In this document: piece by piece, positions 1-64,000 of the stretch
Layout of the letters: each line of letters starts with the position of its first letter
Position numbering within the stretch: the stretch's first letter is position 1
DNA from: Dyadobacter sp. 676
GTDB lineage: Bacteria; Bacteroidota; Bacteroidia; Cytophagales; Spirosomataceae
Length of the DNA: 64,000 bases
Assembly (NCBI RefSeq): GCF_040448675.1
Contig: NZ_CP159289.1
Location: 4,881,001 to 4,945,000 of the forward strand
Reading direction: 5' to 3'
The notes under the pieces: generated by a model
Told to the model about the DNA's origin: nothing
Seen by the model: only the letters and a program-made list of their open reading frames with translations
The model's database searches: none
Translations under genes and position numbers: made by a program

Positions 1-27
1 CACTCTAAGTACAATCAAATGCTCAAT

Positions 28-60
28 ATGCCCGTAAATCAACCATTTGCGGGCATTTTG
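28..60 (+). terminator. Terminator-like hairpin
   Basis: An inverted repeat (28-39 with 45-56, one mismatch) with a 5-base loop is followed by a T-rich stretch. It probably ends a gene lying before the window. Confidence 0.55.
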
Positions 61-106
61 TTTTCTGCTAGCGATTGCAAAACATTCATTTTTTATCAAA
101 AGCCAC

Positions 107-160
107 GGGACGAATTCGGGACTGATCTGATCCTACCGAATTTGGTCCCGAATTCGTCCC
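107..160. repeat. Perfect 16-bp inverted repeat
   Basis: GGGACGAATTCGGGAC at 107-122 is repeated as its exact reverse complement at 145-160, around a 22-base spacer. There is no T-tract, so it is not a typical terminator. It lies about 70 bp beyond the end of the IS3 remnant and could be a small palindromic element, a protein-binding site or an RNA hairpin. The role is unknown. Confidence 0.8.
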
Positions 161-230
161 TTTAACACTTGTAAGGTGCTGTGAAACAGTAAGATGCTTA
201 CGAAATGAACATTGACGTCCTCCCAGGTAT

Positions 231-983
231 TCAGACGGTTAAAAGTAGAGTTTCCGGCGTTTCTTGATGTAAATTAACAAATTCCTTCGGGACCGTCCGC
301 GGCTGCGGTTAAATCATTCAGTGCGCTGTGCGGCCTGAAGTGGTTGTATTCCCATCGAAAGTCCTCGATCTTTTCTCTGGCATCGTCGAGAGATAAGAAC
401 CAATTGACGGAAAGCCATTCATCCCGGAACTTCCCGTTAACAGATCGCTCCGGCGACCCGGTCAACATACGGATTGTCTGTCGGTTTTCCAGGCCTTGAA
501 AAGTCCAGTGTAACACCATTCGAATATGCCCATAAGTCCATTTCCTTTGAAATAAATTCGCTGCCATTATCACATTGTATACGCTCTGGAAAGCAGCCTT
601 CTACCAAGCTGATTCGGCTCAGTTCAGCGACAACATCGCTCCCTTTTAGTGATTTTCCCGGAAGTAATCCTAGGCAAATCTTGCCGCCGGCCCCGTACAA
701 TTATCGACTACAGTTAATACCCGGAACCGTTCGCCGTTGTAGAGCGCGTCTTGGGCCGCAGTGGCCGCTACGCTACCAGCTTCTTCAATTGGGCGTTTTC
801 TTCCTCCAACTGGCGCAATTTTCGGAGCGCAGTAACCCCCCAGCCCACCATATTTCTTTTTCCAGGCAAAAAATGTTGCCTGAGAGACGCCCATTTGACG
901 ACAGATGTCTTCGACCCGCGTTCCGGCCTCAGATTGCCTAAGGGCATACGCAATCTGCACCCGGTGAATTTCGACTTTTTCAT
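231..983 (-). pseudogene. Degenerate IS3-family transposase (orfA + orfB)
   Basis: Reading on the minus strand from ATG 983, the orfA helix-turn-helix (VEDICRQMGVSQATFFAWKK) and the coiled coil (LRKLRQLEEENAQLKKL) are recognisable, followed by pieces of the orfB DDE integrase (DNGSEF, GKFRDEW, NHFRPHSALNDLT). The C6 run at 836-841 is one base too long. The middle of the element, from the end of orfA to the integrase core, is deleted, and a G+C-rich patch (754-770) sits at the join. Short G+C-rich insertions at 684-694, 446-461 and 291-306 break the orfB frame. Removing 16 nt at 446-461 gives the normal VESVNG, and removing 16 nt at 291-306 gives LTPKEF and a normal C-terminus ending at 231. 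It is not functional. The ends of the element could not be defined. Confidence 0.85.
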
Positions 984-1074
984 AGTGACAAATTACAATT
1001 TTGACCCGTTTTTGCCACCGAAAATCTCTATTTTCAGCTGTCTCGTTTGCGGGGGGAGGTCAGAGGGTAAAGCA

Positions 1075-1105
1075 AAAAGCTTGGTTGTATTGCAGCCAAG
1101 CTTTT
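1075..1105. terminator. Bidirectional terminator hairpin
   Basis: AAAAGCTTGG (1075-1084) pairs with CCAAGCTTTT (1096-1105) around an 11-base loop. A/T runs on both sides let it work in either direction. It lies just downstream of the minus-strand gene that ends at 1188. Confidence 0.7.
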
Positions 1106-1187
1106 CATTATTACAAATTTCCTCTCTCACACTAAGTAGGAGGCGATAGCACTTTGACAAGCGGATCGAGGTAATATAACCAGTTAG

Positions 1188-1583
1188 TCATCCCTTTTCA
1201 TCAAGTTGTAACTCCTTGAATAAGGTGACAAATTGCTCACACGCCTTTTTATCCTGCAAGGAGAGTGCCCAGTACGCCCGGCGAAAATTTGGATCGCTTA
1301 CCTTGGTTATGGCTGTCCCGTTTTGGAGAAAAAACTTGACTTGGTATTTCCCCCCGTCTCTTTCAGATCGGATAAGAGTAGTTTTGGCTAAGGGAACAAT
1401 CAAATCACCAATTTGGAGTGCGCGCTTGTCTGCCAAAAGATGGACAGATGTGGGCTGATCAGGCCCAGTTTGCTCTACAAGGGTTTGTAGTTGTGCTACA
1501 CTATTTGAACCTTTGATTTGTTGCGCATGGGCAGAACTGCACAGTAAGCAAATTGCAAACAGGTTATTAATGATATACTTCAT
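1188..1583 (-). CDS. Hypothetical exported protein
   Basis: This 131-residue protein begins with a clear signal peptide: a short basic start, a hydrophobic core ending in LCSSAHA, and then Q, the usual signal peptidase I style in this phylum. The mature part is hydrophilic and has no motif I recognise. It contains a segment about strength of charge balance rather than catalysis, with many K, D and E residues and one Cys. It stands alone between an IS3 remnant and a 560-bp gap, with a hairpin terminator downstream at 1075-1105. A periplasmic or secreted role is inferred from the signal peptide only. Confidence 0.6.
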   Translation of the reverse strand: MKYIINNLFAICLLCSSAHAQQIKGSNSVAQLQTLVEQTGPDQPTSVHLLADKRALQIGDLIVPLAKTTLIRSERDGGKYQVKFFLQNGTAITKVSDPNFRRAYWALSLQDKKACEQFVTLFKELQLDEKG

Positions 1584-1769
1584 AAGAGTTGACTAGGATT
1601 TGTTTTCAATCGTAAGATGCGATGGGCTGCATTTAGGTTGCATATAACTTTTGATATTGAAGTCGAGATCCCTCAGTTTTACGATAGAACCTAAACCTTA
1701 AAAGCCTATTGGTTCGCTTTGCATGGTATAATTATTGTTGCTTTTCCAACGGACCTATTACCCGATATT

Positions 1770-1883
1770 ATGCTAAGCACAACTGAAAAGATCAAAGAAG
1801 AAGCCCAGGCGGCTGCGCAGACTGTCAAGGATAATCAAAATGTCGGTAATTTGTATAATAAATCTAAGATTGTTGGGCTATAA
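1770..1883 (+). CDS. Possible 37-residue small protein
   Basis: A short open frame with an ATG start encodes a helical, charged peptide (TEKIKEEAQAAAQTVKDNQN) followed by a short basic end. It lies alone in the otherwise empty 1584-2148 gap, where I see no other gene. The composition is plausible for a small protein, but there is no family match I can name. Confidence 0.2.
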   Translation: MLSTTEKIKEEAQAAAQTVKDNQNVGNLYNKSKIVGL

Positions 1884-2148
1884 CTTGCCTTTTCATTGCT
1901 TGTTTTCCAAGTTCCATCAATACGAAAGCATTCGTTTTTAATTCAATCTCGGCCTTTCAGTTGTTGAGCAAGTTATAACTATTACTCATGTCATGCCCCG
2001 CTTGATGTCGCGCAATTTCTACAAAAGGCTGATAATTATGCGTACGGACGATAGATAACTATTTCCCTACCTTTTCACGTTGTAAAAAGCTGCAAGCCAG
2101 GCGTATGGCCTGGGGGTGCAGACAGCCTTAAAAAAATAACCGAAAAGT

Positions 2149-5100
2149 ATGAACCTGAAACCTTTACTGTTAACCGTGCTGGTTTTGCCGCTGTCGTTTA
2201 CGCAGCTTAAAGAACTACCCTCAGTCACCCAGCCCTGTGCTGCGCCACAGCCATCGCTGGCAGCTTTTAATGGATCTTTGGGAGGCCAGCCACTGAAAGG
2301 TCCCGAGATCGAAAAGTTAAAAGAAAGCGACTGGTACACAGCTGCGATGAAAAGCCTGCAAGAAAGCGAATACCATTTCAAGAAAACAGGGAACAGTTAC
2401 AGCACGCCCAACCGGAAAAACAACCTTCGTTTTCATTATGATGAAAACGGGTTTACCGTTCAGCCGCGCACTACCCGTATACCCGTTGGTGATTTCGATA
2501 TCAGCGCTACCCCGGATGAAATACAATACAAGACCCTGCCGGACTGGAAAGTCGCCTTTAACCTGGATAAGGAGCAAATTGGCCCGGGCACCTGGGAGAT
2601 TGCCGGAAGCAAAGCCGAATATAAAACCGAAAACGTCACCGTGCAGTATATCAACAACCAGGAAGGTATGCGGCAGAATTTTATTGTTCAGAAGCCTTTG
2701 TCGGATGATGAAGACCTGAAACTGAATTTCAGCGTACAGACCACATTGGAACAGCGGCTGAGCAGCGACCGGCTGCAATTTGTGCACGGGCAAAGCGGCG
2801 TGGTTTTGAATTACGAACAATTAAAGGTTTGGGATGCCACTGGCAAGATACTGGCAGCAAACTTCGAAAAAGACCACGGCGACTACGCTATTCGTGTCCA
2901 CACCCAGGGGGCGGTATACCCCATCACCATTGACCCGATCAGTACCACAGCCGCTGCCATGCTGGAATCTAACCAGGCGGCAGCGAATATGGGCTTTTCT
3001 GTTTCCAGCGCCGGGGATGTCAACGGGGACGGTTATAGTGATGTCATTGTGGGGGCGCGTACCTACGACAACGGCCAGAACAACGAAGGTGCCGCCTTCC
3101 TATATTATGGTTCGGCGACAGGCATCAGTACCGGTATTTCCACCATGCTGGAAAGCAACCAGGTCGGCGCGCAAATGGGCTATTCCGCCGCCAGCGCCGG
3201 GGATGTGAACGGGGATGGTTACAGCGATGTGATTGTCGGTGCTTACTCCTACGACAATGGCCAGGAAAACGAGGGGGCAGCCTTTATCTACCATGGCTCA
3301 GTCGCAGGGATCAGCACTACCGCAGCCGCGATGCTGGAAAGCAACCAGCCGAATGCGAGTATGGGCCTTTCTGTATCTAGCGCCGGGGATGTGAACGGGG
3401 ATGGTTACAGCGATGTGATTGTCGGTGCTTACTCCTACGACAGTGGTCAGTCAAACGAGGGGGCAGCCTTTATCTATCATGGCTCGGCCACAGGGATTAA
3501 TATGACTGCTGCTGCTATGGTCGAAAGCGACCAGGCGAATGCGAATATGGGCATTTCTGTATCGAGCGCCGGGGATGTGAACGGGGATGGTTACAGCGAT
3601 GTGATTGTCGGTGCTTACTCCTACGACAACGGTCAGGTAAACGAGGGGGCTGCCTTTGTCTATCATGGCTCGGCCACAGGGATCGACATGACAGCCGCTG
3701 CAATGGTGGAAAGCAACCAGTCAGTTGCATACATGGGGATCTCCGTGGCCAGTGCCGGGGATATAAATGGGGACGGTTACAGCGATGTGATTGCGGGGGC
3801 ATACTTCTACGACAATGGTGAAAGCGATGAAGGCGCTGCTTTTGTATACTATGGTTCTTCGACGGGGATCAGTACAACCGTTTCCACCATGCTGGAAAGC
3901 AACCAGGTTAATGCACGACTGGGGGGTTTCGGTGGCCAGCGCCGGGGATGTGAACGGTGACGGGTACAGTGATGTGATTGTGGGCGCATTCCTTTACGAC
4001 AACGGCCAGACCGATGAAGGGGCCGCCCTCGTATACCATGGTTCGGCGACAGGGGTTGTTACCGTGGGCCCGCAAATGCTGGAAAGTAACCAGGCCGGTG
4101 CACAAATGGGGTATTCCGCCGCCAGCGCCGGGGATGTGAATGGGGACGGATACAGCGATGTCATCGTCGGGGCCGATCAATACGACAACGGCGAAACCGA
4201 TGAAGGGGCCGCTTTTACCTATCACGGCTCAGCGACAGGGGTCAGTACTACTGCTTCTGCCATGCTGGAAAGTAACCAGGCGATCGCCAGTATGGGACTT
4301 TCGGTGGCCAGCGCCGGGGATGTGAATGGGGATGGGTATAGTGATGTGATTGTGGGAGCCCCAGGGTACGACAACGGTGAACCCAGTGAAGGTGCGGCCT
4401 TTGTATATCATGGATCTTCCGGTGGGATTAATACCACGGCGACGTCCATGGTGGAAAGCAACCAGGCAAATGCCAGTATGGGCTATTCCGTGGCCAGTGC
4501 CGGGGATGTGAACGGGGACGGTTACAGTGATGTCATCGTAGGAGCACTCTATTATAGCAATGGACAAGAAGAGGAAGGAATCGCTTTCATCTATCAGGGT
4601 TCAACATCAGGGATCAGTACCACGGCCGCTGCCACGCTGGAAAGCAACCAGGCCGGCGCGCAGATGGGCATTTCTGTTGCCAGTGCCGGGGATGTGAACG
4701 GGGATGGGTACAGTGACGTGATCGTGGGAGCTATCGATTATAGTAATGGGCAGAATGAGGAAGGAGCTGCTTTTATCTACCACGGTTCAGCATCAGGGAT
4801 CAATGCCACCGCCGCTGCCGTCGTAGAAAGCAATCAGGCAGGTGCCATCATGGGTTGTTCGGTATCCAGCGCCGGGGATGTGAACGGGGATGGTTACAGC
4901 GATGTGATCGTCGGCGCTCAAAACTACGACAATGGCGATAACAATGAGGGGGCCGCATTTATCTACCATGGCTCAGCCACGGGGATCAGTACCACCTTCG
5001 CCGCTATGGTAGAAGGCAACCAGGGAGGTGCAGGAATGGGCTCGTCTGTAGCCGGTACCGGAGATGTGAACGGTGACGGGTACAGCGATGTCATTGTGGG

Positions 5101-6478
5101 CGCATACTTTTACGACAACGGCGAATCCAATGAGGGGGCTGCCTTTATCTATCATGGCTCGCCGGCAGGGATCAATACCACCGCCGCGGGTATGATCGAA
5201 AGCAACACGGCAGGTGCAAGTATGGGCGTTTCTGTGGCCAGCGCGGGGGATGTGAACGGGGATGGGTACAGCGATGTCATCGTAGGGGCGTATCGGTACT
5301 CCAATGGTCAAAGTGCCGAGGGGGCTGCCTTTATCTACCTGGGCTCAGTCACCGGGATTAATACAGCAGCTACGACCATGTTAGAAAGCAACCAGTCCGG
5401 TGCCTTAATGGGCATTTCTGTATCCGGTGCCGGTGATGTAAACGGGGACGGGTACAGCGATGTCATCGTCGGGGCGAATCAATACGACAACGGCCAGACT
5501 GATGAAGGTGCCGCTTTTGTATATTATGGCAACCAGGCAACGATCAGTAACCGCAATAACCTGAACCTGTACAATGTTGACCTTGCCACCCCGATCAGCA
5601 GCAGCAATTTTCCGCTTGCCAGCTTCGGCACAGGCCTGTATGTCAAATCCTTCCTGGGCAGGGCGAAAGGCAAGCTGGTTTGGGAAACCAAGGTCAGCTA
5701 CGAGCCTTACAGCGGCACTCCCATTACCAACAGTGTTCTGTACACCTCCCGGCAACCCGGCTTTACGGACCTGACGGTAATGGGTACCGAGCTTAAAAGC
5801 CTGGTGGCCAAGCAAGCAGGAAAGTACACCAAAGTAAGGGCCAGGGCCCAGTATGACCCGGTGACAGCTATCACCGGACAGATGTATGGCCCATGGCGGT
5901 ATGTACCTTCCCTGACTGCTGGTACAGGCGGCGCTTTGCCGGTAGATTTGATCTCGTTCAAAGTCGCCTGGCAGCAGCAGGGCCGGACGGCGCGCGTCAA
6001 CTTTGTGACCGAGAATGAAAGCGAGATCTGTTGCTATGAAGTCGAGAAAAGCGACAATGGCTTTCATTTCAATGTGATCGGCCATCTGGATGCCAGAAAT
6101 GCCGCGGAGACGCATACCTACAACTTTATTGACCTTCAGGCCAATGGCAAAAAACAGTACTACCGCTTAAAGACTATCCATGCTACGGGTGAGACCGATT
6201 ACAGCCGGATTGTTTTGTTGCAGGATAAAACGGTGACGGAAATCCTGGTCTTCCCCAACCCGACAGCCGATGTATTGCAGCTGCAACTCAACAGGGCTTA
6301 TAGCAACATCCAGGTGCAGATTGTAAATAGTGCAGGGAGGGTGGTCCAACAACTTTCGGCCAGCCCGGATGCCAATCAAACGATCAAAATCCCTGTTAGC
6401 AATCTGATGACGGGTAGCTACTTTTTGTTTATGCGGACTGAGGAAGATAAACAGGCCATACAGTTTATCAAACAATGA
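2149..6478 (+). CDS. FG-GAP repeat surface protein with T9SS sorting domain (one frameshift)
   Basis: The full protein is about 1440 residues: a signal peptide (MNLKPLLLTVLVLPLSF), an N-terminal beta-rich region, 14 tandem 62-residue FG-GAP/integrin-alpha-type repeats, a linker domain, and a C-terminal T9SS type A sorting domain (VFPNPTADVLQLQL onward). Each repeat carries the calcium-loop motif GDVNGDGYSDVIVGA. The frame breaks in repeat 6 at a run of six Gs (3921-3926). With five Gs the frame reads on as ARLGVSVASAGDVNGDGYSD, exactly the repeat pattern, so the two halves are one gene. Proteins of this design are exported by the type IX system and anchored or released at the cell surface, where propeller repeats usually bind ligands or other proteins. 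The break may be a base-calling error, a real mutation or a slippage switch. Confidence 0.85.
2959..5564 (+). repeat. Fourteen tandem 186-bp repeats
   Basis: Repeat starts fall at 2959, 3145, 3331, 3517, 3703, 3889, 4076, 4262, 4448, 4634, 4820, 5006, 5192 and 5378. Every period is exactly 186 bp, except the one holding the extra G, which is 187. Strong nucleotide identity around the GGGGATGTGAACGGGGA core suggests recent duplication or gene conversion. Confidence 0.95.
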
Positions 6479-6483
6479 AAATC

Positions 6484-6521
6484 GTCCTGCAAGCTGTAGT
6501 TAATTCAACGGCTTGCAGGAC
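6484..6521 (+). terminator. Hairpin after the FG-GAP gene
   Basis: GTCCTGCAAGC (6484-6494) and GCTTGCAGGAC (6511-6521) are perfect complements, 5 bases after the stop codon. There is no strong T-tract, so it may act as a 3' stabiliser or a terminator. Confidence 0.6.
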
Positions 6522-6812
6522 TTACCCAAATTTTGCCTACCTTTTTTGAGGCGTGCCTGCTCTGTACAAAATGATGTGTGAGATTACGCGTTCTTGGAGC
6601 TGAACATCAATTGTTATCGAAGAGTAACTTATTACCCCCTTAGGCTTACCATTTCACCCCAGGCTTAGAGCTTTACTCTAAGTACCTTTTATTTAGCCTC
6701 GCTGGTAATAGTCACTGCCAACAATAGGGTTACCCTTCCCTACTTAACATATCGCTACTTATGCGTCCTAACATATGCTACTGATTATTGTGTACAATAA
6801 CTTGGTAACATT

Positions 6813-7178
6813 ATGTATATTAGCATATTAGGTAGAAATAAAAAAAGTAGAAAATCGCTGCTTTTCAAACGAAAGGTTGTCGAGACATTCCGGGCGGAGA
6901 TTGCCACCGCAGACCAGATCCAACAGACGCTGCACATTTCGCAGACCGAGCTCCGCCGTCTTAACCGGTGGTATTTCAAGCATCGCTTAAAGCCATATTT
7001 ATTTCTTGAATCATTTATTCAGACTATGAAAAAGAAAACTGATGCGTCGTATCTGAAAGCCCTGGAACAAAGGCTTTTGGAAACGGAAAAGGAAAACCGG
7101 TTCCTTCGACTTAAAGCCGAAGCATTTGAAACTGCCATACAGATCGCGGAAGAACACTGGGCGGCCAGCGCGGTTTAA
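6813..7178 (+). pseudogene. IS3-family orfA, truncated by an insertion
   Basis: This is the helix-turn-helix and leucine-zipper half of the transposase. An HTH-like segment (TADQIQQTLHISQTELRRLN) is followed by the conserved coiled coil (YLKALEQRLLETEKENRFLR). The family normally continues AEEHFNIPILKKSG. Here, after AEEH (codon ending 7157), 16 bases (7158-7173, 14 of them G or C) intervene and lead to a stop at 7176. Deleting them joins CAC to TTTAACATTCCGATC and restores FNIPILKKSG up to the slippery site. The start codon is the first ATG and the true start could be internal. Confidence 0.75.
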
Positions 7179-7190
7179 CATTCCGATCCT

Positions 7191-7197
7191 AAAAAAG
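7191..7197 (+). other. A6G slippery heptamer for -1 frameshifting
   Basis: AAAAAAG lies at the orfA/orfB junction, the standard programmed frameshift signal of IS3-family elements. In the present sequence, the upstream insertion (stop at 7176-7178) keeps ribosomes from reaching it in frame. Confidence 0.6.
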
Positions 7198-7207
7198 TCT
7201 GGCCGCG

Positions 7208-8112
7208 GTGGCGTACCACCCAAACAACGAAAGGCTGACCCGTCGCTACCCGCTTGCAGGTATGGAACAGCTTACTAAATTGCCGCGTCGGCCGATTGGA
7301 TTGTCAAGACAAGCCTGGTATGCGGCTGCCAGGCGTCGTGAGAAGAAATGCTTCGAGCAAGACCTTATCCTTGGTGAAGTCCGTCGTATCAGGCGGCAGA
7401 TTCCTGGAATTGGAACTGCGAAATTGCACGATTTAATGAAGGATTTTGTGTGTGGCCACCAGATAAAGCTTGGTCGCGATAAGTTGCATAAATTATTGAA
7501 AGACAATAATTTATTATCACAACGAAAAGACAAATGCGTCAGGACGACCAACTCTGAGCACTGCTATTGCAAGTACCCAAACCGAGCTAAGAACCTGATA
7601 CCCAAACGTGCCAATGCACTTTGGGTGGCCGATATGACCGCGCGGCGGCCGCCTATATCCCATTGGGTTCCAACTTCGTGTACCTGTCGGTGATCCTGGA
7701 TGCCTACTCACGCAAAATTGTCGGCTGGCACCTGGACAAAACTATGCAGGCGCAGGGATCGGTACAAGCCTTGGACATGGCCCTGTTGTCCAGAACAAAT
7801 CCTTCGCAACCACTGATCCACCATTCTGATCGCGGCGTGCAATACTGCTCATGGAAATACGTCAACCGGTTGAGAAACGAAAACGTGTCCATCAGCATGG
7901 CTGAAAGCGGCGACCCGAATGAGAATGCAATGGCCGAACGCGTCTTCCGAACACTGAAGGAAGATTTTAAACTGAGAGGTTTTCTTTCTTTTTCAGCAGC
8001 AAGCACTTCTATCGAACGGGCCATTCAAGCCTATAATAACCTTCGACCACACGCCTCAATCGGATATCTGGCGCCCAACCAGGCGCATCGACGCTCAGGC
8101 CCGCTCGACTAA
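7208..8112 (+). pseudogene. IS3-family orfB (DDE integrase), frameshifted
   Basis: The N-terminal part (RRYPLAGMEQL, SRQAWYAAARRREKK, GIGTAKLHDLM) and the rve integrase core are in different frames. The catalytic residues are all visible: D in LWVADMT, D in HHSDRGVQY and E in NAMAERVFRTLKE, with the family C-terminus NLRPHASIGYLAPNQAH. After ADMT, a 14-base insertion (7640-7653, 14/14 G or C, containing GCGGCCGC) shifts the frame; without it the sequence reads ADMTYIPLGSNFVYLS. A 12-base in-frame G+C-rich patch (7283-7294) interrupts the normal KL-IGLSRQAWY. The element is therefore dead as written, but very recently so: the rest is undecayed. Confidence 0.85.
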
Positions 8113-8208
8113 AATGGTATCCGTATAAAAAAGTGCGGTTCGGAAATATCCAATACGGCGCTCATTTTCAGCAAACTGGCTAGCTGTCAACGCTATTCCG
8201 TAGCATAC

Positions 8209-8242
8209 GGAGTATGTAAGCCATACCTGGTTTACATACTCC
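8209..8242. terminator. Hairpin downstream of the azoR operon
   Basis: GGAGTATGTAA (8209-8219) and TTACATACTCC (8232-8242) form a perfect 11-bp stem with a 12-base loop. It lies 18 bases past the end of the minus-strand operon. There is no T-tract. Confidence 0.5.
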
Positions 8243-8259
8243 AACACTTTTGATGAGCA

Positions 8260-8895
8260 TTACGCCAAGTCCGATATGCTGAGCATCACGGGTTCGATCA
8301 TGGAAATGAGTAACTGTCGCTTCTCGGCGGCCTGTGTATTATCCAGGAATGCGGTGGCTTGCAACGGCAGGTAGTAGACCGAATTGAGCCCAATGCATCC
8401 GAAGGCCGCTGAAAGATATGGCGTCAGGAAGTCAGGCTGGTTAGCCCGGTCCCCGGCGAAGACGGCACCTGCGGCAATGCCGACAAAGACGGGCCGGTCT
8501 CGCAGCATTCCGACCTTCCCGGCTGGGGTCGACCGCATCGTCCGATCAACACGGAGAATCTGGTCAATCCATGCCTTTAGCACGGAGGGGATCGTGAAGT
8601 TATTCATCGGTGTTCCGATCACAATCACATCGCAGGCCTCGATCTCTCGAATTAGATGCTCAGACAAACGCACGGCGTCTCCACACGGATCGATAGCCGC
8701 CAGCGTCACAGGTGTTGCTAACGCTGCCGCATAATCTGACGCCGTGTGAGGTATCGGTATCGGTTCGTATCCAAGGTCTCGACGACTGATATTTGCATCA
8801 GGATGGATCGTCAGGAGCTTTTCTACTATTGAAGCCGAGAGTTGACGGCTGTGCGAATCGGCTCGCGGGCTACAATCAATATGAAGAATATTCAT
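8260..8895 (-). CDS. azoR: FMN-dependent NADH-azoreductase
   Basis: This 211-residue flavodoxin-fold quinone/azo reductase reduces azo compounds and quinones with NADH, using FMN, in the cytoplasm. The N-terminal FMN phosphate loop (MNILHIDCSPRADSHSRQLS) and the family signature around residues 97-112 (GTPMNNFTIPSVLKAWIDQI) are clear, and the length matches AzoR. It is the last gene of a four-gene minus-strand operon; its ATG overlaps the stop of the upstream reductase by one base, so translation is likely coupled. The neighbours point to defence against electrophiles, quinones or nitro compounds. Confidence 0.9.
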   Translation of the reverse strand: MNILHIDCSPRADSHSRQLSASIVEKLLTIHPDANISRRDLGYEPIPIPHTASDYAAALATPVTLAAIDPCGDAVRLSEHLIREIEACDVIVIGTPMNNFTIPSVLKAWIDQILRVDRTMRSTPAGKVGMLRDRPVFVGIAAGAVFAGDRANQPDFLTPYLSAAFGCIGLNSVYYLPLQATAFLDNTQAAEKRQLLISMIEPVMLSISDLA

Positions 8896-9809
8896 TAATG
8901 TACACGTATAATCGTTTTTCCCTTTGCCGGGCTCGAAGGATTGAAGGCGGCGATGGCATCATCCAAGCCGGCAATAGTTCCAATATTTGTTTTTAGCTTG
9001 CCCTCTCGCACTCGTTGAACGAGCTCAGTTAATTGTCTGCGATCGGCTTCAACTATGAAATCTATCGTACGACCGTCGATGGGGCGCGCATCAGTCGGCC
9101 CGGCGATAGTCACCAGCGTCCCTCCGGGGCGAATGACACCTGCGGACGGAGTAGTAATCTCACCACCCAGGACATCGAAAACCAGATCGACATTACCAAC
9201 GTCTTCCAGCGTTCCATTATCGAGATCGATATATTCGTGTACGCCAAACTCATGGGCTGTCTGGCGACCGCTCGCGCGCCCAGTTCCGATGATGTAAGCA
9301 CCCGCCTGGCGCGCCAGCTGAACTGCCATTGAACCGACTACCCCTGCGGCACCATGAATTATTACGCTTTGTCCCGATTGAAGGCGGCCGTGCTCGAAGA
9401 GCCCCTGAAACGCGGTTAAGCCGGGCATAACCAGAGCAGCGCCGATCGTGAAGTCAACATCGCCCGGAAGTGGGGCTAGGTTTCGCGCTTCAATAGCGAT
9501 GTATTCAGCCAGGGAGCCATCGCGAAACCAGTCAGCCAGGCCAAATACGCGCTGTCCGATGGAAAGTCCGGTTGTCCCATAGCCCAAGGCAGTAACGATT
9601 CCGGAAAATTCGTGTCCGGGAATCGACGGGGTCCGGTCACGATCGAGCCGATCCGTCCATGTTGATGGCCATGCAAGCTCATCGAAAGTGAACCCCGAAG
9701 CATGAACTTGAACAACTACTTCGTTCATCGCCGCAGCGGGGTCCGCTCGTTCCGCCAGCTTCATTCCGGCTGTGCCTTCAGCCTCATTTGTTACGATAAT
9801 CGCTTTCAT
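8895..9809 (-). CDS. NADP-dependent zinc-less alcohol dehydrogenase / quinone oxidoreductase-like protein
   Basis: This 304-residue medium-chain dehydrogenase/reductase has an N-terminal GroES-like fold (GHEFSGIVTALGYG at about 61-74) and a Rossmann fold with the nucleotide loop HGAAGVVGSMAVQLARQAGA. It lacks the zinc-binding cysteines of true alcohol dehydrogenases, as in quinone oxidoreductases and enoyl reductases. It probably reduces quinones or activated double bonds with NADPH. It is the third gene of the detoxification operon and overlaps azoR by one base. The exact substrate cannot be told from sequence. Confidence 0.85.
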   Translation of the reverse strand: MKAIIVTNEAEGTAGMKLAERADPAAAMNEVVVQVHASGFTFDELAWPSTWTDRLDRDRTPSIPGHEFSGIVTALGYGTTGLSIGQRVFGLADWFRDGSLAEYIAIEARNLAPLPGDVDFTIGAALVMPGLTAFQGLFEHGRLQSGQSVIIHGAAGVVGSMAVQLARQAGAYIIGTGRASGRQTAHEFGVHEYIDLDNGTLEDVGNVDLVFDVLGGEITTPSAGVIRPGGTLVTIAGPTDARPIDGRTIDFIVEADRRQLTELVQRVREGKLKTNIGTIAGLDDAIAAFNPSSPAKGKTIIRVH

Positions 9810-9888
9810 AATTTACCTCCGTTTCTATAAAGGTTGTTGACTATATTGTAAGCTTTGTATTCAACATTATTTGTGAGCCTGACCGGGA

Positions 9889-10434
9889 TTATATTGTTCC
9901 AGCCAGTGCAACCGGTGGAAAGTCTTTCTTTGGATCAGATACGTTGTTGATCAAGTTCGTCAGCGAATACATCGCCACCAAAGCGACAATTTCAATGATG
10001 TTGGCATCCGTGTAACCTGCACCCCGGACTGCCGCAAAGTCGGCGTCACTGACGTGGCCGCGGGTCTGGATTACTTTACGAGCAAATTGAACCGCAGCGT
10101 CACGCATTGGATCGCTGGAATGGCCTTTTCGGGCAAGAATGATTTCGTCAGCGGGAAGTTTGGCCATATGTTGAGCGGTGTAACTATGAACCGTCAGGCA
10201 GTAGTTGCAGCCATTGACCTCAGATACGGCAAGACCGATGCTGTCACGCGTCTTTACATCGAGCGCTTTGCTCAAAGAGCCAAACAGTACAGCCCATGCG
10301 TTAAATGCGATTGGGCTCGTCGCGAAGGTGGCCATCATATTTGGGGTAAACCCGATGTTCTTGGTGAACATATCGAGCGTAGGCTTCGAATCAGCCGGTA
10401 CATTTTCAGGCGTAGGTGTTTCAATTCGGGGCAT
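9889..10434 (-). CDS. Carboxymuconolactone decarboxylase / AhpD-like family protein
   Basis: This 181-residue all-helical protein carries the AhpD-type redox motif CxxCxxxH (C76, C79, H83 in GCNYCLTVH) in the usual place. Members reduce peroxides or recycle thiol partners, and the subgroup of this length is often annotated as peroxidase-related. It lies 30 bp downstream of the nitroreductase and 79 bp upstream of the quinone-type reductase, on the same strand. The cysteines are intact, so antioxidant activity is the likely role; true decarboxylase activity is unlikely. Confidence 0.85.
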   Translation of the reverse strand: MPRIETPTPENVPADSKPTLDMFTKNIGFTPNMMATFATSPIAFNAWAVLFGSLSKALDVKTRDSIGLAVSEVNGCNYCLTVHSYTAQHMAKLPADEIILARKGHSSDPMRDAAVQFARKVIQTRGHVSDADFAAVRGAGYTDANIIEIVALVAMYSLTNLINNVSDPKKDFPPVALAGTI

Positions 10435-10464
10435 TGTCGGTGTTTTTAAGCTTGTTATTAATGG

Positions 10465-11082
10465 TTATGCAAAATCGAGTACTTCTTCAACCGGTCTGCG
10501 GGGCTTCTGCTTCCAGTTGCCAGGGCGCTCAGGCCCTACCGACAACAGCATCACCGGTACTTCATCGTCAGCAAGCCCAAACTCACTGGCCACTGCGTCG
10601 AAATCAAACCCGATCATTGGTGTAGAACCCATGCCGAGTGAGCGTGCAGCGTAGATTATAGCCGCTGCGCCAAACGTCGCGGTACGTACAGCTTCATCGC
10701 GGCGGCGCTGAGGATAGGCCATATATAAATCACGTGCAGGGATTTCCCATTCAGGCACCATGCTCGCAGGCATGACGCCCGCTGCCACTAATGGTGCAAG
10801 CCGGTCAGGTATTACGCTGGTATCAACCAGTTGGCCGACAACGATGAAAGTCACTGCAGCTTCGGTTATAGCGGGCTGGTTCCAGGCGATCGGACGTAAC
10901 CTGGCTTTTGCCTCCGGCGTCCGAACGGCGATGAAGCGCCAGTTTTGCAAGTGAAAAGATGTCGGTGCAGTGGTGCCAATTTGCACTAACTCGCGGATCT
11001 GCTCATCACTTAGGACGGCAGTGGTGTCGTAATATTTAGCGGCACTTCGACTTAGGATAGTTTCAATGACTGCGTTGGTCAT
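10465..11082 (-). CDS. Nitroreductase family protein
   Basis: This 205-residue FMN enzyme of the nitroreductase/flavin reductase fold has the N-terminal flavin-binding R-S-A-K pattern (ILSRSAAKYYDTTAVLSDEQ), the central TAPTSFHLQNWRFIAV motif, and the C-terminal GMGSTPMIGFD. It reduces nitroaromatics, quinones or flavins using NAD(P)H. It is the first gene of the minus-strand operon, opposite the MocR regulator at 11189, so the operon promoter and operator should lie in the 106-bp space between them. Confidence 0.9.
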   Translation of the reverse strand: MTNAVIETILSRSAAKYYDTTAVLSDEQIRELVQIGTTAPTSFHLQNWRFIAVRTPEAKARLRPIAWNQPAITEAAVTFIVVGQLVDTSVIPDRLAPLVAAGVMPASMVPEWEIPARDLYMAYPQRRRDEAVRTATFGAAAIIYAARSLGMGSTPMIGFDFDAVASEFGLADDEVPVMLLSVGPERPGNWKQKPRRPVEEVLDFA

Positions 11083-11128
11083 AATTCAGATAATAAATGG
11101 TTGGTTAGCTTTTTTAATCTCGGGATAA

Positions 11129-11176
11129 AACTAAAATGCGTTTTGGTTACCTTTATGGGCCAGAACTAAAATACGT
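11129..11176. promoter_or_regulatory. Direct-repeat operator candidate for the MocR regulator
   Basis: AACTAAAATGCGT (11129-11141) is repeated as AACTAAAATACGT (11164-11176), 35 bp start to start, between the divergent nitroreductase and regulator genes. MocR/GabR proteins are known to bind two direct repeats at about this spacing. The match to this particular regulator is inferred. Confidence 0.6.
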
Positions 11177-11188
11177 AAGGGTCCAGAT

Positions 11189-12700
11189 ATGATAGAAAGA
11201 TTGCTAGAAATTTCATTCAAAAAGGACGGTGAGCACAGTCCGCTATACCAGCAATTAGAGTCGGAAATTATTCAGTTGATTTGTCGTGGCATCTTAAAAC
11301 CGGGCCAGGCCCTCCCTTCCTCGCGCTCGTTGGCCGAAAGTCTAAAACTCAATCGAAAAACGGTCGTTGCCACCTACGAGGAATTAGACGCGCAAGGCTG
11401 GGTTGAAACAAGGGAAAGAAGTGGTGTCTATGTGTCAAGTAGCCTACCGGATACCTCTGAACGTATCATTAAGGAAAACAGTAAGAAGCTAATTCGTAGC
11501 CGTCAACCTGGTTATCACCAAATCTTAAAGCATCCCGCCGATGCCATTGCCGGAACGGACCGAAGAATGGAGATCTATGCCCCGGGCACCCGGCAGCCGC
11601 TGTATAAAATCGATGACGGTTTTCCTGATGCTAGAATTGCGCCTATCGAGCAACTGGTGCGGGAATACCGAAGATTAGGAAAAGGCCGTTTCACTAATCA
11701 ATTTCTGAATTATGGTCCCGAACATGGGTCTTATAGGCTCAGGGTCGAACTTGCTAAGTTTTTGAACCGTACCCGGGGCATGCAAATCACTGAAAAGGAA
11801 GTGCTGATTACCAAAGGGACGCAGATGGCCATCTATTTGGCCGCTCAGCTACTTATCAGTCGTGGCGACACAGTATTTGTACCTGAGCCAGGTTATTTTG
11901 ATGCGAATCGAACTTTTCAGCTCGCTGGAGGTGATCTGGTTTTCATTCCAGTTGATAAAGATGGCATGGATGTAGACATGATTGAACGATTGTGTAAACG
12001 TAAGGTCCCCAAAATGATCTATGTTATTCCGCATCACCACCGGCCGACGACCGTCACAATGAGTGCAGAACGGCGGATGCGTCTGATGAACCTGGCATAT
12101 GAGTACGGTATTGCATTGCTTGAAGATGACTACGATTTTGATTACCACTTTGCCAGCGACCCACTTTTACCTTTGGCCAGCCTTGATAGTGCAGCGCATA
12201 TTATTTACGTTGGCTCCTTTTGCAAAAGCGTCGCTCCGGGCATCCGAATCGGGTTTATGGTCGCACCTGAGGCTGTAATTAACGAAGCCGCCACAATTCG
12301 TAAATTAATTGACCGTCAGGGAGATCAATTGCTGGAAGAAGCAATGGCTGAACTTTTGAACACCGGCGAAATTTCGCGGCACATCAAAAAGTCGCATAAA
12401 GTTTACCAAGGCCGTCTGGATAATACTTGCCGTCTGCTTTCCGAGCGATTGGGCAAATATTTGACTTTTGAACGGCCGAACGGCGGACTAGCGATCTGGG
12501 CTAACTACCGAGAGAATGTAAGTGCTAGTGCGGTTGCCTTGAATGCAAAAAAGTTAGGGCTACAGATAAGTGATGGCCGTAATTACTTTTTTCAACCTGA
12601 CAACATCATGTCAGATGATTTTGTACGCATAGGCTACTGTTCGCTGGATGAGGTTGAAATGGCCCATGCAGTTGATATATGGAGTCGAGCATTTGTTTGA
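11189..12700 (+). CDS. MocR-type transcriptional regulator (GntR HTH + aminotransferase fold)
   Basis: This 503-residue regulator has an N-terminal GntR winged helix (residues about 15-85, with GILKPGQALPSSRSLAESLK) and a C-terminal type-I aminotransferase domain. The PLP-binding lysine is present (K346 in VGSFCKSVAPGIRIGF), as are the LLEDDYDFDY and YVIPHHHRPT motifs. MocR proteins sense PLP adducts or amine/aldehyde ligands and often control the divergent gene. The neighbour here is the four-gene redox operon, and paired direct repeats lie between them. Control of that operon and of itself is inferred from position. Confidence 0.9.
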   Translation: MIERLLEISFKKDGEHSPLYQQLESEIIQLICRGILKPGQALPSSRSLAESLKLNRKTVVATYEELDAQGWVETRERSGVYVSSSLPDTSERIIKENSKKLIRSRQPGYHQILKHPADAIAGTDRRMEIYAPGTRQPLYKIDDGFPDARIAPIEQLVREYRRLGKGRFTNQFLNYGPEHGSYRLRVELAKFLNRTRGMQITEKEVLITKGTQMAIYLAAQLLISRGDTVFVPEPGYFDANRTFQLAGGDLVFIPVDKDGMDVDMIERLCKRKVPKMIYVIPHHHRPTTVTMSAERRMRLMNLAYEYGIALLEDDYDFDYHFASDPLLPLASLDSAAHIIYVGSFCKSVAPGIRIGFMVAPEAVINEAATIRKLIDRQGDQLLEEAMAELLNTGEISRHIKKSHKVYQGRLDNTCRLLSERLGKYLTFERPNGGLAIWANYRENVSASAVALNAKKLGLQISDGRNYFFQPDNIMSDDFVRIGYCSLDEVEMAHAVDIWSRAFV

Positions 12701-12968
12701 TAATCATTAAATAATGGATTGATTTACAGTACTAAGAAGTTTTTGCAGCGGTAGGATTTACTTGTAAGCTTTACCTGGCCGACTCTGGACTGCAAAGTCG
12801 CGGTAATATCAATACATTTTTGTCTGAATATTCAGATTCTGGCATATTCTCGAAAGTTGATACTCTCGGAAATCGCACCGTAGCAGGCAGGAAGATATTT
12901 GTTGATAAAAGCGATTCTAAAATCGTACTCGGATACTTTTACAACTATTACAAGTTCAATGAATTTTT

Positions 12969-13256
12969 ATGCCGCAAAGAGCAGTGAGCCTGCTGTGTTT
13001 TAGTCATGTACAGCAAACTGACCTCGGTCAATCATGTTCGTGTTGCCTGGGCCTGCTCAGATTGATCAAGTCTTATGACGCCATCCGTACGGCAAACAGC
13101 CGTACGCGTGCCCTGACATGCTACAAGTTTAGTTACACCGCTGTGAAAAAGATCCTGGACCGGCTCCCTACATACGCTCACAGAATTGCTTTAGCTCGAA
13201 AATCTCCGAGAAAAAGAAAAAAATCTGTAAGTTTATTGATCATTCTCGCTCAGTGA
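12969..13256 (+). pseudogene. IS21-family istA C-terminal remnant
   Basis: The segment CLGLLRLIKSYDAIR ... RALTCYKFSYTAVKKILDR resembles the C-terminal end of IS21 transposases, which reads roughly CLGILRLAKKYG ... RAL ... SY..VKNILE. Everything before this tail, including the integrase core, is missing, and no istB follows. The open frame itself starts in unrelated sequence. It marks an old insertion. Recognition rests on about 45 residues, so confidence is moderate. Confidence 0.5.
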
Positions 13257-13314
13257 TGTCAAGCCACTTTCAGACGACGTACTTTGCCCGGGAACACTGG
13301 CTAGGAATATCTAA

Positions 13315-13458
13315 AAAGGATCAACAAAAAAATCCAAAGAACTTGCATGTCTTGCTACGACCTTATACCAGGATAGAAAATATACTACCCGGCAAATTTG
13401 TGATCAGCTCAAAATTGGACCTGGTACAACCACCTTCGGGATGAGGGAACAGAAATGA
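13315..13458 (+). pseudogene. Serine recombinase (resolvase/invertase) C-terminal remnant
   Basis: A 47-codon frame without a start encodes KKSKELACLATTLYQDRKYT followed by TRQICDQLKIGPGTTT, which matches the C-terminal helix-turn-helix of resolvase/invertase proteins (usually LYQ.GKYTTRQIC..L.IS..TLYKYL). The catalytic serine domain is absent. With the istA tail just upstream, it shows that this spot has taken several mobile elements. Confidence 0.55.
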
Positions 13459-13579
13459 CGAATGGGCAAGAAACAATTGTAGTAGTTGTTGATCAAATAT
13501 TGGAAATAAACGATTAAATGATTACTGGCTATTAGGTTAATTCACGGACATTTTTTATTAAACATTTCACATCTGCAAT

Positions 13580-15256
13580 ATGAGAAGAGTTTTCCTAGCC
13601 TTTGCTTTGCTGGTAAGCAGCTTTATTAAAACAAACGCTACGGTTCTTTATGTAAGCCTGAATGCTACGGGAAATAATGATGGCACCACTTGGGCTAATG
13701 CTTATACCAATTTGCAAGCCGCTATTGATGCAGCCGCAAGCGGCGACAGCATTTTTGTAGCCCAAGCGACGTATCAGCCAGCGACCAATACCGCTTTTTC
13801 CATGAAAGAAGGCGTTAAAATATTCGGTGGTTTCATTGGTACTGAGACCGATTTCGCGCAGCGCAATCTTGCCAACAAAGCTACCTTGCAAGGCAATCGC
13901 GCAAACGTTATGCTTAATGTCAACAACGGCCTGACGAGTGCCGCCTTGTTAGACGGATTTTTCATTACAAGTGGATACCAAAGCCTTGGTGGCGGTATAT
14001 ATAACAGCAGTGTTTCGCCCACTATCAGCAACTGCATTTTTTCCAACAATCAGGCAGCCTCTTATGGAGGCGGTATATTTAACTATAATTCTTCGCCAAC
14101 TATTACGAACTGTGGTTTCTCGAACAATTCAACACAATCCGGCGGCGGCGGCGGCATGGCTAATACGGGTACTTCCCGGCCGGTTATTATGAATTGTATT
14201 TTTACAGGAAATTCAGCATTTAATGGTGGTGCCATTTATGAATTTGCGTCTACGGGTTCGGTTATTACCAATTGTACTTTTGCTGGCAACACTGCAATCG
14301 CATATGGCGGTGGCCTATGTAATACTTCTTTATCTGTTACCGTTACGAACTGTACATTTGCGGCAAATTCGGCCGGCTCCGGTGGCGGTATACTTAATTC
14401 TCGTGCTGGTGCGGTTATTTCCAATACCATAATCTGGGGCAATACAAGTGGTTTGGTTAGCCTGAACTCGACAGTCACCGTCACTTACAGCAATTTGCAA
14501 GATGGCGTCATTAGCGGCACGGGTAATCTTAGCCTGGACCCCTTGTTTACCGACGCCGCAAGTATGGATTTTACCTTGCAAAGCGGTAGCCCTTGCATAG
14601 ATGCAGGTACGCCGGATACTACAGGTTTAAATATTGGTATTGCCGATCTGGCAGGCAAGGGAAGAATAGCCGGCGAGTCGGTAGATATGGGCGCCTACGA
14701 GTTCGGCAACGTGCTTCCCGTAACATTAATTTCTTTTTCGGCCAAACCGGTTGCAACTCATTCGGTAGAATTAGAATGGGCAACTGCACAGGAAACACAG
14801 AATGCGCGTTTTGTGATCGAGCGCAGCAAAGACCTTGTCTCGTTTGAGCCAGTGGTTGAAATCCGCGACGTCGCCGGTAATTCCAGCACATTACAAACAT
14901 ACAAAGCGGTTGATCCGATGCCCTATTCCGGTACAAGCTACTACCGTCTGATTCAATACGATATTGACGGTACGCGCACTGTGTCACGCATTGTTTCAGT
15001 CATCGCACGTTCTCGGGATTACGCAGTGTATCCGAACCCCGTTCAAAGCCAGTCTTTTCGAGTCAGCGTAGACGAACCGGTTACGGCCAAGATCGAAGCT
15101 CGTAGCGCATCGGGTCAGACGATACCTTTCAGGCGCAAACCCCTGGATACGCAAGCGGTGGAGATTTCACCATTAGCTTCTCTACTGCCGGGAACCTATT
15201 TGATAACAGTCCAAGAAAGAGCGGTCAAGCGTACTTTTAGCCTGATCGTCCAGTAG
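13580..15256 (+). CDS. Secreted right-handed beta-helix protein with T9SS sorting domain
   Basis: This 558-residue protein starts with a signal peptide (FLAFALLVSSFIKTNA). The segment TNLQAAIDAAASGDSIFVAQ is typical of pectate-lyase-like and choice-of-anchor Q proteins. From about residue 110 to 320, repeated turns such as SNCIFSNNQAASYGGGIFN and TNCTFAGNTAIAYGGGLCN form a parallel beta-helix of the polymorphic outer-membrane repeat type. The end carries a T9SS type A sorting domain (YAVYPNPVQSQSFRVSV and a final hydrophobic strand). Such proteins are displayed or released by type IX secretion and may adhere or bind glycans. No catalytic site can be assigned. Confidence 0.85.
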   Translation: MRRVFLAFALLVSSFIKTNATVLYVSLNATGNNDGTTWANAYTNLQAAIDAAASGDSIFVAQATYQPATNTAFSMKEGVKIFGGFIGTETDFAQRNLANKATLQGNRANVMLNVNNGLTSAALLDGFFITSGYQSLGGGIYNSSVSPTISNCIFSNNQAASYGGGIFNYNSSPTITNCGFSNNSTQSGGGGGMANTGTSRPVIMNCIFTGNSAFNGGAIYEFASTGSVITNCTFAGNTAIAYGGGLCNTSLSVTVTNCTFAANSAGSGGGILNSRAGAVISNTIIWGNTSGLVSLNSTVTVTYSNLQDGVISGTGNLSLDPLFTDAASMDFTLQSGSPCIDAGTPDTTGLNIGIADLAGKGRIAGESVDMGAYEFGNVLPVTLISFSAKPVATHSVELEWATAQETQNARFVIERSKDLVSFEPVVEIRDVAGNSSTLQTYKAVDPMPYSGTSYYRLIQYDIDGTRTVSRIVSVIARSRDYAVYPNPVQSQSFRVSVDEPVTAKIEARSASGQTIPFRRKPLDTQAVEISPLASLLPGTYLITVQERAVKRTFSLIVQ

Positions 15257-15447
15257 TTTCTGTAAGTATCAATGTTTATCCCGCTGGCTATTCTGATAAG
15301 AACAGTATGTTAAGTGACAAAGCTTAGGTCAAAATGCTTATTCTCATGCATCAGAAAGTCCTGGCGGGTCAGCTCAACAGTTTGGCAATTTGGGTCATTG
15401 ACCTTGGCGGGCTAAGTCTTCAGAGACTATCTAAGCGCTTCAACCGG

Positions 15448-16284
15448 TCAATCAAAATCGGTCGATTTCGTCAGAGCCTCCCATTGCTGGTAAGACGAAG
15501 CCAGCAGGTCCAACTTACGGAATGCGCGCGCATAGGCATCGCTTCCCAAAAGCAGGTACAAGGGCGGTTCTGCCATTTCAGTCACTTCCATCATCACTTT
15601 TGCCGCTTTTGACGGATCGCCGACCTGGGTACCACTCGTTGTTATAAATCGCTCCTGCGAGGATCGTATTCCAGCATAGGCATCGATTTTCTGTTGCGAA
15701 AGCACCAGAGAATCCGGATTATTGAAATTCGTGCGAAAAGCACCGGGCGCAATCAAGGTAACTTTGATACCAAAGGGCCGGACATCATCGGCAAGTACTT
15801 CTGTCAGGCCGATCACGGCGTGCTTTGCGGCACCATAGACAGACCAACCCATACTTGGTGCGATGCCCGCGATGGAAGAAATGTTAATAATATGCCCTGA
15901 CTGCTGCGTTCGCATAATGGGCAAAACGTGGCGGATTACGTTAATCGTCGCGAATACATTAATATCGAAACTGTCGCGGGTCTCTTTATCCGTCAGCTCT
16001 TCCATGCTTCCGCCGATCCCATAACCGGCGTTGTTGACAGCTACGTCGATCCTGCCGAAATGCCGATAGGCCTGTTGAATCGCCGCTGCCACATTTTCAT
16101 CACTACCCAGTTCCACGCTCAACGGCAAGAATGCGTCGCCTTGACCACTTACTGCTTCGGTAAGGCTTGCAGTGTTGCGGGAAGTAGCCGCTACCTGGTG
16201 CCCTGCCGCTAACAATTGTTTGACCAATGTCAATCCCAGGCCTTTCGAAGCGCCTGTGATAAACCATACTTTTTTGTTGTCCAT
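15448..16284 (-). CDS. SDR family oxidoreductase
   Basis: A classical short-chain dehydrogenase of 278 residues when started at ATG 16284 (MDNKKVWFITGASKGLG). A longer frame runs back to 16452, but the extra 56 residues have no family match and the Rossmann fold begins right after the internal start. The NAD(P) loop TGASKGLG, NNAGYG, the catalytic Ser in ISSIAG and the YGAAK motif are all intact. The gene lies 80 bp downstream of an AraC-type regulator on the same strand, a common arrangement in which the regulator controls the SDR. The substrate is unknown. Confidence 0.85.
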   Translation of the reverse strand: MDNKKVWFITGASKGLGLTLVKQLLAAGHQVAATSRNTASLTEAVSGQGDAFLPLSVELGSDENVAAAIQQAYRHFGRIDVAVNNAGYGIGGSMEELTDKETRDSFDINVFATINVIRHVLPIMRTQQSGHIINISSIAGIAPSMGWSVYGAAKHAVIGLTEVLADDVRPFGIKVTLIAPGAFRTNFNNPDSLVLSQQKIDAYAGIRSSQERFITTSGTQVGDPSKAAKVMMEVTEMAEPPLYLLLGSDAYARAFRKLDLLASSYQQWEALTKSTDFD

Positions 16285-16364
16285 ATCATTTGCTTTTGAT
16301 GTGGCAAAAGTAGGGCCGTCCAATAGCAAGTGTGTTACGGCAATCAAACGGATGCTATCGAAAA

Positions 16365-17279
16365 TCAAACAAGCCGGAAAGCGCTGGGCCGAAGCTTTGT
16401 TTGCTTCCTGAAAAAATATGTAAAATGGGCTGGCTGCGCAAAACCAAGACAATCACTGATTTCGGACACATTCCAGTCGGTGTGTTTTAACAATGCGGTG
16501 GCTTCGGCTGCCAGCCGCTCGGCAATGTGATCGGTAGTAGTCTTTCCGGTGGTCGCGCGAACAGCCCGGTTCAGGTGATTGACATGCACGGCGAGCCTTT
16601 CCGCAAAATCCCTGGCGGAGCGCATTCCAATACGTTGCTCCCGCGATTGGATCGGGAACTGGCTTTCCAGTAGTTTGACGAATATGGACGTTAGCCGTGC
16701 ATTGGTGTCGGGATGGTAGTATAGTTGCTCATCTGGCTGCATTTTCATGGCCAGATGGATCAGTTCGGAAACCTGATTTCGCAGCAGATCAAACCGGAAA
16801 CGATAATCAGAACCGGCCTCAACCAGCATTTTTTCAAACAACTCAGCCACCTGCTGATCTTGGGGTCCTGTCAAATGGTACACCGGCTTGCTTCTTGGTT
16901 CGAAGACCCGCAGATCATGGACACCATTTCTCAGGCTCTCTATAAAAAACGAGTCCTTGAAAAGGCAGAAGAAACCGGACGATTCTACATCCAACCGTTC
17001 AAAACTGTAAGGTACCGCAGGATTGAAAAAGAGAAGCGTGCTTCCATCGAACTCAATGCTCTTGTCGGCATAATGACAGCGGTGCCTGCCACGGATCAAC
17101 ATGATTTTGTAAAAATCGTAGCGGGCGTAAGGCATAGCATGTGAAATGCCAGCGTAATGGCCTAGACGGAAAACATTAAATTCCCCTTCTCCTGCCGGGG
17201 GAAGGGGCGGTGTTTGGGCGAATTTATTAGCGTAAAAAGCATCCAGACTCTGGGTGTTCGGCATACTGCGGATGATCAA
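16365..17279 (-). CDS. AraC-family transcriptional regulator
   Basis: This 304-residue protein has an N-terminal cupin-like sensing domain (LFFNPAVPYSFERLD) and a C-terminal pair of helix-turn-helices from about residue 205 (VNHLNRAVRATTGKTTTDHI, then VSEISDCLGFAQPAHFTYFF). That end is the classic AraC DNA-binding signature. ATG 17264 is an alternative start six codons in. It sits upstream of, and in line with, the SDR at 15448-16284, and likely controls it. The effector is unknown. Confidence 0.9.
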   Translation of the reverse strand: MIIRSMPNTQSLDAFYANKFAQTPPLPPAGEGEFNVFRLGHYAGISHAMPYARYDFYKIMLIRGRHRCHYADKSIEFDGSTLLFFNPAVPYSFERLDVESSGFFCLFKDSFFIESLRNGVHDLRVFEPRSKPVYHLTGPQDQQVAELFEKMLVEAGSDYRFRFDLLRNQVSELIHLAMKMQPDEQLYYHPDTNARLTSIFVKLLESQFPIQSREQRIGMRSARDFAERLAVHVNHLNRAVRATTGKTTTDHIAERLAAEATALLKHTDWNVSEISDCLGFAQPAHFTYFFRKQTKLRPSAFRLV

Positions 17280-17353
17280 TTATTTATAGTTACCGGAAAC
17301 AACTTTTCATCCAATTCGGTCCCTGACCGGCTACGCGGCACCGCGCGGCGGGT

Positions 17354-17584
17354 TTATGTTGTGCTCAATAGTGGTTCTAATATACTGCGATTAGCTTCAC
17401 CCTACTTGGCTGTCGATTCAATGACGGGTATCAGGCTTTCGCCTAAATGGGTGAGCTTGTATTCAACTTTCGATGGTTTTTCATCAAAGGTGGTTTTAGA
17501 TAATATACCATGCTCCACCAGTTGAGTTAACTGGGTGTCCAGCAATCTGCGCGATGCCTTTGGTAGAAATTTGACCGGTTCCAC
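17354..17584 (-). pseudogene. Broken HxlR-type regulator (nonsense mutation and missing N-terminus)
   Basis: The readable part (PKASRRLLDTQLTQLVEHGI, then KVEYKLTHLGESLIPVIE) is the wing and C-terminal half of an HxlR winged-helix regulator. The family continues with a Trp at the position where TAG stands here (17402-17404). Beyond this stop the same frame still reads GEANRSILEPLLSTT and then a natural stop at 17354, so a W-to-stop change is the simplest explanation. Upstream of 17584 the recognition helix is missing and out of frame. A G+C-rich 25-base patch immediately follows the natural stop. Confidence 0.7.
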
Positions 17585-18225
17585 ATATCAAATTTACAAT
17601 TTCGAAGCTAGCTGCCAAGGATCGGAGGAATTCTATTGAGGCCTCTTAGGCGACGGCTGCCTTCATTTCTGACCTTGGAGCTTTCCAAATTGATTCTTCT
17701 GGGAATTATTTTACAAGGTAGGCAAGCTATACTGTATGTCGCCCCTCTTTGATGATTTATCCCACTCGCAACGGGACAAATGCCGAACCATTTCCTCGAC
17801 GATTTGAAGTTAATATTACAGTTAAGTTATTGAATGTGAGGTTAAAATTGGAATGGTAGGCGATTGGCGGCGGTACGCTAATGCTGTCGTTAAAATGTAA
17901 TTTGGTCTGTTTTAACAATTGTAGGTTTGGAGCCGATGAACGTCTTTAATAGTTTGATTTACTTTGAACCTGGTAACTTAAACTGTACTTCCGGCTGACT
18001 TAGATACAATATATACCGTGCCATTAGAGACGGTAGGAACATTGTAAAGGTGGTAAGTTCAGACACCTCGACAGCTACGGGTAATTGCAAAACACCAGTT
18101 TCCAAATTTGATTTGGAAGCTGGTGTATGTACTATGGCGGAAAACAGTAAACTAATTCAGGGCATATCTGCTGTTGTGGGCATTTGGCAAATACCAAAAC
18201 CAATTAATTCGATATTTAAAGCAAT
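17585..18225. other. Intergenic region without recognised features
   Basis: About 640 bp between the HxlR remnant and the spondin gene. Both strands are broken by frequent stops. An apparent frame at 18050-18370 runs antisense into the spondin gene and is a chance frame. Nothing is supported here. Confidence 0.5.
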
Positions 18226-19524
18226 TTATTGTATGGAAATTTTTACAATATCCTTAATTGCCGGCAGTGTCGTAAAGGCATTCGGATTTGGCACCGCCGC
18301 AATGGGCATACTTTCAGAGAGCGGGGTTCCTGCCAGATTAAACTGGGTAATCCCTGCGCCTGGGAATTGATCAATAGCAGTTCCGTTGTTATATAAACCG
18401 ATGCTTTCGGAAGCATCTCCTTTTTTTTGTGGATCTATCCCATCTGCGCCAGTTGCAAAAAACCAATCATTTGAAAATCCATACATGGTGGCAATCGCCA
18501 GCCGATCTCCATTTGAAACAGATATATCCTGTGAAACGCTGCTTCCGGGCTGGTCACCAATTCTTGGAAGCAATACATTGGTGGTTGGTGCGGCAAGGAC
18601 ATAAACAGACTTAATACCGGTTTTCCCTTTCAAGAAACTGGCCAGAACCGATGCGTCGCCCTTTTGTGCAAGTTCTTTCAACCCCTGTCCTCTATCTTTT
18701 TCACCGACCTTATACAATGGATTATCAATTCCGTTATAGATAACCACCAGAACGGGCGATAGCGGTGTGAATATTCCTGTGATGCTGCTTACGTAGGTAC
18801 TCAATGGTGCATTATCCCCAGCTTCGGCAACTGAGGTCAACCCGTTGGCGGAAGGCTTGTCTTTCATAAATAGAGGGGATGCATTGAGTAGGTTCCCCCC
18901 AGCTATATACGAAACGGCCCAAACGCCGGGACTTAATGGTGTCTCGTTGGGCGTACCGCCGGACATATTCTTAAGTGTTAGCGTAAACATAGAATTCCCA
19001 TCATATTTAAGTGATGCCTTCACTAGTTTGGCTGCGGGTAAATAAGTGTTCCTCTGGGCATCACTGCCGTTCACCTCGGTAACGTTATTGTTGTCAGCTG
19101 ATCCCGGATGATTAACAGTCGCACCGGGTTTTTGATTGATACGGGTACCGTTGTCCCATAACTTTACCTGAGCAGATACATCTCCTTCGATGGGATTGCC
19201 TTCGGTGTCGTAAACCTGAATGCCAGGATTATCAGGGGCAAAAAACAAATCGTTTGACGCACCATACATGGTCACAAATGATAAAGCTTCTCCCTTGGCT
19301 GCCGAAAATTTGATGGTAGCTGACTCTCCCGGTAAAATAAGTGGAGTAGTGGGTCCCTGAAAAGTTCCAGATTCAACAAGAGGTTTTGAATCCAGAACGT
19401 TTTGAACCGTGATCGTGGATTTTCCGCTTGAATCCCCAGGTATATCTGTGTGATCATCACAAGCTGCAAATGTCAGAGGCAACAGCGCTATCGTTACCCA
19501 GTGGGCGATTTTATTTTTTTTCAT
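18226..19524 (-). CDS. Spondin-domain lipoprotein
   Basis: This 432-residue predicted lipoprotein (lipobox around LTFAAC, Cys 21) holds two copies of a spondin_N-like domain, at about 35-225 and 245-430. The copies share the pattern ...FVTMYGASNDLFFAP... / ...IATMYGFSNDWFFAT..., each followed by a D/Y-NGT-I-Q-PGA loop. Spondin domains bind calcium and matrix molecules in animals; bacterial versions are cell-surface proteins of unknown job. It is divergent from the peroxiredoxin gene, with the same CTTACA promoter-like motif facing each way. That suggests control by the ECF sigma factor encoded 3 kb away. Confidence 0.8.
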   Translation of the reverse strand: MKKNKIAHWVTIALLPLTFAACDDHTDIPGDSSGKSTITVQNVLDSKPLVESGTFQGPTTPLILPGESATIKFSAAKGEALSFVTMYGASNDLFFAPDNPGIQVYDTEGNPIEGDVSAQVKLWDNGTRINQKPGATVNHPGSADNNNVTEVNGSDAQRNTYLPAAKLVKASLKYDGNSMFTLTLKNMSGGTPNETPLSPGVWAVSYIAGGNLLNASPLFMKDKPSANGLTSVAEAGDNAPLSTYVSSITGIFTPLSPVLVVIYNGIDNPLYKVGEKDRGQGLKELAQKGDASVLASFLKGKTGIKSVYVLAAPTTNVLLPRIGDQPGSSVSQDISVSNGDRLAIATMYGFSNDWFFATGADGIDPQKKGDASESIGLYNNGTAIDQFPGAGITQFNLAGTPLSESMPIAAVPNPNAFTTLPAIKDIVKISIQ

Positions 19525-19565
19525 ATAAACTGTTTTTCTCGCTTTGTCGTGGTGGATGGGAAATA

Positions 19566-19579
19566 CTTACAAATTTTTT
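19566..19579 (+). promoter_or_regulatory. CTTACA-type ECF promoter motif, forward
   Basis: CTTACAAATTTTTT lies about 100 bp before the peroxiredoxin start. It matches the motif found before the ECF sigma factor gene (CTTACAAAAATTTTT at 21961). Assignment as a -35 region is inferred from these repeats. Confidence 0.45.
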
Positions 19580-19616
19580 CAAGATTCTATGTTTCTAATC
19601 AATAAGGCTGATGAAA

Positions 19617-19632
19617 GATTTTTTTTGTAAGG
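19617..19632 (-). promoter_or_regulatory. CTTACA-type ECF promoter motif, reverse
   Basis: Read on the minus strand this is CCTTACAAAAAAAATC, about 95 bp before the spondin gene start. It is the divergent partner of the motif at 19566. Confidence 0.45.
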
Positions 19633-19668
19633 AAGTATCAGCGCCGCCGACTAAGCCTCAAAAAGAAT

Positions 19669-20382
19669 ATGAAAAAGGATATCAGCCCCAAGGCGGCAGT
19701 GAGGAATTCGTTGGTTTCATTAACCCTGATTAGCTTCTGCTCACTTAATTTGAATGCAGCCATAAACAATCCTGCGGCATTTAGCCCTGTACAACATATG
19801 GGCAGTGCAACGGATACGGTAAGGATGACAGCGGGAGTACCGTTGATGCCGGAAGATGTAAGCCCCCTTCTGGCAGGCGAGCAAATCCCTGTATTACGCC
19901 TGGTCAAATCTTCGGGTGAGAGCTTCGACTTAAACAAGTCGGTGTCTGAAAAGCCGACCATTCTTGTTTTCTATCGGGGGGGCTGGTGCCCTTACTGTTC
20001 CAAACAGCTATCGGGACTACAACAGATTGAAAAAGATCTGGTGCAAATGGGCTATCAAATCATCGCCATCAGTACCGACAGCCCGGAAAATCTCAGTAAA
20101 ACTATGGATAAGGAAAAGCTTTCCTATACGCTGTTGTCCGACGCAGATTTGAATGCGGCCAAGCGGTTTGGTATCGCTTTTAAAAGTCCAAAAAGTTATG
20201 ACAAATTCTTGCCCCAAGCCTCGGGAGGGAAAAATGTCGATAAGCTTTTACCGGTGCCTTCTGTCTTTATCTTAAATAAAAAGGGCAATATCCTTTTCGA
20301 ATATATCAATCCCAATATCACCCAAAGGCTAAGTGGGCCTTTGTTGAAAGCTGCTGCTGCTGCACTTCGTGACGAGATCTAA
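19669..20382 (+). CDS. Exported peroxiredoxin-like (AhpC/TSA) protein
   Basis: This 237-residue thioredoxin-fold protein has an N-terminal signal peptide (SLTLISFCSLNLNA) and a redox site FYRGGWCPYC (C107, C110). That CxxC arrangement is typical of the AhpC/TSA-like group that follows the pattern FYRG.WCPYC. It likely reduces peroxides in the periplasm with the help of a thiol donor. The following gene encodes a DsbD N-terminal-type domain, a possible electron donor, and the two are only 17 bp apart. The G7 run at 19976-19982 within the active-site region is in frame and correct. Confidence 0.85.
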   Translation: MKKDISPKAAVRNSLVSLTLISFCSLNLNAAINNPAAFSPVQHMGSATDTVRMTAGVPLMPEDVSPLLAGEQIPVLRLVKSSGESFDLNKSVSEKPTILVFYRGGWCPYCSKQLSGLQQIEKDLVQMGYQIIAISTDSPENLSKTMDKEKLSYTLLSDADLNAAKRFGIAFKSPKSYDKFLPQASGGKNVDKLLPVPSVFILNKKGNILFEYINPNITQRLSGPLLKAAAAALRDEI

Positions 20383-20399
20383 ATGAGCTTTTAAATAAA

Positions 20400-20861
20400 A
20401 TAAAAAAACTTCTTGCCATACTGAGCTTGATGTGGATTTCCATATCGACGAAAGCTCAGGTAGAAACTCCGGTGCATTGGAGCTTTTCGTCTGAAAAAAT
20501 CAATGATCACCAGGCCTTTCTTGTGTTAAAAGCAGACATCGACCAAGGCTGGCATGTTTATTCGCAGTTTATTAAAGATGATGGGCCTATACCTACCTCC
20601 GTTAGCTTTGATAATTCAACGGCATACCAGTTAGCACGCAAAGTGCTGGAAACGCCAAAGGCCCTTTCTGATTTTGACAAAAACTTCAACATGGAGATCT
20701 CCTGGCATGAAAAACAGGTGATCTTCAAACAGTGGATTACTTTTAAACGCCCAACGACGATAACAGGCTCAATCGAATTTATGGCCTGCACAGATCAGAA
20801 GTGCCTGCCACCTGCTCAGGAAGAGTTCAGTATCCAGAGGCGGGCATTTTGGCTACTATGA
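20400..20861 (+). CDS. DsbD N-terminal-domain-like protein, start codon unclear
   Basis: About 150 residues resembling the periplasmic alpha domain of DsbD, which receives electrons and passes them to partner proteins. The core is VHWSFSSEKINDHQAFLVLK and the end EFMACTDQKCLPPAQEEFS carries the two-cysteine motif C.DQKC typical of the family. A good signal peptide (KKLLAILSLMWISISTKAQ) starts with ATA at 20400, where ATG is expected. The first ordinary start is TTG 20427, which would cut into the signal peptide. So the start may be mutated or non-standard. The last seven residues after EEFSIQ diverge, and downstream lies a broken SDR gene, so the 3' end may also be disrupted. Confidence 0.6.
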   Translation: MKKLLAILSLMWISISTKAQVETPVHWSFSSEKINDHQAFLVLKADIDQGWHVYSQFIKDDGPIPTSVSFDNSTAYQLARKVLETPKALSDFDKNFNMEISWHEKQVIFKQWITFKRPTTITGSIEFMACTDQKCLPPAQEEFSIQRRAFWLL

Positions 20862-20963
20862 GAATCCGAATGCGGTTATCTCAGATATCCGTGCGACTTT
20901 CCGGGGCTGCGCTGACGAGTACGTCAGGATGGGTTGCTGCCTTACGGGCGTGGTTAGCGCAGG

Positions 20964-21467
20964 TTGCTTGCCGAGCAGAGTGACGATGATATAGTTGGCC
21001 AGATCAACACAAACCTGACAGGTCTTACATTATTGACCAAAAAGACTTTACCTCTTTTACAACAAAGCAGGGAAGGCGGCATTATAAATGTCTCGTCGGG
21101 TTATGGCTACACTTCCATGCCGTTCTATGGTGTGTATGCTGCTACCAAATCAGCCGTCGGCCAGTTCTCCGATGCTATCAGAAGAGAGCTTTATCAATAT
21201 CCGATTCATGTAATGACAGTATATCCTTCTGCAACAGAAACAGATATGATGAAGACTGCTGTGGTGGATAGAATGGATACGGCTGAGGAAGTTACCAGGG
21301 CTACCATATCAGGGTTTGTGCGGAAAGAAATCAGTGTAATTATGGGCGGCAAAGAAAGAGAAGACCAGATCAAAACGAACTTTTTGGGGCCGCAAAAAAT
21401 TGACCGGGTTGCAGCGGACAATTTTGAAGCCGTGAGAAAACGGACAAAAAACCATAGGTCTATGTAA
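20964..21467 (+). pseudogene. SDR oxidoreductase, N-terminus lost
   Basis: The frame holds the second half of a short-chain dehydrogenase: INTNLTGLTLLTKKTLP, the catalytic Ser in NVSSGYGY, YAATK and PSATETDMM. The nucleotide-binding TGxxxGIG half is absent. Just upstream, a different frame reads VVSAG, a possible relic of the NSAG/NNAG motif, before running into the end of the DsbD-like gene. Deletion of about 80 codons, fused to foreign sequence, is the likely cause. Not expected to be active. Confidence 0.7.
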
Positions 21468-21611
21468 GCGTTTTTATTACTTTAATACCAAAATCAGGCC
21501 CACTGTTGACAGGCAGTATATTTGAAGGTAATGACGCAGGCTGACAAACCAGGATTATGAAGCGCACCGAAATGAGCTATCATTAGCGGTGCGCTTGAAA
21601 CGGTGTGTCAA

Positions 21612-21909
21612 TTATTTGACTGCCAGTATTGTAACCTGCTCGATAAGAGGGTCTGTGGCAAGCAGCTGGGGGGGCATTTTCCATCAATGCTTTTGCAATC
21701 TGGCCACCCAGATGTGCGTTGCGGCCTTCCTGGTTGGTAAAGGTGTCAAAGATACCGAAGCTTGAAGGCCCTATTTGAAAGGCGTACCAGCTGATGGTTT
21801 CGTTCTCCTGTTGGGCTAACGGCAAGGCGCCTTCGATAAATTCTGCTACCTGCTGCTCTTTGCCCGCTCTGGCTTCCAGCCTGACGAGTAATCCTAATTT
21901 TTCCATCAT
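21612..21909 (-). CDS. Antibiotic biosynthesis monooxygenase (ABM) domain protein, frameshifted
   Basis: A small ferredoxin-like protein of the ABM/quinol monooxygenase family (LGLLVRLEARAGKEQQVAEF, then ISWYAFQIGPSSFGIFDTF). As written, the frame shifts after LMENAP into a non-family tail. The cause is a run of seven Gs (Cs on the coding strand) at 21668-21674. With six, the protein ends PQLLATDPLIEQVTILAVK and a stop at 21612, as in the family, at 98 residues. The gene is divergent from the ECF sigma factor, and a CTTACA motif faces it. Confidence 0.75.
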
Positions 21910-21956
21910 TAGCTCTGGTTAAGTAGTACACTTTTGCTTAGTCGGGTGCTTCAACA

Positions 21957-21994
21957 AATCCTTACAAAAATTTTTAAAATTTTCTGTAAGGATT
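21957..21994. promoter_or_regulatory. Inverted CTTACA motifs between ABM and sigma factor genes
   Basis: AATCCTTACA (21957-21966) and its reverse complement TGTAAGGATT (21985-21994) are separated by an 18-bp A/T-only spacer except for one C. Each half faces outward to one divergent gene. The half-site matches those at 19566 and 19632. Confidence 0.55.
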
Positions 21995-22091
21995 CAATTA
22001 CTGGTTCGACTAAGAAATGTCTTATTGTGGAACTGTGATGATGAGAAGGCGGACGGATATCAAAAATCGTTAGGGAACATTAAATTTACTT

Positions 22092-22691
22092 ATGCAAACA
22101 CAAGATTCAGAGATTGAAAGCATTGATACCAATGTGCTTAATCCACACAACTGGGTGAGCAGATATGCGGATTATCTCTATACGTATGCCGCCTTCCGTA
22201 TAAATGATCAGGACCTGGCCAGGGACCTGGTACAGGAAACGTTTTTGGCAGCATTGGAAGGCAGGGAAAACTTTCAGGGAAGGAGCACGGAAAAGACGTG
22301 GCTTACCTCAATTTTGAAAAACAAGATAGTCGATGTTTATCGATCGAAGCCGTCGGGACTTGCCAAGGGGGTTGGTTCAGAAGGTGCAGAAGATACGGAC
22401 ACCGATTTTTTTGACCGGAATGACGGGCACTGGAACGATCAGCACAGGCCTGCGGAATTGGGCATTGAGCAGCCCGATGCCTTGGAAAACACCGAGTTCC
22501 AAAGAATATTGCAGGCCTGCATGAAGAAGCTGCCAGCTTTATGGATTTCTGTATTTTCGATGAAGCACATAGACGATCAGAGCACAGAGTCGATTTGCAG
22601 TGAACTTAAACTCACGTCATCGAATTTTTGGGTAATTATTCACAGAACTAAGGTAAATCTGAGGTCCTGTCTTCAAAAAAACTGGATTTAA
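22092..22691 (+). CDS. ECF-type RNA polymerase sigma factor
   Basis: A 199-residue sigma-70 family factor of the extracytoplasmic function type. Region 2 is clear (ARDLVQETFLAALEGRENFQ, then TWLTSILKNKIVDVYR). An acidic linker follows (EDTDTDFFDRNDGHWND), then region 4 (RILQACMKKLPALWISVFSM ... SSNFWVIIHRTKVNLRSCLQ). Next to it lies a zinc-type anti-sigma gene. The promoter region upstream carries the CTTACA motif also found before the spondin and peroxiredoxin genes, so the factor probably activates itself and these neighbours. Confidence 0.9.
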   Translation: MQTQDSEIESIDTNVLNPHNWVSRYADYLYTYAAFRINDQDLARDLVQETFLAALEGRENFQGRSTEKTWLTSILKNKIVDVYRSKPSGLAKGVGSEGAEDTDTDFFDRNDGHWNDQHRPAELGIEQPDALENTEFQRILQACMKKLPALWISVFSMKHIDDQSTESICSELKLTSSNFWVIIHRTKVNLRSCLQKNWI

Positions 22692-22701
22692 ATCAACAAA
22701 G

Positions 22702-22989
22702 ATGAAAGCATTTACCGAAGCAGACTTAAAAAAGATAGCCTACAATTGTAAGAAGGCCACATTTTTAATAGAGAAGCAACAGATTGGGAATATAACCATG
22801 AGGGAACAAATGGAATTGAAAATACACCTGGCCGGATGTTCGATATGCGTAACCTTTATGAAGCAAAGTGCGGTCATTAACCAGATGGCCAAAAAACTGT
22901 TTTCCTCAGATTACGCAGGTTTAAAATTGGATAAAGGGTTTAAAGAGCAGCTTCAAAATAGGATTAATAATCATCTTGATAAAAATTGA
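22702..22989 (+). CDS. Zinc-binding anti-sigma-like protein
   Basis: A 95-residue soluble protein with the zinc anti-sigma (ZAS) motif HxxxCxxC in KIHLAGCSICVTF. It begins 10 bp after the sigma factor and almost certainly forms a sense-and-release pair with it. There is no transmembrane segment, so it is a cytoplasmic redox or zinc sensor rather than a membrane anti-sigma. The preceding helix (TFLIEKQQIGNITMREQMEL) is common in Bacteroidota members of this type. Confidence 0.75.
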   Translation: MKAFTEADLKKIAYNCKKATFLIEKQQIGNITMREQMELKIHLAGCSICVTFMKQSAVINQMAKKLFSSDYAGLKLDKGFKEQLQNRINNHLDKN

Positions 22990-23009
22990 AGACAACTAAG
23001 GACTGCTAT

Positions 23010-23396
23010 ATGGCTTTCAAACTCTGCAACCTGACACGCTTGCTGTCAGTATTTCTGCTGATAACATCCTTGCTTGTGCTGAGCTATTGTCCGCTTAGAA
23101 AGACGGTTCAAAGTCTGCTTACTGGCACACGCCAAACAGAACAGTCGGCTGCCCAGCGGTATCTGGCATCAGCAGCTTGCCAAGGCACAAACGATAGTTC
23201 CGGCACAAAAGTTACCATCGGCGAGCCTAAGCCAGGGATTGATACTCCCGTGCTTAAAACTCGACTTTTTGCATACGGCTATTTGATCCGGCGATTCTCC
23301 TTTTCCGAAAGGGGGTTTGTCTTTGGGCGGAAAATTTCAATTGCGTATCTCAATTCTATTCCTATTTATCTCAAAAACCGGATCCTGTTGATTTGA
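23010..23396 (+). CDS. Hypothetical protein in the sigma-factor operon
   Basis: About 128 residues from ATG 23010; a TTG eight codons earlier overlaps the anti-sigma stop. The N-terminus is hydrophobic (LLSVFLLITSLLVLSYC) and could be a lipoprotein signal or a membrane anchor. A second hydrophobic segment lies near the end. The C-terminus (ISIAYLNSIPIYLKNRILLI) is conserved-looking, but I cannot name the family. It continues the operon of the ECF factor, and may sense or report envelope stress. Function unknown. Confidence 0.5.
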   Translation: MAFKLCNLTRLLSVFLLITSLLVLSYCPLRKTVQSLLTGTRQTEQSAAQRYLASAACQGTNDSSGTKVTIGEPKPGIDTPVLKTRLFAYGYLIRRFSFSERGFVFGRKISIAYLNSIPIYLKNRILLI

Positions 23397-23514
23397 TACT
23401 ATCGTTGTTTTTTTCTCTGTTCAATGCCATTTGCGGCCTTGACGGGCGATGCTATAATTTATGGCAGAACTTAACGCTCATTGAATCAATAATAATTAAA
23501 TCAATAACACAGAC

Positions 23515-24029
23515 ATGATCAATCTTTTTTTTCAATATCAAGAAAGAATTACCAGCAATGGGCACCCTTGTTCTCGCGGTTAATCATAGGCTTCGGATTT
23601 ATGGCCCATGGATGGACTAAAATAAGCAAAGGAAGTCCTGCAGGCTTTGAGAAGCTACTCAACCAGCTAGGAGTTCCATTTCCCCACCTTACTTCCTGGG
23701 TTGCATCCTTAGTTGAACTACTGGGCGGGCTGGCAATATTTATTGGATTTTCTGTAAGTATTACAGCCATTCCGCTTATCTGCACTATGTTGGTAGCTAT
23801 GTTCTCGATACATATCAACTATGGTTTTAGCTCGGTCAAGACAATAGGATTAACACCACGGGGGCCATTATTCGGCCCTCCTGGATACGAAATTAACTTG
23901 TTGTACATCGCAGGTTTGATTTCCCTTTTCCTGACAGGGGCTGGGGTCTTTTCTGTTGACTCGCTACTTGTAAAAAAAGGCAATTCATTAAAGCCAAATA
24001 GCAAAACCAATAGTTTGTCGGTAGGCTAA
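23515..24029 (+). CDS. DoxX family membrane protein, frameshifted near the start
   Basis: A small four-helix DoxX protein of about 170 residues: LFSRLIIGFGFMAHGWTKIS, then LVELLGGLAIFIGF, ITAIPLICTMLVAMFSIHIN and LLYIAGLISLFLTGAG. DoxX-type proteins assist thiol or quinone redox in the membrane. The natural start is ATG 23515, but the T run at 23525-23532 holds eight Ts; nine Ts would give MINLFFSISRKNYQQWAPLF, which joins the rest smoothly. As written only a late TTG (23568) would start the frame and the first helix would be short. The gene fits the oxidative theme of the ECF cluster. Confidence 0.75.
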
Positions 24030-24099
24030 TTCCTGTTTTAAAAACCCGTTTGACTAGCCTGAGTCATTTCTTTCGCTTATGAAAAAAGGTTATGTATTG

Positions 24100-24140
24100 A
24101 AAGCAATAGCCGGCAAACCCGTTTTGCCGGCTATTGCTTT
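24100..24140 (+). terminator. Strong intrinsic terminator
   Basis: Two 18-base arms (24100-24117 and 24123-24140) pair perfectly around a 5-base loop, ending in a T-run. It lies 70 bp downstream of the DoxX gene and closes the sigma-factor operon. Confidence 0.85.
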
Positions 24141-24710
24141 TCAAATCAACTTTCTTTAAAGCATCGCATCCCAAAAGATCAGCACCGGTTCCAAGGTGTT
24201 GTAGCCAATTCCGTCGCGGAGCTGACGGCAGCGGCTGAGAAAGGGGCGACCATGATTACGCCTTCCGGTCGTTTGCGCCCCATTTTTCGGTAGCCGTTAC
24301 GCTTTTTACGCCAACTGATTTGCGTTCGAAAGTGTAAGAGATTCTCTCACTATACGATCTTATCCCTTCAAAAATCCGGTCGTTTAGAAGTGAAATCTCC
24401 AGGTGCTGCCGAAACCTATCATACTATCCGCCCAAGGGATGTTTGGGTTCATTATAAGTGCAGTACTGCACCTTGCTCTAAGTGTTTTGCAGTCCCATCA
24501 GCCTTTTTAGAAAAAATAATTCTGGCGGTGTCAAGTGTAGCGCTGATATTATTATCGAACACTATTTCGTCTATGCGGTGTATCTCTACGCAAGTGGTGA
24601 GTTTGTAGGTCAACTGCAATTTGTTGGACTTTCGTTACGAGGATGAATCCCGAGCCAGCCTCGACTGGCTTGCGCTGGTGGATTACCGGACAAGCGATCG
24701 GAACAAACGG
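24141..24710. other. Gene-poor stretch with possible decayed reading frames
   Basis: I see no intact gene. On the minus strand, 24452-24634 is an open frame of about 60 codons without ATG or GTG, reading like real protein (VEIHRIDEIVFDNNISATLD, then TARIIFSKK); I do not recognise it. A forward frame near 24200-24290 reads NSVAELTAAAEKGATMI before stopping. Both may be remains of lost genes. Confidence 0.35.
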
Positions 24711-25445
24711 TTAGGACGGCGTGTGCGCCCCGTTTTTAAGCGTTGTTATAAAATAGGGTGTCAGATGCACGTACATCGCGTTGCGGAACTGCGCGGCGGT
24801 ACCGTTTTTCAGGACATCGAAAAGATCGGCGTGAGAAACCGGGTTGGGCAAATCCGCATGAATCCCCTTATCTAGATATTCCCTGAATACATGGTCGAAG
24901 ACCGGGAACAGCAGCGTTTGAAATCGTCTGAATGTATCATTGCCGGTCATTTCGTACAGTTTGCCATGAAACTCGATCTCGTCTTCCCGCGAGAGCGATT
25001 TAAGCCCCTTCTGTTTGTTCACAATCGCCTCGAGCTCTTCGAGGTCCTTATCGGTTTTGCGGGCGAACAAGAATTCAGCAATACCCATTTCAAGGATCAG
25101 CCGCAGCTCGAAGATGTCTTTCTGATTGTCGTGACTCAGAATCGACGGGCTCATTACCTTTTCAATCCCCGCGAAAAGGTCGGGTTGCGCCATGATCATC
25201 CCGCGTCGCGTGCGGCTTTCAATCAGCCCCAGCATTCTTAGCCGGCTCAGCGCTTCGCGGACCACATTACGGCTTACATTCAGTTTTTGTGCAATCTCAG
25301 TTTCATTCGGCAGCGAATCACCCGGTTTGAAACCATTGTCCATCAGATACTCCCTCAGAATGTTTTCCACCCTGTCGGTCATCGACAGGCTCTCCATGGG
25401 CCCTAGTGCGCTCGTTTTCATTGATCTCAGTTTCCTTTTGATCAC
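24711..25445 (-). CDS. FadR-subfamily GntR transcriptional regulator
   Basis: A 244-residue regulator with an N-terminal GntR winged helix (GDSLPNETEIAQKLNVSRNV, then VREALSRLRMLGLIESR) and a C-terminal FCD domain. The likely metal- and ligand-binding residues are in EFHGKLYEMTGND, SHADLFDVL and YVHLTPYF. The subfamily typically binds sugar acids or other carboxylates. ATG 25421 is an alternative start. It is divergent from the SusC gene, and a perfect FadR-type operator lies on that gene's promoter, so it most likely represses the 25.6-43.5 kb cluster until an intermediate binds. Confidence 0.9.
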   Translation of the reverse strand: MIKRKLRSMKTSALGPMESLSMTDRVENILREYLMDNGFKPGDSLPNETEIAQKLNVSRNVVREALSRLRMLGLIESRTRRGMIMAQPDLFAGIEKVMSPSILSHDNQKDIFELRLILEMGIAEFLFARKTDKDLEELEAIVNKQKGLKSLSREDEIEFHGKLYEMTGNDTFRRFQTLLFPVFDHVFREYLDKGIHADLPNPVSHADLFDVLKNGTAAQFRNAMYVHLTPYFITTLKNGAHTPS

Positions 25446-25524
25446 AAAGGTAAGTTAAAGACGGCTACATCGGCAACTTTTATAATATTTTCAGACAAAC
25501 ATTTTTATATTAAAATCCTATAAT

Positions 25525-25542
25525 TACATTTGTAGGACAAAT
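25525..25542 (+). promoter_or_regulatory. Bacteroidota -7 element overlapped by a FadR-type operator
   Basis: TACATTTG (25525-25532) matches the TAnnTTTG promoter element. It is overlapped by ATTTGTAGGACAAAT (25528-25542), a perfect 6-bp inverted repeat with 3-bp spacer. Its core TTGTAGGACAA fits the FadR-subfamily consensus TNGTNNNACNA exactly. No good -33 TTTG box was seen at the usual distance. Confidence 0.7.
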
Positions 25543-25608
25543 AAACAACCAATCATTCTTTCGTATTTCTGACAATTCCCGATATAAACCTTTATGATTT
25601 GAAATTTT

Positions 25609-28600
25609 ATGCGTTACATTAAAAGCAAAACGATCAAAACACTGATGATTTTCGCGGGCCTGTGGTTTGCGGTTTCGGTGGTGTATGCGCAAGATCTGGT
25701 AGTTTCCGGACAGGTGAAGTCCGGGCAGGACAACCAGCCGTTGCCTTTTGTGACTGTCGTGGTAAAAGGCAGCCAGCAGGGAGTGAATACGGACGCCGAC
25801 GGGAAATTCAGGATCAACGTAGGCAAGGAGAGCATTTTGATCTTTAGTTTCGTAGGCTATCGTACGCATGAAGAACGGGTCGGAAGCAGGACCGAGCTGA
25901 ATGTGGTCCTCGAACCCGACCAGAACAACCTGAACGAAGTGGTAGTAGTGGGTTACGGGAAGCAGGAACGTGAAAATATTACCTCCTCCATCTCCAAGCT
26001 CGACAGCAAGGTTCTTGAAAATATCCCTTTTGCCAATGCGGCTTCGGCCCTTCAGGGGTCTATCGCCGGCCTGCGGGTGCAGAGCACGTCCGGTTTGCCC
26101 GGTAATGCACCCCGCATTATCCTGCGGGGAGGGACGTCGATCAACAACCCCGATGGCTCGGCGCCGCTTTTTATTATCGACGGCGTGATCCGTGCCAATA
26201 TGAATGACATCAGCTCGGAGGAAATCGAGTCGATGCAGGTGTTGAAGGATGCGGCGGCTACGGCCATTTACGGGGCCAGGGCCTCCAATGGGGTGGTGAT
26301 CATCACGACGCGATCGGGCAAGGCCGGTAAGGTGCGGGTTTCGTATCAGTACGATGCGACGATATCGAGCCTTGCCAAAGGATATGACCTGCTTTCTGCG
26401 CGGGATTGGCTTTATTTTCAGCGGATGGGCACGGTGGCTTCTTCGGTTAAGAACCCTGCCAACCTCAACAAACTGACATTGCCCAACAGCTCCGGCACAG
26501 GGAATGATCTCACCAATAATACCGCCTACACAACCCAGTATCTGACGCCCGCCAATGAGTATAAGCTCAAAGAAGGATGGGAAAGCATGCCCGATCCGGT
26601 CGATCCGAGCAAAACGCTGCTGTTCAAAGGTACCGATTACCAGGACCTTCTTTTCAGGACTGCATTATCGCAAAATCACCATGTTTCGGTGAGCGGTGGG
26701 ACGGAAAAGGCTACTTACAGCGCGGGGCTCGGCTATATGGATGCCGAGGGGATTGCCATTACCACTAAATACCGGAGGCTGAATTTTGACCTGAATGGTG
26801 ACCTCACCGTGAGCAGTAAGCTCCGGTTTTACAGCCGGCTGATGTTTTCCAGTTCGGGCAATAACCAGGGTATTTCCGACAATGCGCTGTTCGAGCGCTC
26901 CATCGGCCTGGCCCCGACGGCCAAATATGCCTACGAAGACGGGACGCTGGCGCCCGGAACCGGCCAGAGTATCGGAAACCCGGTGTATCACCTCAATAAA
27001 ATCAAGGCAAAGAACAACCGCGATAACCTGACGCTGGCCATCGGCTCGCACTGGGATATTTTACCGGGACTCTCTTTCGATCCCCAGCTGTCGTTGTTCA
27101 AGTCTACGGTAGAGGCGCGGTCGTTCCAGGAGGCATTTTATAACGGGCCGGGCTTGTATGTGGATACGCGTAACGCGACGGGCTCTTTCGATAAAACCGA
27201 GCAGTACCAGGCCGATGGAGTGCTGACCTATGCCAAAACATTGGCGGGCAAGCACAACCTGGAAGTAAAGGCAGGTATTTCTTACTTCAATCGGAACAAT
27301 AGCGGGTTGCGCGCGACCGGTAGAAAAGCGGCGTCCGATCTGGTACCAACCCTTAATGCTTCGGCTGAGCCGGTGGCAGTTGGCGGATCGGACAGCAGTC
27401 AGGTATTGATCGGCTATTTTTCGCGGATCAACTACGATTTCGACCAGAAATACCTCTTATCGCTGAGCGCACGTTACGATGGGGCCTCCAACCTGGGGCG
27501 CAATAACCAATGGGGCGTTTTTCCAGGCGTGTCTGTTGGCTGGAACCTGCATCGGGAGGAGTTCTGGAAGATGCTGCCGGAAAATCTCCTGCGCGTGAAA
27601 TTGCGGGCAAGTTACGGCGTGAATGGGAACATCAGCGGCCTGGGCGACTTCACCGCCCAGGGGAATTACAGCGTTGGCAATCAGTATTCGACCAATGCCG
27701 CGGTCCTCAATACAACCATCTCCAATGCGGACCTGAAATGGGAACGTTCGAAGACATTTGACGTCGGGGCCGACGTCGGTTTGTTCGGAAACAGGGTCAG
27801 TTTGCTTTTTGACTACTACCGCAGGGTGACCGATAACCTGCTGACCTCGCTGAGGCTTCCCATGTCGACCGGTTTTTCGAGCGTACTTACCAACCTGGGA
27901 AGCCTGGAAAATAAAGGGGTAGAGCTCGAATTGAGCGCGCGCGTGCTTCCGTCCAGCAGCGCGGTCAACTGGAATGTCTCCTTCAATGCGGCGCAGACCA
28001 GGCACAAGATTCTCAGCCTGCCTTACAACGGCATTGAAAACAACCGTATCGGCGGGGTGTACGTCTGGAACCCGGCTACAAATGGCTATGCCTGGATGGG
28101 CGGCCTGCAAGAGGGCGGCCGGATCGGCGACATGTATACTTATAAACAATTGAGTATCTACGCCACCGACGAGGAAGCTGCCGCCGGCCCGGTTGACAAC
28201 CTGGTAACGGGAGCGAACAAGACCAAGTATGGCGGAGATGTGAACTGGCTGGATGCGGATCAGAACAAGGTGATCGATGAAAAAGACAGGGTGTATGTTG
28301 GTAATCCCTATCCGGTCTGGACGGGTGGTTTTACCAACTCATTGGAATACAAAGGGATCAGCCTGCTGCTGCGGATGGATTACACGACAGGCCATACGAT
28401 CCAGAACTATCCCAGGGCGCAGATGATCGGCCAGTTTCAGGGGGAAATAGGGCTGCTTTCGGATGTGAAAAGGTCGTGGCAGACACCCGGCGACATTACC
28501 GACATTCCCAGGTTTTACTGGGCCGATCAGCAGGTGCAAAACAACCTGTACCGTGGCGGCATCGGCGGAGGGAACTCGATGTACTATGAAAAGGGCGATT

Positions 28601-28812
28601 ATCTGGCTGTGCGGGAGCTTACCCTGGCATACAGCATACCCAAATCCATCTTAAACAGGGCCAAAATCAACGGTTTGCGGCTTAATGTCACGGCGAACAA
28701 CCTGCATTACTTCACCGGCTACAAGGGGTTGAACCCCGAGGAAGGCGGAGTGGACCGTGGAAGGTACCCGATACCCCGCTCCATTATCCTGGGCTTGAAT
28801 ATTTCATTGTAA
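25609..28812 (+). CDS. SusC-type TonB-dependent outer-membrane transporter
   Basis: A 1067-residue SusC/RagA receptor. It has a signal peptide (IFAGLWFAVSVVYAQ), a carboxypeptidase-like domain (VSGQVKSGQDNQPLPFVTVV), a plug with LNEVVVVGYGKQERENITSS, and the family motif MQVLKDAAATAIYGARASNG at about 205-225. A C-terminal beta-barrel ends in a hydrophobic strand (RSIILGLNISL). It imports a nutrient across the outer membrane with the SusD partner encoded 7 bp downstream. It is the first gene of the catabolic cluster, directly under the FadR-type operator. The substrate is not given by sequence; the downstream genes suggest a sialic- or amino-sugar-acid-containing compound. Confidence 0.95.
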   Translation: MRYIKSKTIKTLMIFAGLWFAVSVVYAQDLVVSGQVKSGQDNQPLPFVTVVVKGSQQGVNTDADGKFRINVGKESILIFSFVGYRTHEERVGSRTELNVVLEPDQNNLNEVVVVGYGKQERENITSSISKLDSKVLENIPFANAASALQGSIAGLRVQSTSGLPGNAPRIILRGGTSINNPDGSAPLFIIDGVIRANMNDISSEEIESMQVLKDAAATAIYGARASNGVVIITTRSGKAGKVRVSYQYDATISSLAKGYDLLSARDWLYFQRMGTVASSVKNPANLNKLTLPNSSGTGNDLTNNTAYTTQYLTPANEYKLKEGWESMPDPVDPSKTLLFKGTDYQDLLFRTALSQNHHVSVSGGTEKATYSAGLGYMDAEGIAITTKYRRLNFDLNGDLTVSSKLRFYSRLMFSSSGNNQGISDNALFERSIGLAPTAKYAYEDGTLAPGTGQSIGNPVYHLNKIKAKNNRDNLTLAIGSHWDILPGLSFDPQLSLFKSTVEARSFQEAFYNGPGLYVDTRNATGSFDKTEQYQADGVLTYAKTLAGKHNLEVKAGISYFNRNNSGLRATGRKAASDLVPTLNASAEPVAVGGSDSSQVLIGYFSRINYDFDQKYLLSLSARYDGASNLGRNNQWGVFPGVSVGWNLHREEFWKMLPENLLRVKLRASYGVNGNISGLGDFTAQGNYSVGNQYSTNAAVLNTTISNADLKWERSKTFDVGADVGLFGNRVSLLFDYYRRVTDNLLTSLRLPMSTGFSSVLTNLGSLENKGVELELSARVLPSSSAVNWNVSFNAAQTRHKILSLPYNGIENNRIGGVYVWNPATNGYAWMGGLQEGGRIGDMYTYKQLSIYATDEEAAAGPVDNLVTGANKTKYGGDVNWLDADQNKVIDEKDRVYVGNPYPVWTGGFTNSLEYKGISLLLRMDYTTGHTIQNYPRAQMIGQFQGEIGLLSDVKRSWQTPGDITDIPRFYWADQQVQNNLYRGGIGGGNSMYYEKGDYLAVRELTLAYSIPKSILNRAKINGLRLNVTANNLHYFTGYKGLNPEEGGVDRGRYPIPRSIILGLNISL

Positions 28813-28819
28813 AACCATC

Positions 28820-30313
28820 ATGACGATTCAGATGAAGACAAAATATAAAATGCTGACTTGCCTGGCATTGTTATGTGCCGGGGTGAACCAGTCCTGTACC
28901 GATAACCTCGATGTTGCGCCTGTGAGCGTGATCACGGAGGCCTCGTACTGGAAATCGGAAAACGACGCGAACGGCGCTTTGAACGGCCTGTATGTGCTTT
29001 TGCGAAGACAGGCATCGGAGAACCTGTACCTGTGGGGCGAAGGCCGCAGCGAGGTGATGGGCTTGGGCGTGCAGGGTTCCGGCGGCCGCGAGCGGTATCA
29101 CGACAACAGCCTGGATGTGACCACGGCCGGGCCCAACTGGCTGGGGATGTATTATATTGTCCACCAGGCCAACCTGATCCTGAAATATGTGCCGCAAATC
29201 ACCTTTTCCTCCGAGGCGACTAAAAACAATATCCTTGCCCAGGCGTACACGATGCGGGCATTCACGTATTTCACCATGGCCAAAACCTGGGGCGACTTGC
29301 CACTGGTAACCGAGCCGACCGAGGGTTACGACCCGGCCTCCATCCAGAAGCCGCGCACACCGGTGAAAGAGATTTTCTCTTTTATCAAGGAGGATATCAC
29401 AAAGGCTGCCCAGCTTTTTAGTGAATCCAATGCCCTGGCGCAGGGGCGGCAGTTCTGGTCGAAACCTGCCTTGAATGCCCTGAAAGCGGATGTGTTTCTC
29501 TGGACCGCCAAGAGGCTTGGCGGGGGCGAGGCGGATTTCAATACCGCGTTGGCAGCCATTACCGAGGCTGAGAAAGCAGATATAAGCCTCCTGCCCAAAT
29601 TCGAAGATGTTTTTGATTATACTAACAAAGGCAACAAGGAAATTCTGATGGCAGTCCGTTTCAAGGATATCGAAGTGACCGACAACCATTATAGCCTCAT
29701 GTATTTCCCGCAGGCGTTTTTACCGTCCGATCTGGACGCCGCGACCAAGGCGGCGATCGGTCTGCCGGCGGGCCAGAATTACTGGGCACCGTCCGCGACG
29801 ATCCGAAGCCAGTTTACGGAAGACGACAGCCGCAAGAATGCCTCTTTTGTCGAAGTATACACCTCGGCGTCGGGCACGCAAAAATTTGTCGGGTCGCTGG
29901 CCGTGAAGTTCAATGGTTTTGTCAACTCCGGCATCCGGTTGTTCCTGGACGATGTGATCCTGTACCGCTACGCCGATCTGCTGCTGATGAAGGCGGAAGC
30001 AAAAAACGCACTGGGGCAGGATCCCTCCGCTGAAATCAATAAAGTGCGGGAACGGGCCTATGGCGTTGCCTACAAACAACATGTATTCGTAAGCGGTAGC
30101 AAGGATGCCAACGACGAAGCCATTCTCCGGGAGCGCCTTTTCGAACTGGTTTTTGAAGGAAAAAGATGGTGGGACCTGGTGCGTTTTGGCAAGGCATTCG
30201 AAAAAATACCCTCATTGAAAGACCGCGCCGGTAAAGATTATCTGCTGCTTTTCCCGATTTCAGAAGCTACATTAAGCCTCGAACCGCAGGTCAAGCAAAA
30301 CCCCGGCTATTAA
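28820..30313 (+). CDS. SusD/RagB-type nutrient-binding lipoprotein
   Basis: A 497-residue surface lipoprotein. The lipobox cysteine follows ALLCAGVNQSC, and ATG 28832 is another possible start. The all-helical SusD fold is shown by the N-terminal DNLDVAPVSVITEASYWKSE and by AYTMRAFTYFTMAKTWGDLP, a TPR-like helix pair. The C-terminal RERLFELVFEGKRWWDLVRF is the family signature. It caps the SusC channel and captures ligand. The pair is 7 bp apart and belongs together. Confidence 0.95.
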   Translation: MTIQMKTKYKMLTCLALLCAGVNQSCTDNLDVAPVSVITEASYWKSENDANGALNGLYVLLRRQASENLYLWGEGRSEVMGLGVQGSGGRERYHDNSLDVTTAGPNWLGMYYIVHQANLILKYVPQITFSSEATKNNILAQAYTMRAFTYFTMAKTWGDLPLVTEPTEGYDPASIQKPRTPVKEIFSFIKEDITKAAQLFSESNALAQGRQFWSKPALNALKADVFLWTAKRLGGGEADFNTALAAITEAEKADISLLPKFEDVFDYTNKGNKEILMAVRFKDIEVTDNHYSLMYFPQAFLPSDLDAATKAAIGLPAGQNYWAPSATIRSQFTEDDSRKNASFVEVYTSASGTQKFVGSLAVKFNGFVNSGIRLFLDDVILYRYADLLLMKAEAKNALGQDPSAEINKVRERAYGVAYKQHVFVSGSKDANDEAILRERLFELVFEGKRWWDLVRFGKAFEKIPSLKDRAGKDYLLLFPISEATLSLEPQVKQNPGY

Positions 30314-30345
30314 TCAGATCATTGCTGACTTAAACTCTTAACTTC

Positions 30346-31464
30346 ATGAAACAATTAATTCTTACTGCTCTTATCTTCCTGGTTGTTGCGTCGGGCATTT
30401 GCACATGCGCCCAAAAGCCGTCGGGCGGTGAGCCGCAGCTTGCATTGCAGCTCAACCCGGGTCCGGATAATCCAAGAAACAGTGAAGGAGATTTTATCAC
30501 ACTCAAAAACGGTGATATCCTTTTTATATACAGCCGTTACACCGGCAGCTCCACCAGCGACCATGCGCCTGCATACCTGGCCGGAAGACTGTCCCGCGAC
30601 GGTGGTAAGACATGGACTTCTACCGACAGGCTGATCGTGGAGCGGGAAGGCGATATGAATGTGATGTCCGTATCGCTGCTCCGGTTGAAGAGTGGGAAAA
30701 TTGCCCTGTTTTACTTGAAAAAGAATTCGGAGACGGACTGTATTCCACAGATGAGGACTTCATCCGACGAAGGTAAGACGTGGAGTGCGCCGGTGCCCTG
30801 CATTACCGACAAGAAAGGATATTTCGTATTGAACAACAGCCGGGTGATCCAGTTGTCCGATGGCCGGCTGATGATGGCTGTCGCACTGCATCGCGCTATC
30901 GACGGCAAATGGCAGAACCAGGCCACACTGTACAGCTATTATTCCGATGACCAGGGCGCGAGCTGGAAGTCGTCTTCGGCAGTACCTAATAACTCACAGA
31001 TTATTACGCAGGAACCGGGGCTGATCGAATTGAAGGACGGCCGGATTATGATGTTCATTCGCGCGAGCGGTGGTGTACAGCAGTTGTCTTATTCATCCGA
31101 CAAAGGAGCCAGCTGGTCCCATATAGCGCCTAGCAACATTGCCTCGCCGCTGTCACCGGCTTCTATCAAAAGAATTCCCGGCACGTCCGATCTGCTGCTG
31201 GTGTGGAATAACAACGACGGCAGCCAGCCCCAGACGAAGGACAAGCGCACGCCGCTTACCGTGGCTATTTCCAAAGACGATGGTAAAACCTGGATCAACA
31301 CCCGGAACATCGAAACCGATCCGGATGGCTGGTACTGCTATATCGCGATCCATTTTACCAAAAATGACGTGCTGCTGGGCTATTGTGCCGGAAGCCAGGC
31401 GAAAAAGACACATTTATCGGTGACGAACGTGAAGCGTTTCCCGCAAAAATGGTTGTACCAGTAA
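30346..31464 (+). CDS. Exo-alpha-sialidase-like BNR-repeat protein
   Basis: A 372-residue six-bladed propeller protein with an N-terminal signal peptide (LIFLVVASGICTCA). It may be a lipoprotein, since Cys follows. Five Asp-box motifs are visible: SRDGGKTW, SSDEGKTW, SDDQGASW, SSDKGASW and SKDDGKTW, the mark of sialidases. Sialidases release sialic acids or related sugar acids from glycans. Active-site arginines could not be matched with confidence, so another glycosidase or a binding role remains possible. It sits third in the cluster, 32 bp after the SusD gene. Confidence 0.8.
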   Translation: MKQLILTALIFLVVASGICTCAQKPSGGEPQLALQLNPGPDNPRNSEGDFITLKNGDILFIYSRYTGSSTSDHAPAYLAGRLSRDGGKTWTSTDRLIVEREGDMNVMSVSLLRLKSGKIALFYLKKNSETDCIPQMRTSSDEGKTWSAPVPCITDKKGYFVLNNSRVIQLSDGRLMMAVALHRAIDGKWQNQATLYSYYSDDQGASWKSSSAVPNNSQIITQEPGLIELKDGRIMMFIRASGGVQQLSYSSDKGASWSHIAPSNIASPLSPASIKRIPGTSDLLLVWNNNDGSQPQTKDKRTPLTVAISKDDGKTWINTRNIETDPDGWYCYIAIHFTKNDVLLGYCAGSQAKKTHLSVTNVKRFPQKWLYQ

Positions 31465-31472
31465 GCGGCTGT

Positions 31473-32279
31473 ATGAGAGAACATCATCATCGTTCACGGA
31501 GGTTTTTCCTCCTGCGTGCGCTGGCTGGCGCGTTTGCGGGCCTGTTGCCCGCCCGGGCGACCGCGCATGTACGTACGCGCAAGAAAGTAGCCTCGGCAGA
31601 AGAGGATCTGAAAAAGATCGCTGCTTTGCTGAACGGCAAAACGCGCGGTGTCTGGGTTTTTACCGGGGACAGCATTACCCAGGGAGCCAAGCACACCCAC
31701 GGGCATCGGAGTTATCCTGAAATTTTCGCGGAGCGCCTACGCTGGGAACTGGCGCGGGCAGGCGACATCGTCGTCAATACCGGCATGAGCGGGCACACGA
31801 CCCGGCAGGTTCTGAATGATATGGAATGGCGTGTGGGGCAATTCAGGCCCGGAGTGGTATCGGTCATGCTGGGAACCAACGATTGCGCGCGCAACCAGGT
31901 AACCCTGGCGGATTTTGAAGCGAACCTGGTATTGATCGTAGCGCAGGTCCGTGCGATGAATGCCGTGCCGATCCTCCACACGCCCAACCCGATCATCGCC
32001 GGAAAGGCCCCGGAACGCGCGTCGCTCCCTGAGTACGTGGCGGTGATCCGAAAAGTTTCCCTGCGGGAAAATACAATCCTAGTGGATCATGACGCCGAAT
32101 GGAATGCCGGGATAGCAAACCGGTCGGCCGAGGCAATTCATCGTGAATGGCTGAACGATCCGCTGCATCCCAATCAGACCGGGCATCAGCAGTTGGCGGC
32201 AGCCCTTTTTAAAGCACTGAACATTTTTGACCCAGCTCAACCTACCTGCGGAGCAGCCTATTATGAAGGAGCACATTGA
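31473..32279 (+). CDS. Tat-exported SGNH/GDSL hydrolase
   Basis: A 268-residue esterase starting at ATG 31473; a longer frame begins inside the sialidase gene and adds no domain. The start RSRRFFLLRALAGAFAGLL holds a twin-arginine (SRRxFLx) export signal. The SGNH blocks are intact: GDSITQG (S67), GTNDC and the D-x-x-H end in NDPLHPNQTGH. Enzymes of this fold remove O-acetyl groups from sugars. In this cluster it would deacetylate the substrate outside the cytoplasm. It lies 8 bp downstream of the sialidase gene. Confidence 0.85.
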   Translation: MREHHHRSRRFFLLRALAGAFAGLLPARATAHVRTRKKVASAEEDLKKIAALLNGKTRGVWVFTGDSITQGAKHTHGHRSYPEIFAERLRWELARAGDIVVNTGMSGHTTRQVLNDMEWRVGQFRPGVVSVMLGTNDCARNQVTLADFEANLVLIVAQVRAMNAVPILHTPNPIIAGKAPERASLPEYVAVIRKVSLRENTILVDHDAEWNAGIANRSAEAIHREWLNDPLHPNQTGHQQLAAALFKALNIFDPAQPTCGAAYYEGAH

Positions 32280-33168
32280 AAACGAACTAACCACCTTCAT
32301 CGCCGCGGAGCAGCAGGGCCCCGCCGTGCTGATTTCCGCCGGCGTGCATGGCGACGAGTACGAGCCCATGGTTGCGGCAGCTGAGCTTGCTGCAACTTTG
32401 CCGGGAATACTGACGCGCGGCCAGGTCACGGTGGTCACGGTCGTAAATCCCGACGCCTATGGGCATGGGACACGGCAAGGCAGCGACGGCCTGGATCTGG
32501 CCCGGATTTGTCCGGGTAGCCTCAACGGGTCGATTTCCGAAGCCTATGCCGCCCGGATCAGCTCGTTGATAGAACAGGCCGATTACTATGTGGATATGCA
32601 CACAGGCGGGTTGACCTACGAAATCCACCCGTTGGCGGGATATATGCTGCATCCCGACGAAAGCATTCTGGATATCCAGCGGCAAATGGCCCGCTGTTTC
32701 TGTGTGCCGGTGATTTGGGGTACCGATTACCGGCCGGAGGGGCGGACTCTATCGGTCGCAAGAGACGCAAACGTTCCGGCTGTTTACCTGGAATTCGGCG
32801 GCGGGACCGGGTTCCGCCGACCAGTAGTCGATACCTATGTGGACGGGGTGATAAATCTGCTCAGGTTTCTGGGGATGGTTGATGGGAAGGTTAGCCGGTC
32901 GCCCGAACCTTATTGGCTGGAAGATCACCGTCCCGACAGCGGCTATCTTCAGGGGAAAATGCCTTCGCCTGCCGATGGTATCCTGATGACCGAGGTCGCA
33001 TTGGGGGAGACAGTACGCGCAGGCCAATGTTTCGGACGCATTTTCGATCCGGTGTCCGGTGCTAGCCATTCGGTGTATGCGGATGTTGCGGGAATTGTCT
33101 TTCTCAAAAGAGCTATCGTGAAAGTGAAGTCCGGCGATGCGCTGGGGGGGCATTTTGCCCATTATTAA
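32263..33168 (+). CDS. Succinylglutamate desuccinylase / aspartoacylase family protein (M14 fold)
   Basis: About 301 residues from ATG 32263, 17 bases inside the end of the SGNH gene. The zinc ligands of the carboxypeptidase-like fold are visible: H29 and E32 in GVHGDEYE, and His in DMHTGG. The family removes N-acyl groups from amino acids or similar compounds. The end of the frame has a G7 run (33144-33150): as written it ends GGHFAHY; with six Gs it would run on as GGILPIIKTGKHTIYE and overlap the next gene start by 8 bases, like the other overlaps in the cluster. Either end is possible. Confidence 0.8.
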   Translation: MKEHIENELTTFIAAEQQGPAVLISAGVHGDEYEPMVAAAELAATLPGILTRGQVTVVTVVNPDAYGHGTRQGSDGLDLARICPGSLNGSISEAYAARISSLIEQADYYVDMHTGGLTYEIHPLAGYMLHPDESILDIQRQMARCFCVPVIWGTDYRPEGRTLSVARDANVPAVYLEFGGGTGFRRPVVDTYVDGVINLLRFLGMVDGKVSRSPEPYWLEDHRPDSGYLQGKMPSPADGILMTEVALGETVRAGQCFGRIFDPVSGASHSVYADVAGIVFLKRAIVKVKSGDALGGHFAHY

Positions 33169-33188
33169 AACAGGAAAACATACGATTT

Positions 33189-34004
33189 ATGAATAGGGAC
33201 CAGGTGGTATTGGTTACCGGTGCTACCGGGGGAATTGGCCGGGCCACAGCCAGGGCATTTGCCTCGGCGGGTTGCGGACTGGTGTTAACCGACATAGACC
33301 TATCGCAATTGGCGGCACTGGAAGAGGAGTTGAAAGCTGACCATAATCAGCAGATCATATCGTTGCCCGGCGATTTGGGCGAAACCGGTTTTTGGAAGGA
33401 GCTTATAGCCAATACTTTTGCAAAATGCGGAACTGTCGATGTGCTGGTCAATAATGCAGCCTGGCGGACGATCGAAACCATGCGGACAATTCCGGTTGAA
33501 ACCTGGGAGAAAACCCTGCGCATTTGCCTGACCGCGCCGGCGTTCCTCTCGCAAGCGGTGGCAATGCGAATGGAAGCATTGAAGCGACCGGCTGTGATTG
33601 TGAACGTGTCGAGTATGATGGCCGACCGGCCTGCCGGCACGTCCCCGGCCTACATTGCCGCGAAGGGCGCACTCGACAGCCTGACCTCCGAGCTGGCGGT
33701 GACTTACGGGCGCAGCGGGATCAGAGTGGTAGGCGTGAGCCCGGGGTACGTCGAGACCGCATTGAGCCGCGACTACAGGGATGCTGACGGAGACGATGTA
33801 AGCGCGCGGCTGATCGACGCGGTAAATGATAGTGTGCCCTTGGGAAGAGGGGCGAGCCCTGAGGAAATCGCAGCCGCAATATGCTGGCTGGCCTCGGAGG
33901 GAGCCTCTTACATCACCGGAACGACATTGGTCATTGACGGTGGTTTTAAACCCAATTTCAGCGGGTATAGTATAAAAAGAAACCAATTCCCTGATCAATT
34001 TTGA
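33189..34004 (+). CDS. SDR family oxidoreductase
   Basis: A 271-residue classical short-chain dehydrogenase: TGATGGIGRATARAFA loop at the start, NNAAW, the Ser in NVSSMMADRPAG, and YIAAK as the catalytic Tyr-Lys. The end SYITGTTLVIDGG is the family C-terminus. It probably oxidises or reduces a hydroxyl of a sugar-acid intermediate. The next gene begins on overlapping bases (34001). Confidence 0.9.
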   Translation: MNRDQVVLVTGATGGIGRATARAFASAGCGLVLTDIDLSQLAALEEELKADHNQQIISLPGDLGETGFWKELIANTFAKCGTVDVLVNNAAWRTIETMRTIPVETWEKTLRICLTAPAFLSQAVAMRMEALKRPAVIVNVSSMMADRPAGTSPAYIAAKGALDSLTSELAVTYGRSGIRVVGVSPGYVETALSRDYRDADGDDVSARLIDAVNDSVPLGRGASPEEIAAAICWLASEGASYITGTTLVIDGGFKPNFSGYSIKRNQFPDQF

Positions 34005-35092
34005 AAAACATCTGGAGACATGCTTCCCTGTTGCCACAGGTGGCGGCAGAAAGCCGGGTTTTGCTCGGTGAAGCCGAGACCCCGTTGGTACGTTCGCAGA
34101 GTATCGGGGCCGCTCTGGGTTTGGATGCATTGTATTTCAAACTGGAAAACCTTAATCCGACCGGCTCGTACAAGGACCGGTTTGCGGCCGTGCTGGTTAC
34201 CGAAATGAATATGCGCGGACAAAAAGTGTGCATTGCTACATCGAGCGGCAACACCGGGGCAGCGCTGAGCGCCTATTGCGCGGCCGCCGGTATCCGTTGT
34301 GTGATCGTAGCAGTGGACGGGGCGCCGGTGCAGAAAGTGCGGCAAATGCAGCTCTATGGGGCCGAAGTGATCATGGTGAAAGACTTTGGCAAAGATCCGC
34401 AGACCACCACATTCGTTTTCGATCAGCTGGAAGCGCTTTGCCGTTTGCATAACCTTCCTCTGCCGATTAGCGCCTACCGGTATTGTCCGTCCGCCATGAG
34501 GGGCGTCGAAACAATCGCAGCGGAAATAGCCGAAGTGCTGCCGGCCGGTGCGCAGATTTTTGCGCCGGCCGGTGGCGGGGGCCTCACGCTGGCGGTATGC
34601 CGGGGAGCAGAGCGGTCGGGAGCCGGTTTCACGGTGCATTGCGTGCAGCCGGAAGGAAACAATACGATTGTGGGCGCGCTGCGGAACGGCGAAGCTGCGG
34701 CAGTTCCGGTAAATGCCTCCACAACGGCCGTCAGCGGCTTGCAGGTGGCCAGCGTGATCGACGGCGATGCGGTAATAGGGCATTGCCGGCGGTCGGGCGG
34801 CAACGGGTACAGCGTCAGCGACGAGCAGGTGTTTGCCTGGCAACGGGCATTGGCCCAAAGAGAGGGTATTTTCTGCGAGCCCGCCGGGGCGGTAGCGCTG
34901 GCAGGAGTGGAAAATGCCCTTAGAAAAAACGAACTGGACAAAAGCCGCTCGGTAGTGTGCCTGGTAACCGGCAGCGGTTTTAAGGATATGAATGCGGTGG
35001 ACCAGCGTTTTCAACTCCCTCCGACGGACGCAATGCCGTCACATCAATGGATAAAAACAATTCAAACTCTTTTTAATCAAGATTATGCGTGA
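34001..35092 (+). CDS. PLP-dependent threonine synthase / ammonia-lyase-like enzyme
   Basis: A 363-residue fold-type II PLP enzyme. The PLP lysine is K58 in NPTGSYKDRF, and the phosphate-binding loops are SSGNTGAALSAY and PAGGGGLTLAV. The fold covers threonine synthase, threonine dehydratase and diaminopropionate ammonia-lyase. A RidA protein, which clears the enamine/imine products of such lyases, is encoded 2.8 kb downstream in the same cluster, so a beta-elimination role is more likely than threonine synthesis. It starts at TTG 34001, overlapping the previous stop. The substrate is unknown. Confidence 0.85.
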   Translation: MKNIWRHASLLPQVAAESRVLLGEAETPLVRSQSIGAALGLDALYFKLENLNPTGSYKDRFAAVLVTEMNMRGQKVCIATSSGNTGAALSAYCAAAGIRCVIVAVDGAPVQKVRQMQLYGAEVIMVKDFGKDPQTTTFVFDQLEALCRLHNLPLPISAYRYCPSAMRGVETIAAEIAEVLPAGAQIFAPAGGGGLTLAVCRGAERSGAGFTVHCVQPEGNNTIVGALRNGEAAAVPVNASTTAVSGLQVASVIDGDAVIGHCRRSGGNGYSVSDEQVFAWQRALAQREGIFCEPAGAVALAGVENALRKNELDKSRSVVCLVTGSGFKDMNAVDQRFQLPPTDAMPSHQWIKTIQTLFNQDYA

Positions 35093-35984
35093 GCAAAGTT
35101 CTATTTTTCAGGGCCTGTGGCCTGCGCTTTTTACACCGGTAAACCCGGACGGAAGCCTTAATCCGAAGGAGCTCGAAAAGCTCATCGAATTGTTGATCGC
35201 CCAAAAGGTGGATGGACTGTATCTGCTGGGTTCGACAGGCCAGGGGTTCCTTTTCTCAGAAGAAGAGCGCAAGCAGATTACCCGGCTGACGTTGGAAATA
35301 GCCGGAAAACGTATTCCGGTGATGGTACAGGTGGGCGCCCTCAATACGGAAGAGTCCATACGCCTGGCACGGCACGCCGCCGACCATGGTGCCGACGGCA
35401 TTTCGGCTGTCGGTCCGATCTATTACGGCGCGTCGGCCGACATGGCTTTTGAGCATTACCGGCGCATCGCTCAGGCTACAGACGTTCCTTTCTTTCCCTA
35501 TCAGATTGGCAATGCCGCCAATATGCAGGTGATCGACCGGCTGCTGACCCTGCCGCAGGTACAGGGGATGAAATTGACAACCGACAAAATGTTGGAAATC
35601 AGTACGATCAAAAACAGGGCAGGGGAGCAATGGAAACTGTTCAGCGGGGCCGATGAGCTGATGTGCCAGGCCGCGCTTTGCGGTACTGTGGGAGCGATCG
35701 GTACGAGCTACAATCTGTTTGGCCCTACTTGCAAATACATCAGGGAGTCGTTCCTGGCCGGAGAAACGATGCATGCCATGGAGTATATGCTTACTTTTCA
35801 GAAGTTTATCGAGACGATCATTCCGGTTATATGGTCCTTTTTCAATCGTGCGATGTATTTACGCTATAATATCGTCATTGGTGAACCCAAGCCGCCATTG
35901 CTGGCTAAGCCCCTTCCATGGACCGACGATCAGATCATGGCCATGATGGAGGAAATAGAGAATTTCTATACGCCCGTCAGCTAA
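35085..35984 (+). CDS. DapA / N-acetylneuraminate lyase superfamily aldolase
   Basis: A 299-residue (beta/alpha)8 pyruvate-type aldolase. The Schiff-base lysine is K163 in GMKLTTDK, and the proton-relay tyrosine is Y139 in FFPYQIG. The pyruvate-carboxylate loop is GSTGQG rather than the GTTGE of DapA, closer to the GSTGE of sialic-acid lyases. It would cleave a 2-keto acid into pyruvate and an aldehyde or aldose. The sialidase-like and mutarotase genes nearby point to a sialic-acid-like or 2-keto-3-deoxy sugar acid. It starts inside the previous gene's last codons. Confidence 0.85.
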   Translation: MREQSSIFQGLWPALFTPVNPDGSLNPKELEKLIELLIAQKVDGLYLLGSTGQGFLFSEEERKQITRLTLEIAGKRIPVMVQVGALNTEESIRLARHAADHGADGISAVGPIYYGASADMAFEHYRRIAQATDVPFFPYQIGNAANMQVIDRLLTLPQVQGMKLTTDKMLEISTIKNRAGEQWKLFSGADELMCQAALCGTVGAIGTSYNLFGPTCKYIRESFLAGETMHAMEYMLTFQKFIETIIPVIWSFFNRAMYLRYNIVIGEPKPPLLAKPLPWTDDQIMAMMEEIENFYTPVS

Positions 35985-36030
35985 CCAAGCACAGGTCTCG
36001 ATTTTACCAGCAACATCCCAAACCCGGTTC

Positions 36031-37296
36031 ATGAACATTGCAAAACCTTTCCCGGAAGACAAGCCGGCTTCGTATGCCTGGCTGGTGGTTGGTATGCTGT
36101 GCCTGGTAGGTTGCCTCAACTACCTGGACAGGATGATGATTACCACCATGCGCAGCTCCATCGTGGCGGCGATCCCGATGTCGGAGACGCAGTTTGGGCT
36201 GCTGACCTCCGTTTTTCTCTGGGTGTATGGGCTCCTTAGCCCCGTGGCGGGCTTCCTGGCCGATCGTTTCAGCCGCAGCAGAGTGATCATTGTCAGCTTG
36301 CTGGTGTGGTCTCTTGTGACCTGGCTTACCTCGCAGGCGGTCACCTTCGAGCAACTACTGGCGACCAGGGCATTGATGGGCATCAGCGAGGCGTGCTACA
36401 TTCCCGCTGCACTGGCCCTGATCATGGACTATCACCCTGAAAAGACCAAATCACTGGCTACGGGTATCCATATGGGCGGCGTGATGTTCGGGCAAAGCCT
36501 GGGTTTTGTCGGCGGATGGCTCGCTGAAAACCATTCCTGGAATTTCGCATTCAAGGTCTTCGGTGGTTTCGGCATCGTTTACGCGATGTTGCTGGCACTT
36601 ACGCTGCGTGATCCTCAAACAGCCATTCAAAAATCGGAAAGCAGCGGGGATAGGCCCACGGGTTTTGCGGGAGCGATCGGCGGGCTGCTCCGAACGCGGT
36701 CCTACCTGTTTGCAATCCTGTACTGGGGATTGATCAGCATCGTCGGATGGGTGGTGGTAGCATGGTTACCCACGTATTTTAAGGAGCATTTTGCCTTGTC
36801 GCAGAGTATGGCCGGGGTGTATTCGACGGGGTATTTTCACACCGCATCACTGACCGGCGTATTGCTGGGTGGTTTTTTGGCCGACCGGTGGAGCAGACGC
36901 AATCCCCGCGCGCGGGTGCTGGTACCTCTGTATGGTTTGCTGATCGGCGCGCCTGCCATCTTTCTGGCCGGTAATACGGCAGTATTGTCTGTGGCCATTG
37001 GCTGTTTCATGTTGTATGCCCTCACACGCACATTTACGGATGCGAACATGATGCCTATCCTGAGCATGATCGTCGATGCGCGCTACCGGGCAACGGCATA
37101 TGGCATTCTCAATATGTTCAGTTGCATCGTCGGCGGGCTGGGAATATATGCGGGAGGGATGCTTCGCGACGCGGATGTGCCGCTTTCTGCCATGTTCAAG
37201 GTTGCGGCAGGTATGATGCTGGTATGCGTGGTGGTTTTAAGATATATCAGGACAGAGCCTGTCGAGAATCAGGTATTAAATCAAATTGAAAAATGA
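36031..37296 (+). CDS. MFS transporter
   Basis: A 421-residue major facilitator with about 12 membrane segments. The loop 2-3 motif is GFLADRFSRSRVI, and helix 1 begins YAWLVVGMLCLVGCLNYLDR, the style of hexuronate and organic-anion transporters (ACS-like family), with the charged residue pattern LDRMMITTM. It likely imports the released sugar acid from the periplasm. It is followed by RraA with overlapping stop and start. Confidence 0.9.
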   Translation: MNIAKPFPEDKPASYAWLVVGMLCLVGCLNYLDRMMITTMRSSIVAAIPMSETQFGLLTSVFLWVYGLLSPVAGFLADRFSRSRVIIVSLLVWSLVTWLTSQAVTFEQLLATRALMGISEACYIPAALALIMDYHPEKTKSLATGIHMGGVMFGQSLGFVGGWLAENHSWNFAFKVFGGFGIVYAMLLALTLRDPQTAIQKSESSGDRPTGFAGAIGGLLRTRSYLFAILYWGLISIVGWVVVAWLPTYFKEHFALSQSMAGVYSTGYFHTASLTGVLLGGFLADRWSRRNPRARVLVPLYGLLIGAPAIFLAGNTAVLSVAIGCFMLYALTRTFTDANMMPILSMIVDARYRATAYGILNMFSCIVGGLGIYAGGMLRDADVPLSAMFKVAAGMMLVCVVVLRYIRTEPVENQVLNQIEK

Positions 37297-37937
37297 ATAT
37301 TGAAGAACTAAAAGACAAACTATACGTGGCCGTGCTTGCGGACGTACTCGATCAGCTGGGGTTTACCCATCAGGCTACCCGAACCCCTTTTTTCGCCTAT
37401 ACCGGTATCAACAAGTTGATGGGCCGCTGCAAGACGACGCTCTGGGCGGATATGTACCACCAGGATCCTAATCCTTATGAGCTCGAATTGAAGGCAGTCG
37501 ATTCATGCCAGCCAGGCGATGTGCTGATCTGTGCGGCCGGCGGTTCGAACCGGTCGGGTATCTGGGGGGAGCTGCTTTCTACCGCCGCAAGTAATGCCGG
37601 TTGTGTGGGCGTAGTGGTGCACGGTTCGGTGCGCGATATCGACAAAATGACGGCTATGGGATTTCCTGTATTTGCGACTGGCAAAAACCCCTATGACAGC
37701 CAGAATCGCCAGAAAGTAGTTGACCTGGATGTGGTCGTAGAGATCGACGGGGTGAAATTTGCGCCCGGCGACCTGGTTATGGCCGAACGGGACGGGATTG
37801 TGGTAATTCCGCAGCAGGTAGAAGCACAGGTGCTGGCGGCGGCGCTCGAAAAGGTTTCCGCCGAGAACGTCACGCGCGACGCGATCAGGAATGGAATGAA
37901 GGCCATGGAGGCATATCAGAAATTTGGTGTATTATGA
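37293..37937 (+). CDS. RraA-like / HMG aldolase family protein
   Basis: A 214-residue protein of the RraA/4-hydroxy-4-methyl-2-oxoglutarate aldolase family. Typical blocks are AVLADVLDQLG, the central GIWGELLSTAASNAGCVGVV and the metal- and substrate-binding GSVRDIDKM (the R-D pair). Catalytic members cleave substituted 2-keto acids to pyruvate; others regulate RNase E. The catabolic setting and the complete R-D motif favour the aldolase role. ATG overlaps the MFS stop by 4 bases. Confidence 0.85.
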   Translation: MNIEELKDKLYVAVLADVLDQLGFTHQATRTPFFAYTGINKLMGRCKTTLWADMYHQDPNPYELELKAVDSCQPGDVLICAAGGSNRSGIWGELLSTAASNAGCVGVVVHGSVRDIDKMTAMGFPVFATGKNPYDSQNRQKVVDLDVVVEIDGVKFAPGDLVMAERDGIVVIPQQVEAQVLAAALEKVSAENVTRDAIRNGMKAMEAYQKFGVL

Positions 37938-38314
37938 AAACAAAGCACGTTGTTACCGGGCCTGTCCCGCAGAGCCATTTACCTTTTTCGCCGGGAATCG
38001 TGTCGGGAGAATATCTGTTTGTATCCGGACAGGCGAGCGTCGACGATCAGGGCCAGATCGTTAACGATACATTTGAGGGCGAATGCCGCCGGTCGTTCGA
38101 TAACCTGAAAAGGATTGTCGAAGCCGCAGGAGCGACACTTGACGATGCGGTACAGGTAAGAAATTACGTCGGCCGGCAGCAGGATCTGGCCAGTTTCAAT
38201 GCCATTTACCGGGAGTATTTCCGGGAGCCGTTTCCGGCACGTACCACGCTGATAGGATGTCTCGGGGACCTGCTCAAATTCGAAGTCGACGCAGTCATTC
38301 ATTTAGGCAAGTAA
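37934..38314 (+). CDS. RidA family enamine/imine deaminase
   Basis: A 126-residue YjgF/YER057c/UK114 protein. It shows the family pattern FSPGIVSGEYLFVSGQ, RNYVGRQQDLASFNAIYREY and the conserved Arg and Glu in PFPARTTLIG and FEVDAVIHL. RidA hydrolyses reactive 2-aminoacrylate or related enamines to keto acids. Its presence with a fold-II PLP enzyme suggests an amino group is removed by elimination in this pathway. It overlaps RraA by 4 bases. Confidence 0.9.
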   Translation: MKTKHVVTGPVPQSHLPFSPGIVSGEYLFVSGQASVDDQGQIVNDTFEGECRRSFDNLKRIVEAAGATLDDAVQVRNYVGRQQDLASFNAIYREYFREPFPARTTLIGCLGDLLKFEVDAVIHLGK

Positions 38315-38321
38315 TCCGGTT

Positions 38322-39836
38322 ATGACTGAACCAGCGCCTCAGAAACCTGATTGTCAACATGCACCCCGACGGGTGGGATTACTGGGTATTTATCATGAGA
38401 CCAACACGTTTATCGAATCGGCCACGACGTTGGCCGATTTCCGGGACGGATACTGGCTCGAGTCAGGCCGGATCAGAGACGAATACCAGGGTGCAAACCA
38501 TGAGATCAGCGGACTGATCGAGGTGATAGACAGCGCTCCGGATATGGAACTGGTGCCTGTATTTTACGCTATGGCTACGCCGGGAGGGCTGATCACCAGG
38601 GAATGCTACGAACAATTGCTGGACCGTATGATGCGGCTACTGGACGAGGCAGGCCCGTTGGATGCCTGCCTGGTCGCGCCGCATGGCGCCGGTGTGGCCG
38701 AGGGATACCCGGATATGGACGGGCATTGGTTGTCGTTGCTGAGACAGAAACTGGGAGCCAAGGTGCCGGTTATCGGTACACTGGACCCTCATGCCAATGT
38801 AAGCCAGGCGATGGTCGATGCGACTGATGGCCTGATCGCCTATGCTACCAACCCGCACGTCGATCAGAAACGGACCGGCATGGCGGCCGCCCGGCTGCTG
38901 GTCAGGACGCTGCGTGGAGAGATTTCGCCCATACAGCTGTTGGTTAAACCGCCCGTCGCCATTAGCATCGAGCAGCAGTTTACTTCCCAACAGCCCTGTC
39001 TGGGGCTTTATGCATTTGCGCAGGAGTTGAAACAGCAGTCCGGGCTGCTCTCGGTGAGCGTATTGCTTGGCTTCCCTTATGCGGATGTGTATGAAATGGG
39101 GTCGGGGTTCATTGTGATCGCGGATCGTAACCAGTCACCGGTTGCGGCCGGCCAGGCAAAGGAAGCCGCACGTAAGCTTTTCGATTTTTTACTGGACCAT
39201 AAACAGGCATTCAACGGGAGAAAATCGGACATAGAAACTGTACTGAAAGGTTTCAAAGATCACCCGCAACCGGCGCTGCTGCTGGATATGGGCGATAATA
39301 TCGGGGGCGGGGCACCGGGCGACGGTACGTTGATCCTCGAACATCTTGAAGCAGGCGGATTCTCAGGCTTTTTTATCTGCTTGCATGATCCCGGAAGCGT
39401 CGCTCTATGCCGGGAAGCGGTTTCCGGGGCGGTTATCTCCCTCTCTTTGGGAGGAAAAAATGGTTTTCAAACCGACGTTGAGGTAATTGAATTATATGAC
39501 GGTCACTTTACGGAGGATGCCCCGCGCCACGGCGGGTTTGTCCGTTATGATATGGGCCCTACGGCGGTGGTCCGTACGCTGAGCGGCAATACGGTGATGC
39601 TTACAACGAAGCGTACTCCACCGTACAGCCTGCGGCAGCTTACGGCTTTCGGTTTGGATCCGCATGGTTTCCGGGGGATTGTCGCCAAGGGAGTTAATGC
39701 GCCTATTGCAGCATACGGGGAGGTTTGCCCATCGATTATCCAGGTCGATACGCCCGGAGTGACCCAAGCCGATATGACCCTTTTTGAATACAAAAACCGA
39801 AAGGTGCCCCTGTTTCCTTTTGAAGAACATGTATGA
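38322..39836 (+). CDS. M81 family metallopeptidase (MlrC-like)
   Basis: A 504-residue protein with the MlrC N-terminal domain and C-terminal domain. The motifs VGLLGIYHETNTFIESATT, PHGAGVAEGYPDMDGHW and TLDPHANVS give the zinc-binding Asp and His candidates. MlrC opens linearised microcystin peptides, but most M81 proteins have unknown amide substrates and often sit beside RidA genes, as here. It probably hydrolyses an amide or lactam in the substrate. The gap to RidA is 7 bp. Confidence 0.85.
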   Translation: MTEPAPQKPDCQHAPRRVGLLGIYHETNTFIESATTLADFRDGYWLESGRIRDEYQGANHEISGLIEVIDSAPDMELVPVFYAMATPGGLITRECYEQLLDRMMRLLDEAGPLDACLVAPHGAGVAEGYPDMDGHWLSLLRQKLGAKVPVIGTLDPHANVSQAMVDATDGLIAYATNPHVDQKRTGMAAARLLVRTLRGEISPIQLLVKPPVAISIEQQFTSQQPCLGLYAFAQELKQQSGLLSVSVLLGFPYADVYEMGSGFIVIADRNQSPVAAGQAKEAARKLFDFLLDHKQAFNGRKSDIETVLKGFKDHPQPALLLDMGDNIGGGAPGDGTLILEHLEAGGFSGFFICLHDPGSVALCREAVSGAVISLSLGGKNGFQTDVEVIELYDGHFTEDAPRHGGFVRYDMGPTAVVRTLSGNTVMLTTKRTPPYSLRQLTAFGLDPHGFRGIVAKGVNAPIAAYGEVCPSIIQVDTPGVTQADMTLFEYKNRKVPLFPFEEHV

Positions 39837-39842
39837 CGGTTT

Positions 39843-40673
39843 ATGAACTTGGAAAGCACCACGCTAAAACTATTGGACCTGCCTTTCTATACGGAGGGGC
39901 CCTGTGTCGACGAGATAGGGAATTTGTTCTTTACCACATTGAGCGGCGGTCAGCTGCTGCGGATGCGGCGGGGTGAAGCACCTGTAAAATGGGCCGAAGC
40001 CCGGTGCCCGAATGGTCAGCTTATCACTGCCGGGGGCATTCATTTGGTGTGCGACAGTGCAGAGGGGGCTATCGTACAATTCGATCGCACTGGCAGTCGT
40101 ACCGGAGAGCTGGTTAATGGGCAATGCGCCGGGTATACTGTACGTTGCCCGAACGACCTGATCGAAGACCGCTATGGTAATGTGTTTTTTACCGATTCGG
40201 TACGCGAAAGCGGGAGGGTTTTCAAGGTAGGGAAAGATGGGGCGCAGCAATGCATTGCCGCCGGCCTGGACTATCCGAATGGACTTGCGCTGTCGCCGGA
40301 CCAATCGCTGCTCTACGTTGCGGAAAGTTATCGGAACAGGATACTGTCCATTTCGCCAAGCGAGGAAACGGCCCGGCCGGTGTCTGTTTGGGCCACCCTG
40401 CCCGCGCATCAGTCCGGCAGGCCGGTGGATAATCTACCCGATGGACTGGCGACCGATGCGGAGGGGCGTGTTTGGGCGGCCCATTATGGTATGGGTGCTA
40501 TTCAGGTATTTTCGCCTGAGGGATCGTTACTCGCCACCCTGGACACTGGGTTACCCCTTACCAGTAACCTGTGTTTTGTGTCCGACCAGCCGCACCGGAA
40601 ATCGGTTTTGGTCACCGGTGGCTACGCGGAGCCCGGGCCGGGCGCTGTGCTGATGATGACTGTCGATATGTGA
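39843..40673 (+). CDS. SMP-30/gluconolactonase family protein
   Basis: A 276-residue six-bladed propeller of the senescence marker protein-30/lactonase family. The metal-binding residues are in place: Glu in YTEGPCVDE, Asn in RCPNDLIED and Asp in LPDGLATD. Members hydrolyse sugar lactones formed when aldoses are oxidised. It would follow a dehydrogenase step by one of the SDR or AKR enzymes nearby. The start is 6 bp after the M81 stop. Confidence 0.85.
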   Translation: MNLESTTLKLLDLPFYTEGPCVDEIGNLFFTTLSGGQLLRMRRGEAPVKWAEARCPNGQLITAGGIHLVCDSAEGAIVQFDRTGSRTGELVNGQCAGYTVRCPNDLIEDRYGNVFFTDSVRESGRVFKVGKDGAQQCIAAGLDYPNGLALSPDQSLLYVAESYRNRILSISPSEETARPVSVWATLPAHQSGRPVDNLPDGLATDAEGRVWAAHYGMGAIQVFSPEGSLLATLDTGLPLTSNLCFVSDQPHRKSVLVTGGYAEPGPGAVLMMTVDM

Positions 40674-40674
40674 T

Positions 40675-41742
40675 ATGAAAGCTTTTATGAAATATTTCTC
40701 AATTATAGTGATGATGATGGTAGTTGAAGCGGCTGTTGCACAAACCGCGTTGAAATGGAGTGCATTGCCCGATTTGCCTGACGAGCGCGGGTTTGCGGGC
40801 ATGTATGCAGGCGTAAGCCACGGCGCGCTGCTCTGCCTGGGCGGCGCAAATTTCCCTGATGGCTACCCCTGGGACGGAGGCGTCAAGCAATGGTATGACG
40901 GGATTTTTTTACTCCAACAAGGCGGTAGTTGGAAAAAGCTGCCGCAAAAAATGGAAGCCGCCGCGGGCTATGGCGTTTCGGTTTCCTACCAGGAACGGGT
41001 AATTCTGATTGGCGGCAGCAATGCACACGAACATTTGACTCGGGTGATCGGCTATGAATGGGATGGCACCGCACTGGTGCAGCATCAATACCCTTCGCTG
41101 CCTTTTCCCCTGGCCAATATGTCCGGTGCGGTGCTTGACGACCTGCTGATCGTGGTGGGTGGAAATGTTTCGCCCACAGGTCCGGGATTGAATAAATGCC
41201 TGGTGCTGGATTTGAAAAAAGTCGGAACGGGCTGGGCTGAAATGGAACCCTGGCCCGGTCCCGGGCGCATTTTCCCCGTTTGCGCGACATTCGACGGCGA
41301 CTTTTATATGTTCAGCGGTGAGGCGACCGCGGTTAATTCCAAAGGAAATTCATACAGGCTGATTCATCAGGACGGCTACCGGCTAAGCATTAAGCACTCC
41401 GGCGGACAGCGGAGTGCGCATTGGGAAAAGCTTGCGGCAATGCCAAGGGGGATGTCCGCCGGTGGTTCGGTGCTCCCGGTGTTAAAGGGCGACCGGTTTT
41501 TGTTCTGGGGCGGGGTCGATGCCGTGACGGCCCAGCACAAGACGCCATCCTCGCACCCGGGGATTACCAACGACCTGCTTTACTATTTCCCCCATACCGA
41601 CTCCTGGGAGTTTGCGGGCCGGCAGCAGCGTGTCCCGGCCCGGGTGACACTGCCGGTGGTGCATTGGCAAAACCGGTGGTTTTACATTAGCGGGGAGATC
41701 AAACCTGGTATCAGAACGCCTGCTATTATTGGAGTTTATTAA
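40675..41742 (+). CDS. Cyclically permuted mutarotase / NanM-like kelch protein
   Basis: A 355-residue secreted kelch propeller with a signal peptide (FSIIVMMMVVEAAVAQ). The N-terminal signature LPDERGFAGMYAGVSHGALL and GGANFPDGYPWDGG is that of the cyclically permuted mutarotase family related to N-acetylneuraminate epimerase. Repeated Gly-Gly turns (LGGANF, IGGSN, VVGGNV, WGGVD) mark the blades. It would equilibrate the anomers of a released sialic acid or sugar acid in the periplasm. It is the best pointer in the cluster to a sialic-acid-like substrate. Confidence 0.85.
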   Translation: MKAFMKYFSIIVMMMVVEAAVAQTALKWSALPDLPDERGFAGMYAGVSHGALLCLGGANFPDGYPWDGGVKQWYDGIFLLQQGGSWKKLPQKMEAAAGYGVSVSYQERVILIGGSNAHEHLTRVIGYEWDGTALVQHQYPSLPFPLANMSGAVLDDLLIVVGGNVSPTGPGLNKCLVLDLKKVGTGWAEMEPWPGPGRIFPVCATFDGDFYMFSGEATAVNSKGNSYRLIHQDGYRLSIKHSGGQRSAHWEKLAAMPRGMSAGGSVLPVLKGDRFLFWGGVDAVTAQHKTPSSHPGITNDLLYYFPHTDSWEFAGRQQRVPARVTLPVVHWQNRWFYISGEIKPGIRTPAIIGVY

Positions 41743-41772
41743 AATACATTGACTTTCGGCAATAGCTGATCT

Positions 41773-42708
41773 ATGAAAACAATCGCATTTAAAGGATACC
41801 GCATTTCTCAACTTACATTGGGGACCGTTCAGCTGGGTATGCCTTACGGAATATCCAATTCACAAGGTATGCCCAACGACCGGGAAGCGCTGGATATGCT
41901 GCGTATGGCAGCGGATGCAGGGGTTACCACTTTCGATACGGCACGGCAATATGGTGCCTCCGAGGCACTATTAGGCCGTTTTTTGGCGGGCCATACCGGG
42001 GTTGATCTCAATATGGTTTCCAAGTTTAAAATCTCCCCGCAGGATGCCGGCGCTTTGGAGCGGGCCTGGAAATCGGTAGAGGGCAGCGTCAGAGCTTCCA
42101 TTGAATGCCTGGGTATCAGCAGGCTGCCCGTCTGTCTGCTGCACAAGGGAGAAGAGCCGACGGATGCGGTGGCCGGGATATTACCGGTGATCATTTCGCG
42201 GCTCAGGGAGCAGGGGTTGATCGATATAGGCGGCGTGTCGGTGTACGAGCCGGCGGATGTCGCTTTTTGCCTGTCGGAGCCTCTCGTCGAGGCGGTGCAG
42301 GTGCCGGTGAATATCTTCGATCAGCGACTGGTCGTTTCGGGCGCATTGCAGCGTCTTGCACAGGCGCAAAAACTCGTTTTCGCCCGCAGTGTGTTTCTGC
42401 AAGGATTGTTTTTTATGGACCCCGGGCAGATGAGCGGCAACCTTGTTCCAGCTATACCCTTTTTGAAGCAGCTTCACACATTTGCGAAAGAATACCCGGC
42501 CGATATCGCCGGCCTGGCCTTTTCTTACGTCAGGGACCTGCCGGGGATCGATAGCATTGTGGTGGGAGCGGCTACTTCTGCCCAACTGGCAGAAAATGTG
42601 AAGTTGCTCAGTGCCCCCGCGATCCCGGCGTCGCTTCGGGACGAATTTGTTAAAGTATTTACAGCTGTCCCCGACGAAATCATTACGCCGGGAAGATGGA
42701 AAATTTAA
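41773..42708 (+). CDS. Aldo/keto reductase
   Basis: A 311-residue (beta/alpha)8 reductase. The catalytic tetrad is visible: Asp in FDTARQ, Tyr in QYGASEALLG, Lys in VSKFKIS and His in LLHKGEEP. The C-terminal IDSIVVGAAT is the cofactor-binding end. It reduces a sugar aldehyde or ketone with NADPH, or runs in reverse. The same type is frequent in sugar-acid pathways. It lies 30 bp after the mutarotase. Confidence 0.9.
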   Translation: MKTIAFKGYRISQLTLGTVQLGMPYGISNSQGMPNDREALDMLRMAADAGVTTFDTARQYGASEALLGRFLAGHTGVDLNMVSKFKISPQDAGALERAWKSVEGSVRASIECLGISRLPVCLLHKGEEPTDAVAGILPVIISRLREQGLIDIGGVSVYEPADVAFCLSEPLVEAVQVPVNIFDQRLVVSGALQRLAQAQKLVFARSVFLQGLFFMDPGQMSGNLVPAIPFLKQLHTFAKEYPADIAGLAFSYVRDLPGIDSIVVGAATSAQLAENVKLLSAPAIPASLRDEFVKVFTAVPDEIITPGRWKI

Positions 42709-42715
42709 TCAGATC

Positions 42716-43507
42716 ATGAACCAGTTATTCAGTTTGACCGGCAAAGTTGCGATCGTCACCGGAGGGGCCGGCTTTTTTGGTACACCCATATCCATAGCCC
42801 TGGCGGAAGCAGGCGCTCAGGTAGTTATTGCCTCGCGTAACGTGAGCATCTGCGAAGATTTAGCATCCGGGTTGTCGGCCCGGGGCCTCCTGGCCACGGC
42901 TATGCCATTAGACCTGGAAGAAGAAACTTCCATCCGCGCACTAGTGGAAACTGTGATGGACATGTTCGGACGTATAGATATCCTCGTTAATAATGCTGTT
43001 TCGAGGCAGGGTTTTCAGAATCTGGAAGAAATAGAGGTTACCGGCTGGGAAGCGGCGCAGCGCGTCAACGCTACCGGGCTCGTGCTCATGACCCGGGCGG
43101 TCATCGAACCCATGAAGGTGGCAGGTGGGGGAAGCATTATCAATATCGGATCGATCCAGGGAGCGGTAGGGCCGCATTTTCCGGTTTATGGACAAACAGG
43201 TATGACAAGTCCGGTCAACTATACGTACGACAAATGGGGAATGGTAGGTTTCACCAAATGGCTGGCCAATTTTTATGGCCGGTACAACATCCGGGCCAAT
43301 TGTATTAGTCCGGGTGGATACGGGCCCGGGGTCGCGCAGCTGGAAGGGAAGGAGGAATTCGTTGAAAACTACCAACGACTCACCCCGTTGGGACGATTCG
43401 CCGATGACGCGGATATCAAAGGGCCAGTTGTATTTATGGCCTCGGACGCCTCCGCATTCATCACCGGGCATAACCTGCTGGTCGATGGCGGCTGGACGAG
43501 TTGGTAG
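42716..43507 (+). CDS. SDR family oxidoreductase
   Basis: A 263-residue short-chain dehydrogenase from ATG 42716; a longer open frame begins inside the AKR gene but adds no domain. The motifs TGGAGFFGTPIS, NNAVSRQ, the Ser in NIGSIQG and the catalytic pattern YTYDK are present. The middle insert between Ser and Tyr is rather long (about 20 residues), as in sugar or gluconate dehydrogenases. It is the last gene of the cluster, ending about 280 bp before a hairpin. Confidence 0.85.
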   Translation: MNQLFSLTGKVAIVTGGAGFFGTPISIALAEAGAQVVIASRNVSICEDLASGLSARGLLATAMPLDLEEETSIRALVETVMDMFGRIDILVNNAVSRQGFQNLEEIEVTGWEAAQRVNATGLVLMTRAVIEPMKVAGGGSIINIGSIQGAVGPHFPVYGQTGMTSPVNYTYDKWGMVGFTKWLANFYGRYNIRANCISPGGYGPGVAQLEGKEEFVENYQRLTPLGRFADDADIKGPVVFMASDASAFITGHNLLVDGGWTSW

Positions 43508-43947
43508 TTGGCAATTAAATTGAAGCGGGAAATCATTGGTTCGATATTCCCCGAAAAACTCATATTTATAAAAAACGGCTATCGAACCGGAAAAATCAAC
43601 GAGGTGGCTTCGTTTATCTATCAGATAAACATTGATTCAGATAAACACTGATTTAGCTAAACAAAAACGGAATAAGTGTCGAACCTGGTGATTTAAGATC
43701 ATAAGTAATTAAGAATGAAAGATATGGGTGCTGCAGTTAATAGTGTACGCCGATACGATGGTTAAAACAAGACAAGCCGAACTAAGAAAAAGCCGCTGTT
43801 AGCGGCTTTTGGATAGAGAAAGGTTCAGGTCATAGCATCACGCATACGTTTAACTGTAATTCGTGTAGGGCAAGATGCTCGGCTGATGGTGGATAGAAAC
43901 TCCGATGTAGCTTCAACATTATACTGAGCGCGAACATTTTGTGCCGA
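43508..43947. other. Intergenic region after the catabolic cluster
   Basis: No gene is visible. The region holds the terminator at 43788-43810 and an A+T-rich stretch with the imperfect repeat ATAAACATTGATTCAG / ATAAACACTGATTTAG at 43625-43659. Confidence 0.5.
43788..43810. terminator. Intrinsic terminator
   Basis: AAAAGCCGCT (43788-43797) and AGCGGCTTTT (43801-43810) form a perfect 10-bp stem with a 3-base loop and A/T tails on both sides. It fits between the cluster and the convergent permease gene. Confidence 0.85.
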
Positions 43948-46588
43948 CTATTCGGAGCGCAGCGTTTTGACGGGATTGGCCAGCGAAGCTTTGACGCTGC
44001 GGAACCCGACGGTGAAAAATGCCACGATCACGGTAATGACGATGGCCAGCACAAAAATCCCGGGACCAGGCTCGATATGGTATGCAAAATCGCGTAGCCA
44101 GTTGTTCGTAAGCCAGTACCCCAGCGGCGCGGACAACAGAAATGCGATCAATAACAGTTGTAAAAATTCTTTCCCGAACAGCCAGAGGACATCTGATGTT
44201 TTCGCGCCTAATACTTTCCGCACACCTATTTCCTTTGTTTTCTGAGTTGCCATAAAGGAAACCAGGCCGTATAACCCAAGACATCCAACAAAAATGGCCA
44301 TCGCGGCAAACGTCTGAATAAGGCGCAGCAGCATATTATCCAGTTTGTAAAGCCGCTCGACGTCTTCATCCATAAACCGGTAAGTAAAAATAGATGAAGG
44401 GTAAATTTTAGACCACTCGGTTTGCAGTCGCGCAATGGTCGATGACATGTCGGATAGATTGATTTTTAGCCCGCAACTGCCGTAAACCTCGCCGCGGGTG
44501 GTCATGCAAAGGGGCTCGATGGCTGTCCGCAGAGAACGGAAGTGAAAATCTTTTACGACGCCGACAACCGTTCCACGACGGCCGTTGATCGTTGCGGTTT
44601 TTCCGATGGCATCATCCATTGTTTTCAATCCCAACGCTTTAATGGCCGTTTCGTTGAGCAGGTACTCACGGATCGTGTCGGAAGGGTTGAGGTTGCGGCC
44701 GGCCAGTAGGGGCATTTTAAACATCGGCACATATTGATCATCAACGGCTTTGATGGCGATCGTGAATGGCTCTTGTTCGGGACGGGTGTCGAACTGGATA
44801 TTGCTGCTGCCAATAGCGTCGGATGCGGGCGGTGTATCAAAAAATGTAACATTTTCGATAGTTGAAAGCCTGCTCAATTCGCTTTTCAATGAAGTGATTT
44901 TAGACTTTTGATTGTCGGGCACCGGCACGATTACGATCGCATCTTTCTCAAAGCCCATATTGGCTTGCTGCGAATAGCGTAGCTGGCTGGTCATCACCAG
45001 CGCGCCAATAATAAGCAGTTGAGAGATGGCAAACTGGCCGACAACCAGCCCTTTGCGAAGCGAGAACCCACGGGAGGAACTTTGTGTCAGTTTACCTTTT
45101 AATGCCACCACTGGTTGGAAGCGGGCAAGGATCAGGCCAGGATACGCGCCTGAGCAGAATACGACGACAGCCAGCAAAGAGCCCAGGAATGCAAGCAGGT
45201 AGGGGTCTTTGAAGGGGTTAATAGACAGATTAATTTCAAAAAGCTGATTTACTACCGGGACCGAAAGGTATGCCAATGCGACCGCAACCACTAGGGCGCC
45301 GGTTGCGATAACCGCCGTTTCGGTCATGAATTGCCAGAACAATGCGCCACGCTGACTGCCCAGCACCTTACGCACACCTATTTCCCGCGACCGGGCAACT
45401 GCCTGCGCCGTAGCAAGGTTCACAAAGTTGATACAAGCGGTTAACACAAGAAAAAAGCCGACCCACGCAAAGGTGCGCAGGTTTTTCTTATCCGTTTTGC
45501 CGCGCAATTCCATGTTGAAATGCACATCGGCCAGCGGTTGAAGCTTGAAGCGGAAGTATTTGGAAGCCTCCTTGTCATAGTGGGTATTGGAAATGGCTGG
45601 CAGGACAGTCGTATTGACAGACGCCGCCGATATGCCCGGTTTGAGCCTCACGAAGCATTGCATTTCTTTATTCACACTCAGCCACCAGTCTTTTTCGACC
45701 ATCCAAGGACTATGGCGTTGCAGACTAGCGAATGGCACGAATATCTGCGAACGAAAGTCGGTATTGGCTGGCAGGTTGGCAAGCACACCGGTCACCTGCA
45801 CCATCAGCGAGTCATCGATCCGGAGCGTCTGGCCAATGGCATCTGAATCTCCGAAGTATTTTCTGGCGAGTTGTTCGGTAATCAGCGCTGCGTTTTGGCC
45901 CTGCATGGCATGAGAAGCGCTGCCTTCAATGAGCGGGAAGTTGAAAATGGCGAAGAACTCCGGATCGGCGAATGCAATATCTTCCTCAAACCGGCTATTA
46001 GATGGCAGGGACACCACCCGTTTGGGCAAAAATGCGATGCGGCCCACTGCTTCTGCAACCGTATATTCGGTGCGAAATGCCTGGCCCATCGGGTTAGGAA
46101 CACCGGTGTTGTAAGCGATCTTTTCACCGTGGAGTTCGGAGTAAATGCGGAAGATCCGGTCTTTGCCGGTGTGAAAATCCTCGAAGCTCAGGTGGTATTT
46201 AACCAAAGAAAAAATAAGCACAGCACATGCAATGCCCATGCTGAGGCTCACGGTATTGATGGCGGCGTAGGATTTGTGACGGTTCAGTTTTCTGAATGCG
46301 ACTTTGATGTAGTTAGTGAACATGGCTATGGGATTGGATGTTGAGGAATCAGCAGGGTAGACGCCCGGCCGCACCTGCTGGGGGGGCGCCTCGCCAGAGC
46401 CTGGGATGTATCAGCAGGATAATGTCCAGCACATAGAACAGTTGCGCAGCGAGAGGCCCGAAACGCCTGTAGCGTTTTTGAAATAACTCATAGAGATCGC
46501 CGAGAATTTCTTCGCGCAAATGGTCCGGGGCGATGCGGTCGATGAGTTGTTCGGCCCAGCGTGGCGGTTGGAAGGTTTTTGGTTCCAT
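43948..46588 (-). CDS. FtsX-like ABC transporter permease with prefix domain, frameshifted
   Basis: The restored protein is about 880 residues. A permease-prefix domain (LIDRIAPDHLREEILGDLYE) is followed by two MacB-type periplasmic domains and FtsX membrane blocks: helix 1 near YAAINTVSLSMGIACAVLIF, then VARSREIGVRKVLGSQRG and TQKTKEIGVRKVLGAKTS. The prefix and the main part are in different frames because of a G7 run at 46380-46386. With six Gs the join reads RGAPQQVRPGVYPADSSTSN. This type works with a PadR regulator, whose gene ends one base upstream of the start at 46588. The substrate is unknown. No ATP-binding protein gene is nearby. Confidence 0.85.
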
Positions 46589-46589
46589 A

Positions 46590-46919
46590 TCAGTGTCCAA
46601 ATGCTGTTTCTGAAATACCATCCCAAAGCTTGTTACGGATGCGCCTTGCCTCACGCAGGGCCTGTTCGCCTTCATAGGTCACTGTAAACAAGCGCTTGCT
46701 CCGGCCGCCCCGCTCAGCAGATGCTTCCCCGAACCGGGAAACCACCAGTTTCTTTTCTTCCAGGCGTTGCAGTGTCCTGTGCACTACGCCCAGGCTCATG
46801 GGGCGTCCCATGTGTTCGTCAAGCGTTTCTAAAACCCCCACGCTGTAAGCATTATCGTAAAGCAGGGCAACCGTCAGCAGCACGACCTCTTCAAATTCGC
46901 CCAATTGGGTACCTTTCAT
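46590..46919 (-). CDS. PadR family transcriptional regulator
   Basis: A 109-residue winged helix regulator: EFEEVVLLTVALLYDNAYSV, then the recognition part SLGVVHRTLQRLEEKKLVVS and the wing RFGEASAERGGRSKRLFTVT. This short PadR type controls the FtsX-like permease with a prefix domain, to which it is joined in one operon with one base between them. The promoter should lie upstream of 46919. Confidence 0.9.
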   Translation of the reverse strand: MKGTQLGEFEEVVLLTVALLYDNAYSVGVLETLDEHMGRPMSLGVVHRTLQRLEEKKLVVSRFGEASAERGGRSKRLFTVTYEGEQALREARRIRNKLWDGISETAFGH

Positions 46920-47364
46920 ATATCACGGGATCAGACAATAATAATATCCTTTCACTTTGCATAGCAAATAGCAGGCCAGCGGTGGAAACGGCTCTGATAA
47001 GCCGTAATCGAAGTCCTTAAAGCAAATGGCGCGGTGAAAGCGTTCGTTTTTGAGCGGAGTACTGTTCAAATTTGAACATTAGATCATAAGCAGGCCTGCC
47101 AGATACTTGACAGGCAATCCGTAGCAAATAACACTATCACAATATTGGCCTCAAAGAGCTATTTACCGCCCGTCGTAAATTCGTTTTAAAATCGCCCCAT
47201 TCTTCTGGGCCGCAGCCTTTATATACCTTACAGTTTCAATAGTCTCGTCAGAAAAATCGAATCTCGAGAAATTGGAGTCGCTGGCAGGCACGTACCTGGC
47301 GCTCGGGCTCATGTACGCAATCACCTGGTTTTACCTGAAATTAACTCAGGACAAATAGCACCTC
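46920..47364. other. Intergenic region with one small open frame
   Basis: Nothing is recognised apart from the 49-residue frame at 47163-47312 listed separately. Confidence 0.4.
47163..47312 (-). CDS. Possible 49-residue protein or gene remnant
   Basis: A minus-strand frame from ATG 47312 encodes MSPSARYVPASDSNFSRFDF followed by SDETIETVRYIKAAAQKN and a basic end. The composition, with a regular amphipathic helix, looks like real protein. The frame is open 12 bases further upstream to a GTG. It could be a small protein or the tail of a lost gene. Confidence 0.3.
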   Translation of the reverse strand: MSPSARYVPASDSNFSRFDFSDETIETVRYIKAAAQKNGAILKRIYDGR

Positions 47365-47766
47365 ATGAAAAATTATAGGCATGGCCCGAATTCTCCTTTC
47401 ATTCTTCTGCTCTCTTTGTCCGCTTTCGCCCAGGTCATAATCATCCCAAAGGAAAAAAATGGGCTCCCGGAAGACGCTAATATTATAGCCATTATGATAA
47501 AGCGCAATACATATCATGCGTTGAAAACACCGAAAAGGCGTTGGTCCGGCGAGGATATTCACTTGCAAAGTCAAACCAGGACCCGGGAATTGTCCAAACA
47601 GACTACAAGAGAAGAAAATGTCTGGTTGAAAGTTACTGCGAACGTCGATCCGAGGGTGGTCGAGCTTCGAGGTACAGTCAGCTCCAATTCAAAAAATGGT
47701 CATGAAGTTATGAACCGGGGCCGAAAAGGAAGTCCGAATCTTGTGGGGTTTACTGAACTGAAATGA
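47365..47766 (+). CDS. Hypothetical protein, weak support
   Basis: A 133-residue frame with a start that could be a signal peptide (SPFILLLSLSAFAQ). After about residue 45 the composition becomes basic and unstructured, with no motif. It could be a decayed or chimeric frame. It sits between the PadR gene and a T9SS protein gene that is convergent with it. Confidence 0.25.
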   Translation: MKNYRHGPNSPFILLLSLSAFAQVIIIPKEKNGLPEDANIIAIMIKRNTYHALKTPKRRWSGEDIHLQSQTRTRELSKQTTREENVWLKVTANVDPRVVELRGTVSSNSKNGHEVMNRGRKGSPNLVGFTELK

Positions 47767-47928
47767 ACAAGGTTGCGGAGTCGCTGCCAAATTCCCAGGC
47801 ATACGGCAGCATTTTAAGCAGCATCCGCGGATGGTTGCGCTGGTGCCACCGCCTTCCTAAAAGCTGCTTCCCGTTTCAGGAGACTTTTTTGAATCCCTCG
47901 CTGGAAGCAGCTTGCCGTTTTGTCATAC

Positions 47929-49659
47929 TCAATGTGCAATCAACACTTTCTTGCTATCCGTGGTGCTGCCATTTTTGATCTGCATAATGTAAATGCCTGC
48001 CGGCGCATTGCCTAACCTGATCTTTTTATCGTGCGAGCCTTTGCCTTTTACTTTGGTGTCATACCAAACTTTGCCGAGAACGTCTGTTACTGTGACCCTC
48101 GCGTCGCCTTCCAGTATATTGAAACTTGCATTGAACTCTCCCGGTGCTGGGTTCGGGAATACGTTTAGTTTCGATTTTGGTTCGACGGATTCGAATGTTA
48201 GCTCGGGAGCTCCCGCCCTCGCGCCGGAATGCAGGCTATTGATACAAATCCTGTCCTGCCTGATGCTCGCCCCCGGAGCACCTTCGATCCGTAGTATATT
48301 GTTTCCAGCTCTAAGAGGTACCATGAAGATCTCTTCGCGGAAAACGATATTCCAGCTATGGGTGGCAGGAATGGCGACAGCATAATAGATATAGCCATCG
48401 TTACCAGCGAGCGAAATTTTTGGGCTGGAACTTGCCGCGTATTGCAGCGAGAGCCGGTATATGCCGTCAGCCGGCACGCCGTTGATCGCATAATTCACAT
48501 AATGCTTGTAGTTGTTTTCATCGCCTCGGGTAGCCCCGCCGGAAGCATTGGGGTCACTCGTGATTGGGCCGGAGCCGTCCTGAGTTTCCGCATCCACACA
48601 CATACCGAATTCCTCGTTCGCGGGTGGCGGACAGCTAGTGATCCTTAATGTATATTCAGCGGTTTTGGTTTCACATCCGGGTTTTGATCCCGTCACAGTG
48701 TATACGTAGTCACCGATTTGGCCGGGTGTGGTCAGGTTGACGACCTGGCCTGTCGTATTGTTCAGGCCGGGGCCATTCCAGGTATAAGTCACGTTGTCAC
48801 AGTCATATTCGAGGCATCGCGCAAACATTACGATCGGTTTGGAGCAGGTTACGTTGTAAGAAACAACCTCCGGGAAAAAATAAAAGCGGCATGGCGCCAC
48901 ACCCCAGTCAACGCGGATCGCCATGGAATCTGTTTTTGAGATGCATCCCGGTTTGGACGCGGTCACATAATAGGTATAGTATCCGGTGGTGGCCGGCGAG
49001 GTGAGGTTAACGGTTTCTCCGGTAGCATTGATACCATTTCCCGTCCAGGTGTAGGTCACACCTGCGCAATCCCCGGTGCAATTGGCGGTGAAAGACATGG
49101 GCTTGCTCCGGTCGTATATTGGGGCATTGGATGCGGGGTCTATTTCGAATGCACATGCTGGCTGCCCGCTTCCCGGACCGGTCACGCAGATCTTATCCTG
49201 ACGAATGCTGCTGCCCGGTAGTCCCTGTATCCTGATTACGTTATTGCCTTGATTGAGCATTATGGAGAAGGTCTCTTCCCGCCAAACGATGTTCCAGGAA
49301 TGGGTAGGGGGAAAATTCGCAGATAAAATAGCGATGTTCCCATTTACGGAGATACTGGCTTGCGCGGCCTCACCGGCATAGTAGCGCACGGTTACCTGAT
49401 GGATGCCGGTTGTTTGCACGCCATCGACTGCGTAGTCGACATAGTGGTCATAATTGTTTTCCTCACCTCTGGTGCTTCCGTTGGATGCATTCGGGTCGCT
49501 GGTGACCGGCCCATTTCCGGTCCCGTTCTCGGATTCTACGCATAATGCGAACTGACCCTGAAACAATGCCGCGCTTTCGCAAAGCGGTTCAACAACGTTT
49601 TCTGCCCATGCGGACAGCGGGATCACAAAGGAAATCAAGATGTAAATGAAGTGTCTCAT
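47929..49659 (-). CDS. Secreted carbohydrate-binding protein with T9SS sorting domain
   Basis: About 576 residues from ATG 49659 (ATG 49665 is possible; upstream codons lack a signal). After the signal peptide (FIYILISFVIPLSAWA) comes a CBM6/35-like module with SENGTGNGPVTSDPNASNGS and NNYDHYVDYAV. Two PKD/Ig-like modules (CAGVTYTWTGNGI and CDNVTYTWNGPGL) follow, then a second CBM-like module that nearly repeats the first. The C-terminal T9SS type A domain begins LNVFPNPAPGEFNASF. It has no catalytic domain, so it is likely a surface glycan-binding protein. Duplicate modules suggest avidity for repeated sugar units. Confidence 0.85.
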   Translation of the reverse strand: MRHFIYILISFVIPLSAWAENVVEPLCESAALFQGQFALCVESENGTGNGPVTSDPNASNGSTRGEENNYDHYVDYAVDGVQTTGIHQVTVRYYAGEAAQASISVNGNIAILSANFPPTHSWNIVWREETFSIMLNQGNNVIRIQGLPGSSIRQDKICVTGPGSGQPACAFEIDPASNAPIYDRSKPMSFTANCTGDCAGVTYTWTGNGINATGETVNLTSPATTGYYTYYVTASKPGCISKTDSMAIRVDWGVAPCRFYFFPEVVSYNVTCSKPIVMFARCLEYDCDNVTYTWNGPGLNNTTGQVVNLTTPGQIGDYVYTVTGSKPGCETKTAEYTLRITSCPPPANEEFGMCVDAETQDGSGPITSDPNASGGATRGDENNYKHYVNYAINGVPADGIYRLSLQYAASSSPKISLAGNDGYIYYAVAIPATHSWNIVFREEIFMVPLRAGNNILRIEGAPGASIRQDRICINSLHSGARAGAPELTFESVEPKSKLNVFPNPAPGEFNASFNILEGDARVTVTDVLGKVWYDTKVKGKGSHDKKIRLGNAPAGIYIMQIKNGSTTDSKKVLIAH

Positions 49660-49665
49660 GATCAT

Positions 49666-50302
49666 TGCGTTTTTTGTAAATGGACAGGTTGAGAAGTGAA
49701 TTTTGGTAGTACAAGTTGACCTTGTAATCATTCAACTAAATCCATGGACACTGATTGATTGCAAAAGCGTGGCAGGTAAGGTCAATGAAGAACGGCAGCC
49801 GGCCGGTAAGCAAATTATCATATTGGTAGTTCAAATAGAAAGAAGGAGTGCGGGTTGGTATTGGCCAGTGGAAAATATTGGGTTGTTAATCATCCCATTC
49901 ATGGCAGATTTTTTAGCAGGCGAAATCTACTGAGGAAGGAGAGATAGGAAGAATGTTGAAAATCGAGTGTTTAGTGCGAAGGAAGTTACCGTGGTCGCGG
50001 GAAGAGGTAGGTTTCCGAAAATTTGTGATTCAAAAGCCCTGGAAATCGGCCTAGATTTTTTCGCAAACAAAGCGGGTTACCGAATGTTTTGACTTGACCC
50101 AGAGCGATATATTCATCTGCAAGAATTCTAAAAGAGAAATTTTTAGACAGAAAAAGTACATTTTGAGGTGCTTGCGGTTATTTCGCTGGGATTCAGACCT
50201 GAGACCCAAATACCTATTCTGTCGTACAATTTGCGTCGGGAAAGTCAGTCTAATTTAATAGTCTGTATCAGCGTCAAAAGTCTGGTCAAGTGTTCGATTG
50301 AC
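49666..50302. other. Intergenic region without genes
   Basis: No reading frame of convincing composition on either strand. Frames around 49703-49933 are chance frames. The end carries the tRNA-like fragment at 50303-50317. Confidence 0.45.
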
Positions 50303-50317
50303 ATCCCTCCATCTCCA
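50303..50317 (+). other. Possible tRNA-Ser 3'-end fragment
   Basis: ATCCCTCCATCTCCA looks like the 3' half of a T-arm plus acceptor strand of a serine tRNA in this phylum. GTTCGA lies just before it at 50292-50297, but 5 extra bases and an unpaired stem spoil the T-arm. No 5' tRNA half is present. Such fragments are left where elements insert in tRNA genes. Support is weak. Confidence 0.25.
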
Positions 50318-50331
50318 CTCAAATAATGATC

Positions 50332-50365
50332 AAAAGCCTGTTCAGATTACTGAATGGGCTTTTTT
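50332..50365 (+). terminator. Intrinsic terminator with internal loop
   Basis: AAAAGCC (50332-50338) and GGCTTTT (50357-50363) pair, with an inner stem TTCAG/CTGAA around ATTA, then a T-run. No gene on the plus strand ends just before it, which fits a displaced terminator of a former RNA gene. Confidence 0.75.
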
Positions 50366-51138
50366 GCTTCGGGAATTTAAGAGCCGTGACATCAATTCCA
50401 GTCTCTTATCGGATCATTTCGTGTCCGGTTCCGAACACCGCGGGCATGATCAATTTTATTACGGCCCTTGGGTTTATATCGTGGAGGTCCGGCATATGTT
50501 CACCCTGTAATAGGGGAATATGTTTTAACATTAATAGCCTTGTGAGTTTTTATAATTCATGACTCATAGAATATTGCCTTTATGACTTGATTTGAATTTG
50601 GATTGTGAAGACAATGATCCGACCGGGACCGATGAAAACCAAGGTAACCCGGAAACTGTTGTTCAAGTATTTTTCCGGATGCGCTGTTGAAAAACAATTG
50701 ATCGATGAACCGATTTACCTATTGCGATAAAGCGGTTGCAAAAGCGTATCCGGCGGCACAAAGATATTTAGCTGTTTTATTAGCCTTGGTCCCCAGGTAA
50801 TACCGAAGCGCTAATTCCTCCATTCGGGCCAGGCCAGCTGGCGAACTTGCCATTGCCGGTTGGAATGGGTCGCCATTAATTCAGCGGTCCACCAGCCTGG
50901 GCGAGTGCCTTACGGGCTCCGCCGTGGATTGCCGGGCGCCATGCCGCGCGCATTCGGCCGAAATTCACCTCATGAACCGGCACGTGTTTTGCAGGGAAGC
51001 TCTGTCAGTTGCCGGCGGACCGGTCGATGGACGACCGGGCGATCCCAGAGGAATTTGTTCCCCTACATAACCCCCGAACCCGTTGATCATCGGGCAGGTG
51101 CGGGGAAATATTACACAGCTACCAACCAGTTTACCCAT
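50366..51138. other. Gene-poor stretch with a G+C-rich patch
   Basis: The frames seen at 50298-50562 and the 50860-51138 extension have no family pattern. The part from about 50820 to 51090 is markedly G+C-rich compared with its surroundings and may be older coding sequence. No gene is supported. Confidence 0.4.
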
Positions 51139-51564
51139 ATGATTATTCTAGCTACTCTGATCGTATATGCCGGTCTGGCGGTGCCGGTCACCGACGCCTG
51201 GCATCTCGTAAAACGCGGTTCCGTATCCATTGAAAGTAAGGAATCCTGCCAGCAGGATGCGGGCTATTTTTTCGCGTTGCGCGAAGTGTCCTTAGCCAAG
51301 AAAGATTACATTTTTCTGGCCGATCCGTTGAAACGCGCCATTTTTGTTGACGGGGATACCAATATTGTAATGAGCCACACGATGACCATCAAGAACGGCA
51401 GGGGATTCAGCATGTATTTTTCCGGCGCCAACTATAATGCTATTTTGTCGCTGAAAAACGAAAAGCAAATTGACGCCGGAACGATCGGGTATGAGGGTAC
51501 TTTGTTCGTCCGGCGTGGTTCCGAAAAGCTCAAGGTCGCTGTGCACGGTTTTCAGCACCGGTGA
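51139..51564 (+). CDS. Hypothetical exported protein
   Basis: About 141 residues from ATG 51139, chosen because a signal peptide (MIILATLIVYAGLAVPVTDA) starts there. A longer frame back to 50860 adds only low-complexity, Arg-rich sequence. The mature part ends with a strand-rich region (TIGYEGTLFVRRGSEKLKVA) that looks well ordered. I do not recognise the family. It is convergent with the membrane protein at 51584, 19 bp away. Confidence 0.5.
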   Translation: MIILATLIVYAGLAVPVTDAWHLVKRGSVSIESKESCQQDAGYFFALREVSLAKKDYIFLADPLKRAIFVDGDTNIVMSHTMTIKNGRGFSMYFSGANYNAILSLKNEKQIDAGTIGYEGTLFVRRGSEKLKVAVHGFQHR

Positions 51565-51583
51565 AAAATGCCGGCAGGGCTTT

Positions 51584-53283
51584 TCAACGAAGAAAAATGC
51601 GGCCGCTCTCTGCCAGTAAGATTTTGTCGAGTTTGTAAAATGTACGGGTGCCATCATTTCCGACGTCCAGCAATCCGAGGTCGTAACTGCCCGGGGGAAG
51701 GTCGTCGCTGCGCACAAGCGTATTGAAACCCGGCTTGTAATAAGGCCCTCCGGTTAAAACTTTCCTGCGGCCTTCTGTTTTAGGATTTGCGCACATCAGG
51801 TGAATCCGCTTCCGGTCGTTGTCGCGCAGGACGAGGAAGCGGTCGGCCAGCAGATGCTTGGGCTGAGGCGCAGCGAGACTGGTGATAAAAAACTGTTCGA
51901 GAGTCTGGTTCCCATCCCGCATCGGCCGCTCGACCGTCCAGGTTTCAATATACATGTGATAGTCTTTGCTGGTGGACGGATTGGCGGAAAACATCGAATC
52001 GAGCTGTTTTTTATCCGAGACCGGTTTCGGCAAATGGAAGAAACCTTTTCGATAGGCCGGCGTCAGGTAGAAATCGGCATTTCCGAGCAGACTTTTTTCC
52101 ACGGAAAACATGTTCCGGTTGGTCGACCAATTGTACACATCCGCCAGATAAGTGGTTTTCTTCGTTGCCACAACACCGGTAAAGCGATAGTATGAAGAAA
52201 GCGAATAGGCCACACTCAGCGCTGTAATAAGGATTAAAGCACTTCTTTTTCTAAAGATCGCCGTATGGTCCAGAAGGCAGATGTAAAATAACACCGTAGA
52301 AAGCGCGGCGTATAATTGAAAGCGGCTGGCAATGGTGCTGCCCGTCCACGACCGGAACAGCGCGACCGTCAGACTCGTAAACACGATAAATGCGAAAAGG
52401 GTCAAAAGTTCCACGGTTCCGGGCTTTATGGGGGCCGGCCGGCTGGTGTAAACCCTGGCGACTTTCAGCAGCAGGTAACCCATAAATGCAGTGATCGCCA
52501 CGCCCCACACCACGGACAACAATTCGGGGCGACTCCAGAGCGACATTTCCGAGCCGATGAAGCCGAAGAAGGAAAACATAAACGAGGTGACGTTCCGGGG
52601 CATGTTCACCGCTTGTCCCGATTCGTAGTCGACCAGGTAAAGGCCCAGGCAGATAAACATGAATACGCACGTCATAAACACTTTTCTGAAATCTTTCCGG
52701 CACAGCAAATAGAAAGCGATGGCGGGAAAAGAAAGAATGCCGTTGCCATGGGTGAATGTCGCCAGAAAACAGCAAAGCATGGCAATATAAAATGCGCCCC
52801 GCAAGCGGCTGGACACGAGCAAGATGGCCGTCACCGTAAAAGCGGTGAGAAACGTGTGCTGCATGCCGTTCAAGGCCCAGCCGGAGACATCGTGAAACAG
52901 CGGATGGAAAAACAGGAATGGTGCCGGCAGGAAATAGTAAAGCGGAAGCCTGGTCTTTCGAAACTGGATATACAGAAAACTGAATATGTAAATCAGGTTG
53001 ATCAGAACCAGTACAATGTAAAACCGAAAGTTAAGGTTTCCGGTAATGCTGAACTCGATAAGCGCAATCAGGCGGGGGATCACCGCCTTATGATCGTTGA
53101 AGGTGCGAAACAATTCCGTAATGACGAACCTGGCGTCGGATCTGCCTTCGGAAATTACCTCAATGAACTGGATCAGCAGAAAATCGTCCTGAAACGGGAA
53201 GTTAACGGAGAAAAAAAGTGATATACAAAATACGCGAGGATAACCAAGGCAATAACAAATCCAGATACAATGGGGTATATCAT
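51584..53283 (-). CDS. Multi-spanning membrane protein, frameshifted near the start
   Basis: About 566 residues when restored. The first two-thirds hold about ten membrane segments (MIYPIVSGFVIALVILAYFV, then FYIVLVLINLIYIFSFLYIQ and others), in the style of glycosyltransferase or O-antigen-related polytopic proteins. The last third is soluble and outside. The first helix is in another frame because of the A7 run (T7 on the coding strand) at 53211-53217. Eight would give HFFFSVNFPFQDDFLLIQFI, and that frame then runs unbroken through the main frame. The phrase TELFRTFNDHKAVIPRLIAL is typical of this hypothetical family. Function is unknown. Confidence 0.7.
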
Positions 53284-53310
53284 TATATAATATTGAGTTT
53301 CAATTGGTAG

Positions 53311-53339
53311 CGCCGGGTTGGGGAATTTCCAACCCGGCG
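53311..53339. repeat. Perfect 11-bp hairpin upstream of the membrane protein
   Basis: CGCCGGGTTGG (53311-53321) and CCAACCCGGCG (53329-53339) flank a 7-base loop, 28 bp before the start codon at 53283. It could be a leader structure or an attenuator. Confidence 0.6.
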
Positions 53340-53552
53340 GTTCATAATCGGAGTATATGATTTTAATGTAGTATAGCAACAAAATCGTTCCCGTGCCGCC
53401 GTTTGAAGAATATATTTGTTTCCCCGGGTAACATCCGTTTGTCGGTGATATCAGCATATTATGCTGTGTCTGCCCGCTAGCACAATTTTTTCCCTGAATA
53501 CCGAACGGCCGGAAAAGGCCGGGGGAGTTTTAAGAGAAAAAACAATAGCGTT

Positions 53553-54332
53553 ATGCCGGAATTACCTGACCTGGAAGTTTTTAGCCGCAATTTGTCAAAA
53601 GCTTTGAAATCGAAAAGGCTTGAAAATATAGGTATTGCGAATGCAGGCAAGGCCCGCGTTTCCGAAAAAGAACTCAACGAGGTACTTGTGGGCAAAAAGC
53701 TGCGCGACGTCACCCGGGTGGGAAAGCAACTTTGCTTTGATTTCGGGAAAGATGCCCGGCTTTTTATGCATCTGATGTTGCATGGAAGGCTCGTGATACA
53801 GCGGTCGGATGCCGACCCGCCCAAGCATACCCTGGCAAGCCTGAATTTCGGAGCGGAAGCCCTTTACTTAACGGATTACCAAAAAGCCGCGCATTTGCTG
53901 CTCAATCCTGAGGCAGGTGATGCCGTAGATGCACTTTCCGAAGAGCTCGATGGCGACTGGCTCGCCGAAAAATTCTCCGGTAGCCGCGCGAAGGTCAAAA
54001 CGCTTTTGATGGACCAGAAGGTTATTGCCGGTATCGGCAATGCTTATGCCGACGAAATCCTTTGGGAAGCAAAAATCGATCCTGAATCGGTCGCGGGTAA
54101 AATTCCGGCCAACGTTGTCAACGCCCTCAGTAAGGCAATCGGCAAGGTGCTTCGCGATGCGGAGAAAAAAATTCTCAAAGAAAACCCCGACATTATTTCC
54201 GGCGAGGTCAGGGATTTCCTTAAAATTCACAACAGTAAAAAGGAAAAAAGTCCGGGTGGTGCGGCGATCCTGTCAAAATCCGTGGGCGGCCGAAAGACAT
54301 ATTTCACCGAAGAGCAAAAACGCTACCAATAA
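53553..54332 (+). CDS. Fpg/Nei family DNA glycosylase without zinc finger
   Basis: A 259-residue base-excision repair enzyme. The catalytic N-terminal Pro-Glu is present (MPELPDLEVF), as is the helix-two-turn-helix KVIAGIGNAYADEILWEAKI. The end GGRKTYFTEEQKRYQ sits where Fpg has a four-cysteine zinc finger. All four cysteines are absent, so a zinc-less beta-hairpin, as in NEIL1-type enzymes, is expected; the conserved Arg is kept (GGRKT). The enzyme removes oxidised bases and nicks DNA. It is divergent from the membrane protein. Confidence 0.9.
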   Translation: MPELPDLEVFSRNLSKALKSKRLENIGIANAGKARVSEKELNEVLVGKKLRDVTRVGKQLCFDFGKDARLFMHLMLHGRLVIQRSDADPPKHTLASLNFGAEALYLTDYQKAAHLLLNPEAGDAVDALSEELDGDWLAEKFSGSRAKVKTLLMDQKVIAGIGNAYADEILWEAKIDPESVAGKIPANVVNALSKAIGKVLRDAEKKILKENPDIISGEVRDFLKIHNSKKEKSPGGAAILSKSVGGRKTYFTEEQKRYQ

Positions 54333-54449
54333 GCTTCGGATAGTGGAAGCCGGGTCGACAGGCGGTTAAAATAAAATTCTATATTTTTCGGCAAAATTTT
54401 TTAGTGTCAGAATTTTGTTTTAAGTTTAAGAAATATTTAAAATAATGTT

Positions 54450-54641
54450 ATGAACAAAGGCACAGTTAAGTTTTTCAATGAAACCAAAGGTTTTGGTTTC
54501 ATCGCTCCTGAAGATGGGGGAGCCGATATTTTTGTACACGTATCGGGTCTTACCGATGATATTCGTGAGAACGACAGTGTATCGTACGAGGTGGAAAATG
54601 GTAAGAAAGGGCTAAATGCGGTTAACGTAACGGTTATTTAG
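54450..54641 (+). CDS. Cold-shock domain protein
   Basis: A 63-residue single cold-shock domain with both RNA-binding motifs (KGFGFI and DIFVHV) and the N-terminal GTVKFFNETKG. These proteins bind single-stranded RNA and prevent structure at low temperature, or serve as general RNA chaperones. A terminator follows at 54670-54694, so it is transcribed alone. Confidence 0.95.
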   Translation: MNKGTVKFFNETKGFGFIAPEDGGADIFVHVSGLTDDIRENDSVSYEVENGKKGLNAVNVTVI

Positions 54642-54669
54642 TCGATTATAAATTGCATTGAACCGTTTG

Positions 54670-54694
54670 AATTCCTCCCAAACCGGGAGGAATT
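54670..54694 (+). terminator. Intrinsic terminator
   Basis: AATTCCTCCC (54670-54679) and GGGAGGAATT (54685-54694) form a 10-bp stem with a 5-base loop and a short T-run after it. It closes the cold-shock gene. Confidence 0.9.
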
Positions 54695-54927
54695 TTCGTT
54701 TACGAACATTGCTTTGATGTCCGCAAAACTCGGGCGCACCTTCTTCCAATTCCCGGTATTTCTCGCAAAATCTACCCGGAATCTCCTGTATCCAAACCAA
54801 ATTTACCTCATCGCATTATCAGGAGAAGAACCAGTTCCGTTACGAATTCATTTCGATAAAATGAAAATAACGACCGGAATGTCCCTATGAATACAACGGG
54901 GCGCAAACGCGGCCGTCCGATTCGCAT

Positions 54928-56119
54928 ATGCAGAAAAATATGACTCCGGAAAACGCCACACACTTAGCCGAATTGATCTTAAAGGATTCCGGAGTCAAGT
55001 TTTCTGTGTTATCAAGAATTTACATGCATCGTCAAAAAATCAAATTCACCAACTCCGCCGCAAGCACTTTTTTCCCTACTCTTCGCAAACGTGTCGACGA
55101 TTATTTCACCTCCCGTAACATCCGCAAGTCGGGAGGGAAGAACTTGCTGTGCAAGGCCATTTTTATGCTTAGCCTGTATCTGATTCCCTATGCGCTGATC
55201 CTGAGCGGTTGGTTTACGGTCGGCGCAATGGCAGTCTTCTGTGTGGTTATGGGCCTGGGAGTGGCCGGGGTCGGGATGTCGGTCATGCATGACGCAATCC
55301 ACGGTTCTCTGGCAAGCTCGTCGGCGCAGAATCGCTTTTTTGGCGCCTCTATCTACCTGCTCGGGGGGCAATGCTTACAACTGGGAGGTCCAGCACAACC
55401 GGCTGCATCACACGTTCACCAATATTCACGACGTCGACGAAGATATCACGGGAAAGTTCCTGCTTCGCCTCTCACAGGGCGACAGGTTGAAGTTTATCCA
55501 TCGTTTTCAGCACATTTATGCGTTTATGCTTTATGGTCTGATGACACTCTCGTTTCTGTGGAAAGATTTCCGGGAAATTTCGCTGTTCGACGAACTGGCC
55601 AAATCGGGGTTGACCAAACGGTTTCCAAGAAAGGAACTTATCCGACTGATCTGGACGAAAATCGGGTACGTTATCTTTATCCTTGCGATCCCCATGTGTT
55701 TTGCGGGCGTCACTTTTGCACAATGGCTGGCAGGCTTTCTGATTATGCACATCACTGCGGGGATGATTCTGAGCACTATTTTTCAAATGGCGCATATCGT
55801 AGAAGGTGCGGAACAGCCCGCGCCTGACGAAGATGGAAATATAGAAAACGCATGGGCAATTCACCAATTGCAAACGACTTCGAATTTTGCCGGAAAGAAC
55901 AGAGTGTTGTCATGGTTTATCGGCGGACTGGATTACCAGATCGAGCACCATCTTTTTCCGTCAATTTCCCACATTCACTACCATGCCCTTTCGCCGATTG
56001 TGAAAGCTACCGCCCTCGAATTCGGGTTGTCTTACAACGCGAAGGCAAATTTCGGTCAGGCACTGGTTTCCCATGTTCGGATGTTGCGGAAGCTTGGAAC
56101 CGCGTCGAAATTAATATAG
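54928..56119 (+). CDS. Fatty acid desaturase, frameshifted
   Basis: The whole protein is about 396 residues, an acyl-lipid/front-end type desaturase. All three histidine boxes are present: HDAIHGS (HDxxH), HNRLHHTFT (HxxHH) and QIEHHLFPS (QxxHH). Several membrane helices flank them. The first box lies in one frame and the other two in the next. The cause is a G6 run at 55373-55378; with five Gs the sequence reads IYLLGGNAYNWEVQHNRLHH. The enzyme puts double bonds into lipid acyl chains. As written it would be inactive. Confidence 0.9.
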
Positions 56120-56279
56120 CGGGCAGACGAATATTTGCACGCAAGCGGTAGAAGCTCATCAGTTAACACTACGCCGGCAGGATTGAACTACAAGTGAAAA
56201 TCCGGTTGATACTCGAAAACCAGGAGCAAAATGAATTCGTAAGAGAAAGTATTGCGTTGTTACCCCAATTTTTACGCCG

Positions 56280-56702
56280 ATGAAAACGAAGTTATCGGCC
56301 AGACTCCTGGCAGCCGTGGACGCTTTGCCACTGGAAGAAGGTTTCAGGGTGTTGGAAATCGGATGCGGCCCGGGTGCTGCCGCACGTGAGGTCGCGAGGC
56401 GGGTCGGGCAAGGCTATGTACTGGCGATCGACCGCTCTGCCAATGCGATCCGGCAGGCGACGAAAAGCAGCGCCGCAGGAATCGGACCGGCAACGCTGTC
56501 GTTTCGCAGAGTGGCCATCGAAGATTTTGAGTTAGCTGGCGATGAAGCGCCGTTCGACCTTGCCTTTGCAACCAGAGTGGGCGCGCTCGATGGCCGCCAT
56601 CCGGAAATTGAAGACAAGGCGCTCGCCCGGATAAGGCAAGCCCTTAAACCCGGCGGGAAACTGTACGTCGACGGGCAGCTTCGTTTCACGAAATCGTCGT
56701 AG
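56280..56702 (+). CDS. Class I SAM-dependent methyltransferase
   Basis: A 140-residue protein with the SAM-binding motif I VLEIGCGPGAAAREVA, the acid motif LAIDRSANAI and PGGKLYVDG near the end. It is rather short for the family (usually 180-250 residues), which suggests a minimal catalytic core or a lost C-terminal part. The substrate is unknown. It stands alone after the desaturase. Confidence 0.75.
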   Translation: MKTKLSARLLAAVDALPLEEGFRVLEIGCGPGAAAREVARRVGQGYVLAIDRSANAIRQATKSSAAGIGPATLSFRRVAIEDFELAGDEAPFDLAFATRVGALDGRHPEIEDKALARIRQALKPGGKLYVDGQLRFTKSS

Positions 56703-57132
56703 CCGGATTTCGTTTTGGTTATGGTAAAACGCCGGTTTGCCCCAGCCCCGCACGGGCACATAAAGTCCGGGAGCTTCACTTCCCGTTAAATCCGGCAAAT
56801 CACATTACCGGAACTTTGGTTTCGCCGGTTGCCTGGTTTAGGGAAAATTATGCACGTCACGATATGCCGCTTGTATTTTAGGGCTAATTTTTCCCCGGAC
56901 ATAAGTGGGCTATGTCGGAACCAGCTACCGCGATCGTAGCAACACTCTGACTCTTTGTTTATAGGTAATTTGCACTAACACAACAGGTTAGTATAATAAG
57001 GCCGGGCGCAGGCGCTCTTTGGCCTCGGTCCTTCGCTACGGCGTACTCAAATGCCTATTCGCCGACGGCAGGCGCATTTGTAGAATAATTTCTAATTTCG
57101 GCATTGCTATTCAACAATGTTATCTGCTATAA
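56703..57132. other. Intergenic leader of the sensor kinase
   Basis: No gene. A G+C-rich stretch at about 57000-57083 holds imperfect inverted repeats (CAAATGCCT ... AGGCGCATTTG). It stands out in an otherwise A+T-rich leader and may be an RNA structure or a repeat. Confidence 0.4.
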
Positions 57133-60100
57133 GTGATCGATTTTATCCTCCGTGTTTTTCCGATTCTGCTATTCGTTTCTGTCCCGTCTTTACCGGCTTA
57201 CGGCCGGCAGCAACCTGATAGCCATGTCAGCCGCTTTTACTTAGAGCATTATACCGACGAAAACGGCCTTCCCCAGAATAGCGTTTATTCGGTGGTACAG
57301 GACGAGCTTGGCTTTATCTGGCTATCGACGGAGCGTGGTTTAGTGCGTTTCGATGGGAATGAATTTACCGTTTTCGACAATTTCGGTAGTACATATTCGT
57401 CGGGCAGCATCGGAAATATCGGCATCGATCCACGGCCAGGCTCCCGGGGCTTCTACGCTGTTAATAGTGATCACAATTTCATCCGGATTAACCGCGGCAT
57501 CGCCGTTGCCGACACAGCGCTTGTTGCCGAACTAAGGAAACTACCTTTCCCATATCCGACGAAGCACAAAGGGCACCTGCTGGAACGCCTGCCTAAACTC
57601 GACGATGTGCCCGGTCTGGGGCCATTTGTGGCCCCGATGGGGCAAGGCCGCTACTTTGTTTACGATCGGAAGAAATTAGGCTATTATGATAACAACCGGC
57701 TGGCAGGGCACATCCCGTTTCCCGACAAGCACCCCTGGGGTTTTTTCCGGATTGACAACAGCCTTTATCACTGGGAAAATGGGCAACTTAACCGCTTTCG
57801 TGCGCTTTCCGGGCGTTTTCAGGGAAGGCGGGCCGTATTTCGGGGCGCACTGGTCCGCAGTCCTGCTTTTAATGATCCCCGTACTTTTGAAATTTTTTGG
57901 AACAATGCAGCCAATCAAACATTCATCCGTTTAAATCAGTCATTATATGCTGTAACGGAGGATGGAAACGGGAACCTGGATTCGGAACTGATTCTCGAAG
58001 GGTTCGATTTTTCCAGAGACGTCGTCAGAGCGGTGTACTATGACCGAAAAACGGAGCGGATCTTTCTCGGTAGCCATATCAACGGGCTGTTCGTTCTTAC
58101 CAAAAAAAGATTTGTCACACTTGCCACTCCCTTCCCGGGCACCGATCAGGTATATTATGGTCAGGCACCGATAGGTAAACACAGTGTGTTGTCAAGCCAG
58201 GGAATTGTTTACGGAATCGATCCCGTGGATGGTCGCGGCGTGGCCCGTCAGCTGCCGCTCGTTACGAAAAGCGTAGGCTGGGACAAGACCAGCATTGTCG
58301 TCGATACGGACGGCGATATCTGGTGCAAAAATGAGAGCAGACTAATGCTGATCAATGCGGACGGATCGAAAATAAAGGCTTCGTGGATCTTGCCGTCGGG
58401 CATTACGCAGCTATACCAGGGGCCGGATGCAACCATCTGGATCGGCACGCAGGCGGCGGGTATTTTCCATATTAAAGCCCCGCTGAAAGACCGTGCCCGC
58501 CCGGTACGATTCAAGACGGGCCCTTTGCCGGAAGTTTCATGGATACAGCAATCAAGGAACTTTCTGTGGATAGCGACTGTGCATGGGTTGCTGCGTGTAA
58601 ACAAAGTGAGCGGCGAAATGGTTAGAATAAAGGACCTGGATGGCATTTACGTCAGAAGCCTGCATATTTCCCCCGACGGGTCGGAAGTGTGGATTACCAG
58701 TTATAAAGACGGCTTTTTTTTGTTGAAAGATTTAAAACTGACCCGCTTTCCACTCGACCGGAATGGCTATCTGGCCAATACGCATTGCATACTGGAAGAT
58801 CGTAACGGGTATTTCTGGATCACCACCAATCACGGGCTCTTCCAGGTGTCGAAAGCGGACCTTTTGAATTTTGCACGCCATGGCGGCAGGCTGTATTACC
58901 ACCTGTATTCAAAGGCCGACGGCTTCAACAGCAACGAGTTCAATGGCAGGTGCGAGCCATGTGCCGTACGGGTCGGCTCGGACCACGTTTCCTTTCCTTC
59001 GATGAACGGGCTGGTGTGGTTCAGGCCGGAAAGCGTTGCGGCGGAAGTCCCCGACAGGCAGATTATCATCAATCGCATTGAAATAGACCGGCATACCTTG
59101 CCGACGGGACAGCGGGATGTGACGTTTTCCCAAAAACAGAAGGAGCTCCGGATAGAATTGCTTACGCCGTTTTTTGGTAACCGGCACAATCTGGAATTTT
59201 CGTATGCTTTACAGGAAAAAGGGGCGGTCCCTTCGGAAACGGACTGGTTGAGTGTCGATGCGGTATCCGGCAACAAGGCCGTCATCAGTATCTCGACATT
59301 GCGGAAAGGCCAGTACACGCTCTTCGTCAGGAAAACAAACGGATTCGGAAAGGACAATTTTTCCTATGAAACCATCCGGATCGAAGTGTCGCCGTTCTGG
59401 TACCAGACGTGGTGGTTTTATGTGTCGTTGGCTGTTATCGTGATCGCCGCCATGTTCCAATACGCCAAATACCGCACGGTCAGGGTACGAAAAATGAACC
59501 TCTTGCTGGAAAAGCAGGTCAATGAGCGGACCAGCCAGTTGCGTGGTGCTTTGCAGTACCTCGAAAAATCGCAGGACGAGGTGCTGGGCCAGATGCGCCT
59601 TCAATCCCGCCTGATGGCGTCCATTGCACACGACGTCCGGTCACCGCTCAGCGCCGCGATAATGGTGTCGGGGGAACTGCAGAAAATGATCCGGAGGGGG
59701 CAATACGATCTGGCCTGCGAGGTGGGTAAAAATGTTGAAGACTCCATGAAGCAAGTCAAAGCGTCGCTCGAAGAGCTTCTGGCTTATGTTAAATTGCGTG
59801 TTTACAAACATGAGCCGGAGAATGAGATGGTTTGCCTGGACCGGCTTGTGGAGGAGAATATGGAGCTTTATGGGAAAAATACGCGTATTTATCCGAATAC
59901 TTTTATGAACCTGATCCCGCCGGATACCTGCGTGATGACCAATGCACCGCTTTTGAAAATCATCATCCACAATGTGATCGACAACGCTAACAAATACACC
60001 GACAACGGCGTGATCAAAGCATACGTATCGACGCAGGCGGATTCTCTGCGGCTTTTTATTGAAGATTCGGGTCCTGGAATTCCCCGTAGGCTGCTGGACT

Positions 60101-60282
60101 GGTTCGAAGACGAAGAACCCGCCCAAAGGGAATCCACGCATAAGGGCATCGGCCTGGTGATGGTCAAAGAGCTGGCCCCGAGTGTTGCCGAAAACATCCG
60201 GATCGAACAGCTGAACCCCGGGACGCGCGTCGTGCTGACTTTTCGCAGGCAGGCAGTTAATACCGGAAGCATCAAAGCTTAG
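57133..60282 (+). CDS. Two-component sensor histidine kinase with periplasmic propeller
   Basis: A 1049-residue membrane kinase starting at GTG 57133. After a signal peptide come two-component propeller repeats (YTDENGLPQNSVYSVVQDEL and others, about 35-640), a Y_Y_Y domain (about 670-750) and one membrane segment (about 761-779). A coiled coil follows, then HisKA with H833 in IAHDVRSPL and a HATPase (NVIDNANKYT, DSGPGIP, GIGLVMVKEL). Unlike the usual hybrid systems of this phylum, it has no fused receiver or AraC output domain. Its partners are probably the two LuxR-type regulators encoded on the opposite strand just downstream. Confidence 0.9.
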   Translation: MIDFILRVFPILLFVSVPSLPAYGRQQPDSHVSRFYLEHYTDENGLPQNSVYSVVQDELGFIWLSTERGLVRFDGNEFTVFDNFGSTYSSGSIGNIGIDPRPGSRGFYAVNSDHNFIRINRGIAVADTALVAELRKLPFPYPTKHKGHLLERLPKLDDVPGLGPFVAPMGQGRYFVYDRKKLGYYDNNRLAGHIPFPDKHPWGFFRIDNSLYHWENGQLNRFRALSGRFQGRRAVFRGALVRSPAFNDPRTFEIFWNNAANQTFIRLNQSLYAVTEDGNGNLDSELILEGFDFSRDVVRAVYYDRKTERIFLGSHINGLFVLTKKRFVTLATPFPGTDQVYYGQAPIGKHSVLSSQGIVYGIDPVDGRGVARQLPLVTKSVGWDKTSIVVDTDGDIWCKNESRLMLINADGSKIKASWILPSGITQLYQGPDATIWIGTQAAGIFHIKAPLKDRARPVRFKTGPLPEVSWIQQSRNFLWIATVHGLLRVNKVSGEMVRIKDLDGIYVRSLHISPDGSEVWITSYKDGFFLLKDLKLTRFPLDRNGYLANTHCILEDRNGYFWITTNHGLFQVSKADLLNFARHGGRLYYHLYSKADGFNSNEFNGRCEPCAVRVGSDHVSFPSMNGLVWFRPESVAAEVPDRQIIINRIEIDRHTLPTGQRDVTFSQKQKELRIELLTPFFGNRHNLEFSYALQEKGAVPSETDWLSVDAVSGNKAVISISTLRKGQYTLFVRKTNGFGKDNFSYETIRIEVSPFWYQTWWFYVSLAVIVIAAMFQYAKYRTVRVRKMNLLLEKQVNERTSQLRGALQYLEKSQDEVLGQMRLQSRLMASIAHDVRSPLSAAIMVSGELQKMIRRGQYDLACEVGKNVEDSMKQVKASLEELLAYVKLRVYKHEPENEMVCLDRLVEENMELYGKNTRIYPNTFMNLIPPDTCVMTNAPLLKIIIHNVIDNANKYTDNGVIKAYVSTQADSLRLFIEDSGPGIPRRLLDWFEDEEPAQRESTHKGIGLVMVKELAPSVAENIRIEQLNPGTRVVLTFRRQAVNTGSIKA

Positions 60283-60335
60283 TCTGTTTCCTGAGTCCGG
60301 GAACAGTGGCTGTCAAACGTGCGGGATTCGAAGGA

Positions 60336-60971
60336 TCAGTAAAACTCACCAAGTTCCTTCGCCCTTCGTTCCAGCTCGAAAAGATTCTGGATGCCCAGTT
60401 TCCGGAAGAGCCGGGCCTTGAAGGTGCTGATGGTATTGGCCCGCAGGCCAAGCGCCGCCGCAATCTCCTTGGTCCATTTCCCCTTCAGAAGCAGGTGCAT
60501 AACCTCTTTTTCACGCTCCGAAAGCCGTCCGGCAGCCGGTAAGGGAACGCCGCTCCGTGACGGGAATACTTCGAGCAGTTGCGCCTGCACGAGGGGACTC
60601 ACATACCGCTTGCCGTCCATAACGGTCGAAACGGCTTTGGTCGCTTCCGGCTCGTCCGAAGCTTTGGCCAGGTAGCCATTGGCCCCGGCAAGAATATAGT
60701 CGAGGGCCAGCCGTTCCTCATCCGCCGCCGAGCAGATCAGTATGCGCACATCGTCGCGAAGCGCCCTGATTTCCTTCACCATATCGGTTCCGGTGCCGCC
60801 GGGAATGTCGATGTCGAGAATAATCAGTGAAATGTCCGGATCGGTAAAATGCGGGGCGGCATTGTAATAGTTATCGGCTTCGACGCATTCAACCTCATGA
60901 TATGCATTTCGCAGCATGAATATCAGGCTCTTGCGTACCATGAAGTGATCATCAATAATTAATACTTTCAT
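60336..60971 (-). CDS. LuxR/NarL-type response regulator
   Basis: A 211-residue regulator from ATG 60971; a longer frame adds no motif. The receiver has the acid pair IIDDHF, the phospho-acceptor D53 in IILDIDIPGG, and the conserved Lys in GYLAKASDE. The LuxR helix-turn-helix (LSEREKEVMHLLLKGKWTKE, then GLRANTISTFKARLF) is at the end. It is convergent with the sensor kinase and the natural partner for it. Confidence 0.9.
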   Translation of the reverse strand: MKVLIIDDHFMVRKSLIFMLRNAYHEVECVEADNYYNAAPHFTDPDISLIILDIDIPGGTGTDMVKEIRALRDDVRILICSAADEERLALDYILAGANGYLAKASDEPEATKAVSTVMDGKRYVSPLVQAQLLEVFPSRSGVPLPAAGRLSEREKEVMHLLLKGKWTKEIAAALGLRANTISTFKARLFRKLGIQNLFELERRAKELGEFY

Positions 60972-61032
60972 CTTGACAGACTGGATGAATGCCTCAAACG
61001 GCATTGTGAAATAAAGACCGGATTCGCTATTG

Positions 61033-61057
61033 ACTGCGGCCACATGGCGGCCGCAGT
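61033..61057. terminator. Hairpin between the two regulators
   Basis: ACTGCGGCC (61033-61041) and GGCCGCAGT (61049-61057) pair perfectly around 7 bases, 23 bp past the end of the upstream minus-strand regulator at 61080. No T-tract follows. Confidence 0.5.
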
Positions 61058-61079
61058 GTATCAGCCCCGCCGACCGGTA

Positions 61080-61706
61080 TTAGCCATAATCGCATACGGG
61101 CTGCAATTTCGCCCTTAATTGAGAAATATTCCCTATACCGAGCTTTTCAAAAATAACCCGTTTATAGGTGCTCACCGCGTTGGGGTTAATGCCCGCTATC
61201 TGAGCGATTTCGCTTCGCGGCTTACTGGAAATCAAAAGGTTGGCGATAATTTTTTCTTTGGATGTAAGCCTGATCGTTACCGAATTACTCGTCAGTTGCG
61301 AAAGCAGTAGTTGCTCTATGTCGCTGCTGACATATTTGTTGTTCGGGTCGGCAGCTAAAAGTGTTACCGCTTCCTGGACTTCCCCGGGAGTTGCCCTTGC
61401 GGATACAAATGCATTGGCGCCCAGCCGGATATAAAAGTGCAGGTCGGCCAGCTGGTCGCCCAGATCCACCAGGATCGCCGGGGCCGGAAGTTGCTCTTTT
61501 ATCTGCTTAATCAGCTCGACTGTCTTGCTGTCTTTGGTAGAGACGGCATCCAGGACCATCAGATCGAAACGGGTGTGTCCGGTGGCGCCGCATGCCCGTT
61601 GAAGGGAGTTAGCTTCAAAGAAGGTGGTAAGGGGAAACTTCGAAATTATGGTTGATCGCAGTCCCAGTGAAAAAAGGGGGTTGTCGGAAACGACCAAAAT
61701 GTTCAT
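61080..61706 (-). CDS. LuxR-type response regulator with degenerate receiver
   Basis: A 208-residue regulator. The receiver starts NILVVSDNPLFS, so the usual Asp-Asp acid pair is reduced to one Asp. D53 in LMVLDAVST remains as a possible phospho-acceptor, and the conserved Lys is replaced by Arg (FVSARATPG). The C-terminal HTH (LTSKEKIIANLLISSKPRSE, then GINPNAVSTYKRVIFEKLGI) is good. Regulation by phosphorylation may be weak or absent. It lies upstream of, and in line with, the other regulator, 108 bp apart. Confidence 0.85.
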   Translation of the reverse strand: MNILVVSDNPLFSLGLRSTIISKFPLTTFFEANSLQRACGATGHTRFDLMVLDAVSTKDSKTVELIKQIKEQLPAPAILVDLGDQLADLHFYIRLGANAFVSARATPGEVQEAVTLLAADPNNKYVSSDIEQLLLSQLTSNSVTIRLTSKEKIIANLLISSKPRSEIAQIAGINPNAVSTYKRVIFEKLGIGNISQLRAKLQPVCDYG

Positions 61707-61748
61707 CGTAAAATGGGTTGTGGGTGGAGGTATTCATAGGTAGTGAAA

Positions 61749-61777
61749 AATCCGGGTAGTAAGCAACTACCCGGATT
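61749..61777. terminator. Intrinsic terminator of the T9SS gene
   Basis: AATCCGGGTAGT (61749-61760) and ACTACCCGGATT (61766-61777) form a perfect 12-bp stem with a 5-base loop, 11 bp past the stop at 61788 of the minus-strand gene. Confidence 0.85.
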
Positions 61778-61787
61778 CGGATCAAGA

Positions 61788-64000
61788 CTACCTGATCACG
61801 GCCACTTTGTGTGTGCTGATAGTGCCGTCAAACAGGGTCAGGGTAATGGTGTAGGTACCTTGCTGGAGCTTTGACACATCGATTCCCTCGGATGTGATTT
61901 TCAGGCTCTGGAAGATCTTTACACCTGCAGCGTTATGTAAAACGACTTGTTTGATCTGCTGATAATTGCGGATCATGAGCCTCTCGCTTACCGGGTTCGG
62001 GTAAGCTGTCAGCTGCGCGTGGACATCCATACGTACGCTGCGGATGGCGCTGTACGCGAAGGTTTCATCCGCATCGATCATTTTCAGACGGTAAAGGTTT
62101 TCGCCAATCGCCGGCTGCGCATGTTCGAATGTATACTCAACCCTTGATTTGCTTTCGCCTTTGGCAGCAACTGTTCCTACCAGGGTCCAGGTTTTGCCGT
62201 TGGTGCTGTGCTCGACCTCGAAGCGGTCCGCATTGGTCTCCTCGGTCGTTGCCCAGGCCAGCATCGTTTTGCCTTCCTGAACACGTGCCTGGAAGCTGAC
62301 CAGCGTCACCGGCAAAGGGTCTGCCCATTCGAGGCTGTAAATGGCAGGCGTTCCCAATACACCGGCTGCATCTACCCATGCATATTCAAACGAAGTGCTG
62401 ATATCGCCGATGGTCGCCTCGGTAAACTGGACCTGCAATTTAAGCGGGTCGAAGTTTTTGATCTCTACCCCCAACATTACCGGCTGCCCGTCGTACAAGA
62501 GCGTGGTATTGGTCGGAAGGACGGTGATTACCACTGTTTTGCCGCTCAGTGATCCGGATGTGGGCTGGTCCTCGGGATCGCTACCGGTCAGCTCGGGCAA
62601 ATTGCCGCTCAAATTAACGATGTCCCCCACTTTTGGCTGGTCGATGATGCGGTGGTAGGGATCGGCCGAAGGTGCGACTTCGACGCCGAAGTTGGCATTG
62701 GTCACATCCACATTCAGGACGGTCACGTTGGTGAGGATACCGTTTACGGCATCATCGCTGCCGGCACCGGCGCCCAGGTTTTCGCCCATATTGATCCAGC
62801 CTGTGGGAAGCGAAGGCGTGGTAGATCCGGTGGCAGTCTGATGCAGGACGATGCTGTAAGTATCGGCATTGACCGTGCCGAAATCGAACGCGCCGTTTGC
62901 ACCTACGGGCACAGTCGAAAGCAGAGTGCCGTCGCTGCCGATCAGCGAAACGTACAGGCCGGTCGGGATCGGGTCGGGCGAAGTCGTGTTAACCGTCACG
63001 TCGGTAAGGCCGTTGGCATCGTGGAATACATTACCGCGCAAGGCTACCGGAGCAAGGCATTGTACGGCCGGCTTAATGCTCACCGGAATGGATTGTACCA
63101 GCTGGCATTTGGAGTCGGCGTCAGTAATGGTCACCTGATAGGTCCTTGCCGTGTTGGTCGTAACGGTGGGGTTAGCCACAAATGCATTGGATAATCCCGT
63201 CGACGGGCTCCATACATATTGATAGTTACCGGTGGAAGTCACATTCAATGTCATCGGGGTAGTTGTCCCCTCGCAAACCGCGAGCGGCGTGCTGGTAGCC
63301 GAAACGGTGTTCGCATTCACTACTACGACTACCTCCTTGAAGTTGCTGCAACCCGAAGCCAGGTTGGTCTGCGTCAGGCGGTAAGTGGTAGTGGCCGTCG
63401 GGGTAATGACCGTTGAAGTTGCATTCGGTGAAGACACCCCGGTGGTCGGGCTCCATTGCCAGCTGGTTCCGGCTGCGGGTGCGCCCACCAGGCTCAGGGT
63501 GGTGGTGCCACCGGCACAGATGGTGGTATTACCGGTGATATTGAACGCGGAAGGGGTATTGACGGTCACCACCACCTGATCGGTGCTGGTACAGGTTGGC
63601 GTGGTCACGGTTACGGTGTAAGTCGTGGTCGCCGTTGGTTTGACGGTCGGCTGGGCTACATTGGCAGTGCCTACAATACCCGCGCCGGTCCATGAATAGG
63701 TTGCCCCATCGATAGCCGGTGTTCCGATCTGGGTGGATTCACCCGGACAGATGGTTACGTCGCTGCCTGCGCCTGCATTCGGAGTTACCTCTATTTCATC
63801 GGTAAAGGTACAACCGCTCGGCAGGGTTACCAGTACGGAATAGGTCGTTTTTTGCGATACGGTGGCAGTCGGATTGGCTGCTGTGGCGCTGCTCAGGCCG
63901 GTGGATGGTGACCACAGGAAGGTCGCGCCGGCAGGGGCCGGCGGGTTACCGTTCGCGCCGAAACCGATGGCTACGCCGGCAGCCGAACATGCAGTCGCGT
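61788..64000 (-). CDS. Large T9SS-exported repeat protein, 5' end outside the window
   Basis: At least 737 residues; the frame is open to position 64000, so the true start lies beyond. Repeated Ig-like/PKD-type modules of about 80 residues (VNTPSAFNITGNTTICAGGT, TTYRLTQTNL, SWQWSPTTGVSS and similar) are built of Thr- and Ser-rich strands, each with a CxGxxT start. A domain near residues 400-500 of the visible part resembles SdrD B-like carrier domains (GNVFHDANGLTDVTV). The C-terminal T9SS type A domain starts LTAYPNPVSERLMIRN. It is a cell-surface or secreted adhesin-like protein. The terminator at 61749-61777 follows it. Confidence 0.85.
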   Translation of the reverse strand, partial: ATACSAAGVAIGFGANGNPPAPAGATFLWSPSTGLSSATAANPTATVSQKTTYSVLVTLPSGCTFTDEIEVTPNAGAGSDVTICPGESTQIGTPAIDGATYSWTGAGIVGTANVAQPTVKPTATTTYTVTVTTPTCTSTDQVVVTVNTPSAFNITGNTTICAGGTTTLSLVGAPAAGTSWQWSPTTGVSSPNATSTVITPTATTTYRLTQTNLASGCSNFKEVVVVVNANTVSATSTPLAVCEGTTTPMTLNVTSTGNYQYVWSPSTGLSNAFVANPTVTTNTARTYQVTITDADSKCQLVQSIPVSIKPAVQCLAPVALRGNVFHDANGLTDVTVNTTSPDPIPTGLYVSLIGSDGTLLSTVPVGANGAFDFGTVNADTYSIVLHQTATGSTTPSLPTGWINMGENLGAGAGSDDAVNGILTNVTVLNVDVTNANFGVEVAPSADPYHRIIDQPKVGDIVNLSGNLPELTGSDPEDQPTSGSLSGKTVVITVLPTNTTLLYDGQPVMLGVEIKNFDPLKLQVQFTEATIGDISTSFEYAWVDAAGVLGTPAIYSLEWADPLPVTLVSFQARVQEGKTMLAWATTEETNADRFEVEHSTNGKTWTLVGTVAAKGESKSRVEYTFEHAQPAIGENLYRLKMIDADETFAYSAIRSVRMDVHAQLTAYPNPVSERLMIRNYQQIKQVVLHNAAGVKIFQSLKITSEGIDVSKLQQGTYTITLTLFDGTISTHKVAVIR

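What the first reader, a model, noticed from the sequence alone, without database searches (positions are those of the whole stretch)
25609..43507. Sixteen-gene cluster that looks like an undescribed sugar-acid/amino-acid catabolic system
The combination is unusual: SusCD, sialidase-fold protein, Tat-exported SGNH esterase, M14-type deacylase, PLP lyase, DapA-like and RraA-like aldolases, RidA, M81 amidase-like protein, SMP-30 lactonase, NanM-like mutarotase, AKR and two SDRs with an MFS importer. No nanA-nanE-nanK-type amino-sugar phosphate genes are present, so it is not the standard sialic-acid route. An acylated, lactone-forming amino sugar acid or a nonulosonic acid derivative would use most of these activities. 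Tight spacing (many genes overlap by 1-8 bases) indicates one transcription unit.
Basis: partly seen in the sequence, partly recalled or inferred. Interest (0 to 1): 0.8.

Follow-up and report, generated by a model that had tools for sequence, protein, structure and literature searches.

The report
Possible oxidative sialic-acid breakdown operon
A bacterium of the Dyadobacter kind carries a 16-gene operon that appears to break sialic-acid-type sugars down by oxidation instead of by the usual phosphate-adding steps, which, if confirmed, would be a new way for bacteria to eat these sugars.

Summary
Four other Dyadobacter loci have the same block. The front end is sialic-acid type: the SusD is first of 79 NanU-model stretches in the genome, the "DapA" keeps the N-acetylneuraminate lyase pocket, a NanM is present, and the palindrome shape recurs at 6 of 12 canonical-type sialidase/NAL loci examined. 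In 24 fully covered Bacteroidota loci SDR1, AspA-like deacylase, PLP lyase and RidA are present 24/24, M81 and SMP-30 lactonase 23/24. Best reading: a phosphate-free route, nonulosonic acid -> pyruvate + ManNAc -> lactone -> N-acetylmannosaminate -> mannosaminate -> 2-keto-3-deoxygluconate -> pyruvate + glyceraldehyde. Mannosaminate is L-configured at C2, fitting the AspA and ThrC-like families; the published GlcNAc1A (Ong) route uses D-type enzymes. Against it: the genome also holds canonical genes elsewhere (sialidase, NAL, AGE, NagB), so the substrate may be a modified sialic acid; M81, AKR and SDR2 have no step; nothing is assayed. My open-access searches listed no description of such a route.

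The parts
24711..25445 (-). GntR/FCD regulator, NanR-like, divergent from the operon
   Evidence: Pfam GntR + FCD; best NCBIfam NanR 71 bits, below cut-off 260; 52% identical to the GntR of the canonical sialic locus L087
25528..25542 (.). operator-like palindrome ATTTGT-N3-ACAAAT, 66 nt before susC
25609..28812 (+). SusC-type TonB-dependent outer-membrane transporter
   Evidence: TIGR04056 797 bits, above cut-off 368
28820..30313 (+). SusD lipoprotein, NanU-like
   Evidence: NanU model 334 bits, cut-off 425; first of 79 matched stretches in own genome; best PDB match 4l7t NanU, E 2.4e-83
30346..31464 (+). sialidase-superfamily BNR_2 protein of a non-RIP (PRNSEG[DS]F) subfamily
31473..32279 (+). 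SGNH/GDSL esterase with a twin-arginine-like leader (possible O-acylesterase)
   Evidence: leader read by eye
32263..33168 (+). AstE/AspA-family N-deacylase (DoeB-like); proposed N-acetylmannosaminate deacetylase
   Evidence: presumed metal and catalytic residues kept in 51-52 of 53
33189..34004 (+). SDR1, proposed ManNAc 1-dehydrogenase
   Evidence: Tyr and Lys kept 34 of 34; 24 of 24 full Bacteroidota loci
34001..35092 (+). PLP fold-type II lyase (PALP, threonine-synthase-like, not the genome's ThrC); proposed mannosaminate ammonia-lyase/dehydratase
35085..35984 (+). N-acetylneuraminate-lyase-type aldolase (DHDPS superfamily)
36031..37296 (+). MFS importer, best NCBIfam match the galactonate transporter subfamily (131 bits, cut-off 395)
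37293..37937 (+). RraA-type class II pyruvate aldolase (RD motif kept); proposed KDG aldolase
37934..38314 (+). RidA imine/enamine deaminase
   Evidence: conserved Arg 31 of 31
38322..39836 (+). M81/MlrC-type metalloprotein, step unassigned
39843..40673 (+). SMP-30/gluconolactonase-type lactonase
   Evidence: presumed metal ligands kept 26 of 26
40675..41742 (+). NanM-type sialic acid mutarotase with a signal-peptide-like N-terminus
41773..42708 (+). aldo-keto reductase, accessory, step unassigned
42716..43507 (+). SDR2 (gluconate 5-dehydrogenase/KduD-like), accessory, step unassigned
43788..43810 (.). terminator-like hairpin between the operon and the convergent MacB-type gene; flagged by the scan on the - strand only

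Best explanation
The block is one sialic-acid-responsive operon, controlled by the divergent GntR at the palindrome at 25528. Outer steps: the BNR_2 protein and the SGNH esterase trim or release the sugar acid, NanM equilibrates it, NanOU-like SusCD and the MFS import it. Cytoplasm: the NAL-type enzyme gives pyruvate and ManNAc (or its N-acyl analogue). SDR1 oxidises ManNAc to its 1-lactone, the SMP-30 protein opens the lactone to N-acetyl-D-mannosaminate, the AspA-like enzyme deacylates it, and the PALP enzyme eliminates water and ammonia, helped by RidA, to give 2-keto-3-deoxy-D-gluconate (KDG). RraA (or another aldolase) splits KDG into pyruvate and D-glyceraldehyde. No kinase, epimerase or sugar phosphate is needed. 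Shown by sequence: gene content, conservation, catalytic residues, NAL pocket, shared palindrome. Inferred: the substrate, the order of steps, every individual reaction and the GntR-operator binding. My estimates: sialic-acid-type front end about 0.85; the oxidative deacylase-lyase route as written about 0.5.
For: Front end: the SusD scores 328 bits as first of 79 NanU-model stretches in the genome (next 271, then 108), higher than the SusD of a canonical sialic operon (L098, 179 bits); best PDB match NanU, E 2.4e-83. The lyase's best NCBIfam and PDB matches are N-acetylneuraminate lyases; S47, T48, Y137, K165, T167, G189 and D191 are kept in 29 of 29 window-type rows from the loci and E192 in 28 of 29. 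Regulation: WTWTGT-N3-ACAWAW occurs 14 times in the 7.28 Mb genome (control 10): once at this promoter and twice at the canonical GntR and sialidase promoters of L087. It stands at sialidase or GntR promoters of three more Dyadobacter loci, before the susCD-sialidase-NAL-NanM operon of L098 and before a sulfatase-sialidase-NAL-NanM operon of Sphingobacterium SGG-5. The 80 related loci hold 24 sites, control 0, all in 14 of 33 Bacteroidota loci, 0 of 47 others; 15 of 24 are intergenic and within 122 nt of a called gene start. Back end: in 24 full Bacteroidota loci AspA, SDR1, PALP and RidA 24, M81 and SMP-30 23, NAL-type and NanM 21, RraA 13; catalytic residues kept. Stereochemistry (established knowledge): D-mannosaminate is L-configured at C2, matching AspA/DoeB and ThrC-like families that act on L-amino acids; the published GlcNAc1A route, D-configured, uses a D-aminoacylase relative, a putative D-amino-acid deaminase and a RidA needed for growth (passages).
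Against: No enzyme has been assayed. The same genome carries a sialidase-NAL-NanM::symporter locus, an AGE epimerase (697 bits, cut-off 600) and NagB (257, cut-off 237); of 28 cluster-bearing genomes searched 17 have AGE over the cut-off and 20 have an L087-type NAL at 200 bits or more, so the cluster does not replace the standard route. The lyase differs constantly from E. coli NAL (Gln at 50, no Tyr at 190, in 29 of 29) and stays below the NAL cut-off (176 against 281 bits). The BNR_2 protein lacks the RIP motif. M81 is nearly as constant as RidA yet has no step. RraA is absent from 11 of 24 full Bacteroidota loci. Outside Bacteroidota the AspA-PALP module lacks NAL, lactonase and NanM at my thresholds (0 of 47); a clear window-type NAL was found in 1 of 38 such genomes. 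Six of 12 canonical-type loci have no operator site, and 9 of 24 sites in the related loci lie in called ORFs. SDR1's substrate cannot be read from sequence.
Confidence: 0.5

Rival explanations
1. Same regulatory and chemical logic, but for a sialic acid the canonical route handles badly (Neu5Gc, O-acylated or other N-acylated nonulosonic acids of bacteria or invertebrates). The canonical locus L087 takes Neu5Ac; this operon takes the modified form, and AspA and M81 remove the unusual acyl groups.
For: Canonical locus, AGE and NagB in the same genome; altered lyase positions 50 and 190; non-RIP BNR_2 subfamily, up to four BNR copies per locus; SGNH esterase in 11 of 24 full Bacteroidota loci; two separate hydrolases, AspA and M81.
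Against: Seven of the eight genomes without an L087-type NAL of 200 bits or more carry the window-type lyase in the cluster (all but G254/L021), so there it may serve ordinary Neu5Ac. The SusD is NanU-like, and NanU binds Neu5Ac 4- to 5-fold better than Neu5Gc (passage).
Confidence: 0.25
2. The AspA-SDR1-PALP core is an amino-acid module (N-acyl hydroxyamino acid to keto acid, ectoine-like), unrelated to the sugar part and only co-transcribed with a sialic acid uptake operon.
For: AspA is nearest DoeB and the PALP lies in the threonine synthase/dehydratase/EutB superfamily; the module occurs without close NAL, NanM or lactonase outside Bacteroidota; an M24-family peptidase (the family of ectoine hydrolase, recalled) sits beside it in Opitutales loci (one member of that gene group scanned).
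Against: In 24 of 24 full Bacteroidota loci SDR1 and RidA accompany it, and in 23 the lactonase; EutB is not the best match of the PALP (80 bits against 176 for a threonine synthase model).
Confidence: 0.15
3. The NAL-like protein is really a KDG-type aldolase and the operon degrades an N-acyl hexosaminic or amino-uronic acid taken up as such; NanM and NanU-like proteins act on that acid.
For: The DHDPS superfamily holds both activities; positions 50 and 190 differ from NAL; RraA is missing from 11 of 24 full Bacteroidota loci, so the DHDPS member could do the last cleavage.
Against: D191 and E192, NAL sugar-chain contacts (recalled), are kept together in 28 of 29; the archaeal KDG aldolase model scores 98 bits against 176 for NAL; palindrome shared with sialidase operons.
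Confidence: 0.1

Closest known systems
Bacteroidetes-type sialic acid pathway (NanL, NanE-II/AGE, RokA, with NanOU uptake)
   Same: NanU-like SusD, NAL-type lyase, NanM, MFS; Bacteroidota host; the first cytoplasmic product would be ManNAc (passages)
   Different: no epimerase or kinase in the cluster; instead SDR, lactonase, AspA-type deacylase, PLP lyase, RidA and RraA; AGE and a second NAL sit elsewhere in the genome
Oxidative chitin (Ong) pathway of Pseudoalteromonas prydzensis ACAM 620 (PMC9537276)
   Same: works like it: a non-phosphorylated N-acetyl aldonate is deacetylated, then deaminated by a PLP enzyme to KDG, with a RidA needed for growth (passages)
   Different: different families: OngB is a D-aminoacylase-like barrel (abstract of PMC12017989) and OngC a putative D-amino acid deaminase; here AspA-type and ThrC-like enzymes; the Ong substrate comes from LPMO oxidation, not from NAL plus a dehydrogenase; Ong uses a kinase (KdgK) on KDG
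NanA-NanK-NanE route (E. coli paradigm)
   Same: NAL-type first step and NanM
   Different: no NanK or NanE in the cluster; no sugar phosphates needed in the proposed route
Ectoine/hydroxyectoine degradation (DoeB, EutB)
   Same: AspA-family deacylase closest to DoeB; PALP enzyme
   Different: DoeB 88 bits against cut-off 403, EutB 80 against 413; sugar genes and sialic-type palindrome

Membership tests
Canonical sialic acid catabolism (NanA/NanL + epimerase + kinase) | N-acetylneuraminate lyase | tested here: inconclusive
   best family match NAL, 176 bits, below cut-off 281; catalytic and pocket residues kept; activity untested
Canonical sialic acid catabolism (NanA/NanL + epimerase + kinase) | NanE or AGE epimerase and ROK/NanK kinase in the cluster | tested here: not met
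   none among the 16 genes; AGE lies at 1.28 Mb
NanOU sialic acid uptake system | SusD above the NanU model cut-off | tested here: not met
   334 bits against 425, though first of 79 stretches in the genome
NanOU sialic acid uptake system | binding of free Neu5Ac | not testable with these tools
   needs a binding assay
GH33 sialidase | RIP motif near the N-terminus besides Asp boxes | tested here: not met
   Asp-box-like repeats present; RIP replaced by PRNSEGDF
NanR-type GntR regulator | NanR model above cut-off | tested here: not met
   71 bits against 260; the regulator at L087 also stays below, 96 bits
NanR-type GntR regulator | control of sialic acid genes through a shared operator | tested here: inconclusive
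   same palindrome shape at canonical sialic promoters; binding untested
Ong oxidative GlcNAc1A pathway | OngB-type D-aminoacylase and OngC-type D-amino acid deaminase | tested here: not met
   deacylase is AstE/AspA; lyase is ThrC-like PALP; Ong sequences themselves were not at hand for a direct comparison
Ong oxidative GlcNAc1A pathway | RidA beside the deacylase and deaminase | tested here: met
   RidA in 24 of 24 full Bacteroidota loci
Threonine synthase (ThrC) | TIGR00260 above cut-off 167 | tested here: not met
   128 bits; a separate ThrC scores 286 in the same genome
RraA ribonuclease E regulator | RraA equivalog model above cut-off | tested here: not met
   81 bits against 136; aldolase RD motif (recalled) kept 25 of 25

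The most novel reading that the evidence does not exclude
A third way to catabolise sialic-type acids: oxidative, without epimerase, kinase or sugar phosphate, in which ManNAc is oxidised, delactonised, deacylated and deaminated to KDG by an L-amino-acid-type deacylase and lyase. The deacylase-lyase pair is a portable module found in Bacteroidota, Verrucomicrobiota and Planctomycetota, and its lyase family (2439 non-redundant proteins at E <= 1e-60 among the 7999 candidates scored, named only threonine synthase, PLP-dependent lyase/thiolase or PLP-dependent enzyme in the 120 rows listed) is an undescribed 2-amino-2-deoxyaldonate ammonia-lyase family.
Probability: 0.45. Interest if true: 0.78.

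Novelty: new variant of a known kind. Interest (0 to 1): 0.64.

Why it matters
A review and a global metagenome survey recognise sialic acid catabolism by the NanA/NanK/NanE or NanL/AGE/RokA genes, and the survey tracks nanE and nan-type clusters (passages of PMC10017367, and of PMC10570557). An oxidative route would be invisible to such surveys and could change estimates of who consumes sialic and nonulosonic acids outside animals. It would also give a function to a large PLP-lyase family now often annotated as threonine synthase, and would be an independent solution to the same chemistry as the oxidative chitin pathway, with enzymes of the opposite C2 handedness. The claim is directly testable with a handful of purified enzymes.

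Tried and rejected
Rejected or weakened: (1) Housekeeping threonine synthase: the genome has a separate ThrC at 286 bits. (2) Ectoine degradation: DoeB and EutB scores far below cut-off, sugar context. (3) RraA as RNase regulator: score below cut-off, RD motif kept. (4) 'Cluster replaces a missing nan pathway': AGE, NagB and a second NAL are present; ROK kinase and NagA were not searched. (5) 'Only in sialic context': at my thresholds 0 of 47 loci outside Bacteroidota have NAL, lactonase or NanM nearby; below them, NanM relatives of 30-33% occur in 4 of 47, DHDPS relatives of 23-30% in 6 and one SMP-30 relative of 28%. At E <= 1e-30 a window-lyase match occurs in 5 of 38 genomes, one of them clear (45%, 253 bits), four at 32-35% (39 of the 47 loci were given, L048 not held). 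(6) Legionaminic/pseudaminic acid as the main substrate: after lyase action C4 carries an N-acyl group, so no final retro-aldol by RraA (inference, not tested). (7) The Gfo/Idh/MocA gene of Cyclobacterium loci as a NanOx: YjhC is only the 12th listed PDB match and the best NCBIfam match is an inositol dehydrogenase model below cut-off; inconclusive.

Led nowhere: paper searches for an oxidative ManNAc, mannosaminate or sialic route (in some only 25 of 46, 20 of 23 and 12 of 69 papers were listed); promoter and terminator scans at shuffle level; the looser operator TTGTNNNACAA is uninformative, 144 sites against 120 control.

Errors and limits of mine: the SGNH query was out of frame (start 31474), so SGNH values are invalid; corrected (13 of 33 Bacteroidota loci, 11 of 24 full). 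One search kept 80 of 88 related stretches. The split into 33 Bacteroidota and 47 other loci is mine, from record titles; L017 and L020 have no phylum in the title and were placed by gene content. 'Full' means a locus longer than 20.9 kb; flanks end at 10 kb, so SusCD, AKR and SDR2 counts are lower bounds. ORFs were picked greedily by length, so some labels are wrong-strand artefacts; counts rest on tblastn identity and bit thresholds I chose. The operator pattern was written after seeing the window, Dyadobacter, L081, L020, L036 and one L087 site; the second L087 site and those in L014, L015, L030, L097-L100 and L106 were not used to define it. Related genomes (five Dyadobacter; L016-L018) are not independent. 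Of the 11 other genome-wide sites I looked only at one, which lies in the susD coding region of L086. Output was cut; its motif list was recounted.

Full report
What is there. The window lies at 4,881,001-4,945,000 of a 7.28 Mb single-contig genome; its nearest relatives among the fetched loci are Dyadobacter species. Gaps are at most 46 nt and five neighbours overlap. Divergently, 24711-25445 encodes a GntR regulator with an FCD domain. A terminator-like hairpin lies at 43788-43810, between the last gene and a convergent MacB-type gene; the scan flags it on the - strand only, and the scan as a whole is at shuffle level.

Front end: sialic-acid type. The SusD protein scores 334 bits with the NanU model; in the genome-wide search it is first of 79 matched stretches (some genes count twice), with 328 bits against 271 and 108 for the next two. 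Its best PDB match is NanU (4l7t, E 2.4e-83). As a yardstick, the SusD of a canonical sialic operon of D. endophyticus (L098) scores 179. All stay below the curated cut-off of 425. The 'DapA' has N-acetylneuraminate lyase as best match in NCBIfam (176 bits, cut-off 281) and in PDB. Aligned to E. coli NAL, S47, T48, Y137, K165, T167, G189 and D191 are kept in 29 of 29 window-type rows of the related loci, and in the window itself, and E192 in 28 of 29; position 50 is Gln and position 190 Ala or Ser throughout. A NanM-type mutarotase is present. The BNR_2 protein keeps Asp-box-like repeats but has PRNSEGDF in place of the GH33 RIP motif; among 66 BNR ORFs of the related loci 38 (in 24 loci) have the PRNSEG form and 3 a RIP.

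Regulation ties it to canonical sialic loci. The same genome has a second locus at 6.03 Mb (L087): GntR (52% identical to the window's), a sialidase with the YRIP motif, an NAL-type lyase and a NanM fused to a sodium:solute symporter. The palindrome ATTTGT-N3-ACAAAT stands 66 nt before susC in the window and in L006-L009, and 51 nt before the called susC start in Siphonobacter L081. The consensus WTWTGT-N3-ACAWAW has 14 sites in the whole genome against 10 for the backward control; three lie at the window promoter, upstream of the L087 sialidase and upstream of the L087 GntR. In other genomes I examined 11 loci of the canonical kind, chosen by their L087-type lyase: with L087, 6 of 12 have a site (9 sites in all, control 0). 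These are L097, L099 and L100 (just upstream of the sialidase start, and in L097 and L099 also upstream of GntR), L098 (upstream of susCD-sialidase-NAL-NanM) and L106 of Sphingobacterium SGG-5 (upstream of sulfatase, sialidase-like protein, NAL, NanM, MFS). L101-L105 and L107 have none. In the 80 related loci (1.37 Mb) there are 24 sites and no control site, all in 14 of 33 Bacteroidota loci, none in 47 others. Fifteen of the 24 are intergenic and within 122 nt of a called gene start; 2 lie just inside a called ORF and 7 inside coding sequence. Related genomes are not independent, and the pattern was written after seeing some of the sites.

Back end: an oxidative, deacylating, deaminating module. 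One scan for the PALP enzyme gave 80 loci, the best of 88. In the 24 Bacteroidota loci longer than 20.9 kb, my tblastn thresholds give AspA 24, SDR1 24, PALP 24, RidA 24, M81 23, SMP-30 23, NAL-type 21, NanM 21, BNR 20, SusD 17, MFS 15, SusC 13, RraA 13, SDR2 9, AKR 8, GntR 8 and SGNH 11. So a dehydrogenase, a lactonase, a deacylase, a PLP lyase and RidA travel together almost without exception, usually with a sialic-type lyase. Residues presumed catalytic from the known families (recalled) are kept: AspA His/Glu/His/Glu 51-52 of 53, PALP Lys 75 of 75, SDR1 Tyr and Lys 34 of 34, RraA Arg-Asp 25 of 25, SMP-30 Glu/Asn/Asp 26 of 26, RidA Arg 31 of 31. Outside Bacteroidota (mostly Verrucomicrobiota and Planctomycetota by record title) the AspA-PALP pair recurs with RraA or an HpcH/HpaI aldolase, a sodium:solute symporter, an M24 peptidase or M81 in various combinations (one or two members of each new gene group scanned), but without lactonase, NanM or NAL at my thresholds (0 of 47); weaker relatives exist in a few. 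A clear window-type NAL was found in 1 of 38 such genomes.

Mechanism. Nonulosonic acid -> (NAL-type) pyruvate + ManNAc -> (SDR1) lactone -> (SMP-30) N-acetyl-D-mannosaminate -> (AspA) D-mannosaminate + acetate -> (PALP, RidA) KDG + ammonia -> (RraA) pyruvate + D-glyceraldehyde. This uses seven of the sixteen genes in one line and six more (SusC, SusD, BNR, SGNH, NanM, MFS) for release and import; M81, AKR and SDR2 remain. Stereochemistry is an argument from established knowledge: mannosamine is the C2 epimer of glucosamine, so mannosaminate is an L-type amino acid at C2, and the families found here (DoeB/AspA, threonine synthase/dehydratase) act on L-amino acids. [quoted passage not shown] abstract of PMC12017989). 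The analogy is of chemistry, not of family.

What speaks against it. The genome also has an AGE epimerase over its cut-off (697 against 600 bits) and a NagB (257 against 237). Of 28 cluster-bearing Bacteroidota genomes searched (28 of the 33 loci), 17 have AGE over the cut-off and 20 have an L087-type NAL at 200 bits or more. So the operon runs beside the canonical route; a modified sialic acid as substrate is the main rival. No assay exists. In an even sample of 241 genomes of the order, six others of the same genus among them, only the own genome has the PALP at E <= 1e-60, although loci from Larkinella, Runella, Spirosoma and other Dyadobacter species carry it: a patchy, perhaps horizontal, distribution.

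Known or not. A review and a survey describe the E. coli and the Bacteroidetes routes, and the review the 2,7-anhydro entry (passages). Some lists were capped and the library is open-access only, so this is weak evidence of absence. N-acetyl-D-mannosamine dehydrogenase is named among SDR aldose dehydrogenases (one passage of PMC12133307; a Flavobacterium enzyme of this kind is recalled). The PALP family has 2439 non-redundant proteins at E <= 1e-60 among the 7999 candidates scored; the 120 rows shown carry no more specific name than threonine synthase, PLP-dependent lyase/thiolase or PLP-dependent enzyme.

Verdict.

Noticed in passing
L087:7161-12748 (own genome 6.03 Mb): Second, canonical sialic locus: GntR, sialidase with YRIP, NAL-type lyase, and NanM fused to a sodium:solute symporter.
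   Followed up: yes
L086:2303-16379 (own genome 7.05 Mb): Second NanU-like SusCD pair (53-56% to the window's) with an MFS (58-69%, read as two overlapping ORFs), a weak BNR relative and an SDR.
   Followed up: partly
L051, L052, L058, L063, L065, L069: Opitutales and other Verrucomicrobiota loci: RraA (not in L052, cut by the contig end), M24 peptidase, AspA, SDR, PALP and M81 close together, without NAL or NanM: a stripped core of unknown substrate.
   Followed up: partly
L028, L032, L034, L037, L054, L075, L084: Variants outside Bacteroidota with a sodium:solute symporter, HEAT-repeat protein and HpcH/HpaI aldolase in several combinations beside SDR, AspA and PALP.
   Followed up: partly
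L018, L019, L020, L024, L026, L027, L028, L030, L036, L048: A class III aminotransferase recurs in these loci, often at the end of the cluster; role unknown.
   Followed up: no
L093:284-2397: In the genome of locus L077 (Fuerstiella) a window-type NAL (45%) lies next to a protein with a weak PALP match.
   Followed up: no
L106:2945-9481: Sulfatase in one gene row with a sialidase-like protein, NAL, NanM and MFS, behind the same palindrome: possible use of sulfated sialic acids.
   Followed up: no
L016:2548, L017:10012, L018:6767: Operator-like palindrome inside the 5' end of the PALP gene in three related loci; coding chance or internal regulation.
   Followed up: no
window 43948-46374 (-): MacB/FtsX-type permease convergent with the operon; not part of it.
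   Followed up: no
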